Assembly: GCA_000310025.1 (NCBI GenBank)
Contig: FN649750.1
Coordinates: forward strand, 4,002,163-4,066,162
Origin: Ectocarpus siliculosus
Taxonomy: Eukaryota; Sar; Phaeophyceae; Ectocarpales; Ectocarpaceae
Length of the DNA stretch: 64,000 bases
Direction of reading: 5' to 3'
Position numbers and translations under genes: made by a program. Below the pieces are notes generated by a model. It did no database searches and had not been told where the DNA came from. It was given only the letters and a program-made list of their open reading frames with translations. Each line of letters starts with the position of its first letter. The first letter of the stretch is position 1. This document shows, in pieces, positions 1 to 64,000 of this stretch.

Positions 1-3000
1 TGGAGGCTCTAGCAGATCGCCGGAGCCAGTTTGCCCAGCCAGGTGGGTTTGACTTCAGCAACCAGTTTCAGAGAGCTATATGCCTCGCGACGAACTCCCT
101 TCTCACGCACCTACAAGTCGGTGCAGTGGGTTTGGCAGTGTGCCCAAATACTCACCCCAAAATTTCACTATCATATGAGAAGTCATGCGATTGGAGGGGG
201 TCTCAGGTGCCCTAAGGCTAGTTCTGTTTCATGCATCAGGTTGGGCTGCAAACATGTTTCATATGTTTACGGGGTACCGGGGGCATGGGATCTGCATGAG
301 AGAGAAGTCAGTCGGCCTCAAAAACACCGACCTCGCCCCTGTCATACCAACGACACGAAACACTCCGAATGCCCGGATTCCAAGTGAACGCAAACGCCAA
401 GTTTTGGTTTCGCCTCTAGTCGCATGCTCCCCCACCACTTGTGGGAGAATTACTCCAAAACCAACAGCGTGCAGTTTCCCCCGCCAACGAGTAGTGAGCT
501 TTCGAACTGGAAATGCCACACACATGTATGGTATATTTACCCTACAACGCAGACACGCCGGACGTTCGACCTCCAGGCAAGCCGCAAGAATGAAAAGAAG
601 GCCGTTCTTGGCCACCTGCCGTGAACAAATGTCTGCGCCCCGATCCGTCCATGACGTTTGGCATTTAGGCACTCCTCGTGACACCCACGCCTTGGACAAA
701 CTCCCCATAAGACGTTGTCACACAAAGAGCCGCTCAAAGATTTGACTGTACACCACACGAGGAGCACTGAAAGTTAAGATAGTGTGTTTTGTCGCAAGTG
801 ATGTTGCGTAACCAAGGGCTGACACACAGTGCTGTCACACGCCTCTTGCGCAAGTGCCAGACAGTCAGAGGGAGCTGCTGCGTCCCAGTACCCACACCAA
901 CTGGCGATCATGAAGGCAGCCCGAGGACCTAGCTGATTCGCATCTATGTGTGTGCAACCTGGACCCATCGTGCAAATGAAACCACCTTCCAAACGTGGCT
1001 GTCGCCCATGGCAGCGATAGAACTGTCTCATCAAGAGCATTCCGAAACGTGGGCATCCTATTCATCATAGGGAAATCGAGCTTTGAAATTCGGACCTCGA
1101 TCGGTGCCATTGGGCTTATCCGAAAGCATAACGCTGCACGCAGACGGCACGCTGACGTGTATTCTACATAGCGCGCCTGGAGGCACGAGCACATAACTAC
1201 TCGTCACTACGAACATGGAGGCAGAAAGGTGGAACAAGCGCCGATGTTATCATGCCCTGTCGGGCAAAAGGAGACGAACAATTCGCCAATCAAACACACA
1301 GCGAAGAGACATGGGTGCTACGGGCTAGCTGTAGACGATCAAGACGCACTAGGAGGCGGTTCGAAGTGGAAAAGGCGTCAAACAGATATGCGAGAGGCGA
1401 CAGAAAGGGTAGCTCTGCAAAACTGGGGCACACTAGGCGGGGCGGTGGTCCAGCTGACCAATGAGGCAAGGAGCTGCACGTCGCCGAACCAAGCACTCAT
1501 TCAGGCCACATTTGTAAATATTCACTGACCTTCTACGTCGCCGTCCGGCCCCACCCCCTCAAACTCATCCCTGCCAATGTCGCTGCCTCTGATCTCATCC
1601 AATCTGCTTGATATAGTAGTTGGGTGCAGATAGCTCGTTTCATCACCTGCATTTCGTCGGTGATGCAGCGACCGGTGGGGGTTCAGGTGCATGCATGCGA
1701 GCGAAAGGGATCGAAGGAAGAGTGAAAGAGGCAGGGGGACTTGGCACGACTACGTAGGTTTACGAGTGTTCATAAACGCGTTGTGGGTGTGTTCGTCATC
1801 AAACCGCGCTTTGAACAACTATGTAAACTACCAACATCTCGCATCCTGTGCGAAGCTGTGGTGTTTCTGGGTGGGTAGGGTTGTATCGCAGCAGTGCCGA
1901 CACCTCCAGTACGTTCTGTGGTATAGGGGGGATATATCAAGATCATGGGTGGGCTCTCGCTTGCCCTCGCTAGTGCATGGGAAAGCATTCGGTGCTGTCG
2001 GTTCTAGTCAGGTCGTAGCAAGATGTCGCCGTGTACCGGTACAAAAGCCACTCTAAGTTGTCAAGTTAGTGATTCGTGTGAATAGGGTACGCGACTACGG
2101 GGCAAGTGCACGCAAGAAATAAGCTGCATGAGGGGAACAGCCTGCCGACCCACCACACAAACGTGTTAAACACAGAAAACAAGAAACGCGTTCCACGAAA
2201 ATGGCGACTCTCAACAACCTCATCGAAACCAATATCAACGACAACAACAACAGAAGAAACAACGGTCTGAGTCCAGACGATGCTGATGCATACCTTGCCA
2301 ATCTTGCCAGGGCGCATTCGCCGGAGCCGTTGATCGAAGGCCGGGCCGTCCGAACCGGTACCTCAGCAGCCTTTTCCGCCGCTAGCCCCTGCAGCTGCAC
2401 CCCTCGGGCCCGATTCCCCCACTTCCAATTTCACTGCGTGGCCACCTGCGTTCGGAAGAGACCGGAACCGGGAAAAATGAGTGGGAGACGCACGCGAACA
2501 TCGAACGTGGGGAAAAGGAGTGTTGGAAACGGACTATCCTGTTCAAGAACAGCATGGGGGGGACGGATTGGGAGAGCGGAGACACCTATTGAGCGGGTCA
2601 CATCCAGACACCGGCTTTTGCGGGGATTGATGCTATTGTTGGCGTTGTCGTATTTTGTTTGCGGCCGTAGTGGTGGTACTACAGCAATGCGAGTATTGTT
2701 GTGGTGATTGTAGGTGTACTTTTCGCTGCAGGACACTTCACAACATAACATGCAACATAACATGCCCTGGCCCTCTATCCAGTCGTCGGGCGAAACATTT
2801 CTCATGCAATGACGGGCCGAAAACAGAACGACACACGAACAGCAGTGCGTGTAAATGAGAACATTGCACTGGCACGCCGGCACCGGCCTGGGAAGCTTAA
2901 GCTTGATCGGCAAACGCACAGAAACGAGGCTGCGGTATACCTCCTATATCAGCTCGGCTTGGTTCTAACCAGGAAACGTGTCGGCGAACGGCCGGGGGAG

Positions 3001-3660
3001 GGGTTGACACATGCGTTGATAGCCGATGCGGAGTAAGGGAGCTTCGATCTCATGCAGCACACTCGCCGTAGCTCTTGTTCAGCCTTTGACCAGACACCCC
3101 AGTCGTCGTACGTAGCGGGAGAATCAGCTGACTACATATCCGAACTGCGACGTCGCCAGCAACCTTTGCGCCTCTATGCCACACAGATGAAATTTGGTTT
3201 CATGTCTCTCTCTCTCTGCTATTCCTAGTGCGTGTAATGACGTTGGGTGTCGTTGTCATCCTCCCCCGAATTTCGGCACCGTCATCAATAGCCCGGCTTT
3301 CCTCCCTTCATTGGCAGTATTTGGCTTCCTACTCACACAGTCCCCTTTTTTGGGGGTATGCCAGAGAGAGATGGTATGCCCTACCGTTTACAAGCGTACC
3401 AGAGTTTCCAAAATTGGCGTAAATGACATAGCTTTCCCCTCAAAGAACGAGGTTCGGCACATGGGTTGCGCGGAGGTAGCCATGTAGACGAGTGGATACG
3501 GAAAGGATGGAGTGCAAACGGTGACAACAGCGGCAGAGGAATAATTCAGGTCTCGTAGCTTCCTTCCTTCACCCCTACCGTACTGCACCGTAGGTGACAC
3601 AACGTATCACACACCCTGGACCGATTGTCAAAGCTTGATTATTCCACGACCAACAGGATG
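1..3660. repeat. Segmental duplicate copy A of the RPC4 3' region (left end outside window)
   Basis: This block matches, in order and orientation, 28986-31955 (copy B) and 34660-39500 (copy C). The match starts at base 1, so the copy continues left of the window. It can be followed through the downstream flank, the decayed RPC4 exons and the intron sequence, and it ends near 3660 inside a remnant of the TA-flanked MITE family (3585-3660) that copy C also carries at 39438. Copies A and B look closer to each other than either is to C, by eye. Compared with C, A lacks about 950 bp (C 36325-37280) that includes one RPC4 exon. Compared with both B and C, it lacks about 115 bp near 980. Confidence 0.85.
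1533..2964 (-). pseudogene. RPC4 (RNA polymerase III subunit) pseudogene, copy A
   Basis: Three exon relics align with the readable RPC4 gene of copy C. The relic at about 2964-2830 keeps the acceptor and the start NQAEL, then meets a stop codon; the later stretch RLPIKLKLPRPVPACQ matches the QLPTKLPRPLAACQ core of C. The relic at 2445-2294 ends LRRMRPGKIGK followed by a GTATGC donor, but the reading frame before that is shifted. The relic at 1646-1533 reads VMKRAICT and then loses the TPDFEQL ending through small indels. The exon beginning LYVHQSGK is absent. A decayed duplicate of a host gene is the simplest reading. The 5' half of the gene was never copied or is lost. Confidence 0.75.
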
Positions 3661-5380
3661 CATGGTACAGGCAAAAGGCATCCTCCTTCTACCGACAACA
3701 TGGCGACAGATAGAGGGAGCCGGCCTTCTCGAGCAGCGGGGAGGCCTACCTAGACCTCGGTTGAGCCGTAGTCGCATGGTCAAGTACCGTTTGGGGAATT
3801 GATCATTCCAGATCCGTTCGTGCAGTAGTAATAGTCATAACTCCCTGGCTGCGTGCAGCTGACGTGTGTGAGAGAGTGATACAGCCAGTTTTGTGGAGAA
3901 GCAGGCGTGAGCAGCCGTTATCTCGCCTCTGAAAGCTTGTCTTCATTTCTCTAGATTTTATCGAAGGAAGAGTGAAGTTGTCTTCTTCCTTCCTTGGGTT
4001 TGCATCTGCATTTTGATGTATTCATGCAAGGAGCTCTACATCCATGTTGTACCTCCAAATCTACATCGGGTGCGTACATGAGCGTCTTTCTTTCAAACTC
4101 GAGGGGTGCCTTCGAAGTTGCCTGACTGAATAGTGCTGCGGCCTCCTTGCCACCACAGCAGTACACCATTTAATAGCGAGGTGCGTTTTGATCGGGCAGC
4201 ACGGTCTACAGTTTAAGGCAACGGCAACGTGCACAACCTGAGTGTGTGGGCTGTGGGAAGAGAACAAGGGTGCAACAAATGTATCTCGTCAACCAAGTAG
4301 ATTGTGACCAACCGTGTTTTCGACAGGCTAGGGGCCTCACGAAAAGAAGTCCGCCCATGTCACCCACCTTTCAATCCATATGCCGTTCGTTTGGCACTCT
4401 GTCAGCCCCCCAAGGTGTACACGCTGCACTCTGAAGTTGACAGTCCTCAACAGTGCCAAGCCAGCACTATTGAGGGACTTGTAGACCCTGAATGTGCCGG
4501 CTTGGCACTCTTCAGGCACTATCCAGGAACTATTTCAATAGTCCCGGTGGCCGGTATAGTGCCGGGCTACCCTCCTGGGCACATACCGGCACTATACCGG
4601 GACACCTACTGTAGTCTCCGAAAAGCGCCACGTACCACTGGACCACTCGACATGTATATCGGAAATGTGAATTCCGACCGGAAGTTTGTGCATGCTGGTA
4701 TTGGTATCGCACGGTGATCTCACCTCGATAATCTCCATACCTCACACACACGAGCTCCAAACATCAGGCAACGAGGCTGATCCGGCAATTCATCAGCCCA
4801 GGAAATGACCGGTAGCCAGCTGCCGCCGACTCGGGTGGAGGGAGAAATGCTGTAGGCAGAGAGTAGGGCGCACACCAGCAGCCGCACAGCGCCAGGCACG
4901 GAGGTGGGGAAGTGGGGAGTAGGGAGCACACCAGCAGCCGCACAGCGGCAGGTACCGAGGTGGGGAAGTAGTCTGCCGTTCAACGGGAGCCGTACATCGA
5001 CGCCTCTAAACTCCACACCTTTTGCCACCCCTAGGATCGGTGGCAGCCCTCGAGCATTTGCAAACATGGCCTGCACGGCAGGGACCATTGGAGAGTGGAG
5101 ACTAGACGTGGACACCCTTCGGACCGGGTGCCTTTTAGCCATCACGCTGAAAACGCAAAGAGGCGGTAACCTGCACCATTTTGATTGGGGCGCATCCGAC
5201 AGTCCGGTGGCAAGATAAAAATGACCACCCACAAACCTCCAAACGGTCGTCCACCACTTCCTGCGGTAGAGGTATAGACATGCGTCTTCGACTACACCTT
5301 CCAAGCAAGCAAAACATCGTTCTTGTGACACTCTACCTACCGAAGAAGCCCATGTATGTACACGAGAGCCATCCGCAGCA
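3661..5380. other. Gene-poor stretch with a direct duplication and hairpins
   Basis: No exon with a recognisable motif or good splice context was seen. The stretch holds the hairpin cluster at 4452-4600 and an imperfect tandem duplication of about 56 bp at 4868-4975 (shared core GCACACCAGCAGCCGCACAG). A long minus-strand reading frame over 4720-5574 runs through the MITE and is probably accidental. Confidence 0.5.
4452..4600. repeat. Cluster of inverted repeats (hairpins)
   Basis: The perfect 15-base inverted repeat CCGGTATAGTGCCGG (4551-4565) and CCGGCACTATACCGG (4586-4600) is separated by 20 bases. Just upstream, AGTGCCAAGCC (4452-4462) and GGCTTGGCACT (4499-4509) form a second perfect pair, and GACTATT-like arms lie between the two. 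All share the word TAGTGCC or AGTGCC. No coding context was found. It could be a remnant of a palindromic element or a structured RNA. Confidence 0.7.
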
Positions 5381-5386
5381 ATCATA

Positions 5387-5603
5387 CCGTATATGACACA
5401 AGATAACACACCCCCTGGACCGATTTTCAAAGCTCGATTACTCCACGACGAAGAGGATGCATAAACGAAACAATGCGTTTTCGAACAGCTCTTGACGAGA
5501 CGGTTCCAACGCCGCCGTTTTCGGCGCTGTGACTCTTCCTGCTGTTGAGAAATTGAGCTTTGAAAATCGGCCAAGGGGGTGTGTTATCTTGTGTCATATA
5601 CGG
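5387..5603 (+). mobile_element. MITE, TA target site, long terminal inverted repeats (copy 1)
   Basis: Each end carries an inverted repeat of about 50 bp beginning CCGTATATGACACAAGATAA, flanked on both sides by the dinucleotide TA. The element is 217 bp long and encodes no transposase. A second copy at 45513-45729 has exactly the same length and the opposite orientation, and differs at only a handful of positions by eye. That suggests recent movement by a shared TA-targeting (Tc1/mariner-like) transposase, which is inference. A frame reading MADFQSSISQQQ lies inside both copies; it is a by-product of the conserved sequence and not a gene. The right end abuts the conserved edge of a CCATGGG array unit. 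Confidence 0.9.
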
Positions 5604-5605
5604 TA

Positions 5606-5660
5606 TACACTATCGTTATTCGTGCCCATGGGTAACCATGGGCACATACGGCCACCAACG
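5606..5660 (-). repeat. Short CCATGGG palindrome unit with conserved edge
   Basis: CCCATGGGTAACCATGGGC is preceded by TATCGTTATTCGTG. The reverse complement of that edge matches the right edge of the unit at 19001-19072 (CACGAATAAGGATAATGTAC). MITE copy 1 ends at 5603 with its TA in the position of the GTACA end of this edge, so the MITE appears to have inserted into the unit's border. Confidence 0.65.
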
Positions 5661-6224
5661 GCCCACGGAGGACCGTAATGGCTTTCACCTCCACGGGGAT
5701 GGATCACAACGGGTACCAAGATTAAGCGTACTCTATAACATCGATTAGGCGGGGTCGACGAAGGCGCGGCCGCAGCGAGGTGGTACACCCAAGGTTCCGT
5801 GGGAGGCTCACAGCACAGCAGTTTGTGAGTCCAGCATTATTCCAGCTCGGCGCAAGAATGTAAAGAAAGAAAGGATACAACTGAACTGGCTTGGTGTGGG
5901 CGCGGAGGAAAGCGCGTCAGTGTGGCCTCACCCAGATCCACGGCGCTAGGCTCACCCAGGTCCACGGCGCGACGCTGAGGGCGTAGTCGCATCTCCCGTG
6001 TTTCGTACAGTGCACGCGCACGCCGAGGCCTTGGGCACGTCTCTTCATCATACTGACTTGTTTCAGATTTAAACGGTACGGTGGGTTTAGTTGTTTTCAA
6101 AGCTCCAAGACATGTTGTCTTTCCTTCGTCAGGACGAATAGGTCCCTTGGTGATCATCCCGAATACCCGTCGGCACCCGTAGGGTGCTACACCACCGATA
6201 CCAATGGATCGCTACCCACGGTTA

Positions 6225-6595
6225 TCACCAACGGGTGCCTGTGGCTACCCACGGTGACGACCATGGGCTAGCGTTAGGCATCAGTTTGGGTGCCCATGGG
6301 TCACCATGTGTGTGGCCATGAGTCATCATGGGCACCCATAGGCATTGCCCGTGGTAACCCATGGGTACCCATGGGCATTGTCTGTGGGAACCCATGGGTA
6401 CCCATGGGCATTGCCTGTGGGAACCCATGGGTACCCATGGGCATTGTCTGTGGGAACCCATGGGTACCCATGGGCATTGCCCATGGTGAACGTGGGTACC
6501 CACGGGGTAATATCACTTGGTTATGTATGGGTTGGGTACCCATGGGTACCCATGGGCATTGCCTATGGTGCACGTGGGTACCCACCGTGTAACTT
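6225..6595. repeat. CCCATGGG / GGTACC palindrome array
   Basis: Dense run of CCCATGGGTACCCATGGG words. The core (6353-6485) is a 33-bp unit repeated four times, alternating CATTGTCTGTGGG and CATTGCCTGTGGG between palindromes. Every unit contains NcoI (CCATGG) and KpnI (GGTACC) site words, and both strands are open in several frames (translations of the MGTHGYPWVPMGTHG type) simply because the array is palindromic. It is not treated as coding. The array fades into decayed units upstream to about 6180. Confidence 0.85.
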
Positions 6596-7729
6596 CACTT
6601 GGTTATGGGCCAATGTATCAAACATCTGCACCGAGACACAGAAATAAACGGAGAACCCCGACGCAATGAAGAGGGCCGCGGGGCGGGAAAGCTTCGGGTA
6701 TGGTTTGAAACCCTTTTGTCACCTGAACGGGCACGCACGAATGCGTGTATACTACCTCGGAGAGAGATACAAGTAAGGAACAGAACGTCAATTGGCAATA
6801 CGGGTTCGCTTCGGCGACGATATGAAACCCGGTATGTATGTCGTGACCATCTCGCGCCCACGTGGTTGAAACCCCCTCACGCTTCTTGGGGCGGGGTCGC
6901 TTCTGCCACGACCTGAATCTCTTACCCCTTGCTGTATATGCCCCATATTCGGCACTATTTGGCTCGGTCCTGAAGAACCACGAAGGAAATACTAACATAC
7001 GTAATGACGCCACAAAAAGACGATGATGTGAAAAATATATGAAGCCAAACACAGCACCATAGAAAATCCGCACTCGACACCTTCACGACGAACTCCGCGT
7101 GGGACATTGTAAAATATCGTCGTTACGCTGTGTACGACGCAACAAGGAAAAAAGATGTCGTCGGAACCAAGATATTGACAAGAAGTCGGAACCACGATGT
7201 TGACATACAAATGGCACATATCGTCCCGAGAACAGACAACACTCCCGCCAGGAAGGGAACCCATAACGGGAAACGTTGGCAATTTGCAATGTCAACTGTG
7301 CAATGGGACCAAAAAAACAACGACAACAACGTCAACCCATTCTAGTAAACCCACTCTAGGAAGAAACGTCGCCGATCAAAGTGAGATGACGCAGCTAGAT
7401 AAGAGGAAGCAACCTAAACGGCTCGAATGCACGTAAAGCAGCCCCATTAGGTAGCGCGAATGGTGTAACCATAACCAAGTGCATCCTTCAGCCCATCACT
7501 CCAGGACGTCTGTGCGGGTGGAATTCCACTCTGCTAGGTAGAGCGCACCAGGGAACTCGGATCGGTAGGAATGTTGGCCCGCTCTCGACACACCGTAGGA
7601 GGACGAAACAGATGGCAGTGGGAGCTGTACGGTTCCTGACGTCTACAACCTGCCGTTCCGGATGTATGTGTTGTGCGTGCTTCACTAACGGTCAAAGGTC
7701 GGGTGCTGGGACAACAGCATTTTGGTGAG

Positions 7730-10700
7730 CAGGAGCTCGTTCTTGAAGCAGATGTTGTTGTCCAAGACGAAACGGTTCAGCACCTTTGGCATGCGCATGA
7801 GGACATGTCGAAACCCTGGTCAACAAGAGAGGCATGCGTTTCAGAACAGGTGTGGGTAGTTAACGTAGTTGGAGGTACTTAGCCTTAAAGGATGAAACAA
7901 TACGGACTACGAGTGAGACAGTGAGGAAAAGACATCAACGGGGGTCTGTAATGACGGTGTTAAGCAGAAACTGGTATTGGTTCGACGCAGGGTGTATCTG
8001 ACGCACCGCTTAGCCACCCGTTGTTGGACTCGGCGATGGAGGAGTTCCAGCAGAACTCGGGTGGGTCTTGCTGCAAGTTTCACAGAAGAGGGTTGTTGTA
8101 GTCGTTTGGGTTGTTGAGGATAGAGCACGCAAGCTCCGTATGGCCCCGATAATGGAACCTGCCGGCGTCCATAGCAACGATATGCGCACAACGCGGGTAT
8201 TGGGTACGGCCGGGGTATGTGGTACTTAATTCCAAGTTGGAGTTCGGACACACTGTACACGTCACCCCCAACGCCACGCCAACTACAACTTAGAACGTCC
8301 AACCTGCTGCTGTGAGTAACTCACTATCAGGGAGCACGCCCTACTTTAGGCCGAGGTGTACGTAGTCTCTCGTTGAATTGCCCCGGGTGCTTTGGAAACA
8401 CCGGCCCACGTGTCACGTACCAGTCGACGATCAGCATCGTTCCAACCCAGGACAGATCCCCTCGGCCGCTCAGGTAGCGGTCCAGAACGCAGGCCTTGTC
8501 GTAAAAGAGGATGGTCGGGCGTCGATCCTCATCGGGAAAAATATGTTTCAGGGCCGCGTCCACATCGGCACATCCTTCCGCCTCCAAGAGGGGCACTATC
8601 CCGCAGATGATCCCGCAAGACCAGCTCGCGGAAAGACTCCCCCAGCTGCTCTTCCTTCCTAGAACTGCACGGAGCATCCTTATGTCCTCAGGCTATGTTG
8701 TCGGCACACACACGCACGCAGTGACAAGGGAGCAAGGGGTTTGTGATGGTGCCGATCAATGTGGCTTAAGTCCGGCTGCTCCCATCCGCGCCAGATTCGT
8801 TATGATACACTCGATACCGCCACGTTCAAAATAGGTTAAACCCGAAGCCTGCGGTGTCAGTGGGCTTCAATCGCAGGCCCTCCTACAGTGTATTCTTGGA
8901 GTACATGGTGATGTACACCCTCAACTGATGTTGGTGTGTGGAGCTTCTTTCTCAAGTCCATGCGGTGTGAGAAAAATCGTTCGCGTCGTCTGCCGGGCGC
9001 GTTCCGTCCTCGGCTGAGAACCCATGTCGGAGGGACCATCCCGGCCGGAACGCGCCTATTGTCCTGTAGCTGTGGTGGGGTTAGGAGTAGAGTTAGGGGT
9101 AAAATAGCTTGCTCTGTTCAAGGAAATACGTTGAGGTGGGTATTTTTCACCCGTGAAGCAGAGGGGCAGTCGATGCAAAAACCACGGCGCTTGTGCGAGA
9201 CTTTTTAGATTGGAACGTGCGCACATCACGTACGGGAGTACCTCTAACATTTGTTCTTGCTGAAGAAAAACCGGCACCCCTATCGGAACGGTTTTCCAAA
9301 AAAAAACTGCCAAAAATAAAGAACGCAAGGGGAAAGGGGTAACAGTTGTTGGGGTTCTGTAAAACGGGCCAGATGAAGGAGGAGGAGCCAAGCAGCTCTG
9401 TACCTTCGAAGAAGTCCAAAGACTTTTATTCAGACTCACGACGAAACACGTACTTGATAAGTAGTTGATAAGCCCTCCCGAACCCTCTGGTGATGTAAAG
9501 ACGATATCATGTCGGTAACCAATCACAGAGTATGCCACCGCCGCAATTGTTGTTTATGCAGAAACCCGACATCAAAAACCCTTCGTCGTACTTTGCTGTT
9601 TCATCCTAAAGGGGGGTGGGCGTAGCATGCGTTGATTCTACGACACCTCCTGGTCCAAGAAGCGCGCTCGCTGTACAGCAGTCCACGTAGCCTCCCGGTT
9701 CCTTCTGTAGAACTCGTCCTCCTGTGCCTTGTGTGCTGTGCACGATAGCCTGTTGTCCTCGCGATTGTTTCCGCAGGGCGGTTGTGCGACCCAGAACGCG
9801 CATTTGTGCCCGTGTACAGCAGCGTGGTCCTCGCAGTATCTGCCATTCAAAGATCAAAAAAGATCACGAAAAGACCTCGGCGTATCTTGATTATTGTTGC
9901 CTTCCTACGATACGCAGTTTGTGTTGGTTGCCGTTTGACTGGTCTCGCAGTGTATGGAAGACGTAGCTGGTTACGTTATGCATGCTGTTGGTGAGCCTCT
10001 GTGTCACGAAAACCTCAGCCATCGATCTAGCGTTGTACAAGCGGCACGCCTTACTATCCCAGAAAGCTAATCGACGGCGCAGCTGCCATCGTTTTTCCTC
10101 ATACCGATACGTCGATTAACGCGTCTCTCAGCAAGCGTGATGAACTTGGGCATGACGCTACCATTCAGGTAGCTTTAGCGACACGTATTGAACGTTGGTT
10201 GTGGTGATGATGCACGAATACGTGCAGCCTAGCGGCAAGGGCTTGGGACAGGGCTTCCGACGAGGGTTAGCTACTAGGGAATCGTGCTCCACCGTGTTTT
10301 CGCTCGACACTAAGTTGCAACGTACGTCTGCGTGGAGTGAAGCCCTTCAATGTCACGGTCACACTTGAAAGATCACGGGCTTGTGAAGGCGCGGGACGTT
10401 TGAAGGAGAGGGTGGTGTCGAGTTATATTTTGTGGGATCAACAGGCGTTACAAACGACGTTGATGGTTGGTCTGTGCGTGAGCTGGGCAAACAAAAAAAT
10501 TCCGGGAACCATGCGACAACAAAGGAGTGTGTGTACGGGGACATTCAAGTAACACTTAGCGCCCCCACCCACGGCGCCTCGAAAGTCAGGTCCATGTGAA
10601 ACACACGGCAGCGCCAACTAACGGCGATAACATCGAAATGCGCCTAACAAAGTCCCGGCAATAAAACGAGCTAAGAGTAAGGCATTCTCCGCCGAAAAAA

Positions 10701-11085
10701 AACACTTGCATACCTTGAAGTATCGCATGGACGTATGCCGTCTATCGCGGCCGCCTGCGTCCAGAAGTCCTGTCCCTCTATGGGAGTGTATTTCCGGCAC
10801 TGATCACAAGCGTGATCTACCCACGGGGAGTCCCTCCAGTACCTGTCGTTGAGCTCCTCCTCGACACGACGTAGCCCCGCCCAACTATTGCATCCTGACT
10901 GCTCACCTCTCTCATCAAACAAATCGACAGCCTTGGGATCCCTTGGCTTGAGTGCCTGGCCCGGCAATGCGTACCACTTGTGTGGACCTTGCACGCAATC
11001 ATAACGGAGAAATTTTGAGTAACGGCAAGCAAGACTGAGAACTTGAGTCAGCTGCCAGAACGATAGCTGAAGGCGACTCGCCATC
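7730..11085 (-). mobile_element. Decayed KDZ-like DDE transposon (transposase fragments)
   Basis: A series of minus-strand coding fragments appears in the order expected of a Kyakuja-Dileera-Zisupton-type transposase with CxC-type zinc motifs. In order: WVDHACDQCRKYTP (near 10830); RYCEDHAAVHGHKC followed by PCGNNREDNRLSCTAHKAQE (9640-9850); RMDLRKKLHTP with GVHHHVLQEYT (8860-8960); RPTILFYDKACVLDRYL and TMLIVDWYV (8400-8620); CAHIVAMDAGRFHYRGH (near 8180); and FCWNSSIAESNNGWLSGASD (near 8050). The fragments lie in different frames with stops between them, so this is a relic unless some of the gaps are introns (a GTATGC donor is present near 10725). Terminal repeats were not identified. A decayed host gene is the alternative. 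Confidence 0.45.
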
Positions 11086-12159
11086 GGTTGTCGGTTCTGT
11101 GTGAATAACCCTCCGTGCTGTAGAGGAGGCGCGGTCGTTCGTGTAACCGCTAAGGCTTGTCAAACATCTCCCACCCCCGGTAGGTGTCCCACCCCTTGCG
11201 TAATGACAGAGGGAAGACAAGAAGAAACAAACGATTGACTACTGCCAAATAAAAGGCTCGCACGCATGTCCCCTGCTCGGCGCTCCCTTATCCTTCCTAC
11301 GAGAAGTTACTGTTAACCTGTACCCGGTCGGATTGGGGATTGGGTGCTAAATTTTGTTCGCCGTCGATGAAAAATGTATTCCAATGCGGGGAGAGGTCTG
11401 CTGTGTTGTCACAACAGAATACAACATGTTGCAGTAAGGGGACAACGCAACTTTCTTACCGACATCATTTGCGGCCTTTAGCACGGCGTATATCTCCCTG
11501 CACTGCAGGAGCTCTGAACCCAGGAGGCGCAACTCCCGGCCGCCGCCGACGTCCGCGGCGGCCGTGTTGGAGTGCAGTTCAGCGTAGGAGTTGAAGCCCG
11601 CCCTGTCAGATATGCAACGTAGCAGCGATGTGTGCCACAGTAACCCACAGAGGGATGCTGGATCCTCTCCTCAGGAGTACCCTAGGCGATGAAATTTACC
11701 AGGGGCCGACATACGATAGAGAATCGGTAGAGTGGCTAACCAAGCTGAAGCCATCGACTGCGGTTGCGATTACTTGGTCGGCATGTACGTCCGCCCCTTC
11801 TTTTAACAAGTTCCACGACAACATGCACGGCGTCAGGATGATGTCGATTTCCGCGGACTTATGGTCCGCTAGCGGGCAAATCACATGTTCGCATGTTGCC
11901 GCCGAGTCACTTGCGTGTATTTCGGGCCAAGGATTTATTCGACTCGCCCATGGACGGAGTGGTGTGGCCGGCCACCGTTGAGGTGATGTCGTTCGTAATC
12001 TCGGATTTGAGACGCATCTAGATTTCGGAACGAAATCGGGAAGAGTCAGATATTCCAGAAAGGATGTTGGAAAATGACCCCACCTAGTTTAGTCCCCCTT
12101 TTCTCTCCCGAAATACACCGTAGCTATCGAGGAGAAGGGATATATTTGAGAGTCGTAAC

Positions 12160-14038
12160 ATGCCGCCTCGCAACACGCGGCGCTCCACGGCGGCGACTTC
12201 GGCGGCTGCTTCTTCTACAACGGCTTCCTCAGCGGCTGCGCCTGCTTCAGAGGCTTCTGCCCCGGCGGCGGCTGCCGCGGCCCCAGCGGCTGCCAGCGCG
12301 CCGATGGGACCGCTTTCCCTGCCTCCACCTGGGCTGCCTCCCCGGCCCGACCGCCAGACGGCCGCGTTTGTGGACGCGACCACGGCAGCCTACGCTCTGC
12401 CGTGCTACACGGCGCTGGTGCCGGGAGCAGGGGCAACGCTAGACCTTGGGCGGATGTTCGACCGCAACCGGCTCGGTTGCGATCAGGGCACTGTGGAGGA
12501 GCTGGTCCTCCGTTTGGGTGAGGTGGCCACTCGGCTGCCGCCCCTTCCCGGGGTGGAGACCTACACGGCAGTTTTGGCGCGCGCCAGGAAGGTGGCCACT
12601 TCGCGGGCGGGCGACAAGTCAGTTGCCTATCGCCAGGCCGAGGCGAAGAAGCTCCTGGCCGAGTACACTGTGGAACTCGCGCTCCGCCATGGCCGCCTCC
12701 TGCAGTCAGAAGGCTGTGTTCGTCGTGCCAGACGGAAAACGTGGGACATAACAACTATTGTTGATCCTGCGGTGTTCAGCCTGCCCGCGGGCGTCCGGTA
12801 CCGCATGACCCTCAAGCGGCTCGGGTGTCGATCGATTTCGACGCGCTGCGCGCTCGTGGTGATCAGGTCCTCTCGGCCGCGTCTAGCCGTCGTCCTCAAC
12901 AGTGCAAGTGCGCCGTAGCGGACGGGTTCGACGCTTTCATACTTTCGGCGACTGAACAACGTCGGGGTTGGAAGCAGGCGTCGGACCGAGACGTGTTTGA
13001 CTATCTCTGCTTCTTGGAAACACAAGGTAGTGGTCCAAGCGGGTGCACGACAGGGCATGCCCTGGTGTCGGCACGACTCACGGCCGCGATTGTCTTCCAA
13101 ACACGCCATGTGCTAAGCGGTATGCCGCCGCGTCCATGCAGAAAGGGATCGTGTCCAAGCTGAAGATGGCGATGCAAGAACAGTTGGGAAAAGACAGCAG
13201 CTGGGACCCTGCCACGCGCTCGGGCAACCCCTGTTGTAGTCCTCTCGTCGACTCCTACCTCGTCTTCACGGGGGAGGAATAAAAACGTGTGGGTGTCGCT
13301 GTCAACCAGGCAGAGGCTATGTTACCGCACGTCCTCATCGATCTGTTGAGGGACATGCGCTCTCGCGCGCAGACTGCGTCCTCTTTGGCGGAACGTATTG
13401 AGCCCACCAGGGACGTCGCTTTGTTTTCGCTGGCGTTCGCCTCCATGCGGCGAGGCCATGATCTCTCCTTCACTATGGGATCGCAAGTTCTGCGGTTGCC
13501 CGCGGGGCAGGGTCTTATGATTTTCAACTTCCAGTTTGGCAAGACCCTCCGGGACTCTGTTGATGCCGTGGTCGTGCGTCCGGACGTCGCTTGCCCGTCT
13601 ATTTGTGCGGTGAGCAATGTTACGGCCTACCTCAGTGCGGCGGAGCGTATTGACTGGGAAATGTCCCGAGGGCATCTGTTTCCTATCGTTCTGCTGGATG
13701 GAACTCGGGGCTGCGCTCCGCTTACGGCGGTTCAGATGACGGCTGCCCTACAAGGGCATTTCCGAGCGGCGAGACTGCCGCACCGCTACACTATGCACTC
13801 GTTCCGCGTCGGAGGTTCTGTAGCGCAGTCGCTTGACGGAACGGCGATGGACGCTATCATGAAAATTGCCGGGTGGCGCACGGAGAGTGTAGCGAAGCGA
13901 TATGTTGGCGCCACTACTAGCGTGGGGGAACCGGGTTCCAAGAGGACCCGTAGCGAGCTGTACGCAGACTCAAACGCGTTGCCGTTGTCGGCTGACTTCA
14001 CATGCGATTTCTCTGCGTGTGCTCGCCGCGAAAAATAA
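12160..14038 (+). mobile_element. Tyrosine-recombinase element fossil (Crypton- or DIRS/Ngaro-like)
   Basis: The N-terminal part is alanine-rich (starting MPPRNTRRSTAATSAAAS), followed by a helical region and then a catalytic region in the 3' third. The catalytic signature of tyrosine recombinases is visible: arginine in SMRRGHDLSF, HSFRVGG for the H-x-x-R box, GWRTESVAKRYVG for the tyrosine box. These enzymes cut and rejoin DNA through a tyrosine-linked intermediate and drive Crypton and DIRS-type elements. No reverse transcriptase was recognised beside it, which leans towards a Crypton-like element, but the family is not settled. The copy is broken, with about three breaks. An AATAAA follows the end of the frame. 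Confidence 0.65.
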
Positions 14039-14187
14039 AGAAAGTTTGGGTGGGCGAGACCTAGCTTAGAGGCGTGAGTGGTCAATAACTAAGATGTGAC
14101 AGATCGGATAATTAACAAGAAAGTAATGGGCGGGACCACAGACCGGCGCAGGAGGCCTCACCCAACCAAATCCAATACTTACATCGA

Positions 14188-15186
14188 ATGATCTGGGTAA
14201 GGGATAAGAATACAACAGGATCCGGCTACGAGAGCCGCTTCAACCAGCCACTCGAAAGTATCAGTATGCCTCCTAATTTGAAGCAACTTTCGCTAGAAAG
14301 CACATTCAACAGGTCCATCGAAGGTGTGACTTTCGTAGATTCCATCGAGGACATTCATCTAGGAGGATGTTTCAACCAGCCAATAGCCGCAGTCCGGTGG
14401 CCCAGTAGCTTGCAACGTTTGGCGTTTGGTACGTGCTTTGACCAGCCGTTGACCGGCTATCATTGGCCGGATGCATTGATCGCTCTGACGGCCGGTGAAG
14501 CGTTCCAGCAGAACCTGCTAGACGTTATCTGGCCTGATTCGCTGCAGTATCTCACCTTGGGGGGTGCGTGGAACGGGGGGCTGAGGCCTCCTGTGGTACT
14601 CCCTGCCACACCCAAGGTCCTACGGTTGGGGGGGAGTTTCAAAAGCCCAATACAAGGCATGCAGTTGCCTGACGGGCTGTAGGAGGTGTCGTTTCCCTTA
14701 AAATTTAACCAGGAGGTTGATGCCGTTCATTGGCCCAGGAACTTGCATAGGTTGTGTTCCCGGAAGATTTCGACGACATGGTTTCCGTCGAACGCGGTAA
14801 GTGGCCGTCCACGCTAGAAGCTTTCGAGTTTGGGTCAGGCTGCGGGTGGCGTGTAAGCGACACCACCTGGCCTACGAGCCTAAAGACGTTGGTGCTTGAG
14901 GGTAAGTTCAACACGAAGGTTTACACCTTGCAGTGGCCGCCTGGATTGGAGTCGCTTGCCTTCGGGGGATCATTCAATCACTCTCGAGTCATGCTGGGCT
15001 CCTACCCTGAAGGAGTTGTCGTTTGGCAAACGCTTCCAACAACCACTGTCAGGCGTACGTTGGCCGAGAGTTATAGTCGAACTGAGGTTTGACGGGATGT
15101 CTACAGGTGACGGTTTTACGTGTGGTTACATGTGGCCAAGGTCGCTGAAGAGGGTTCAGTTTAGAGATGCATCTTTGACTCGTTGA
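14188..15186 (+). pseudogene. FNIP/FNQPL leucine-rich repeat protein, pseudogene
   Basis: About twelve repeats of 22-24 residues follow the pattern FNQPL..V.WP.SL..L.LG, the FNIP-type leucine-rich repeat known from Dictyostelium and abundant in some stramenopiles. Clear units include CFNQPIAAVRWPSSLQRLAF, CFDQPLTGYHWPDALIALTA and RFQQPLSGVRWP. The first ATG is 14188. A TAG stops the frame at 14680-14682, yet the repeats go on directly after it in the same frame (EVSFPLKFNQEVDAVHWP). They then continue in two further frames (from about 14754 and about 15000) to a stop at 15186. So there is one stop and two frameshifts in a host-type gene. Sequencing errors cannot be excluded. Function of the parent family: presumed protein binding. 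Confidence 0.7.
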
Positions 15187-15419
15187 AAGGATAAACACTT
15201 GAAGCGCGCAGTACTATGCGGGGAAATGCCTGGTGGTGGCCAGCTCCATACTTCGTGATGAATGATCGTGGTTTTGTAGACCAGGGCACTCGAGCTCGTT
15301 CTGGCACGGTGGGGTGAAGAGGTTTACGAATGGCGCCCCGTGCATGTTCCGACGCGGGGTATTCCCTGGTTTTCTTTGTGGGACTTCAGTCGTTCGTGTT
15401 GTGCCACGTTTGTTTCTCG

Positions 15420-15570
15420 CAGTTGTTTGGCGTTTTCAATCGAAGTATGGAACGACTTATTACCATCATCGGGTCCTCATGGGTTTTTCTCTCTCGCAGT
15501 TGTTTAGTGTTTTCAATCGAAGTATGGAACGACTTACTACCCTCAGCGGGTCCTCCAAGGTTATTCTCTG
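15420..15570 (+). repeat. 76-bp tandem duplication
   Basis: GCAGTTGTTT...TTTTCAATCGAAGTATGGAACG occurs at 15420 and again at 15496. One frame reads QLFGVFNRSMERL in both units, which resembles the FNRSIEG repeats of the upstream FNIP pseudogene, so this may be a more decayed stretch of the same gene. Confidence 0.6.
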
Positions 15571-16269
15571 CCACCATGGAAGTGACATCCTTGCGGCTGC
15601 CTGCTTAATTTTCAGTGGTCGTTACCTGTTGCCATGTTCTCGTATACCGTGTATCGGCAAGAGCGTCCGCGGGTGTGTTTTCGGTGAGAGGCTTCAAGGT
15701 GACGACAACCGCGTACGTACATGACCATTTTTGTACGGCCTTCCCAGGTTTCTGTTGGTGGCGTCCAACTTGGTATGGCGACAGTACTCTCATTTTCGTC
15801 GTGAGACGTATACGGAACTTTTCATTGGACGCAGAGTAACAAAATGTACACTTTCAGTATCCTTTTTCCGTACAACTACAACCATCCAAGGCTACACAGG
15901 AGGGGTGTGTGGACAAGAAATCCAATCCCTGTCGGCAGCTCCTGCGTACGGCAACGAACAGCACGTATTACAAGTAATTTAGCTTTCGATGTCCCGTGTA
16001 AGTACCAAAGCACGTGGTTCAGCCTTGTAGCCGGTCACGAGGAAAACTTGACCCACAGCTTCACGCACGAGGTGTTGCGACACGTCATTCCATGTACGTA
16101 CACTGACATGTTCGTGGTTGCCAACCTCCGTGAGAGGTTGTGCCAGCGGACTCCCACCTCTTCTTGCACGAGGACGACGACAAGAGTGCCCAGGACAACA
16201 AAAGCAATCTTTGGCAAGATGTGGCGCATAGAACCCTCCGTTGACAAGGCCCCTCACGCATAAATATTT

Positions 16270-17125
16270 TCTACCACGAGCATTACCTTATTTTTTGCTC
16301 GTTTTATCCAAAGAACACTCCACACTTATTCCATTCGCCGTACACTGCGACACAACCCCGAACAACCACACACATGATCTACGTTATTACCAAAGTTGGG
16401 TGCACACGCTCAGCCTAGTTGAACTGCTGCGCAGCGTATCACCGTGCCCGCCGCAAAGTCTAAAAGGCCAACGGTGCTGCCCATGGACTCTGCGGTGACG
16501 CTTGGGGCGGCAGCAGCAATGGAATCAGCATGATGTACAAGATGTGGCCATGAACAAAGCGAAGAGTCGGGTTATTCGCTGTTGGTACGTACACCAAGGC
16601 TGTAAACTGCGACCGGGGCGGCAACTCACGGGCGCTAACCCTCACGCGCCCCCGATACCCCTTCGCTGGGGGGGACGCGACCCCGACCATAATGCCATCT
16701 GACTAGAGTAGCGTTTCCGGCTACCTGCCCTTGGTAGCTGATGACCTTCCGCTTGAAATACATGCTCGGGATCTTTACACTTCGTATATACGCATTTCCT
16801 CCGTCAGTTAGACTATATATACCGTCATATGTTGCTATTATAGGTGATGGATCATCGCCTTTCTTTGTCATGGGTGGTAAGCATAGCGCGGGTATGCATC
16901 CAGTTTACACGAGGTTGAACGGTAAGGACAGGCGCCGCAGGTGAATGGCTTACGAGTACCAGCCATGCGCAGTGTTGCATCGCGTTACCCGCTGTGTGCC
17001 CCCGAGAAAGAGAGTGGCTGCCGAGAGGAAGAAAATGCCGGGTGCCGAACCCAAAGTGTCCACAACGAGGAGTACGTATGCATACATCTAACAGAGGGAG
17101 TTTTGCAATTTCCAACGTCGTTCCC
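16270..17125. other. Stretch without a recognised gene
   Basis: Short open frames only, with no motif or splice pattern I recognise. A possible signal-anchor start (MSTEGSMRHILPKIAFVVLG) lies just upstream on the minus strand at 16247, but no downstream exon could be attached. Confidence 0.4.
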
Positions 17126-17130
17126 TAGTC

Positions 17131-17626
17131 TAGGTACCCACGCCCCAATGGGTGCCCATGGGCATTGTACCCATGGGTACCCATGGTGGGTACAATGCCC
17201 ATGGGTACCCATGGGTGCCCATGGGTACAATGCCCATGGGTACCCATGGGTGCCCATGGGTACAGTGCCCATGGGTACCCATGGTGGGTACAATGCCCAT
17301 GGGTACACATGGGTGCTCTGGGCNNNNNNNNNNNNNNNNNNNNNNNNNNNNNNNNNNNNNNNNNNNNNNNNNNNNNNNNNNNNNNNNNNNNNNNNNNNNN
17401 NNNNNNNNNNNNNNNNNNNNNNNCCAAGGGTCCCAAGTGCCATGGCCCTGGGTACCCATGGGTGCCCATGGGCGCAATGCCCATAAGTACCCATGGGTAC
17501 CCATGGGCATTGCCCATGGGTTACCACGGGTACCCATGGGTATGCCCATGGGCACGACCATGGGTACCCATGGGCAATGCCCATGGGTACCCTTGGGTAC
17601 TTGGGTATAGTCCGTGCACAACAATG
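17131..17626. repeat. Large CCATGGG palindrome array with an internal assembly gap
   Basis: Runs of CCCATGGGTACCCATGGG and CCCATGGGTGCCCATGGG interleave with short spacers such as TACAATG and CATTG. The right border (reverse complement ATTGTTGTGCACGGACTATA) matches the left border of the small unit at 19001 (ATTGTTGTGCATGGACCGTA), so the arrays share edges as well as core words. The 100-base gap inside suggests the assembler could not resolve the array, and its true length is unknown. Frames crossing it are not coding. Confidence 0.85.
17324..17423. other. Assembly gap (100 N)
   Basis: Exactly 100 undetermined bases within the palindrome array, probably a placeholder for a collapsed repeat. 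Confidence 0.99.
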
Positions 17627-18195
17627 AATCCATAAATTCCCCCAGCACAAATGACAACTTTTCTCTGCACACACGTGGTTGTTCCGAAATCTGAAAGTAC
17701 CAGCAAACGCCCTGTTTCCAGGCGCATGGCGTGACGGAGAGTTTGTTTTGTTGTTTTTTTCCTTGACTTTTTATCCCCGAAACACCTTTAAAACTTGATT
17801 CGTTTACACAGGGTGGTGTTTATTGCCGATGCCAAAAAACTCAACGGATTTGGACACACGTCGGAATTCTGCGGTTGGGGATTTTTTTTTTTTTTGTAAT
17901 TCTCGAAATTACAGGAGATATCAGAGAATAACTGAATGTAGAGGATCAACTTGATTCGTTTACAGCGCGACAACCACCCGACCGATTTCAAAATAAACAG
18001 TGGCAAACGATCCCTATCGTCGATCTACAGGTGGGGTTTTTGGGGTTTTGCTGGGAAAAATCTAGTTTTCGAGATAATCAACATGTTGTGCCGCACCATG
18101 GATGGGTGGGTGTGCTTTGGTGGGCGACACAACACGCACAAACAACTCTCGCACACGTTGCAGCCCGAAGAACACAAAATACCCACGCAAGCACC

Positions 18196-18507
18196 ATGGG
18201 GAATCCTAGGGGGCGACCTAAGAAGAAGAAGATCGGCTATCACGGAGCCGATGGCCGGGCGGCTCCTAAGAAGCCGAAGCCGGCGCAGCAACATGAGCTT
18301 CCACCCGGTGCTGGTGATGCGCTCTCCCATGACCGCGGGGCAGATTTGATGGTCGTGATGTGTGTTTTGCGTGCGCATGCATGCCAGCGCTGTACAAATA
18401 AATGTTTGTTCAACAGCTTTGCCGGGTTTGTTGTGCGCCTGCTGCGTGTTCCCTTTCTTTTTGTGTTTTGGGCCTTGTTGTTTTTTCCAGCACTCCCTTG
18501 CGGTTGA
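18196..18507 (+). CDS. Small AT-hook-like reading frame
   Basis: From ATG 18196 the frame reads MGNPRGRPKKKKIGYHGADG, an AT-hook-like core (PRGRPKKKK), followed by a second basic patch (KKPKPAQQ) and then a hydrophobic stretch that may be read-through of untranslated sequence. AT hooks bind the minor groove of AT-rich DNA. They occur in chromatin proteins and in the DNA-binding ends of transposon proteins. No neighbouring exon could be joined. It may be the 5' exon of a gene or a transposon scrap. The frame also stays open upstream to 18031. Confidence 0.25.
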   Translation: MGNPRGRPKKKKIGYHGADGRAAPKKPKPAQQHELPPGAGDALSHDRGADLMVVMCVLRAHACQRCTNKCLFNSFAGFVVRLLRVPFLFVFWALLFFPALPCG

Positions 18508-18674
18508 CTGCCTCCGAAAGTTTTGTATATATTAATTATATATAGAGTGATAGAGTGAAGTGTTGTGCATGCGAATAGACTGTGCATGTGTTTTCGTCCT
18601 GCATTGCGTGTATATTATTTATTACACTAGTGCGCGATCAGTTGTGAGTAAGAAGGGTATGGACGCGGGGAAAT

Positions 18675-18865
18675 TTCACAGAGGGGGCACCGTGGCATAA
18701 AATGGGGGTGCCTTGGCGCAACAATGGGGGCCAACGTGGTGATAGAGGAGGCTCCGCAATGATAAATGGGGGGCACCGTGGTAATATATGGGGGCTCCGC
18801 GGAGGAAAACAGGGGGTACTATGCTGATTTAGGGGGTTCCGTGGATCATTTTGGTCAAAAATGTC
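18675..18865 (+). repeat. Degenerate minisatellite, about 22-bp unit
   Basis: About eight units of the form GGGGGCACCGTGGTAATATATG, GGGGCTCCGCGGAGG and GGGGTTCCGTGGATC. Each begins with a G run and carries a CCG(T/C)GG core. The units are diverged, so the array is not young. Confidence 0.75.
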
Positions 18866-19000
18866 GCATTTTCCCAAAATGAAAAAACCTCTGCAGCTAT
18901 CGACGTAGCTCGACGAGGCGGTCACGAATATCGAATATCGTTGTTTCGCGTTTCAATTTTTTTTCTTTAAAAAGATATCGCACAAAACGTGAATGGACAA

Positions 19001-19072
19001 ATTGTTGTGCATGGACCGTACCCATGGGTATGCCCATGGGTACCCATGGGCACGAATAAGGATAATGTACAT
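19001..19072 (+). repeat. Minimal CCATGGG unit with both conserved edges
   Basis: A compact unit: left edge ATTGTTGTGCATGGACCGTA, core of three CCCATGGG palindromes, right edge CACGAATAAGGATAATGTAC. The left edge matches (inverted) the border at 17605-17626, and the right edge matches 5606-5620 (inverted) and 33823-33833. This is the best template for what the element looks like before expansion. Confidence 0.7.
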
Positions 19073-19901
19073 CACCCCCGTACAGGTACAACAAAGGGAA
19101 AAAGGTTCTTGGCGCTGTCGCGCCACCGCCCAAACATGTCTGCCTCCGAATCCCAAGGTGCATGGGTTAATATTGAGTGCAGAGGCCAGGCAGAAGGTGA
19201 AAAATGCACTTGCCATTGCTCTGTTGCATTGTGCTGAATTAAGAATACACTTGATTGAAGGGTCAGGAAAAGGCCGGGCATGTAGAGTAGACTAGTGTAC
19301 ACGGAAGAGCATATTATTGGACTTTACAGGGGCTTGTCGCGCCGCCACCATGGATGACGTGCAATAATACCTGATGTAGGCCGGAACGAAGACAGACGCA
19401 ACAATGCAATATCCTGTTTGTCTGACGCTAGCGAAGGTTGAGTGTCATCAACGACAAAAACGCAGAGTAGCACCTGCCTGTCAGTTCGTCGTCCCTAAAA
19501 TATTATCGTAGGTTATAGGGATATTGGCGCTTCGCGCCGCCGCCGCGCGAAGAGAATCGACTGTCTTCTTGTTGAACGTGTAAAATCGGAATGTTTCCAG
19601 GAGGAGATCAACGCATTGCATGTGTGTATGTAGGCGATGACAACGAGAGCAGAAAAATATTCAGCAGTGAGTGCAGTCGAAGAAAATGTACGCGTTGGTC
19701 AATGGCAGTCAGGAGGGAAAAATATTTCATAGAGAGACCTTGGTGAAGGTCTAGTGGGAGAGGTAGGTAGGTAAAATAGAGCCCATCCATCCATGATGTC
19801 GATCGATTCAAATGCGAGAGAGAGAGAGAGAGAGAGTGGAGATACATTGTGTGCGGCGTGGTGACTCTTCGAGAAGGAGAGTCGAATGCATACCTACAAA
19901 T

Positions 19902-19962
19902 ACGTGTCCACGCGTCCAGAAGAGAACAATACGTGTCCTCGCGTCCAGAAGAGAACAATAGC
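19902..19962. repeat. Short tandem duplication
   Basis: TACGTGTCCACGCGTCCAGA and TACGTGTCCTCGCGTCCAGA stand side by side, each followed by AGAGAACAATA. Two near-identical units of about 30 bp. Confidence 0.7.
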
Positions 19963-20885
19963 GTGAATGTTTGAAGACACATGATGAACGAATAAGACCG
20001 TACGGCAGCGAGAGCATGGACGACGAGGCGGGGGGGAAAGGGAGTGACGGGAAGGAGACGGTCTGCCCACGTCGTCGATCGATGAAAGTCCGTGCCCAAG
20101 TGTGCCCAGATTAGTGAGCCCAGCTTGCAATGTGCACCGGAGAGTTCCACAGAATCATATTGTTATCGAAAAGAATGTCATTGGAAAGAAATGTTGCGCT
20201 GTCAGGCGACGAGAGAGGGGCGGAGGAGCCCTGGGAAAGCAGGAAAATCCGGGAAAGTAACAACGAAGAAGAAAGGAGCCATTTCAGATCAAAACCAGCT
20301 TGGAAGAGAAGACTACATAGAGCAGTCCAAACCCACATGGCAACACACGTTCCGCCGTGTATGTGCCGCTCTCGACTAGACTCAAGGACGACCGTGTTCT
20401 GCCCTCCGCCCATGCACTCGTCCCTGTATTGCCACCCAACCTGTATTCCTCGGATGCTAGGACCTCCAGACGTGCCCAATTCCAAAACAAACAAACTCGT
20501 AACCAAGGGCAACCATGAAACCTCGCTCAGACATAATATACACTTGTAGTCTACACACTCCGGCCCTTCCCCCTTCTCACTCTTGAACACGACACACACC
20601 TTTCTACACACACTCCAGTTACGAGTAACGAGAGCAGGCACTCTATGTAGCATAGGCACACTAGCACCCTCTCATGATTAGTTACTGTCTATATAGCCGA
20701 AAGCCTGCTTGTCATCCTCTTCTCCCTACGTTCTTGCCGTCAACGAGCCTCGAAAGTATACGAACCGTTAGTTCATTTTCACGGTGCCCTAAGTCAAATC
20801 GAAACCACATACATCGTGTTCACAGGAATTCTTCGGCATCTCGGTTTGAGACACGGGAGTAGCAGAGCGTACAACACGAAGTTGG

Positions 20886-23800
20886 CTAAACCTTGTTCTC
20901 AGCCTCGATGCTCCAATCGAGCATCCCGTTGCGGGTGATTTCCACGCCACTGTGGGAAACCCAGAGTTCATACGAGGGGTCTTTCGTGCGGTAGCCAAAC
21001 CACGAAGGTCCGGACTTGCGGGCGACTCTCGTTCCATCGACGGAACCCTCCTGCAATGGTTTATGAAACGTTTGACACAATGACCGAAGTTGAGAAGAGG
21101 GCGATCGGGTGTGATGTTGCCGGGCACATGTACCGTGAGCCCGGCCCATGCTAGTGGCATTTTGAAGCATTTGCTGGTCTGTTACGCCGGGTGGAGTCAC
21201 GGGGAGAACGATTTCTTGTCGCCAAACAGGTTTGCGAGAGCGACGTCCATTTGAGGCGGGAACTTCGCAGAAAATCTCTGCCTAGTTTCCATTTTCTGCA
21301 TGGGGCGTGGTTGATAGGAACAGGCAGTCTATTGAATATCTCCTACATCAACATGTCTTTTGTCACGTACAGCCATCTACAGCACTCGCACTTACCAGGT
21401 GACCCCTATTGGTCACATACAGGTTCACCTCGCCCATGTGGACCTTGGCGTGCTCTCGTGCTCGCCTCCGAAGAAAGCCGCCCTTACCGAACGGCATCCA
21501 CCCGGCAATCGTTGCCAGGGCCCCTCGCTTACCGCTCTTGCCCTCGGCCTGGGCTGTCCTCTCGTGCAGCTCTTCCGCAAGGAGCTCCGCACGGATGGCA
21601 GACCTCTTGGCGACCTTGCCAGGGTCCGATGCCACCAACGTTGTGATCGTCTCCGGCGTCGGGCCCGTCACTCGGCCGTCAGCATCGCGTGGGGGTTCGC
21701 CCGTAGCCTTGGCGAAAACAATGGCACCGTCCTCACGGCTGGCGAATATCCGGGAGCCCATGGTGGGGCTCATCAGGGTGCCGGTCAGTACCTCCCCGAC
21801 CTTCAGCGAAAGTGCTGGGTGTACCTTCATGTTCGGAGAACGGGCCGATTCCTCATCGTCTCTCGTCTCACCACCGCCGCCGGTACCGCTGCCGCCGGTA
21901 CCGCTGCCGCTTCTGCCGTCGTTGCTGCTGCTGCCACCGCTGCCGCTGCTGCCGTTGCTACTGCTGCTGCCACCGCTGCTGCTGTCGCTGCTAGCGTGAG
22001 GAAGGGATGAGGGGAGATCGCCGCTGCCGCTGCTGCCACGGTTGCTGCTGATGACAAAGTTGGGCGACGGGATGGGGACCGGTGGGGTTTGGTGAATTGA
22101 CGGTTGATCCTCGATGTCGGCGACTGTGGTGGTCTCAGCAGGGTAGCTGCCGTCACTCGCAACGGGAATCGTCGCCTCGTGCGCTACAGGGTCGGCGATG
22201 GCGGCAGTGGGGGGCGCGGGTTCCTTGTCGGCCTCATCCAGGCCAGCCCTGGCGTGGAGCTCAGCGTGGAGCTTAGCCAACACCTCCCGTTTGGTTGTGG
22301 TTTCCAGCAGCAAGAAGCCATCCGGTTCGGTCCCCTTGATCTGGTGTTTTCGATTGTAGAAGACGTACCAGTGCAGGCAGTGAAGGGACAGAGAGGTGTG
22401 CGGCAAGGACGGAGGGAACAGCGCGGGGAAATTTCTATTAGGAGAACAAGGTTTCCCATGTCGTTTTTCGTCGACGTAGCAGGTGCATGGGGGGAAAGGC
22501 TGGGAAATAGAACAATGAAGGGGGCAAGTGGTAGTGTGTCTGCGCTCGTTACTCTGCGCAAAGGGGGTAGAGGTAGCGTGTCGCAAAAGAGCGGAGACGA
22601 CTTCCATTCTCTGTTCCTTCTTTAGCAAAGAGCGGCAACGAAACGAGACTCACCGGAAACGACAACAACTACACGCCGGCAGGGGGACGAGTCTTTACCG
22701 ACGACAAGCGTGTATCGACCATATGTATGCGCATAACCAATTTCGATCTTCTCCGTACCCAGCGCGCAGCCTCTATGCTTTTCTTAACAGCTGACGCGAC
22801 ATGTTTTGACATTTGGCGGTCTCGGCAAATGTTTCATCCCAATTACATACCTCGTTGGCGGTAGGGATCTTGGAGACTACCATCGAATGCTCGGTGAACC
22901 TAACCATGGTGTTTCTTGACTGGAACAATCCCTCAGCACCCTCCCACACGATGGTGCGCTTGTCCTCCTGCGTGAACATGGGCGGATCGATGGGGCGTTG
23001 AGGGCAGGCAGCATACAGAAAGACTGCATTTATTCGTCGAGAACAGAAACGCGTCCGGGAGTACGTACGAATGAACCCGCCATCAATATTTGTAGGCATA
23101 TCGAATGAATCGTGTCCTTTTCAAACCCAAGACCAGGAAATCCGAATGCTCTCTCTGCCCACACGGTCTGTACGAGAAATGACAACATCCGAACGCGCGT
23201 TTTGAAACTTCGGTGTTTTGGACTTGTCCCCGAAGCGTGTTCTCCCTCTACAAATGAAGCACACCGATGATGTCCAGTGCAGGTACTTCCGCAAGTTTTT
23301 GTATCAGAAGTATTTATACCAATAATCCATCGAGAAACGAGGTGAATGGGATCCATGCCCTCAACGAATGTCTGAAGGGTTGCAAAGTCTACAAAACTAC
23401 AGACGCAGATCCAAACAGAAGTCAGCGCGAGCACATGTAGTGATGAGCTATTGTTTCTGGTTGAATAGTGCGCCTGAACACAAAGTTCGACTGGGAGGAT
23501 GAAAGGAGCGAAATGCGCCGCCCTTACCTCGGCCGCGCCGGCAATAGAAGGGATGTAGTCGGTGACGTGCAGGTTGAACCGGCCATGGGCCATGATCAGG
23601 TGCAGATGCGGGGGCATATCCTGTCGGACGACAAAACAGGACAAGCCGGTCGTCGTGCTGGTGTTCATTTGCGTGATGGTGTTGTTGATGTTGCCCTTGG
23701 CAGTGCTGCTCTGCCGCGGTTGCTGCTGCTATTACCGCTACCGCTATTTTCTCGCTTCTGCTAATGCTGATGCTTCCTGCAAACCATAACAAACTCGACA

Positions 23801-25584
23801 GTAGGCGATAACTCCATCTGATGCTTCACTCATGGAGGTCCGCTTCCTTGTTCACCATGAATCGGTGCCGTCGCTGTTCACGCAACAGCAGATACCTTTT
23901 CCTTTCGGCTTTCGGCAAAATCGGCAATAAATATGCTAGAATACGTATACATGCACGCGCAATAGTCACGAGTCGCTGTGTTTCTTCGGCCGCATGCATG
24001 ATATGGCCGCTGGATTATTGAGTTTGGGGATTGTGTTTGTTGTTGTTTTGGGGACGCAATATTGTTGTTGTTGTTGTTGTTGTTGTCTTCACATTGATAC
24101 CGTTCCGTTCTCACTGCCCAGTACCTTCTTCTGTCCGTATTAGTCAAACACTTGACAGGGTTGATTGCCGTGGTCACAGGCTAACTTAACCAAAAAGAGG
24201 TATACGAAACTAAAATGGACCCGGAGGGAACATGTAAATACTATCGCGGCTTGGAGGGATTTTTTCTGGTGTCCATTATTATTCGAGCGAAGCGAGGTTT
24301 CCATCCTCGCCTGAGGTCTCAGCGCAATATGTTTGTTTTGGGTATTTTATAATTTTCAGTTTTGGGGCGCAATATACAGCAGTCTAGATGCGCTCCACTC
24401 TTTCAGGGTACTCACTACCAAGACGAGATACACTGCAGGACTATCGAAGGTGCAATTCTCATTACTGTGCCGGCGCACGGCAGTATGCACGTGCTGCATG
24501 GTATTTGGGAACATCGCGAAACGGCTACAAACAGCTGCAGTCTACATCGGGAGTGAATTCCCTGATAATGTGATGTTCTGAACGTTGGTACCTGGCAATG
24601 ATACCGCGACGTGGCTCGACGAACAACCTCTCTGGTAGAACTGCACGTACTCAGTAGTGTGGACGCCTGTCACGACATAATCGTATATCCATCAAATGTG
24701 TGGAAACAATGTTTACGAAACCTCCCCGGAAGACCAACGATATTCACGGTCAACAGAGCGCACTTCTGCGTTGGAACACTCAAGTGCTCGACATTTCACA
24801 TAGCCCACGATCTGGTGCAAGGCACGCACCGTGGTCCTCCTCATCTCGATCGCCTTGCCGCTGGCATGGAGGGTCCCGTGTTCGTGTACCAAGAAGTGTA
24901 TCCCGGTCGTTTCGATGACTCCGTCCGAACGCAGCAAGGCCTCGTCCCTCACGTGTAGCATCTACAGCACAAAGCATCGTGCAACGAGAGAATCGGGCAA
25001 CGGGTTATGCGCGTGAATGGTACGGAAAGGCCAACATACTTCCGCATCTGCCGTATCACAAATCAAATGGAAAGTTCTCGTTTGATCCCCGAGGATCCAA
25101 CACCTCCGGCCCCCAGCCCCCACGGCTGCCAACAAGGATCTGAGCCCTCTTCGCTCCGGGGGAAATTCTGATCTGTCGGCCAAGTAGGCCAAAAGGTGCA
25201 ACCAAACGCTACACCATATAGAACGGATTCACACACAACAGCCACGCAACATTCCAACAGCCGCCAGGCAGGGAGACTTCCAACACGACGAGCCAACGTA
25301 CTTCTTGCACTGGTCGCATTCGGGTAGGTATGTCTTCCGCCCTCTACCCGTTACTGGAGCGCATCCTTGACTAAACATGATACTGCCGCAGTATATCGGG
25401 TAATAACCCGCCGAAGAGGCAGCGAGTGAGCATGAGAGAGAGAGAACGTTCGAAGTAGGTGGGCAGCAAACCAAGGCACTGTAGCTCACCACCGGGGGGT
25501 CGCACGAAATCGGGTTCAACAGTGTCGTGATCCCCGTTAGCTCCGACGATGGCAGGTCCCCGCACGTCTTGACCACCCGTTCCC

Positions 25585-25625
<41 letters not shown>

Positions 25626-25690
25626 GCTCCTACCGTGCGAACGGCTAGAAGCCCGAGTAGCAGACAGATCATTTTCGCGATACCCTTCAT
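20886..25690 (-). CDS. Predicted secreted protein of unknown function, eight exons
   Basis: Exons by splice sites and phase: 25690-25302, 25172-25040, 24961-24722, 24541-24416, 23728-23528, 22967-22851, 22340-21396, 21050-20886. The sum is 2316 bp, 771 residues, ending ENKV-stop. The first intron splits a codon; all others are phase 0, with donors such as GTAAGT, GTATGT and GTAAGG. The start MKGIAKMICLLLGLLAVRTV is a clear signal peptide, followed by 13 glutamines (CTG run 25591-25623 on the plus strand) and a cysteine-rich region (CGDLPSSEL...ECDQCKK). Later stretches include TTGIHFLVHEHGTLHASGKA and CFVVRQDMPPHLHLIMAHGR, then a Ser/Gly/Asn-rich linker and a charged C-terminus. I recognise no family. 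Alternating short strands in the middle hint at a beta-rich extracellular fold. The exon at 24541 and the donor GTTTCG at 24722 are the weakest calls. Confidence 0.7.
24055..24232. repeat. Dispersed repeat, copy 1 (in an intron)
   Basis: Matches 27460-27612 in the same orientation: a TTG run, then GTTGTCTTCACAT, CCGTTCTC, GTACC-TCTTCTGTC and GTGGTCACAGGCTAACTTA, ending ACGAAACTAAAATGGACC. This copy lies in the intron between exons 4 and 5 of the secreted-protein gene. No terminal inverted repeats were seen. Confidence 0.75.
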
Positions 25691-26069
25691 TGTGATGAAG
25701 ACCGTGTTATGCACCAGTCGATGAGATCGCCAAACACAAAAAGAGTCTAGCTCCCAAGACAAGCGCGAATGGTGTGGCCTGCGTGGGGCGTGCCTGGGGC
25801 GTGCGCGGAGAGACGGAGTATCATCAGGATACCACCAAGATCTCAGCCACGGTATCCATATTTCACTGGCGTTCAGTTCTTCAGATGAACTCGAATACCC
25901 ATCCAAAAGGTTGGTTTCCTCATCACCGTAGACAAATTGATAACCGAGTCCTGAACCCTCCGATCGGGACTTTTTTCCTCGAACGGGTAGTCTTTGTATT
26001 GCTGTTTGGAAGAGCGTTCTTCGAAGAGAAGACCCATCCCACATGTGAATGAACGAACATTGTCGCGGT

Positions 26070-26165
26070 TTCCACCCACTTACAACATTGCACCAGTTGT
26101 ATGTACATAGTTTCCACGGATGAATTCGAATCCACATCGTCGGGTTTGTTACTCCATCGCACTTG
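26070..26165. repeat. Member of a dispersed family with GGTTCCCACCCAC core
   Basis: GCGGTTTCCACCCACTTACAACATTGCACCAGTTGT...GGATGAATTCGAATCCACATCG matches 33838-33960 closely. More diverged relatives carrying the same core appear at 27330-27470, 28590-28660, 34040-34130 and 34300-34370. No coding capacity was seen. Confidence 0.6.
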
Positions 26166-26323
26166 GTACTAGGTAGGGCGGAGTATTAAGCCGCGGGGTA
26201 GCCGACTCAAACCTCGCAGTAGTCAATCTTTTGTGCGATGGCGGGTGGCAGTCGGTCATAATAATAAATACTCAATAGCTCCTGCAACGAACGGCCGTGT
26301 TGTCGCGTGTGTATGCAGCAGTA

Positions 26324-26541
26324 CCTTAGGCGACACAAGATACCACACCCCCTGGACCAATTTCAAAGGTCCCACCAATTTCAAAGCTCGGTTGTCCCAC
26401 CCAAAAAGGAGTGGCGGTGCCGATAGTGTTGATGTGAAAACCGTCTCGTCCAGAGCTTTCCAACAACATCTTGCTGGGTGTACGCATCCTCTTCGACGTG
26501 GCGTCCTCGAGCTTCAAAAAGCGGTGCAGGGGGGGTGTTTA
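26324..26541 (-). mobile_element. Diverged copy of the TA-flanked MITE family
   Basis: Starts after TA with CCTTAGGCGACACAAGATAC, carries the TTTCAAAGCTCGG inner terminal repeat, the AAAACCGTCTCGTCCAGAGC interior and the CATCCTCTTCGACGTGG block of copies 1 and 2, and ends in a G-rich GGGGGGGTGTTT. Older than the copies at 5387 and 45513. Confidence 0.7.
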
Positions 26542-27459
26542 TTTTCGCAACATACTGTTGACGTCATCCAGACGTTCCCCCAGTGATTTGGGGTTTCGGT
26601 GGTTTCTCTGCACAGGGTGACGCAACAGCAGCTGTGAAACTATTCCCCACGAGCGGTGTGTGTGCAACGTCTTGTGTGGCGGCTATTGGAGAACATGGGG
26701 CCATAGGACCCACGGAACCTGAGGTGGCGAGAGTCGGCAAAATGCATGCATGCGAGAAAGAACACCGGCCGTGGCAGGCACTGGTTTGTTTCAAGGTGAT
26801 CCCTCCCTACCCACCGAAGCAGCAGCAACGTCAATGGCATCCGCCACGAGCTGTGTGCATGGCTCCCTTCCCTCGCCAGCGCTGTCTTGCGCCTCCCAGG
26901 GGTGTTGAGTATTTCAACTGCGTGACTGCTTCTGCGGGTGTTGGAGATCTCCGGGTTTTTGGTCCTCAATGTAATTCCTCTACAACTCCGCGGGGATCGG
27001 GGTGAGTATCTCCTAGACTACATGTGTTTGGTGTTTAGGGTAATTGTGAAATGCCGGTGAAGCACGGCCATCTGCTGTTGGAGCACGACCAAACCGGTGT
27101 GGTAAAGAGCACCCTATTTTTCTTGTTCCTCACACATGCCTCACACGCCAGTACATCGACAATCGGTGCTCTATAGGCCTCGTGCTGGTCGATAAGGGTA
27201 CGATTCGGGCAATCGTTTTTATTGGAAGTTGGGTCCCTGGTAGATAGAGCCTGTTTTTTCCCTCCTTCGAAGGAGGGAAATAATTGTCGCGCTTCGCGTT
27301 CCGCGGCTCCTTAAAACTACCCACCTTTGACATGCGATTGAGGATATTTTGGTTGTATGGACTACATTATTTTTGAATATGACACTTTCGAAAATGATTA
27401 ATCATATCAAGTACGAATCAGCGACCTTTAGTGATTCCCACGCACACGAAACCTAACCT

Positions 27460-27612
27460 GGTTGTTATTGTTGTTGTCTTCACATGAAAAATAAAATTCC
27501 GTTCTCTCTACCTAGTACCCTCTTCTGTCGGTACTAGTAGTCTAACACTTGACGCAGTCGATTCCCGTGGTCACAGGCTAACTTACCCAAAGAGGCTACG
27601 AAACTAAAATGG
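27460..27612. repeat. Dispersed repeat, copy 2
   Basis: Partner of 24055-24232 (see that entry); identity looks about 80 percent by eye. No gene is recognised in the surrounding 26600-28200. Confidence 0.7.
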
Positions 27613-28250
27613 ACCAGAAGTGTCCGGAAGTCAATAGAAATAAACGACAGAGAGTCTAGGACACTCCGCTCGCCTCTACACACTATGCGAGGTACCCATA
27701 GACTGGGACAAAGAAAGAAAAAGACAAAGGAAGAGAAGAGAGCAGATGGGAAGAAGGGAAAGAGACAGAGAAATAACACAGAGAAGACACACGCCGGAGT
27801 CACTACCGTAGCGACAAACAAACAAAATCAAGCACAACAACACAAGACAACACAAAACAACATACCGCAAGGCGGGCCACCCCAGACAGCCAAATTTTGC
27901 ACGTCATCGTCCGTGGGGGGTTGGTGCAATGAATGGTGCAGTGACGGGAAGGGGAGGGGATAAGTTATTCAAGGGGTTCAATCCGGCACAGCTTTTCGCG
28001 CCACTCGGTCCGCCTGTTCGCTTTTCCTGTCTTCCCTCGCCGTCTCGTCTGTCTTCCTCACCCGTCCCTCCCCAGTGGTTGTTGCCGTGTCCGTGCTGTT
28101 GCCGGGCGTCTTGTTTCGTTTGAGCGCTCGTTGTCGGCAAGATTCCTCTTCTTTCTTGTGCCAGGAGGTCATGAACCTCTTAGCTCCCTGCAGTACCCCC
28201 GTTTGCCACGGTACACCCCGCTCCACCTTCGCTGCTTCCATCCGAGTTGT

Positions 28251-28368
28251 TTAGGGGACTCCGAAGGCGCATGGCTCGATATCCGTAGATCCGTGCTCTG
28301 CCTCGAACATCTTAGGGTCTTCCTTCAGGCACTTCGGCCGTTTTTTCTTCGGTTGCCCCCTTCCTGGG
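28251..28368 (-). CDS. Short AT-hook-like fragment
   Basis: Minus-strand frame PGRGQPKKKRPKCLKEDPK followed by MFEAEHGSTDIEPCAFGVP and a stop. The basic core resembles an AT hook. It is followed in another frame by a charged stretch (28241-27978). No start codon or splice partner was established. Probably a scrap of a gene or transposon. Confidence 0.2.
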
Positions 28369-29526
28369 CCCTCCCCCCCCCACCAGCTCGCCAACTATCA
28401 ACCGTTTCCGGAGTCGCGCCAGTCGATACATATGTTGTTTCTTCGGATTCGAACACGCATCATGATGTTTTCTCCCTCATTGCTCGCAGAAACGACTACA
28501 CGCTCGGCCTTCGATTGGAGCCATTTTTCTAGTTTCTCGGGTGGGTAGCGCCTCGAAGTACTGGTTGTGGCTGTACTCCTGTACTTCGTACTATAGAACA
28601 TGGTTCATCCGATATGAATCAACGAACTTTCGAGGTGTCAACCCACGTACAATATTGAACCAGTACAGTGACCCGCCGCTTCCCATAGCGCCGTGCCTTG
28701 TCGCCCCTCTCTCTCTCTCTCTCTGCATCCCAGCATTGACAATAGAAAAACGGTTGGAGGCGGGATGACGGAAAGCATGCTCAGCGGACGTCGTTTGCTA
28801 CAGACGAGATGTCCATGTGGCAGAAGACCGCACACGCACGCGTTGTGTAGTGGGCCAAGATCAACGTTTGAACTGCATGTACTCCATATGTACAGTACTT
28901 GAGTGAAGCGGAGAGAATGCACCAGGGGCCTGACTCCATTCCATGCAAGTGTTAGATTTGAGGGGATGCGAGGTGTCGACAACCATTGGAGGCTCTAGCA
29001 GATCGCCGGAGCCAATATGTCCAGCCAGGTGGGTTTGACTACAGCAACCAGTATCAGAGAGCTATATGCCTCGCGACGAACTCCCTTCCCACGCACCTAC
29101 CAGTCGGTGCAGTGGGTTCGGCAGTGTGCCCAAATACTCACCCAAATTTTCACTTTTATTTGAGAAGTCATGCGATTGGAGGGGGTCTCAGGTGCCCTCA
29201 AGCTACTTCTGTTTCAAGCATCAGGTTGGGCTGCAAACATGTGCCATGCGTTTACGGCGTACCGGGAGCATGGGATCTGCATGAGAGAGAAGTCAGTCGG
29301 TCTCAAAACCACCGACCTCGCCCCTGTCATACGAACAACACGTAAAACTCCGAATGCCCGGATTCCAAGTGGACACAAACACGCCAAGTATTGGTTTCGC
29401 CTCCAGTTGCATGCTCCCCCACCACTTGTGGGAGAGTCCCTCCTAAACCAACAGGGTACAGTTTCCCCCGCCAACGAGTAGTGAGCTTTCGAACCGGAAA
29501 CGCCACACACATGTATGGTATATTTA

Positions 29527-30271
29527 TTGTTTTTCTTTTGAATTGCCTTGATTAATATTTTCTGTGGCGTATGGAGGGAGACTTCCCCCGTACCACACGT
29601 CCCGCATGGCACAAAGCCTCCGCGGTATCCTAACGTGTCTCTGCTACTAAACACAAATCTCCCTCCGAATACCACCAGACGGGACGAAACTGTTGTACAG
29701 TAGCAGTCTCGGACGATTGAGCCTCCCAATGGTACGCTACCATTCAGAAAACACCCCGTGCTACGCTAACTTGCTTCTAAATAGCAAAGGTGGCTCCTCC
29801 GAGTCACAGAAAATATTAAGAGGCCTCCTTCAAAGTGAGCACTCACTCGTAACATATCTCCTATCCCCCACCTTCGAAAGAAAAGGGGTGGGTGGGCGGG
29901 AGAAAAGCCACGACATGATTGCTAGCTATCGTCCAAATTTCAATGTAGCTAGCTGCTGCCCTTCTCTGCCGATTGACCCCAAAGCGGGCTGCATGGTACA
30001 CATTGTGTCTTTCTCACAACGTGACCCTTGGGTCCAGTGGACAAGCGTCTATCAAACTCTTGCCGCAGGAGCAGCGAGGCAGCAGAATGAGAACTCCGTA
30101 AGACCTTTCTCTTTTTGGGACCCCAGAAAACCGAACCAAGACATCCGAACCAACGCGCCTCCAGGGCGGCACAACAAGAACCCAAATACACACGTAGATC
30201 AGGGAGATGTTCCGAATTCTTCCGTGCACAATAAACTAGAGTTTGTTCGGCCTTCGACAACAAACTTTCAT
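29527..30271. mobile_element. 745-bp insertion in copy B, flanked by a 4-bp direct repeat (possible solo LTR)
   Basis: Copy A has a continuous TATATTTACCCTACAACG. In copy B this is split after TTTA by 745 bp and resumes after a second TTTA, giving a TTTA-TTTA (or 5-base ATTTA/TTTTA) target duplication. The insert contains no recognised coding region. Ends near TG and CA could fit a solitary long terminal repeat, but no matching second copy lies in this window, so the class is open. Confidence 0.6.
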
Positions 30272-31559
30272 TTTATCCTACAACGCAGACACGCCGAACA
30301 TTCGACCTCCAGGCAAGCCGCAAGAATGAAAAGAACGCCGTTCAACTTTGGCAGTTGTCCGTCGGGGAAGCTTACCTGCTTGTTGTTGGGGTTAGTCCTG
30401 AGAACTGTCCTGAGAACTTGTAGCAGATATTCCTGCGCCTGTCGAGTAGAGGAACGACGTGGGTAGGGCAGGCAGGCAGGCGTCGAGGTCAACCGCGGCA
30501 CACGCAACGACAACACAGCAGGACATTCTGCCACCTCCCGTGAACAAGTGTCTGCGCCCCGATCCGTCCATCACTGTTGGCATTTAGGCACTCCTCGTGA
30601 CACCCACACCTTGGACAAACTCCCCATAAGACGTTGTCACACAAAAAGCCGCTCAAAGGTTTGACTGTACACCACACGAGGAGCGTTGAAAGTTAAGATA
30701 GTGTGTTTTGCCGCATATTCTGTTGAGTGACAAAGGGCTGACGCACAGTGCTGTCACGCCTCTTTGCGCAAGCACCAGACAATCAGAGGGAGCTGCTGCG
30801 TCCCAGTACCCACACCAACTGGCGATCATGAAGGCAACCCGAGGACCTAGCTGATTCACATCTATGTGTTTGAAACCTCGACCGATCATGCAAATATAAC
30901 CACCGTCCAAACGTCCCAACAGACATAGATCAAATATGCTGAGGAAGCCACAGATGCCGAAAATCGCATTAGGTACAACACACGGGTGGCAGAGCTACAG
31001 ATTATTCCTCACCAAAAAACGTGACTGTCGCCCATGGCGGCAGTAGAATTGTCTCGTCAAGAGCTTTCCGAAACGTGGGCATCCTACTTGTCATAGGGAA
31101 ATCGAGCTTTGCAGTTCGGACTTTCAGCGGTGCCATTGGGCTTATCCGAAAGCACAACGCTGCACGAAGAAGGCACGCTGACGTGTATACTAGCGTGCTG
31201 ATTCCCGAGCACAGAACAACTCGTCATTACGAACATAGCGGGAGAGAGGTGAAACAAGCCCCGATGTTTCTCGTGCCCTGCCGGGCAAAGGGAGACGATC
31301 AACTCACTCATCAAACAAACACACAGGCAAGGGACATGCATGTGTGCTACGGGCTAGCCGTAGATGACCAAGAGGTGCAAGGAGGCGGTTCGAAGTGGAA
31401 AAGGCTTTAAACAGATAAGCGAGACACGACAGAAAGGTAGCTCTGCAAAACTGGTGCAGACTAAGCTGGGCGGTGGTCCAGCTAACCAATGAGGAAAGGA
31501 GCCGCACGTCGCCGAACCAAGCACTCCTTCAGGCCACATTTGTCCATCTTCACTGACAT

Positions 31560-31674
31560 TTTACGTCGCTGTCCGGCCCCACCCCCTCAAACTCACCCCC
31601 GCCAATGCCGCTGCCTTTGATCTCATCCACTCTGCTTAATATCGTAGTTGGGTGCAGATAGCTCGTTTCATCAC
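31560..31674 (-). pseudogene. RPC4 last-exon relic, copy B
   Basis: After an acceptor-like GACGAAATGCAG the sequence reads VMKRAICT, as in copy A, then diverges from the TPDFEQL ending of the readable gene. All upstream exons are missing because the copy ends at 31955. Same decayed state as copy A, so the damage probably predates the A/B split. Confidence 0.65.
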
Positions 31675-32469
31675 CTGCATTTCGTCGGTGATGCAGCGAC
31701 CGGTGGGGGTTCAGGTGCGTGCACGCGAGCGGAAGGGATCAATGAAAGAGTGAAAGAGGCAGGGGGGCTCGGCACGACTACGTAGGTTTACGAGTATTCA
31801 TAAACGCGTTGTGGGTGTGTTCGTCATCAAACCGCGCGTTGAACAACCATGTAAACTACCAACATCTCGCATCCTGTGCGAAGCTGTGGTGTATCTGGGT
31901 AGGTAGGGTTGCATCGCAGCAGTGCCGACACCTCCTGTACGTTCCGTCGTATAGGAGGAGCTAGGGTTAAGGATTGGCCCCCCCGCCCCCCAATGGGGCT
32001 GGGGGCCAACATCCAGGCCGGATGGTGGTGAGTGTCCGGGAGGAAGGAAAGAAGAAGAAGAAGGGGAGAGGATTTGTAGGGGCGGGAAGAAGGGACGGTG
32101 TTGGAAGAGGCAAGGAAGTGGTGAAGAATTTCGGCACTCAACGAGCACGCGGTCCCGTCGGGGGTGAAAGGGACATGTCAGTCCGAAGTCTTGTCTATCG
32201 GTAATCGAAAAGCCGAAAAATCGAGGTATACATTGTGTACATAACGATGGAGAAGGCCTACGTGGAAGGTACGAAGAGAGAAAATTGCACCCCACGTTCG
32301 AAGTCGGTGTGAATACCGCCGCAAGGAAGTCGTGCGAAGAGAACAAAAAAAAACGGAGACGTCGACGCTTGCGTCGTGGAACGATCCTTCCGTATAACGC
32401 AGGTACTCACCAATCCAAGACGGGGAGGTAAAATACCCATCGTGAAAGTCAAAGCGCAGGTCATAACCG

Positions 32470-32695
32470 CATATACAGATGGCGCCCGCACTTAAGAACA
32501 TCTTAATTTGCGTGAGGCTGGGGTTCTTAGTTGCCTGTTGAGGTTGCGAATGGCCATTATATAGGTTTTAGTGTGAGGTTCTTAACGGGGACCACTAAAA
32601 TACGCTCATGTTCATGAGTTTTGGATTTTTTGAGCCTCATGTTCTTAACAGGTAGGTTCTCAAGTGCGGGCGCCATCTGTATATGACTCATGCGT
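32470..32695. mobile_element. Second MITE family, 226 bp, TA-rich ends
   Basis: Terminal inverted repeats of about 28 bp: CATATACAGATGGCGCCCGC at the left and its reverse complement GCGGGCGCCATCTGTATATG at the right, with one or two mismatches further in. The interior repeats the word GGTTCTTA several times. Target is probably TA. No transposase frame. Single copy in this window. Confidence 0.85.
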
Positions 32696-33199
32696 GGAGA
32701 AGTTACCACGGAGACTTATCAACAAGACGTTTGAAGGCCGGCTGAGAAGGTTTGAAGACACAAGCCCTTAAGCGACGATGGCAATCGCAACGGCAGGAAG
32801 CTGCCGTGACAACACAAGTACCTCGACACTCCTATCACGACTTCTATGTACGTACCACAGTATTTCGTAGTAGTATATACGATTGGAATATCCCCAAGGA
32901 GAGCCTTTGCGGGGCAACAACTGCAGAGAGAGCGGGAGCTCCGCGTGTACCTGTTGGTGGACATGTGGCAGGCGCACGACACGCGAACGGATGCTTGCAT
33001 CGCATAGTAATAATAGTAGTATGTCTCGCCGTCGCAGAAGGTATCCCATCCAGTCATGGTCGTTGCCTGCCGTACTAGGCGGACGTCGTTCGGCGTCTGG
33101 TCCACACTGCTGTGAAGCAAAAAAAGTGATCAAGTATGCATGCACGCAATTTTTTTTCTCGTTGTTGCAGGAACACTTGGTTCCATAAAGAACCTTTTG

Positions 33200-33475
33200 G
33201 AATTATTGCCATGGAAACCACGGAAATGTGTCATGAAGGGCCATGGAACTTGTGGCAAGCCATGGAAATTTCCGTGGAAAGGCCATGGAATATTCCATGG
33301 ATTCCATGGAAAATGCCACGGAGTCCATGGAGTCCATGGGCCTCCATGGGATATTCCATGGAAACCTACGGAATTCCATGGAGCTCCATGGAGTGCCATG
33401 GAGTGCCATGGAACGTTCCATGGAGCTCCACGGAACTCCATGGGGCTCCATGGAACTCCATGAAATATCCGTTCT
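33200..33475. repeat. CCATGGAA / TTCCATGG palindrome array
   Basis: More than twenty CCATGG words interrupted by AATTCCATGGAGCTCCATGG-type spacers. It is a sister of the CCCATGGG arrays but with A/T flanks, so the word is TTCCATGGAA rather than CCCATGGG. Open frames such as HGAPWNSVGFHGISH come from the palindromic unit and are not coding. Confidence 0.8.
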
Positions 33476-33589
33476 GTCCATTCGTTTTACAGAAGAAGTG
33501 TTCTCGGAGGAAGCCAAACGCATCGACCCTCACGCCAAAACAAAAACCAATTTGGATTTCTTTCTAAAAGCCTATTATCATGCAATACC

Positions 33590-33833
33590 GCCATGGACGT
33601 CCCGTGAAAACCCATGGGACGTCCCATGGGTTCCCACGGTAAAAACGCCCATGGTGCGTCCCATGGGTGCCCACGGAACCTATGGACCGCCCACGGGCCC
33701 ATGGGGCGCCCCATTACAGCCCATGGGTACCCATGAGACGCACCACATGGGCATTTTCCCCTTGGGAAAACCCATGGGACGTCCCATGGGTTCGGGACCC
33801 ACGGGTTCCCATGGGACGCACAGGATAATGTAC
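33590..33833. repeat. CCCATGGGACGTCCCATGGG palindrome array
   Basis: Repeats of CCCATGGG joined by ACGT (AatII-type GACGTC), TTCCCACGG and TGCCCACGG. The right border ACGCACAGGATAATGTACA matches the GGATAATGTACA border of the unit at 19001-19072. The site lies about 115 bp right of the preceding array, so two variants of the same motif are nearly adjacent. Confidence 0.8.
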
Positions 33834-33837
33834 AAGA

Positions 33838-33960
33838 CCTGAAAATTGTCGTGGTTCCCACCCACTTACAACATAATTTGCACCTGTTGTATGCAGTCTT
33901 CACAGATGAATTCGAATCCACATCGATCGTCGGGCTTGTTTCTCCATCTCACTCGGTAAA
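33838..33960. repeat. Member of the GGTTCCCACCCAC family
   Basis: Close match to 26070-26165, including GTGGTTCCCACCCACTTACA and GATGAATTCGAATCCACATC. It directly follows the border of the palindrome array. Confidence 0.65.
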
Positions 33961-36071
33961 ACTTCACACCTTTGACATTCGATTGGGGCAATAGTATGTT
34001 GTTGAACTACTTCTGGTTGTATTGTTGTGGAATATGACGTTCGAAGATGATTCTCCAGATCAGATTTGAATCAACGACCTTACGTGGTTCCCACCCACGT
34101 ACATGTGAACATAACGTTACACCAGTCAAAACATATATTCTTCGAATAATATTCTTCGAATTAGATACTTACATACGTTCTAAAGATCATGGCGAACACG
34201 CATCAAGAGGTTTGTTCCTCATCTAACAAGACCTCAACGTAGCACTTCGGTTGAAGTCTTTTTTCTCGGGTGGGAAGACTACAACTGTACTCCGTACTGT
34301 TGAAGATGATTAATCAGATGTGAATCAGCGAACTTTCGAGGTTTCATCCCATGAACAACAGAGAACCAGTACAGTGGCCCGTCGCGTGCCATAGTGCCTT
34401 GCCTTTCCGTCCCTCTCTCTCTCTGCATCCCAGCATTGACACAATAGAAAACCGCTGGAGGTGGGAAGACGGAAAACATGCTTCGCGGACGGCGTTTGCT
34501 ACACACGAGATGTCCATGTTGGAGACTGCACGGGCACGCGTTAGGTGATGGGCCAAGTTCAACGTGTGAACCGCATGTAATCCATCAGTGCATGCTTACA
34601 TGAGTAAAGCGGAAAGAACGAACGAGGGCCTGACTCCGTTCCATGCAGGTGGTTGAAATCATTGGGGGCTGAAACAGATCGCCGGAGCCAGTCTGCCCAG
34701 GTGGGTGTGACTACAGCAGCCAATATGAGAGAGATCAATGCCTTGCAACGGACTCCCTTCTCAGACACCCACCTGTCGGTGCAATGAGGTTCAAATTGTG
34801 CGCCAATATTCACCCCATAATTTCACTACAGACATGAGCTCATGCGATTGGGGGTGGGCCAAGGCTAGTTCTGTTACATGCATCCAGTCGGGGTGCAAAC
34901 ATATTTCATACGAGAACGGAGTACAGGAGGCATGTGATCTGCATGGCAGGGGCCACTCCGCCTCTAAAACACCGACCTCGCCCCTGTCTCACCAACAACG
35001 CGAAACTCCGAACGCCCGAATTCGAAGTGCGCACACACACGAAGCTTTGGTTGCCGCCCGTCGCACGCTGCCCCACAGCTAGTGCGAGAATTTTTCCCAA
35101 ACCCACCACGGCGCAGTCACCCGCGGCCCACGAATATGGAGGATTCGAGCCGGAAACGCCACAGATGTACGTCTACAACGCAGACACGCCGGGGCTTCGA
35201 GCTTCAGACAAGCCGAAGGAATGAAAAGAGGGCCGTTCTTTGCCACCTGCCGTGGAACAAGAGTTCAAGAGGCCGTGCTAAAGAGGTGCTCTCCAACCCA
35301 ATCCGTCCAAGCACGTTTGTGATTTTGAGTCACTCCTCATGACATCTACACCCCCGAACGATTTCCCCACAAGACACTGTCCAAAACCCAGCGGCCGAAA
35401 GATATGACTGTAGGCCTCACCACCAACACTGAAGGCAGCGCGACCAAGGGCAAAAGGATATTGATGTTCCCTCCACTTTCTTGCGCAAGCAGCAAACACC
35501 GATCAGAGAGAGCTGTCGCGTCCCTGCACCTATAGCAACTGACGACAATGAAGACAGCCCGGGGGACTACGTAGCTGACGTGCACCAATTTGTTTGCAAC
35601 CTCAGGGCATCCTGCCAATTTACCAACCGTCCAAGGGTCTCAACAGACGCATACATGGACAGTGACGAGCAAGCTACAGATACCGTAAATCGCGTGGGAA
35701 TCCACACACACCCGACCGGTCTTCAAGGCTATAGAATATTCCGCACGAAATACAGTGACTCCTGAAACTGGCGGCGGCAGAACCGTCTCGATAACAGCGT
35801 TCCGAAATGTTGGCATCCTCTTCGTCGTGCATTAATCGAGCTTTGAAATTCGGTCCATGGGTGTCATTGGGCTCATCCGAAAGCACATCGCTGCGAGGTT
35901 AAGGGATGCCGAGTATGCTGACGTACTGCTGTAGCGTGCCGATGCACGAGCACAGGTACCACTCTTCACTTTTAACACGGCAACGGAGAGGTGAGACAAA
36001 CCTCTATTGCGATCATGGTCCGGCTAACGAATATGCCAAGCAGCAGCACTTCGCCGAACCAAACAAAAAAC

Positions 36072-36141
36072 TCATGCCACCTCCATCTTCACTGGTCCCC
36101 CTACGTCGCCGCCCGCCCCCGCCCCTCCCTCAAACCCATCC

Positions 36142-36172
<31 letters not shown>

Positions 36173-38099
36173 TGATTTCGTCCGCGCGGCGATAAAGCTG
36201 CTCGAAGTCCGGGGTACAGACAGCTCGTTTCGTCACCTGCGTCGTGTCGGTGACGCAGCGACCGGTGGGGGTTCAGGTGCGTGCGCGTGAGGGAGAGGGG
36301 TCAACGAAACAGGGCAAGAGACACGGCTCCCGTCCAAGTGAATGCGGGAGTGACGTGAATCAAAGTTGTCCTTCAGCAACAAGTTTTTCCCCATGCGCCA
36401 TGTGTGATATGTACTGGTGAGAGCGATATCTACCCCTGGAGATAGCTATCGCTTCCTCAGGTATCTCCACGCAGGCTTAGAGGGATGGAAGAGAAGCAGT
36501 GGTAGGCCATCGGAGGACTTTTGAAACACCGCGCAGCGTATGCTACAGAGGGCGGGAAAACCGGCCATGACAAAAAATATCACATCCGCTACCATGTTCA
36601 CCGAAATGCAGGGCATAATCACGAAGGAATCCGTCAACGACAATACTTATCTCTCGTTGCTCCAACGAGCTATTTGTCATTGGACTAGACCTCGGAAGCA
36701 TCACCAGACCAACATAGTCGTGACCGCCTCCCGCCTCCCGCCCCCGAAACCGAGTGTCAAGAAGCGGAGGCGTACGACAGCACCGTCGTCTGATACGCCC
36801 CCCCCCCCACGCCCTGTCCCTACCTGTCCGAAGGAGCAGAACGTCTTTTGCTTGGCGTCGATGCTAACGCCCTGTTCCACGAACGACACCGGCAATCCTG
36901 GGTGCACCACTAGGCTCACGCCTCCAATCACTAGCCTAGCCTTGCCGGACTGGTGCACGTAAAGCTGTACACAGCAAACAGTGATGTGGGGAGTAGGGTG
37001 TTGGGACCCGCGGTGGGAAAAAAATGTAGTCGACAGGCTGATGCATCCTTACATTTCTCCACAAAGTCGCGGGAGGCTGACAAGCGGGGCAGGTGTGCGT
37101 ACGTGTGTCGGTTGTACGTGCGTTACCATTTAGGAAGGGCAAGACGAATACACTAGTTTTAGTAGGGTCAACGAAAAGCGAGTTCTATTCCGCGGGGTCC
37201 TCGACAGCGGGGTGGGGGGGGGGAGGACTAGGTTTACAGGTCACGTCCCCGCAACGAGCGAAACAAAAAAAAATGGGGTTGTGTACGTGTTCGTCTTCAC
37301 GCCACGTGATATGTTCACACTACACTATCACAAACTCTTCGCATCCTGTGCTAAACTGACGTGTACTTGGGCTGGTGTGCTTGCATCGCTATGTAGCCCA
37401 TGGGACAGCACTCGTTGCTGTCGATTCCGGTTATGTTGGGTGGCGAGGGGCCGCCGTGTGAAATTTTCAAAGCGGCACACTAGCATCGCCAAGTCAGTGA
37501 ATGGTGCGAACGGGACACGCGACTACGGGGCAAAACCGCGAACTACAGCGCAAGCCACAGGCACGGGGGAAAACATCCTGCCAAGCCACGGGACAAACTT
37601 CTCTACTAACGAGACATGACACGAAGAACCCATTGGACGCCTATCGACTGTCGACGACCAGATCAAAACCAATATCAACAGCAAAAATAACAACAAACCC
37701 GCACCGATCAGCACCACCACCGCCAACAACAACAACAACGACGACAACGGTCGCAGTCCAGCCGGCGCTGGTACATACCTTGCCAATCTTGCCAGGGCGC
37801 ATTCGCCGGAGCCCCCGATCGAATGCCACGTCGTCCGCCGCTATCTCGGAAGCCTTCTCTGCCGCAGCACCCGTTCCCTTGCCGCCGGTAGCCCCAGCAG
37901 CTGCTCCTCCTGCACCCGATTCCCCCGCCTCCTCTTTAACCGCGGGGCCTCCTGCTTTCGGAAGGGAAGAACCGGGAAAACAAGGGGGGGCGCAAAACGA
38001 ACATCAAGCTAGGGGAAAGCGTGAACGGGAGGGGGGTACTAGGGGAGCGGAGACGGGCAACGTCCAAGCACAAGCAGTTGGTACATGGTGTTGTTGTTG

Positions 38100-38141
<42 letters not shown>

Positions 38142-41100
38142 GTAGTGGTGGTGAGGGTGAGGGTGAAACTGTTGTTGTGGTGCTCGGTGGTGTTGATGGT
38201 ACAGGAGGCTCCACGACAAAGCATGCTCTTGACCCTCTTATCCAGTACCCCTTTCCTCTACCCAAATATCTTGGCGAAAACATTGCTCCGGCAATGACGG
38301 GCACCAAAACAACCAGCTCACGAAAAGCAAAGCGGGTTAACGCAACACAGATGCCACGGTGTACGTCAGAGCGATGTGAGCGTTATCAGTCCATTTTATC
38401 TCGCGAGAAAGGCGAAAGGCAAGCAATTCTGACCCGCAACGGCCTGAATACAAAAAAAAGCACATGCACCCGTCCACAACCGGCTCACCCGTCGCCTTCC
38501 CCTTCCCCTTCCCCTTGCCCCGCACGGGCGCGGAAGCGCCGTCCTTCCCTCTCTGGCACGCCGCCAGCGGCCTGGGAAGCTTGGTAGGCAACTGCACGAA
38601 GAAGAGGCTGCTGTCTTCCTCCTCTGTTAGCTCGGCTTGGTTCTGACCAGGAAATGTGTCGGCGAAGGGCGAGGAGAGGCGAGGTGACGCGTGCGTTGAT
38701 CGTCGGTGCAGAGGGGGGGAGGGGGGGAGCGTCCATTTCATGCAATGGCTCGCCTCAGATGTTGTTTCGCGTTACATTACCAGATTGTACTATAATAGCA
38801 GGAGAACCAGTTCGGTTTCCGAATAACAACGTCGTCTGCCAAAAGCTCAACACATGCTTTCAACGTCTCCATTTCCGCTGCAGCTAGCGCCCGCGCTCAG
38901 CAACTTGGCAGTAAAGAAATCGATGTAGCCTCGAAAAGCTCATATATGTAGCGGCCATTCGAACCATAACCCTAGGAACTAAGAACTCCATCCCTAGCAA
39001 AAACTAGGTGCGATTTACGTTGGCAGTGATCAACGTCTTCATTTTCGCGATTAAAAGTGGTGTATCAAAGTGCACTATTATAGCGTCGGGTGTCGTTCAC
39101 ATCCTCCCACGAGTTTCGGCACCGTCATCAGCAACCCAGTTTTCCTCCCCTAATCTGCAGCATTGGGCTTTCTTTGCCACGACCGAATCGCAACAGCTCG
39201 GTTCTTACCGGTAACCCTGACGGGGATGGTATACCGTGTCGTGTACAAACGCAGCACAATTCCAAAAATGGGACGTTGTGACAACTCCTTCCGTCTCAAA
39301 GAACGAGGCTCGACACATGGCTTGCCAAGGTGTATAGTGGATAGGCATCAGGATGGCATCAGGATGGCGTGCAAACAGTGACAACAAGTCAGGTTTCGTT
39401 GCTCCCTTCCTTCGTCGCTACCGTACTGCATGCACCCAAGGTGGACACAAGATAGCACACCACCTGGGCCGACTGTCAAAGCTCGATTACTCCACGACGA
39501 AGGCGGTGAATGACTCATACGAAACGTTTTCGGCAAGCTGCCGACGACACGGTTTCAACGCCGCCGTTTTCGGCGCTGCTGGCGGAGATATCGAGTTTCG
39601 AAAAGGGGTCCGGGGGGTGTGATTTCCAACGTCACGTGGGTACTCACGTTGCCCGGGGGGAATAGACGCGACCCCGGGTTTTGCGCGGTCGCTGGGACGG
39701 GAAGACCCCCCGGTCGCATAGATTCTTTTTCAGACAGGACGTTTCCGGTCCCCGGGGGAAGGGGGGGGGGGGGGGGGGCATACTCTTATGTTTGCATGCC
39801 TTAGCGGTTAGACCATTGACCACGCGCCCTTGAGAGGACGGAGCATTGTTCCCACAGGACCGATCACCGATGGCCAATCGTTCCTTCCTACTTTGTCAAA
39901 GGTGGCTCAAAAATGTCTTCCCTAGTCCGCCTATCCTAACGATATCCCTTCCCGCCTTTTCAAACCACTTCCTACTCCCCAGTACAGCTACCGTCCTCTC
40001 CTCTCTATTACATGCCTCAAACATCTCCCTGTACGTCCCTTCTATTTTTCCCAGCTCAGTCATGTACATTTCCCTCTCCTTATTGTACAGCCGACAATCC
40101 GCGACTACATGAACACGGTCTTCGCATTCGAAGCCGCAATCACATTTGAACTTGTCGTCTTCGTCGTCTACCGTTATATGTCTTCGTCGACGTTCTCGAA
40201 GGCCTATGTCCCCGGTCCTGAATTTGACCTGAAGCTTTGTCCCTGCATCCATTGGTCCATGTAGGTATTCCTTGAACCCTATGCCTTCTTTCAACATTCC
40301 GTACACTTCTAGACCCTCCTTATCCTCGGTTTCTTTCCTTAGATTCTGTTCTTCTCTCTCGGCACAAGCAACAGATATCTTCTTCTTGAACCCCTGTATA
40401 CCCTCCGTTTCCAGCGTTTCATCTTCGTCGATGTCGAACCCCTTCCATACGTCCTCTACAACCTTGACCCATTCCGTGGGTTGTCTACTCCTCTTTTTGT
40501 TTGCCCACTTCGCCTCCACTACTATTCTCGGCAACCTCCCCTCTCTAATCCCGCACATGCGATACTGCCATGTCAGCTTCCTTGCGTCTTTTCCCGATCG
40601 TAGGGATTGGATCCCCAATTCTGCCCTGACGGCTGCCTTACTTGTGCGGAAGGGGGGGAAACAAATGAAACCGGTTGGCAAGTGCGAGAAAAACAAATTT
40701 CCCTACTAAACGAAACACACCAAAAATTATGAGAAATCCCCAGGAGTTGTACTCCGTGGTGCTGGTATGTCATCTTCTCATTAGATTTCTAAAACAAACA
40801 ACAGCATCTTCAACAATAACGCCGACAACCACAACAACAAAAACAAGAACAAAAACCAACAACCAACAACTATAATACCCCAACTGCCCATGAACCACCG
40901 ACTCACCCGCATGCCCGGGAGCTTGGAAGACCTCGACCGCCGCCCGACGTCCGAGCCAATCAGAGTCAACACGTCCCCCCCCTTCCCCCCCCCGCCCTTC
41001 GACACCGATTCGCCGACACCAAACATATTATCATCGTCATCTTCCTCTTCACCCGCCCCGCCGGAGTCTCCCGATGCTGACCCCTTAAGACCGGCCGCCG

Positions 41101-44100
41101 AGCTACTACCGCCACCCTCGGCATCTTCCTTGACAGCGCTACCGGCGGCGCCAGATTTACGGGAATGGGACGACCGCGTCCTGTCCTGCTCGTCTGGGGG
41201 GGGGGGGGGAGGGGGGGACACGGGCGAGGTTCGGGAAAGAGGGTGTGCGTTGGAGGAGACGTCTGGACAACAGGATGTTTGCTGCAATCGAATTGCGGGC
41301 TTCGCTTGCCTGTTTGGCCTCTAGCCTGCACGCCCCACACTAGCTACAGCCAGGAAGAGGGTCGAGAGACCGGACCGTGTTGGGCGGGTGGGCTGGGGAC
41401 ATGATAATGCTGGGGGGCCCCAAGAACCGAAGAATGGTAGAAAACATAGAATAATACACCAGTGAGCGGGCAGCGGCTGCGGGTGAAGGTACAGCAGTAG
41501 GAACACTGCTTTTCGAGTAAACCACCTCCTTGGCAAGCTGCCCTCGTTTCCCCAGGCACACCATCAATTGACAACCCAACCGCCGCCGGCGTTGACCAAT
41601 GCCCCCTTCACCCTACCCTTACCCCTGCGCGCGCGAGCACCATGGTCTACCCCACCAGGTCTCTGGTCCCCCGCTCGCCTCGCGAAGGATCCATGGTATT
41701 CAATATCCTTCGTGAAAGAAAAAGAAACTAGATGAAGGCCACTCTCGCCCTCAATCCCTGCTCCACAGGAACCAAACTTCGACGGCAAACCACACGACGA
41801 CCAACTACAACATACAACAGCGACAAACGGCAACCCTGTGTGCGCGTTTTCGAAATTAACATCGACCGCACTAGCCGGCTGACCAATGAAAAGATTATTG
41901 TAGCGGGATAAAAAACACGGAACAATTTCTAGCCAAAGGGTGAGTGAGGCTTCTACAGACGGGGGGGGGTACAGGAGTGGGGCGACAGGGTCCTGCTTCT
42001 CCAGTACGAATAGTATCAGACACCATCGTTGCTGCACAACGCTTTGTGCGTGTACATCGTCCTAAGCACCCTGGGGGCTGATGCAGTCTTTCAACGTGTA
42101 TCTTCCAGGCGATGCAGTCTTTCAACGTGTATCTTCCAGGCGCATCAGCCCAGCAAGTACGACGGCAAAAAAAAGGAAAAAAAAACACTCCGCCCCCCGC
42201 GCCCAAGCACCACTCTCACCTTCTGACTCGGATGTGTCTCCTCCGCCCCTCCTGCCTCCGCCGCCCCCGTCGCCGCCAGCGGTAACCCCGGCCGGCATAT
42301 AGGCGGCGGGACCGCTGCCTCCGCCCCCGACAAAAAAATCCTAAAAAAAAAAGTAATAAAAAAAAAGTGAGAATATTCGGACGGATACAAACAGAACGCC
42401 AAGTTAGGACGAACTCGAAAGAAAAAAGCGAAACGTTGCATCTTTTGTAGACAAAGCGAATCAAGCAAACCAACCCTAAACTGGTGCACAATACTAGTGC
42501 AGAAGAGGCTATCTGATTGTGGTCTTCCTGGTGGCTTGGGGAAAATATCTATTTAGCACCCTCGAAATACGCACAAGTAGACCGCTACAACGTGTCAAAA
42601 CCAACAACACACAAAAGCCTCCAGTCTACGTAGACGACATGGCATCACACCTCTGCAATGCCGTTAAGGCAACCAAGGCACCAGAGGGAGACCGGGTTCA
42701 CGAAGAAAGCAGCCTCACCTGCCCAACGGGGACAAAACCGCCGCGCCCCCTCCCCCTCCCCCTCCCCCCTGCCCTTCCCCCGCCGTGTCTCCCGCGTCCC
42801 CCCCCGCCCCCCCGCCCATCTCGCCCGCCCGTCCCCTGCCAGGGGCGGTCTCCCCGCCCTCTCCCTGGACAAACGATAGAGCCAAGACAGAAACGAGCCA
42901 AACTCTTACAAATAACAAAAATATATATGAACAAGCGAACCCTTTCCGATTTGCTGCTGTACCGAACGAGAGTGAGACGAGCCGAAAAAAACACGAATCA
43001 ACAACCAAAAATTGAAAAAAAAAATTGCTCTGGAACAAGCGAACCCTTTTCTATTAGCTGCTGTGCCGAAAGAGAGAGAGAGAGAGAGTTGTAAGCGAAG
43101 GCCGCAAACCGCTGCCCGGCGGGGGGCAGAGGTTTTGACGAAACGCCAACAATGAGAAAATGGCCTGTTCTCTCTCTCGCCACCGAGGGTGCAGACAGCT
43201 ACATATACGTAGGGAGCCAAAAAGGAGAACGCCCGCAAACGCCGTGCGTACGGCCGGGTTGTCGTACCTTCGTACCCCCTTCCCCCCCCCCTTCCCCACA
43301 CGTCACCCCTCTCGCCGCCGTCTTCCCCTGCCCCCGCGCCTCTGCCGGAACGGTAGTTGGCCGCTGCTCCGCGGTAATCGGTAACTGAGAAAGAGGCACC
43401 ACCACGAGAAAACAGGGAAGGGGGTAACGCAGTTGTGCTTAGAGGGGGGGGGGGGGCTCATGTAAATGCATGCCGTATTCGGTGCAGTAGGACATAGATA
43501 TCGCATCCCTGCAATGCCGTGACGGCGCGATATGCCAGAGGGAAGGGATAACGCACAAGTGGTTTGAGTTGGCACGATGGTACGTGAGTTGGCTAACGGT
43601 GGCTTGAGCTGACACAAGAGGGCGCGCGCCACAAAGACGGGAGCCAAAGCGCAAAAATTCTACTGTAAGTTCAATGATATTTCCAATCAGGGATGATGAA
43701 AAACTACAGCAGCAAAGGAAACTCGCCGTCCCAAAACACATTCGAACACACGCACAATCAACGCAACGAACACGAGAGCAGAGTGATATTTCAGTTGCTA
43801 CCCTCTCCGTCTTTAATCCGGAGAGTAGCTTAGCCTGCCCCATGACCCTCACGGGGACCCCAGTCACGCGTTTAGAACCATTATTTTGTTATAAGCCGCC
43901 CCCAAAAAAGTCGTCTTGTTCTTCGTCAGCCGGTTAGCGTGGTCGACGCTAGTACTAGAATCAAACAGACGTTGTCGTTCGACATCCGCCCTAGTCCACC
44001 TGTGAGGGGGCTCCTTTGACTGGACACATGTTCGGGAAATTTCTGTAACCCCCGAAACAAGGCGGACTTATATTCCCAAACAGATCGGCCGGTATGCGCG

Positions 44101-44321
44101 GTCGAATGCTAAACAACAATAGAAAAACGTGCAACACACGCCACCCCCACGGCCACAAAACTCACCCGAAAGGCGCGCGCTGCCAAGAAAAAAAAAATGA
44201 TCCTCCGGTCGGCAACGGTCGCGGGGAGGCATGCGGGGAGGCAAGCATACCTGGGGGGGGAGGGGGTGCCGGCTTTTTCCTCGCCTGCGCCTTCGGCCTG
44301 AACTTTGGCTTGGCCCTCTCG
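36072..44321 (-). CDS. RPC4: DNA-directed RNA polymerase III subunit RPC4, first exon not found
   Basis: Eight exons agree in phase: 44321-44251, 42864-42719, 42340-42220, 41193-40907, 38642-38489, 37951-37779, 36964-36824, 36236-36072. RPC4 (POLR3D) belongs to the TFIIF-like subcomplex of RNA polymerase III, which transcribes tRNA and 5S genes in the nucleus. Diagnostic family segments appear in order: AKPKFRPKAQARKK (basic N-terminus), an RGRG-rich segment ending GGFVPVGQ, an acidic Ser/Gly linker, ELTEEEDSSLFFVQLPTKLP, RMRPGKIGK joined to LYVHQSGKARLVIGGVSL, and VTKRAVCTPDFEQLY close to the end. About 419 residues are covered, against about 400 in human. Poly-Gly near the C-terminus comes from a GGC run (36142-36174). 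The first exon and start lie above 44321 and were not identified. The large intron 40906-38643 holds a LINE tail, a C/G run and a MITE relic. Two decayed duplicates lie at 1533-2964 and 31560-31674. Confidence 0.85.
36142..36174. repeat. GGC/GCC microsatellite coding poly-Gly in the RPC4 last exon
   Basis: Eleven CCG-type triplets encode a glycine run after TPDFEQLYRRADEIS. It lies at a position where fungal and animal RPC4 proteins end, so the tail is an extension. Confidence 0.8.
38092..38142. repeat. TTG/CTG triplet run in an RPC4 intron
   Basis: GTTGTTGTT grading into CTGCTGCTG, between exons 38642-38489 and 37951-37779. Non-coding by the gene model, although several frames cross it. Confidence 0.8.
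39438..39625. mobile_element. Diverged MITE relic in an RPC4 intron
   Basis: GTGGACACAAGATAGCACAC, GTCAAAGCTCGATTACTCCA and CGCCGCCGTTTTCGGCGCTG correspond to the left end and interior of the 5387 family; the right end is eroded (GGGGGGTGTGATTTCC). The left half of the same insertion is recognisable in copy A at 3585-3660, so it predates that duplication. Confidence 0.7.
39763..40720 (-). mobile_element. 5'-truncated LINE (non-LTR retrotransposon) tail with C-rich 3' end
   Basis: The minus-strand frame ending at 39896 reads KAAVRAELGIQSLRSGKDAR then KLTWQYRMCGI, the region after the reverse-transcriptase thumb in LINE proteins. It ends with a Cys-His knuckle, FKCDCGFECEDRVHVVADC. No reverse-transcriptase core precedes it, so the copy is 5'-truncated, as is usual for LINEs. 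The 3' untranslated part ends GGTCAATGGTCTAACCGCTA, then a GCATGC and a long C run (a G run at 39763-39780 on the plus strand). The same terminal sequence recurs at 43441, 51590, 54899, 55058 and 57126, implying a LINE family with a poly-C-type tail. It lies inside an RPC4 intron. Confidence 0.7.
42079..42140. repeat. Perfect 31-bp tandem duplication
   Basis: GATGCAGTCTTTCAACGTGT plus ATCTTCCAGGC occurs twice without a mismatch, in the RPC4 intron between exons 42340-42220 and 41193-40907. A very recent slip or a diverse site between individuals. Confidence 0.85.
43441..43540 (-). mobile_element. Short LINE/SINE tail copy
   Basis: G run followed by CTCATGTAAATGCATGCCGTAT and a diverged continuation. 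It shares the G-run, CATG and GCATGCC block with 54899 and 57126. On the minus strand it is a C-tailed 3' end. It sits in the RPC4 intron between 44251 and 42864. Confidence 0.5.
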
Positions 44322-44330
44322 CTGCAACAC

Positions 44331-44333
44331 GGA

Positions 44334-44402
<69 letters not shown>
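44331..44402. repeat. GA microsatellite at an RPC4 splice acceptor
   Basis: About 30 GA dinucleotides. On the minus strand this is a CT run that ends in CCGTGTTGCAG directly before the RPC4 exon at 44321, so it serves as the pyrimidine tract of that acceptor. Confidence 0.8.
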
Positions 44403-44403
<1 letters not shown>

Positions 44404-45242
44404 TGCGTTCCCGGCGTTGATATTGATTGTTGGCGAGGTGAAATGAACAGCGACAAGTTTCTAATCGCTGCCGCTCTGTGTGGCATGCCCCCCCGCTGCG
44501 AAACAAGCCCGCGATAATGCATTCAGCTCTACTCCCCGTTTTTCTTGTCGGCCGTGGTCATGGTGGTTGTGGCGGCGGCGGCGGTGGTGCCTCCGACGCC
44601 GACGCCGCACCAGTTTGAGCGATCGAACTTTGTTCATTTCGAGGAATCCATTCATGTCTGATCGGTACCCGTGGGTCAGTGTTGATCACAAGCTTGAGTC
44701 GTTTTCTGATAGATGGGGTATGCATGTCTCCAGTGGGCCATCTCTGAAACGCGAGTCGTTCATACGAGCCTGCTGGGGCGGGAGATCGTCTTTGCGCGGG
44801 CTGCTATCATACGCGCGTCGTAAACGACTGCATGCCGAAAGAGGTGGATTGATGGTCCATCCCCTAGACCACCTAGACTGTCAAAATCCTCGATTCCTCT
44901 ACAACCAAGTGGGTGCGGAAAGGGCCCGATCCCTCTGCGGAAAGCCGTCGAGAAGATGCTTCCAATACCACCATTCTTAGTGTTGGCACAATCTTAATCT
45001 TGGTTGTGGAGCAATACATTAGAGCGTTGAACATCGGTCTAAGGGGGGTAGGTACTATCCACCTCTACGGTATTACAAAAAGGGTGATGGGCTGCACATG
45101 TACTGCAGCAGTATTCCACCACTTGCTGTCCCTCCAGAGGGTCGGTTAGGCACGTACTGTATCATGTGTTTCTCCGCACCACGGTAGAGGGTTGCTGACG
45201 CCGAACGATAACCGTGCTGGCACGTTTCGGGCGAGACTTTTT

Positions 45243-45405
45243 GCTTGGCGTGCCGAAGCAACCATACGGCAGAACAACTCGCTCGTTACTGCATATGTAC
45301 TGGAACAGTGTACTGGTATATTGTGCGGCACCACTATGCTTGGCGTGCGTAGGCAACCTTGGCCCGCATGGCAGAACAATTCGCTCGTTACTGCAATGTA
45401 CTGGT
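45243..45405. repeat. Tandem duplication, about 97-bp period
   Basis: CTTGGCGTGC...GGCAGAACAACTCGCTCGTT followed by ACTGCATATGTACTGG recurs at 45339-45405 with small changes. No gene is recognised in 44330-45510. Confidence 0.65.
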
Positions 45406-45512
45406 ACTGGTACATGTATATTGTTGTGGGGCACCATGGAGCCGGCGGAGGGAGTGGTATCCTACGTCATCCGTAATGGCAACCCAAGACAGCAAACCCA
45501 TGCAATAGACTA

Positions 45513-45729
45513 CCGTATATGACACAAGATAACACACCCCCTTGGCCGATTTTCAAAGCTCGATTTCTCAACAGCAGGAAGAGTCACAGCGCCGAAAACG
45601 GCGGCGTTGGAACCGTCTCGTCGAGAGCTGTTCGAAAACGTATTGTTTCATTTATGCATCCTCTTCGTCGTGGAGTAATCGAGCTTTGAAAATCGGTCCA
45701 GGGGGTGTGTTATCTTGTGTCATATACGG
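45513..45729 (-). mobile_element. MITE, TA target site, long terminal inverted repeats (copy 2)
   Basis: 217 bp, flanked by TA on both sides, inverted relative to the copy at 5387-5603 and nearly identical to it along the whole length, including the interior GGAACCGTCTCGTCGAGAGC. Terminal repeats begin CCGTATATGACACAAGATAA. An 85-codon minus-strand open frame (45967-45740) runs into its right end; whether that frame is a broken exon is unknown. Confidence 0.9.
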
Positions 45730-46863
45730 TATGTATATCATGATCAAGTAAAGCGAGCGAATCGTAGTTCGCCAACCGCAGCAGCACGAGCGCATCAGCA
45801 AACGGAGCACAATTCACAAAAGTAGTACGTAGCAGCCGTGCGATCACAGGTTTGAATTGCTCAGTGAACGAGTGGCGCAGTTGCCAAAGATGCACACCAC
45901 CCCTGCCGCTGCTTGCGGTGGTAAAAAAGCGACGTCCTATCCTCTCAGCTGTCGGTGTACGTGGCATCTCTGCACCTAGCGGCTACCGCAGAAACAAACG
46001 CAGCAGGGAATTATCATCCATGGCCCACGCCGCATACAGCAGACGGCCGTAGGGTGTGTATATACATGGCAGAGCTGACGAGAGACCCGCAAGAGCGGGG
46101 GGGTGGTAACATGTGTACCACCACCCGCCGTCGCAGCCCGTCATCCGTCCGAGAGCCAACCACAAGCACGGAGAGATCCTGGATGTTGCTCACCTTCCCT
46201 TTCCGTCTCCGGGTTTCATGGCTGCCGAGCCTCCAAGGCGATATACTCCAACCAATGCTCTTGTGCAAACTTGCGCTGGGCGCCCGAGCAGGCAAACAGA
46301 AGGGGCGCCGCGAACCCGCGAATTCGTGTGATCTACGGAGATCGCACGGATGGCATCTACGATCTACCTACATACAGCAGCAGCTGCGGAGATCAGGCCC
46401 CGACCAGAAGGAAGCCCCGACAGATCCGCCAGGCCAGTTTGCGTACCAGGGACGACAGCAGCAGTTGGTTGTGTGTAACGGCCATTTCCTCTGCGGGGTT
46501 CCTGATCTCGCCAGCCGAAACTAAACACGCGAGAGCCTCTCTGCATGGCCACCCTGCTGCTCTCGGAGCCTCTCCGATCGGAAAGGAGACTGAAGAAAAA
46601 GTCGGCCGGACTGCTATTTTGTCGGCCTCGGCGAAAGAGCCGGTTCCCGTTTACCATCCCCACCGCCTGCTGCTGCTGAGGCACTGCTGCTGCTGTACAG
46701 CTAACGGTACACGAACATACTCTGGGGACGGCAGTGGCAGCGAGAGGCGCTCTCCATCTCCCCGAGTTCAGGCAAGCGGGCGCGCACGACAGAGAAGACA
46801 CGCCAGCGAAGAGGCAAAAGCACTGCTGCTGTAGTGGCGACAGCAGAAATCAGCAGTCGATCG

Positions 46864-49307
46864 ATGCCTCAGCGCACCGCCATGGCGGCGCCCTTGGTGG
46901 CCGGCCACCCGCCCAAGTGCCGCGGCCACCCCCACTGCACCAGGACTCCCCGCTTCGCATTCCCGGGCCTTAGGGGGGCGACTCCCGCCAGGAGGGGCAC
47001 GTGGTCTTGCGCTCCGCATCGTCTAGACGGCATGATCAGCGTCTACGCCTACGCCGGCGGCGGTGGCGCGGAGCACCAGGAAGTCAAGCCGGAACCGGCA
47101 GCAGCAAGGCGGGGCGCCGCGCCGCGAGTCCGCCGCTACAAGGCTTGGGGGGGTGTACCGAAGAAGAAAGCGGAAACTGGGAAGACCACGATGATTTCGA
47201 CGGTCGGATTTTTTAAGGTAGAGCCAACGGAGAAGCGGTCCAGTAGCAGTACCAACCATGGCGAGCCGGATGTGGTACGGGTAGCAGCCACCGCGGAGGG
47301 CGTGGGAGAGCGAGCAGCCTCGCGGACGGCGGGGCTCTCTCCGGCGGTCTGCCGACGCAGTAAATCAGCTCGTTCGACAAGCGACGGCGGCGGCAGCGAG
47401 ATGGCTGATACCCATGAACAGGCACACGCTGACGAATCGAACGTGATTCCTCGCGGCGCAACTAGTATCCGTAGGCGGGACGACTCCGAGGCAGATCCGC
47501 GTGGCGGAGAAGAGCACGGGGTAGCAGCAGCCGATAACGCCCAGGGCCTCCCCCCGCGGAAAGGGGGGGCGAAACTTGAGGTGGCCAGAGTTAGGACGGA
47601 TGATGATGGCGCCGGCGTCCAAAGACGGCCGAGCGAGCGGTGCAAGGCGACCGATGACGTCGCCCAAAACGCCTCCTGCGGGTTTCCACGGAGCTCGAGC
47701 GACGTTTGCTCGAAGCACCGAAGAACGCTCCGCTTGAGCCCCGACCGCCAGAGGCTCCTTCCTGACCGGACTTGCGGGGCTCCTCGTGCGGTAGAGGCGG
47801 TGGGGGGAGACAACAGCGGCGGCGGCGGCGGCGGCGTGTCGAGGGATCGCGTTCTGGGCAAGCGTTGTGCTGGCGGCCGGGTTGCCTTGCAGGGAACGGT
47901 AGACGACAGCGAACGACGGCCCGCTCGGAAGAAGGCCAAAAGGGCAGACGTTGGTACCAGGGGCGACGTTGATGGCGGCGGCGGCGGCGGTGGCGGTGTT
48001 GGTTGTGGTCAACCTGTGTCAGAGAAGGAAGTTAACGTGCTCGGGGTGCCAAATCCAGGCGGCTGGGGAGAGGGAGGGGCCAATGAGCACGGCGGGTGGA
48101 GGTTTCCAACGGTAGTGTTTGACGGGGAATGCTTTCAAGGTAAGAGGGCATACATGTGCCTGGATTGCTTTGGTTTTCTGCCTCAACCCTTAAAATGGAG
48201 GATGCTGATCTGCACCAAATATTAATGTGACTGCTTCCTCTGTACCTCGTCGTCATGTTGAAAGTGCGCAGCATGTTTAGAAAGCATGTTTGTTGCTTGC
48301 CTCTCATATGGTCATTTGGATACTCCTACATGAGAACTTTGGAATCAATCTGTTTAGCGACCAACGATCCACGCCGTCTTCTTGGTGTGTGCTGTACCAG
48401 GTGTGATTTTTGGTGTATGATTCTGGTCCATATACTGCCGATATTGTCGCTCGCTCTTTTGCGTACTCTGGCGCATGGTGCTACTGCAGATGCGGCGGCG
48501 CTTTGGTGCCACCAGGACTCGCCAGATACGCCGGAGATGCCCACTAAACCGCCGGTAAGTTCGTGGGCGTGTCATCAACATGAGCACCAGATGTTTGGGG
48601 CGGGACATGCGGCGCTTACTAAATAGCGTGCCTCTACCTGATTTCCCCCCAACATACCATGACCGAAGCCCTCACGTACCCCTCCAATCGAGTCGACCTC
48701 TGCTGCAAGCCAAGCAACCCGAAACGTTTTAAAGTGTAGTGGGTGATTGGTTGGCACCTTTCCACACCCTGTGTAACTGTATGTGGACTATTTTTGCGAT
48801 CCTTGCATATTTTCTCCCGCCGCTCTTCCACGCCAGCCTCCCGTGGTCGCCGTGAAGCCCGAATGTGCACCAGCAAACGCGAGCGTGCTGCGAGCATCCG
48901 AGCACCGGTCGACAAGCCGAGATGATACTCGATGCGTCACCACAGCTGCTAGCCGTACCCCGAGTTGTCCCTCGGGCGAGAGAGGCGGCGACATGGCTGA
49001 CTCCGTCGACGTGAAGGCGGACCTCAGGGCGCTTCGCCGGGCTGAGAGGCAGCAGCGGCGGTCGCGGCAGCAGCAACAGCAGCAGCACCACCAGCAGCAG
49101 CTAGGGCAAGAAAGCCAGCGGGGGAAGAAGAGAGCGGCTACCGCTGAGGGGGAGCGGAGCGAGCGGCTAGAGAGAGCGACAGCGGATAATGGGGGTGCGG
49201 ACGGAGTCTTCGGCGCAGAGGCAGGCCTCCGAGACAAAGGGTATGATCCGAACCGGTGTCTAGTTGGTCGCGCACGAGCCAAAACCGTGAACTGGAGCAT
49301 GTTGTGA
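46864..49307 (+). CDS. EsV-1-7-like cysteine-motif protein, three exons
   Basis: Exons 46864-48139, 48490-48554 and 48837-49307 join in phase (donors GTAAGA and GTAAGT; acceptors CTACTGCAG and CACGCCAG), giving 603 residues. Near the N-terminus KCRGHPHC is followed by PRFAFPG and then CAPHRLDGMISV. This resembles the EsV-1-7 repeat (C-x4-C-x16-C-x2-H with a GM..V tail) of the brown algal IMM family. However, the spacings are C-x5-C and a longer loop, and only one unit is present, so it is a divergent member at best. The rest is low-complexity, Arg/Ser/Gly-rich, with basic patches such as RRPARKKAKRAD and a Gln/His run (RQQQQQQHH). The start was chosen as the first ATG of the frame, which is open upstream to 46834. 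An upstream exon is possible. Role unknown; nuclear location is a guess from the basic patches. Confidence 0.6.
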
Positions 49308-49735
49308 CCCACAAAAATCTTGAATCGGCCTTTTTTTTCCCCGGAGAATTAATATGCCTAGGAAGGTCGTTTGGATCCAGATCATTTTTCCCTTGCAGAC
49401 CACCCCCCCTCGACCGAGAGCAAAAACAAATATCCGAAATAATCAAGCCGTAAGACTCTGCCTAAAGGAAGTTGGGGGTCAGGGTTAGGGATAGGGTCTG
49501 CGTACCCCGTCCGTGTTCTATTTCCCCACAAACTTATCTTCTTGCGAAGGCGGTCCCAGAGGTTGTCAGTGTTGTAGACTAGACCTACACGATCCCGCCA
49601 CGAAGCAGGGCGCCAAGGCAAAGGCGTAATCGTTGGAAAAACCGGGCTGTACGTACAACGACCACCGGGTTTAAACCGTAATCATCGTCTAGCCCTAGTT
49701 TGCGCTCAATTTTTTCGTCCCCCGTGTCTAGCCCC
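49308..49735. other. Stretch without a recognised gene
   Basis: Downstream flank of the preceding gene; no exon, RNA gene or repeat recognised. Confidence 0.4.
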
Positions 49736-49739
49736 CCCG

Positions 49740-50292
49740 GTGTTTGCCATCGGGGTTGGGTTTTCGTCGCTTGGCAACGGCGTTGTAAAACAAGCCCCCC
49801 CCCCCGGCGTTTGCCATCGGGGTTGGGTTTTCGTCGCTTGGCAGCGATGTTGTAAAACAGGCCGTCGCATCGTGAGCTTGGCTACCAGGTTACCGAGGTT
49901 TTTTGGCCAGTGTTTTTTTTTTCGCGGTAACCATGAGTAGTGGTCAAGAATATTATTTTGTGCGGAGTCGAGAACCCTCACTCCGCGCAAAGGGGATAAA
50001 TCGCACGATGTGTTAAATTGGTCAAGCATCCTCGAGGCAGTTACACGGTGCTTATAACTGTCTCTGGAAGTAAAAGCACCAGAAAATAAATTAAGTCGTA
50101 CGCAGCTATCATCCGTACGCAAGGAAGTAAGCAAGAGATGCCGAACACCCTTAGCAGGATGCAGCGCACCCTTCATGCGACTCGCCGAATACCTCACGGT
50201 GCTTCGCGCTTGGTGATGTGAGAGCCTGGTCCGGTGAGAACCCGGCGTGCTCCGTCCCGGCTTTGTAGGGATGCGAGGTCAATGGTCTAACG
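49740..50292 (+). repeat. Dispersed repeat, about 550 bp, copy 1
   Basis: Begins with a doubled GTTTGCCATCGGGGTTGGGT block (49741 and 49808), then GCGGTAACCAT, GAGAACCCTCACTCCGCGCA, AAATTGGTCAAGCATCCTCG and TGATGTGAGAGCCTGGTCCG, ending GGTCAATGGTCTAACGACTA. It matches 51058-51581 in direct orientation, and its second half matches 55058-55420 inverted. The final block is the same as the LINE 3' end at 39780, so this may be a longer tail or a non-autonomous partner of that LINE. The end here lacks the C run. Confidence 0.75.
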
Positions 50293-50635
50293 ACTACCAA
50301 GGGGCCCTCCATCTGGAAACGTCGGAACACCCCTGGGCTACGCTGCAATCTATGGTCGCGGGGGGGGGGGGGGGGGGGAGGGGGATGGACCTTATATGTC
50401 CCCGGGCGGGGACATTTTGACAAACTCCTCGGGGTTTCGACATTTTCGGGCGCCTTTTTCAGCGCGCGCGCGCGGTACCCACACAGAGCTAGTGGAATTT
50501 ATGGAAACACCCCAAGAATACGCGTCAATCTTGGTCGCGAGGTCTAGTGTATGGTGTAGGAAATGGTATGAAGACACGAAGCCTACAAATGAAGAGAATT
50601 TTATGGGTTTTAGAATGCGGCACGAAAGTCTATTC

Positions 50636-50710
50636 NNNNNNNNNNNNNNNNNNNNNNNNNNNNNNNNNNNNNNNNNNNNNNNNNNNNNNNNNNNNNNNNN
50701 NNNNNNNNNN
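50636..50710. other. Assembly gap (75 N)
   Basis: 75 undetermined bases, between a G run near 50360 and a C run near 50765, in a homopolymer-rich stretch. Confidence 0.99.
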
Positions 50711-51057
50711 CACGGATAAAAAAAAGAGGGCCCGAGGGAGTAGGGCAGAAAAAAAAAAAGTATCCCCCCCCCCCCCCCCGTGTCATGCCTCGTTGTGGTG
50801 GTCCCTACCCCTACCTTGGACAGCGCCAGATGCTCCTACAAGGCATGCCGGCAGCCGCCCGTCGTAGGTGTTTACGGACTCGGGGGGGAGGAGACCGAAT
50901 TCTGCAGAGCGCATTCGGTGCAGGGGATGCAAGCGTTGGTCCGAGGGTTGCCCACGGCATGATCGAGAAACACGCGGATGGCCCGGCCCGCCCTACAGAG
51001 AAGGTTTCTTCCCGGTATAGCCTTTTATCCCTCCCCCCCCACATGCCCCCCTCCCCC

Positions 51058-51581
51058 GTGTTTGCCATCGGGGTTGGGTTTTCGTCGCTTGGCAACGACG
51101 TTGTAAAACAAGCAAATTCACTTCGTGAACTCGGCAACCAGATTATCGGGGGGGGGGGGGTTACCTCTGTTTTTTTTTCGCGGTAACCATAATGGTGGTC
51201 GGGTAGATCATGTTGTGCGGGGTGGAGAACCCTCACTCCGCGCAAGGGGGATGATCGCACCACGTTGTGTTAAATTGGTCAAGCATCCTCGAGGCAGTTA
51301 CACAGTGCTTATAACTGTCTCTGGAAGTGAAAGCACCAGAAAATAAATGAAGTCATACGCAGCTGTCATACGCACGCAAGGAAGTAAGCAAGAGATGCCG
51401 AACACCCTTAGCAGGATGCAGCGCACCCTTCATGCGACTCGTCGAATACCTCACGGCGCTTCGCGCTTGGTGATGTGAGAGCCTGGTCCGGTGAGAACCC
51501 GGCGTGCTCCGTCCCGGCCTTGTAGGGATGCGAGGTCAATGGTCTAACGACCACGGCATGCACGACTATGAGTACCCCCCC
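51058..51581 (+). repeat. Dispersed repeat, about 520 bp, copy 2, with C tail
   Basis: Direct copy of 49740-50292, roughly 90 percent alike by eye over 51180-51550. It goes on through ACCACGGCATGCACGACTAT and GAGTA into eight C residues, which gives the intact 3' end of the family. Confidence 0.75.
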
Positions 51582-51999
51582 CGCACGCACTTTTGTTATT
51601 CACCCCGGGGGGTCAAGCTGTAACACGCGGTTCTTTTTCAGGAATGACGAACGTTCCCAAGGCCAGTGCCTAGGGGGGATGAACCATTGCGCATGGCGCG
51701 GACGGAGGGGGGGGCATTTTGATTTGTTACTTGCCCTTAAGAGTTTGACCGTTGAGCGCGGGTCTCTGATTAGATGACGCTCACCTTTCCTAGTGGAGGC
51801 ATCTCCCAACAAGAGGGTGCTCTGTATTTTCCGCTGTTGTAGTTGAGGAAAGGCCGAACTGACACGGCGGAGCTCCAGCTAGATTTTGGCTCCACTCGCG
51901 CTTGTGTGTCGCAGGCCACGCGTAGGGTCGAAACGGTCAGAAGGTGCCTCGTTTCTGTTCTGGCGATTTTCGACCTGATTTGTTCAGGTCCGTCGAGAT

Positions 52000-53616
52000 A
52001 TTGTTATGACTGGTCCTGACCATGTTAGCCCATGGCCAAACCACGTCCGGGATTAGATTCGCCCTTTGACAATAGGTGAAATGGCGTGCTGGGTGTGTTT
52101 GCCACTGGGAGTGAAATGAGACACCTGCTAGTGCTGCTGTACTGCAGCCTTTTCTTGGGGGTTGGCCGTTTCCCGGCAGGCCGGAGAGTTTAGATGTGGG
52201 AGGTTTCGTGTTTTTTGTTCGGGACATGGTTGTGAGTGAGAGAAAATCTGCCACGGGGTTGCTGTTCGTTATGTTGTCACACAGATTTTAATACAGCTAC
52301 AGCTACATAGAGAGGTTGTTGTCAGTTGTTAAGGAGGGAAGCGGCAGATAGCGCGAAGAGATTGATGATACTGTTGTTCGGTGTGGGTGAGCCGACGGTT
52401 CAGGGCCTGTGACATTTTGCTTTGTTTTCGAGAGAGCTTCGTGCACTGACAGGAAAACTGCACGGAGGACAAAGAGTCTCAAACAGTGTTGCTGGTTGAG
52501 AAATGTAGGAATGGTACATTGGGCGCATGCGTAGAAGATATACATACGAAGCAGAGGAGTGCTTCGAACGTACCAATTCTGTACGAAGCAGAGAGTCAGG
52601 CTTTGTTGTGTTTGAATTTAATCACGATGACGGCCTTGTTGTTCACAGGATATACGTTTTCGGCACCCAGGCTAACGTGCTATCAGGTCTACTTCTTGAT
52701 GGTGTCGTTTCCTGTCCGAGCAAGCACTCCTTGGAGACCCCCCGTTCGCTCTGGAAAATGGGACGATTCCATGGAACGATCCCATCACCTGCTTATTTCC
52801 GGGGATGGGCACAGGCTGTAGTCACCGCTGTTGCTGCTAAACTAGGTGCCTTTGTTCTTCTAGATTTTTTTTACGCGTCTTCGAGCCGAAAATAACCAAT
52901 TATAAGTAGCAGAGACAGACGCGTGCTTGCAGTCACGTACTCCGTAAGAGGCGGAAAGATGGCACCCCTACTAGACCGACCTTCAACGACCGACTACCCC
53001 ACGACCGAGGGACTACGGAAAGAGCTCGACACGCCTACAGGAAGCCCTCGCCGCCTGACCTGGCAAGGAAAACATGAACGTTGTGTTTTCTTTCGCCCAA
53101 CGAAAGTCACAGGTAGGTGGGATCACAAGCCCTAGTCTACTGTAATTCCGAAGGTAGTTGCCGCCGAGCCGCCTTCTCCGACCCCGTGGTGCTGCCCTGC
53201 AGCAAGATATGCTACTGTAGTACAATAGCTTCGAACTGCACTGGGCTTGATCGCTGCACAACGTACACATGCGGTCGTTCCAGCAAGGAGTGTTCGCACG
53301 AAGACGGAAAGAAGTTATGCGACGTTGCTCTTGATCATCCAACCACGATCTCTACAATCATGAGTAGACAAACACAAACCACCACACCTGTTAAAAACGT
53401 GACGTTTACGGAACGAGACTCCAAAACCCAAAAGCCCAAAACGAACAGCAGCAGCATCGCCAAAGGTTTCAGAAACCAAAAATAACACCAAAACCAAATG
53501 CCACAAACGCGAGGCCTCGGAAATCTGTCCCAGAAACACCAAAGCCAAGTTGACAAAGATGAAAAGCAAGTTGGAGACGACCCGCCGCTCTGTCCGTTAG
53601 TCTTTCTCCATCGTCG
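52000..53616. other. Stretch with open frames but no recognised gene
   Basis: Plus-strand frames at 52527-52895 (with HGTIPSPAYFRGWAQAVV) and 52923-53140 (with MAPLLDRPSTTDYPTTEG, followed by an ACAG-GTAGGTGGG donor) may be exons, and 53117-53485 is cysteine-rich. None could be linked or named, so no gene is called. Confidence 0.3.
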
Positions 53617-56600
53617 TCAGTGAAACCACGTCGTCAAGGCCGCCCTCGGCAACGGCCCCGTGACCGGCAGGACCTCGTGCTCCACGGCGCCGCTGAAGAA
53701 AACGACCGCGCGTCCGGCGAGGGGGGGCACGTCGATGAATCCCTGGCGGGGTCCCTCGCCACCGGCCTCGTTACCCCCACTATTAGTACCACCACCTCCC
53801 GCAGCCGAATCCTGAGCACCGTCACCTACCCAATCGTCTCGGCTGCTGGCTGATTCGCCCGTACTAGTAGCGGCGGTACCGCCCCCGCCGCCGCCGCTAC
53901 CGTGACCGATATCTCCACCGCCGGTTCTACCATCTTCCCCTCCGGAACCACTGCGGCACGAAGAGATACGGTAGCTGTTGCTACCACCGGTACGCCCGTC
54001 GATAATGTCGTCGCCTACCACTGCGTCTCTGCCACCGGCGGCGGGGGCGGCGTCCGACGAGCAGCGGTCTCGGGTTGTGGGCTGCTGCTGGTCCTGTCGG
54101 CGATCCTCGTGCTCTTCCGCAAGATCGAGCCAGGAGGCGAGCTTCCACACAACCTCGCCGCTGTTGCCGTTGTCGCGTTGCTTTTCTTGAGCGAGGGGTG
54201 ACGCGGTGGGAGGGTACAGGCGGAGGGCCCCCCCGTCGGACGCCTGCCAAGGGGCCCCGCTCCGACGGAGGTAGCAGATTGCGGTTATCCTGCGGAAGCT
54301 TACGCTGCCTCCGTCTGCTCCCTCTCCCTCTTCCGCCTCGGTGTTATGGTTAGCATTTACCTCGCCATCGGTTGCGGCCGGAGGATCTTCGTCTGTTGGT
54401 TGATTGGCGGGGTTGATCGATCAAGCAGTTGGCGTTATATGGTCGTCGTCACAGATTCAATTTATCGTTAACGGTCAAGCGATGCACCTACCTGGCAATG
54501 GGGGCATCACCCGGCAAATCGCGCACCGATCTGCAACCGACAGCTACAGCGAGACAGTCCTTCTTGAGACGCCCGTATACCTGAGTGATCCCCCCCCCTC
54601 CCTTTTTTCTTGCCATTCCATGTATTGTGAGCGTCGGTCTTTGTACCGCTGGGTGCAATTTTCTGGGTGCACCAGCCGGAGTCACACAAGAGGAAGGCCA
54701 AATAGGAGAATTGATCCCGTGCTTGCTGGGCAAGAGCAAAGTATGGTGGGGAAACGACAAGCTCTCCCACGCTTGCGTACCGTAATCGTCTTCGCCATCG
54801 TCTGGGTAGGCGTCCCGATGCCTCTCGTAGCGTGCACCGATCCCGGCCGGGTACACCGCGAGCTGCATGCGGCACAACCACGGGGGTGACGCCATCAGCG
54901 GGGGGGGATACTCATGTAAACGCATGCCTTATCGAAGATGTTAGACCATCGACGTTGCATCCGGACAAAGCGTGGACGGAGCCATATCCCCAGTTTTCGC
55001 CGGCCCAGGATACGTTTTCACATGATGGACCAGAGATTGGTTACACCCGGGGGGGGACTCATTGCCGTGCATGCCTTACTTGTTGGACCATTGACCTCGC
55101 ATCCCTACAAAGCTGGGACGGAGCACGCCGGATTCTCGCCGGACCAGGCTCTCACATCACCAAGCGCGAAGCGCCGTGAGGTATTCCGTGAGTCGTATGA
55201 AGGGTGCGCTGCATCCTGTTAAGGGTGTTCTATATCTTGATACGGATGACAGCTGCAAATTACGGAATTTATGTTCTCGTTCTTCCACTTCCAGAGACAG
55301 TTATGAGCACTGTGTAACTACCTCGAGGGTGCTTGGCCATTTTAACACAACGTGACGCGATCATCCCCTTTCCGCGGAGTGAGGGTTCTCGACCCCGCCC
55401 AACATAATCTGCTCGACCATTACCCCCGTGGGGGTAGGGGGGCGACCATTTATATGAGTGTGAATTGAAAGTGGGTCGTCCTCGAGGAATATTATTGAAG
55501 CACAGACGCCTGTTGGTCGTGTACGAACACTCTTCCGCTCCGAGGGAAACACACGAATACGACGAGGTGTCCGCCGAAACCGAGCTCAACAAAAAGAAGC
55601 GTACGCGAACAGCTTCGCCGCAGGGGGGGCGAGATAGCAACAGCCAGGAACGAAGGATGTGCCCCTCACCAAACGGCAACCCCTAATGACGAACGCTACA
55701 AACGTTCGGAGTACTTCTTGTTCCCACGCAGCCCCCAAACACGACGAGTTTTCATTGGCCAATCGGGTTTACATATCACAGATCCTGCTAGAACAACTAC
55801 CAACGGCGTCGATAGCGGCAATCCCCTACCTGGTGCTCCACCCTACCCCTGAGCCGCACCATCCGCCCCAAATCCTCCCCGAGCCTCGCCAGGATAGCAA
55901 GAGTCCTCCCCACTGCGCCGGTCTCGGCGCCCCCTTGGGCGCCTCCCGCCGCCGCCCCCGCCTCTCGTTCGGACGAAACGAACACTGTGAGGTCATCGCG
56001 CACCGACTTCACGTAGCCAGTCAGCCCCGGCGCCGCCGCCGGAGGATGTTCGCCCTTCAAGCCTTCCTCGTTGAGAGCGCCATCTCCTTCGCCTATCTCG
56101 TGACCACCACCGTTGATGCTGCTGGTGCCGCCGCCGCCGTCGCTGCCTCCATGGGCAGGGGCCAGGACCCCTGAGGCGGCTCTGGCGGTAGCCTGTGACA
56201 AAGGCAACGCGGGGGGGAGACGAGCAGTCGCCGAGACACCGCGTGTGACGAGGTTCGAGCGAGCACGAAAAGCGTACGCTGTTCTAGGCGGGAACTTGGG
56301 GGGCGGATGTACAGATAGACCAAGCCGTGGGCAGCAACGCTTGGGCCGGGACGCTGCCATGATTGGTGACTGCGTCGTACTCCCATCGGTATTCACGACG
56401 CAGCGCTCCCCCGAAGCGGAAGACCCCGCGTGGTAACGGTGGAGACAGTAGTGTCTCAAGACGTCGATCGGAGCTGTAGATAGCATCGAACCTACCGCTT
56501 CACACCCCGACGTCATCATCAGGCATAGACAGAGAGAGGTCGAGCCGAAAATAGCGGGTGGTAAACCTTTCGTCGTGAGAAACAGAAGGCGTCGGCCGCG

Positions 56601-57102
56601 CCAGCTATGAGCACGTGCCTGACACCTCCCTTTGCGGGAACAGAGGCAAGTTAAAACGCATCTGCCGAACGCCTCCGCCTGCCTCCCTCTCTCTGTGCGC
56701 GTGTTTGGTTCTCCTCCAGTCCATCTATCTCTGCCTCCTCTCTCTCCCACTCTTTGTGATCGATTCCATCTCAGTCTATCTATCTCTGTCTCCCTTTCTC
56801 TGTGTGTGCGATTTGATTCTTTCTCAGTTCATCTATCTGTTGCCTCTTTTCCACTCTCTCTTGTATGTGTTTGATGCTCTCTAAATCTGGCTATCTCTGT
56901 CTTCCCTCTCCCTGGTGCACAAAACGAAACTCGCCTCCTCGTACGCCTCCGCGGCAAGACTGGTCGGAGTGAGCCCGTCCAGTACCGCAAAACCTCGTTG
57001 CCTAAGCGACGCGCGCTGGCTGTCGGAAAGCACCAGCCAAGGGTCATCGTCTCCGCCATCATCCTTCAGGAGCCGCTGGCATACTGACAGCGGGGGCTCC
57101 AT
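53617..57102 (-). CDS. 2-oxoglutarate/Fe(II) dioxygenase, PHD/prolyl 4-hydroxylase type
   Basis: Exons: 57102-about 56926 (donor uncertain), 56192-55830, 54862-54781, 54314-53617. The product aligns with EGLN/PHD-type prolyl hydroxylases, which use 2-oxoglutarate and oxygen to hydroxylate proline. Segments in order: RQRGFAVLDGLTP; SVRDDLTVFV and LGRMVRLRGRVEHQ joined to LAVYPAGIGARYERHRDAYP, whose H-x-D (HRD) gives two iron ligands; RRITAICYL and GGALRLYP; GRAVVFFSGAVEHEVLPV, whose HEV gives the third iron ligand; and RAALTTWFH at the end, with the arginine that binds 2-oxoglutarate. All catalytic residues are present. Between GGALRLYP and GRAVVFF lies an insertion of roughly 150 residues rich in Gly, Ser, Asp and Glu, which is longer than in animal PHDs. 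The 967-bp intron 55829-54863 contains two LINE-tail copies. The N-terminus may extend through the exon at 58962-58702. Confidence 0.8.
54899..55050 (-). mobile_element. LINE/SINE tail copy in a dioxygenase intron
   Basis: G run, ATACTCATGTAAACGCATGC, then GTTAGACCATCGAC and a diverged continuation (CCAGTTTTCGCCGGCCCAGG). Minus-strand orientation, C-tailed. Confidence 0.55.
55058..55420 (-). mobile_element. Inverted, longer copy of the 49740/51058 repeat
   Basis: From GTTGGACCATTGACCTCGCA through CCGGACCAGGCTCTCACATC to GAGTGAGGGTTCTCGACC this is the reverse complement of 51560-51200. It lies directly beside the shorter tail at 54899, in the same intron. Confidence 0.75.
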
Positions 57103-57125
57103 CTAATTCCGGTAGCAAGTGGGCG

Positions 57126-57250
57126 CGCGGGGGGGGTACTCATGTAAACGCATGCCGTAGTCGTTGGACCCTTGACCTCGCGTCCCTTCAAAGCCGGGGT
57201 GGAGAAACATGCCAGGTTTTCGCCGGCCTAGGCTGCGTTTCAAAAGGATG
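57126..57250 (-). mobile_element. LINE/SINE tail copy just upstream of the dioxygenase
   Basis: GGGGGGGTACTCATGTAAAC, GCATGCCGTAGTCGTTGGAC, TTGACCTCGCGTCCCTTCAA and TTTTCGCCGGCCTAGGCTGC match the tail family. It starts 24 bp from the ATG at 57102, so it forms part of the promoter or first-intron region. Confidence 0.6.
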
Positions 57251-57972
57251 AACCAGAAGCTGATCATCAACGTTTTTTACGCCCTATATACATGCGGCTA
57301 CTGGTAGGAAAATAAAAGTGAATCAGGTGCAGTATTATAGTCGTGAACGCAGTTGAGCCCGTGTTCATACCTGTTAGGTCTCCCTCGCGGGTATGAGGTG
57401 TGCGGAAACGTTACACAAAATGAAACGTACGGACAAAAGACCTCTTGCTTAAGCAACAAAGGATGGTGCGGGAGCATCGGCCCATGCTAGAGACTGTTGG
57501 CGTGGCGAAACAAATCTGTGCACCACGCGCGGGGCGACAGGAGGTACCGCCGAAAGTTTGTTTTCGCTTTCTTTTAGGGACAGGGCCGTGCTGTAGCGGA
57601 TGTGTGCAGTTGTTTTGCTCGCCAGGTGCAAAACATAGGTTCAGGAGACACAGACAACAGCAGTGGTGCTGCAGCTGGCAATGCTTATCGCCCTGGCTCA
57701 TACCTGATCAACATGTGAGCCCCGCGGGTGTGCTGCTAAAAATAATGTCTGCTGTTCTCAACAGCTTGTGCGCGGTCCCTCGTTTGACGGGAATTGATCG
57801 GTGTGTTTATCCATCACCGAAAGAGTGATGCTCGTTCGTGCACCAGACGTCGGGTGGTTCAGCCTCACGCGTCAACATGGCGACTGCAAGAAACTGCTGC
57901 ATCCGGCTGCTTGGTAAGTTGACGACCGAAAGCAGAAACCAGACAGCTCTACAGGAATATAAGAGATAGATA

Positions 57973-57976
<4 letters not shown>

Positions 57977-58008
<32 letters not shown>
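57977..58008. repeat. GA microsatellite
   Basis: About 16 GA dinucleotides in an otherwise unassigned stretch (57250-58700). Confidence 0.85.
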
Positions 58009-58011
<3 letters not shown>

Positions 58012-58701
58012 CCGTTCATGCTTTTCTCTCCCGCCATTTCCACGCCAAGTACTCTTGTCCCTCTCGTCTACGCACAGGAGGTAATGTGGTACGAAGTAGG
58101 CTCGTTTTCAGGGGCTGTGTGGACCTTGTCCCTGCTTTCTGGCGTGTTGGCGTTAGGATGCGGCGTAATTAGATTTTTCCCGACATGACATGTGTGTTTG
58201 CATGAAAGTTGGTTGTGTGTCAGCCCCATGAGTTCAGAGAAGAGAGAGCTAACCGGGCAAGGGCAAAGGTCAAGTGGGCATGTGTTGAGTACCAGTTCGG
58301 CTGCAGAGATCTAGGCACAGGTTAAGTTCAGCATGTGTATGCGTGGATAGGTTGAACAGAAACAGCAGTGTTGATATGCAGCTGTGTTGAGTGCAGCAGC
58401 CGCCGAGAGACGAATCAACAACAAGTTTCCTCAACAGCTATCTGTCCATTCCCTTCCTAGCGATATCCGCAAAGACAATCAAGCATCCATAAGAGACAAG
58501 GACCTCGAACCTAGCGCAGAACCCTGGTAGTGCAGAGCCGCACTACTCTGCATTTGATTGGGCCATTGGGTCATCAACAGAACCCGTAGTCCAAGAAGAA
58601 GTGAAAATTTCTCCCGTACTGCTCCTGGCCCAGTTACATGTTGGGCATGGGGAATGACAGCAGCATGTGGGACGCTATTTACAAACGACCGGCATCCTCA
58701 C

Positions 58702-58962
58702 CTTATCCAGCATCTGTAGCATCTCCTCTTCGCCCATAACGACTTCCTCCTCCTCCTCCTCCTCCTCCTCCCCCTCATCGTCGTACACCTCGCCTTCGGG
58801 CTCGTTACAATCCCCCTTGTCACGGCAGTCGGTTGTAGTAGCAGCTGCAAAAACACCACACCGTCTCTCGACGGGCTCTGCCGATCGCGCGACGAGGTGC
58901 TCCGACGAATCATGCTCAAGGCTGTCAGCTTGCGGCCTCGCACCACCAGATAACGACGACAT
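58702..58962 (-). CDS. Acidic exon with ATG start; possible first exon of the dioxygenase
   Basis: From ATG 58962 (MSSLSGGARPQADSLEHDSS) the frame stays open for 87 codons to a strong donor, CTGGATAAG followed by GTGAGG, in phase 0. The product is acidic, with a run of nine glutamates (TCC run 58742-58770 on the plus strand) and MLQMLDK at the end. Joining to GCCAG-CGGCTCCTGAAG near 57075 would read MLDK-RLLKDDGGDDDPW in phase, making this the N-terminal exon of the dioxygenase. That link is inference; it could equally begin a separate gene. Confidence 0.45.
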
Positions 58963-59373
58963 ATCCACACGCCCCGCGCGATATATCCTTCAGCCGAGGT
59001 CTCCGACAGCCGTAGCGCGCTGCAGGGTAAAAGAAGGCTGTCCGTGTCTGTCTCGTATTGACGCCGGTCACGCCGACAGCGAACCACGGGACTGTACGGA
59101 CCTGCCCCGTGAATGTGACCGGAGGCGTTATGATTAAAATGCGGTGGCGTGAGATATGTACGATGTACTGCTGTAGTGTAGAGTACGCACAGATGGACTT
59201 TGCGACTCACATTCATCATCTTCCTTTGCCGGGGGCGCTGAGGTAGGCACACCATGGCACGCACACAGGTGCATGACCAAAAGGACCGTGCAAAGGTGAT
59301 CACGAATGACGAGTTTGATACTGTTGTGGGTGAGATGCTGCTAGTATAGGTGCTGTCGTGGCCGTCGTTACTA

Positions 59374-60099
59374 CCGAAGACGACACAAGATAACACAGCC
59401 ATATAAGAAACCACACCCCCCACAGAATACGACACCACGGTGATAGTTTTCGGCGTTTCAGACAAACCATCGATTTATCACCGGGGCTACATAAGATAAC
59501 ACACCCCTTGAGGTTACGCCGCAGGCTCCTCCGTCTATCACCGGGGTGATACAACATCTGCCGCGTGGGCAGTATCTCATACGCACAACATCTGCGTAAC
59601 TCTCTTTTGATCTACCCAGTAGCAAGGTACAGTAGCAAGGTAGTGTATGCAGGAGCCTACTTTTTTGTGTGAGGGGGCAGGACGGATGGCGCACTCTGTG
59701 GCCACCGAGTCATGTGCTCAGGAGTTTCGTCACCTCCGTTGAGCTCCTTTGTTTTACTACATTCCGCAAAACCACAAGTCAAGAAGTGTTCGTACAGGCA
59801 TTGCTATCACACCCCCGCAATACCAACCAAGTGCGCTGCAGCAGCGGTTCAACTCTACAAGTGTTATAACACCTTTTTATCACACACCCTCATTATCACA
59901 CCCAAAACACACCCTGTGGTATTCGGACGTGCTAGCACACCCCCTGGTTTATCACACCCCCTTAAGGGCCCAAGCGAGCTGCACTTTATCACCCGGGCTA
60001 CATAAGATACCACACACCCCACGGATACCACACCCGGTGATAATATTTTTGAAACCCAAAATGTTATCACCGGGGTGTGTTATCTTGTGACGTTTACGG
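59374..60099. mobile_element. Longer relative of the TA-flanked MITE family (726 bp)
   Basis: Left end TA-CCGAAGACGACACAAGATAA and right end (reverse complement) CCGTAAACGTCACAAGATAA-TA share the CACAAGATAACACA core and TA target with the 217-bp copies. The interior is different: repeated ATCACCGGGG and CATAAGATA-CACAC words suggest nested or partly duplicated ends (59490-59560 and 59995-60030). No transposase frame. Confidence 0.7.
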
Positions 60100-60447
60100 T
60101 ACATGTACCACTCATGTGTCCGGCCAGGGGCGCTCAATTAGGTACACCATGGCACAAAGGTTCATGACCGGTCAACAGGTAGGGGTGCTTTTTTTTTTGC
60201 AGAAGGAAGCTGCCTGTAGCGGGATCGTGAAAAATGCTTTTTTTTTGCAGAAACAATACGTTCGTCGAGTGTGACCATTCTTCGCACAAGGCAAGTGCTG
60301 CTGAAAAGAACGACGGGCCGGGACGTGCACACATGTACATGGGGTGCACAGGAAAGTCGTATATTCTGTGCTTGCTGCTCATGGCAAGGAGTGCGACCCT
60401 TCTCTACAAAAGGCACATACCATGGTAGAGCATTGACGGCATCCACC

Positions 60448-60491
60448 GACAAGTTCATTCGCGTTCCACCGACAAGTTCATTCGCGTTCGA
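60448..60491. repeat. 22-bp tandem duplication
   Basis: ACCGACAAGTTCATTCGCGT followed by TC stands twice in a row, with no internal mismatch. Confidence 0.8.
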
Positions 60492-60604
60492 CTCTGAGTA
60501 TTTCGGCAAGGGGACCACACACAAAACGAGGCTCTTGCAACGTCTGCACGAAGAAAAGAGATGAAACGGGACACACGCAAGAACTAAATCCTTCGTTTGC
60601 CTAC

Positions 60605-60717
60605 CTCATCGCCGGCCAAGGTCAGGCCGTATGCTTCAGAGAACGCGATGGCTTCGGCGTCGTTTCCGAAGCCCAGTATCCGCTTTAGCTCCGACACACA
60701 AAGCAACTCGCAATGAT
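60605..60717 (-). CDS. Single exon, SAC3/GANP-like (partial)
   Basis: Acceptor CTCCTGCAG, 113 bp, donor GATGAG-GTAGGC. The phase leaves two bases at the start and closes in phase 0. It reads HCELLCVSELKRILGFGNDA then EAIAFSEAYGLTLAGDE. The order (leader, SEL..ILGF, AEAI.F, YGL) resembles the end of the SAC3/GANP domain of mRNA export and THP3-type proteins. Other exons on the minus strand were searched for on both sides; none could be assigned, although 61996-61736 (with VTSLRMVFESFDMMTK) is a weak candidate. The exon looks real; the family name is tentative. Confidence 0.45.
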
Positions 60718-60842
60718 CTGCAGGAGAACAATGCGAGGTACGAGGGCAACGTTAGTCGGCGGCGTACCGCAAACCTTACTAAAATGACGACTTGTAAGCG
60801 ACGGGGGGCTCAGCACACAGGAAATTTCCGCCAATTCTCATA

Positions 60843-61024
60843 GAACGTTCCGTGTTCGAAGTGAAAGGTTCAACTCGCTCCGTTTCTTGATTCCTCCAGA
60901 GAAATACTGCCTCGCTCTGCTTCGTAACCTGACAAACAAAGGCTTGGCTCCACCAGAAATCGGCGTGCGGATCAAAACGCTTCGTGATGAGGCTTCACGA
61001 GAATCGTGCAAAGCAGCTTATTGA
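60843..61024 (+). CDS. Unassigned coding-like fragment
   Basis: Plus-strand frame RFNSLRFLIPPEKYCLALLR then NLTNKGLAPPEIGVRIKTLR, ending in TGA at 61022. Composition and hydrophobic pattern look like protein, possibly a transposase N-terminal region. No family named. Downstream to 61650 the same strand shows further short pieces with stops. Confidence 0.25.
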
Positions 61025-61649
61025 CGGCAGAGGCGGTTGATGGGACTCCAAGTTGGGATCTGCTCTACTACACCATGGAAGATGTGATCAACACCACAAC
61101 AAAGCCACGGACTTCTCACGGAGTCACGGCCGTGTGCACGGGTTTACGGACAAACCGTAGGTCATGTGTGACAGAATGGACTATGTCTTCGATGCACTGG
61201 TACACAAAGCTTTACTGGTGCGGTTGAGCAAGTGTTGACATAGGTCGAATTGACTGCGCCAAGCAGGGAAGTCATCTTGGCGCCCGGTGATGGGTGATGA
61301 CTGTATGGTGGCCAAGACTTCATGAAATAGCATTATGTTGTCTGGCGAGCAACCAATCGGTGCGCATTGACGACAATGACAACTCGTCTATCCATCGCTC
61401 GTCCATCCTCCCTACGACCATATTTTGTCTCTCACGCCACAGTGTGTAGCGAAGGAGGATGCGCAAGGACCCACCTGGATCGTGCTGTTGCGCTTTTCTT
61501 TTACGTTAGCATCAGTAATTGTGTATACATATTTTCCGCAAAGAAAAATCGGGAAAATAGAATCTCAGGTTGTTGGCCGGGCTACCGAGCTCAGGAATTC
61601 TGGTCGTGCGATATGTCGTTATTCTTCATGCTGCCTCCACATTGATTTT

Positions 61650-63245
61650 CATTCCGGTCTCGCTTAGCACCTTCTAATTCGACACTCGCCCAATCGCGGA
61701 CGCCTTCCGTGGCAACAGCTTCGAGGAACCGTGCATCATACCGACCGCCGGGGCTCTTGTTCGTATATTTGCGGGGGCGAGTAGGCCGCGACCCTATCAA
61801 CGATTCCGTGAAACATTTCGCACGCCGCCCTTGTTCCATCCACTACCTTTGTCATCATGTCGAAAGACTCGAAGACCATGCGGAGAGAGGTGACCCGAGA
61901 GCCCAAGCCAGACAAGACGTTGTCACTCACTAAGTCATCGGTCACCACCCCCATCCCCATCAACACTTCCATCAAATACGAGGAAATAATACTCATCGGG
62001 GGGATAACCCATCGTGTGGATGCAGATGGCCAAGACTAGAACCGGGCGGTTGCAAGAACCAACCAACCTCGTGCCTGCTTTTGTGCCTACGCAACAGCAG
62101 ACGGATGTTGAGTTACCGTCCATCTCCTATCAACGGTATCATCAGATGCAGCCTTCAGTATGTGCGGGACTTGACAGGTAGTAGTTCCAGATACGAAACC
62201 AAGAGACACGGTGTGTTGCGTAGCGTTCGATAGCAAATGGCACAATCGGCAATCCACCAACAAAGAGCGGTGCCAAGACGAGAAACACTGCATGGCTGTT
62301 ATTCTTTTTGTTTTCACCAGGGATCTGGGGTCGCTGTAGGAGCCTACAAATCCCGGGATCTCGGATTCTCGACGCGACAAAAAAAACAAGCTTCGAATTA
62401 GCGAAAGAAATAGGCACAGGTACGTAGTTTGCCCTACGCTCAGCGGGGCTCGGCAATGAGCTGCGAACTGTTCCTACGTATTGTGCAGCGTTTTCGTCAA
62501 CACCCATCCATCTCTCTTGTGCGCCCCAGCAACAGGCAATACAAGTACATGGACGGTTGCTGTGACTGTTGCGGACCTCTATTCCGCCTTCAGGAGGCAC
62601 GCATGGAAGCAGTAGACAAGGAGTAGGCGCGATCGACGCGCCACCGGCACTGCCACAGCAATGCACGATGTCTCCTCCTCCTGGCTCGCTCCCCAACACG
62701 GGGGCCACGCCAACAGCACTGCAGCAGTAGCAAGGGGCACGGGGGAAGCCCAGCCAAACATCATCACCAAGAGCAAGACGCTCTGGGGAAAAGTGTAGAT
62801 AGGATACAATTGTAGAGACATGGAAATAACTGCGAGAATTGTACCATAGTCGCTATTAGGTCGAGACTATTCCTCTGGGACTAGACCCACCAACAGAGTG
62901 AATCCTGCACCAATCGTTTCATCACAATCGCTACAAATCTGTTCTAGACTATTCCTTCAGGGGAAATCGACTCTAAAAGAGTGAATCCTGCACCAAGCAG
63001 GCAGAACGCGGCAAGACTATGTAGACTGCTGCAGCGACGACAACAAAGCCGTTGCAGAAAGGCTCAACTTCACTAGCAGCAGCATCACCACCCCCACCAA
63101 CAACAACAACCGATCAGGCAGCGGAGTGCAGTCAGTCCGCCAACCAAGTCACTTGCAGGAAGCCGCAAGAACACCAACAACAGTCGCCAATCAGGCTCAA
63201 CAACAAGAAGGCGGCGAACGGACTGCAGCCCCCTCCCCGCCGCCC
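61650..63245. other. Stretch without a recognised gene
   Basis: Several frames of 60-100 codons on both strands, none with a family motif. Two short repeats share ATTCCTC(T/A)GGG with GTGAATCCTGCACCAA (62865-62915 and 62950-62996). Confidence 0.35.
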
Positions 63246-63362
63246 TTACACCCCGCTTCGCTTCCCGTTTTCGAGCCCCCAAGGGGCGAGGGTGACTAGC
63301 TCTTCCGAGGCCGTGGGGTGGATCGCCACGCAGGAATCCAAGTCAGCCTTCGTGCAACCCAT
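63246..63362 (-). CDS. Glutathione reductase, last exon (partial, cut by window edge)
   Basis: After the acceptor GCAACGATCAG the exon reads [11 protein letters not shown] then [18 protein letters not shown], ending in GKRSGV and TAA (38 residues). M.(A/C)TK.D.D..VAIHPT.SEE.VT(L/M) is the C-terminal signature of glutathione reductase. Its HPT histidine (HP-T-x-SEE) acts as the catalytic base at the partner subunit's active site. The enzyme reduces glutathione disulphide with NADPH. The Ala-Pro-Trp-Gly and basic tail extend beyond the human protein. No further exon was recognised up to 64000, so the rest lies beyond the window. Confidence 0.85.
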
Positions 63363-64000
63363 CTGATCGTTGCGGCGCGCAGAGAGGGTTAAGCCGGGGT
63401 ATGTGAGGGGTCACTTATTTTCAGGTTTGTTCGATTATTTCATATCGATGGACTTGTAGCGGGGGTGACAAGTTCATCATTCCAGTCTGTAAACATCTTT
63501 GCTATTGTAAGAGACTTCCGAATCCGTCTAACCTCAAGCTTGAAAAAATCATCCGCTGCGTCAAACGCGCGCCTACCTGCTACGAAAAATAAGCGAATCA
63601 GCAATCACATGTTGCATCAAAACGCAACATTCTGCTATCGCATTTGCTGAGACGAGGGTTGCTTGTTACTGAGTTCATAAGAGAGATAATGGCGTCGTCG
63701 AGAGGAAGGAAAAAAGCACGACGCATGGACGCCTGGTGAGAAGGTAAGGGCGAACGGGCGAGTGGCTGGGGGTGTTGCGATAACGCTGCATGAAACAGCT
63801 CGTGTTCTCATCTAGTCTTTAGTCATTTTGACAAAAAAAAACAGGCAAAACATACCAGGGATTGTTCTATCGTACGCAATACAGCACTGATGCATCTCGA
63901 AAATAACAAAAAATGATGGGGCAATTGGCACTGCAGTACCGTGCGATACATGTTAGAAAACGAAAACGCTTTCAACCCTCTGGCTGTGTAGTGAACTCCT

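What the first reader, a model, noticed from the sequence alone, without database searches (positions are those of the whole stretch)
5606..33833. CCATGGG palindrome arrays with conserved borders: a candidate new small element
Arrays at 6225-6595, 17131-17626 and 33590-33833 and short units at 5606-5660 and 19001-19072 are built from CCCATGGG. Their borders are conserved too: ATTGTTGTGCAYGGACYRTA on one side (17605 inverted, 19001) and GGATAATGTACA or its close variant on the other (5606 inverted, 19060, 33823). Plain satellite expansion does not give shared borders, so a mobile unit that carries and expands the palindromes is likely. I know of no described family with this structure.
Basis: partly seen in the sequence, partly recalled or inferred. 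Interest (0 to 1): 0.85.

Follow-up and report, generated by a model that had tools for sequence, protein, structure and literature searches.

The report
Dispersed palindrome arrays in algal DNA
A stretch of what looks like brown-alga nuclear DNA carries several clusters of the short palindrome CCCATGGG, some of which share the same edge sequences, so they were probably spread as small units and then expanded, but that they jump on their own is not shown.

Summary
CCCATGGG occurs 43 times in the window against a mean of 1.46 (at most 4) in 100 simulations. The window looks like brown-alga nuclear DNA.

Sharing of borders is real but incomplete: the left border abuts 2 of 6 arrays, the right border 3 of 6, both together 1 of 6 (19001-19071). 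The other array ends tested lie within background. Three border pairs among 12 ends were reached in 2 of 3000 random sets. Repeats of 5606, 6225, 17131 and 19001 are one sequence family; 33590 shares 13 nt of right border but has other repeats; 33209 shares only the CCATGG core.

No target duplication, no significant terminal inverted repeat, no Helitron-like CTRR end at 19001 and no empty site were found. No host genome is held, so the decisive test could not be run.

Best reading: a small, diverged unit with a palindromic core, dispersed a few times by an unknown process, whose core expanded locally. It works like satellite-carrying elements such as Cg_HINE; membership is not shown.

The parts
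19001..19071 (+). Unit E: the only copy with both borders; left border 19001-19020, three CCCATGGG palindromes 19021-19050, right border 19051-19071
   Evidence: single-strand fold z=-3.35
5604..5643 (-). Unit F: two CCATGG palindromes (one of them CCCATGGG) plus the right border; 39 nt (5606-5644) match unit E at 92%
   Evidence: fold z=-3.18
17131..17626 (-). Array C: 23 exact CCATGG cores plus a 100-N assembly gap (17324-17423); left border at 17606-17625; no right border recognised at the other end
6202..6595 (.). Array D: 13 exact CCATGG cores, same repeat family as C, E and F, 33-bp higher-order unit; no border recognised
33590..33834 (+). Array B: 10 exact CCATGG cores with other spacers; right border in part (GGATAATGTACA, 33823-33834); left border not significant
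33209..33465 (.).
5385..5605 (.). Mariner-like MITE: 217 bp plus TA on each side, inserted at the outer edge of the right border of unit F; inverted copy at 45511-45731, 213 of 217 nt identical

Best explanation
The arrays descend from a small non-coding unit of about 70 bp: left border, a core of two or three CCCATGGG palindromes, right border (as at 19001). Shown: the unit or one of its ends recurs at separate places, in both orientations, with border and core in fixed register and without alignable DNA further out; repeat number differs widely. Inferred: the unit was copied to new places by an unidentified DNA-level process (a transposase or Rep protein acting in trans, or copying during break repair at hairpin-prone DNA), and the palindromic core then grew locally by slippage or unequal exchange, since perfect palindromes fold back on a single strand. 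Growth and decay have since erased one or both borders in 5 of 6 arrays, or those arrays never had them. It is taken for an inert or selfish repeat; no host function is indicated, and none was tested.
For: Palindrome excess 43 against 1.46. Three border pairs among 12 array ends, reached in 2 of 3000 random sets. Units E and F share 39 nt at 92% including core and right border, where the alignment ends. Flanks of the cores in C, D, E and F are as alike between arrays (means 0.58-0.65) as within (0.59-0.67), as expected from common descent, whereas B and A stand at 0.38-0.43 and 0.32-0.37 to them. Single-strand folding beyond shuffles in 9 of 9 chosen pieces, z from -3.2 to -10.2. Neither full border has a further match in the window at up to 4 mismatches, so no copy without palindromes was seen.
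Against: Both borders together in only 1 of 6 arrays. No target duplication in 3 of 3 tested; inverted relation of the two borders p=0.09 for the borders of E, although the right flank of E scores p=0.037 against the left border. Array B shares 13 contiguous nt (16 of 18) of border and has other spacers; its full 21-nt border has 8 mismatches. Array A shows that a CCATGG palindrome array can exist without these borders. Random flank sets give at least one matching pair in 7%. Copy number in the genome unknown.
Confidence: 0.5

Rival explanations
1. Palindromic minisatellite without a mobile unit: short palindromes arise and grow by hairpin-templated slippage, and pieces of array with a little edge sequence are copied elsewhere now and then by break repair. 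The shared borders are such edge scraps.
For: Array A is a CCATGG array with no border and unlike spacers; both borders in only 1 of 6 arrays; no target duplication; folding strength of the array pieces.
Against: Unit E is a complete short unit with both borders; the right border recurs three times (once in part) with the same orientation to the palindromes.
Confidence: 0.33
2. Non-autonomous Helitron/Helentron (HINE) with a tandem core, as in oyster Cg_HINE or Drosophila DINE-1.
For: Same plan: conserved flanks, variable tandem core, no target duplication seen. Helitrons make up 1.10% of the Ectocarpus genome (PMC12477816, Table 1).
Against: No CTRR in the 61-63 nt inspected at 4 of 5 borders, one CTGA at B. 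No significant subterminal inverted repeat (p=0.09). The unit is only about 70 bp.
Confidence: 0.08
3. MITE of a cut-and-paste transposon with decayed terminal inverted repeats (TGTRCA near both ends).
For: TGTGCA and TGTACA near the two ends of unit E; left against inverted right border 12 of 18 columns; right flank of E against left border p=0.037. DNA transposons abound in Ectocarpus (PMC12477816).
Against: p=0.09 for the direct left-right comparison; no target duplication in 3 of 3.
Confidence: 0.07

Closest known systems
Cg_HINE non-autonomous Helentrons of Crassostrea gigas (PMC7492417; abstract and sections 7 and 9 read)
   Same: Conserved left and right flanks around a satellite-like tandem core of variable length; no target duplication; both orientations.
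   Different: Cg_HINE has 11-12 bp subTIRs, a microsatellite in the left flank, a 3' palindrome and flanks of 50-100 bp; here borders are about 20-25 nt, subTIRs are not supported, and the core itself is made of 8-nt palindromes at steps of about 10 nt.
DINE-1 of Drosophila (PMC2374699; passages read)
   Same: Conserved blocks separated by central repeats that differ between species.
   Different: [quoted passage not shown] neither is supported here.
Short palindromic repeats of Volvox carteri (PMC2670323; passages read)
   Same: Short palindromes that fold into hairpins, dispersed, regarded as selfish DNA.
   Different: They proliferate in organelle DNA and are thought inert in the nucleus; outer borders like these are not mentioned in the passages read; sequences not compared.
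REPINs of bacteria (PMC3116915; abstract read)
   Same: Miniature palindromic hairpin units dispersed through a genome.
   Different: Bacterial and linked to RAYT transposases; no such gene was looked for here.
Palindromic repeats of Fusarium mitochondrial DNA (PMC7218506; passages read)
   Same: Palindromic arrangement of repeats proposed to be mobile.
   Different: Mitochondrial, built of A and T runs.

Membership tests
Helentron/HINE non-autonomous element | Conserved left and right flanks around a tandem core | tested here: inconclusive
   Both flanks in 1 of 6 arrays, one flank in 3 more, none in 2
Helentron/HINE non-autonomous element | 11-12 bp subterminal inverted repeats | tested here: inconclusive
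   Left against inverted right border of E p=0.09; right flank of E against left border p=0.037
Helentron/HINE non-autonomous element | No target duplication | tested here: met
   Longest flank match 4 nt in 3 of 3, p about 0.8; element ends are uncertain, so weak
Helitron (canonical) | 3' end CTRR (recalled) | tested here: not met
   Absent in 61-63 nt at 4 of 5 borders; one CTGA at B; element ends are uncertain
Cut-and-paste MITE | Terminal inverted repeats | tested here: inconclusive
   12 of 18 columns, p=0.09
Cut-and-paste MITE | Target site duplication | tested here: not met
   None above chance in E, B and F
Plain minisatellite/satellite | Flanks unrelated between arrays | tested here: not met
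   Three flank pairs related; 2 of 3000 random sets
Any mobile element | Orthologous empty sites | not testable with these tools
   No host genome held; the one flank seen with a paralogue in the window (33841 against 26055) has no similarity on the far side

The most novel reading that the evidence does not exclude
A family of very small mobile units of brown algae, about 70 bp in minimal form, with two unlike borders and a core of perfect CCCATGGG palindromes that serve both as the hairpin recognised for movement and as the seed for local expansion: a eukaryotic nuclear counterpart of REPINs.
Probability: 0.12. Interest if true: 0.7.

Novelty: new variant of a known kind. Interest (0 to 1): 0.4.

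Why it matters
If the unit is mobile, it would join dispersed palindromes and the birth of satellites in one element small enough to study, in a lineage whose repeats are still partly unclassified (94 'Unknown' families in Ectocarpus, PMC12477816 Table 1). If it is not, this is still a clear case of palindromic minisatellites that seem to have spread together with short pieces of edge sequence.

Tried and rejected
Collections: viral-contig scans for the array 20-mer (0), CATGGG followed by the right border (5 contigs with 0, 0, 1, 0 and 0 CCCATGGG in the DNA held), left border (0), right border alone (0), the MITE end (0) and triple CCCATGGG (12 contigs with other spacers, judged unrelated by eye). 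Genome contigs: one isolated 20-mer in a KSB1 MAG with 2 CCCATGGG in 3909 bases. Phages with part of array C (17130-17320) and plasmids with unit E: no match. These collections hold no brown-alga genome that I know of, so the misses say little.

Coding origin: array C is open in several frames on both strands and a 201-codon frame runs through A and B, but the step of about 10 nt is not a multiple of 3 and that frame has no Pfam match at E up to 1. Taken for a lack of stop codons in this sequence.

Compensatory changes inside spacers, which would speak for upkeep of the dyad: 120 of 214 spacer pairs complementary against a shuffle mean of 122.0, and 76 of 156 against 77.4 for distinct spacers. 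No support.

Array-specific homogenisation: within-array similarity exceeds between-array over all six arrays (0.55 against 0.43, 0 of 500 permutations), but by the pairwise table this comes from A and B; C and D are as alike between (0.59) as within (0.59, 0.62).

Empty site: the flank right of B (33841-33958) has a paralogue at 26055-26168 (80%), but the two stretches tried left of it do not align above background, so it is not an empty site.

Faults of my own: one row ('17Lx') was set up wrongly and is not used, and two rows (6L2, 33L2) tested alternative inner edges, p 0.15 to 0.73. The flank join at F was a few bases off; repeated correctly with the same result. A register error made the E/F count meaningless (8 of 29); the alignment is used. 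In 'palindrom' was searched as a whole word and could not match 'palindromic'; repeated by word start.

Literature: ten searches. CCCATGGG gave 488 papers, 20 listed, none read; three 15-mers of the array gave 0 papers. Of PMC5139131 (satellite junctions in molluscs) only the abstract was read.

Full report
What the window is. No genome is held for it. It has 53.8% GC, no tRNA by ARAGORN with the bacterial code and no Rfam match at gathering scores. Of 9 translated frames scanned, one has an EsV-1-7 cysteine-rich motif (E=1.7e-5, at the curated cut-off of 25 bits) and one FNIP repeats (E=1e-20); 7 have no Pfam match at 0.001. One frame has a weak phage-integrase match (E=0.27, below the cut-off). 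A MITE of 217 bp with TA on each side occurs twice (213 of 217 identical); PMC12477816 names a 217-bp mariner MITE, TcMar-N1_Ec32, in Ectocarpus, but I could compare only the length. That the EsV-1-7 family is typical of brown algae is recalled. Nuclear DNA of a brown alga, perhaps Ectocarpus, is the most likely source; this is inference, not a look-up.

Observation. CCCATGGG occurs 43 times; 100 order-1 simulations gave a mean of 1.46 and a maximum of 4. A further array of TCCATGGA type lies at 33209-33465, just left of the 33590 array. By density of cores at up to one mismatch, 6126-6625, 17051-17675 and 33126-33900 stand out (up to 11, 12 and 14 per 150 bp against at most 7 in 20 simulations); 5551-5700 and 22851-23025 reach 5, as most simulations do, and the unit at 19001 does not reach 5. 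The short units thus rest on their sequence, not on density.

Borders. A scan with up to 6 mismatches found the left border at 17606(-) and 19001(+) without mismatch and nothing else below 5 mismatches; the 21-nt right border likewise at 5604(-) and 19051(+). At 33823 only the last 12-13 nt are there; the full 21-mer has 8 ungapped mismatches. Among 66 pairs of 12 array-end flanks of 45 nt, 19L/17R, 19R/5606 and 19R/33R score p=0.00025, 0.00035 and 0.0006. Two weaker pairs (19L with the right flank of array A, 0.007; the two flanks of A with each other, 0.018) are what 66 tests can give by chance and are not counted. Three pairs at score 28 or more arose in 2 of 3000 sets of 12 random flanks, two in 9, one in 209. 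The random flanks include true repeats of the window, which makes this null strict, but the array ends were placed by hand, which makes it lenient. The other ends lie within background for left and right border respectively: left of 33590 p=0.73 and 0.33; 17131 end 0.56 and 0.15; other side of 5606 0.42 and 0.19; 6225 left 0.20 and 0.33, right 0.13 and 0.39; 33209 left 0.20 and 0.19, right 0.20 and 0.59. So both borders flank 1 of 6 arrays, one border flanks 3, none flanks 2.

Relations of the cores. With the CCATGG core left out, 18 flanking nt of 68 exact cores were compared. Arrays C, D, E and F form one family, with between-array means of 0.58 to 0.65 and within-array means of 0.59 to 0.67; B stands to them at 0.38 to 0.43 and A at 0.32 to 0.37. 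Unit E aligns with array C in either orientation over 38 and 45 columns, and with unit F over 39 nt at 92%, border included. The strands fold better than shuffles in 9 of 9 chosen pieces, z from -3.2 to -10.2. That is expected of any array of palindromes and does not show function. Inside the arrays there is no sign that spacers keep their dyad by paired changes.

Movement. The longest word shared by the two outer flanks was 4 nt in each of E, B and F (p about 0.8). The left border against the inverted right border of E gave p=0.09; the right flank of E against the left border p=0.037: inconclusive. CTRR, the 3' end of Helitrons (recalled), is absent in 61-63 nt at 4 of 5 borders; B has one CTGA. 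The MITE abuts the right border of F and was inserted at a TA at its outer edge; with it left out, the letters that follow resemble those of E weakly, by eye. The right flank of B begins a block that recurs at 26055 (80%), without similarity on the other side, so it is no empty site. Dispersal of a unit is supported; movement by a defined mechanism is not.

Verdict. The closest plan in print that I saw is the satellite-carrying non-autonomous Helentron (PMC7492417; abstract and two sections read); membership is not shown. The Ectocarpus repeat survey (PMC12477816; abstract, passages and part 1 of section 5 read) has no word beginning with palindrom, hairpin or minisatellite in its main text and lists 94 unknown families, so this unit may or may not be in its library, which I could not open.

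Noticed in passing
5385-5605 and 45511-45731: MITE pair: 217 bp plus TA on each side, 213 of 217 identical, inverted to each other; diverged partial relatives near 3587, 26322, 35764-35861, 39444, 59372 and 60072. Same length as TcMar-N1_Ec32 of Ectocarpus (PMC12477816); sequence not compared.
   Followed up: partly
1-3653, 26055-31958 and 33841-39501: Colinear repeated blocks (69-94% identity) in up to three copies, as of a segmental duplication or a large element.
   Followed up: partly
12124-14038: Frames with a tyrosine-recombinase-like C-terminal part (Phage_integrase E=0.27, below the curated cut-off), perhaps of a DIRS/Ngaro or Crypton element, followed by FNIP repeats at 14116-14682.
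   Followed up: partly
49790-51581 and 55049-55423: A further repeat family: two direct copies (88%) and one inverted copy (84%), near a 75-N gap.
   Followed up: no
46705-48225: Frame with an EsV-1-7 cysteine-rich motif (E=1.7e-5).
   Followed up: no
33209-33465: TCCATGGA palindrome array with very strong single-strand folding (z -6.2 and -10.2 for two overlapping parts).
   Followed up: partly
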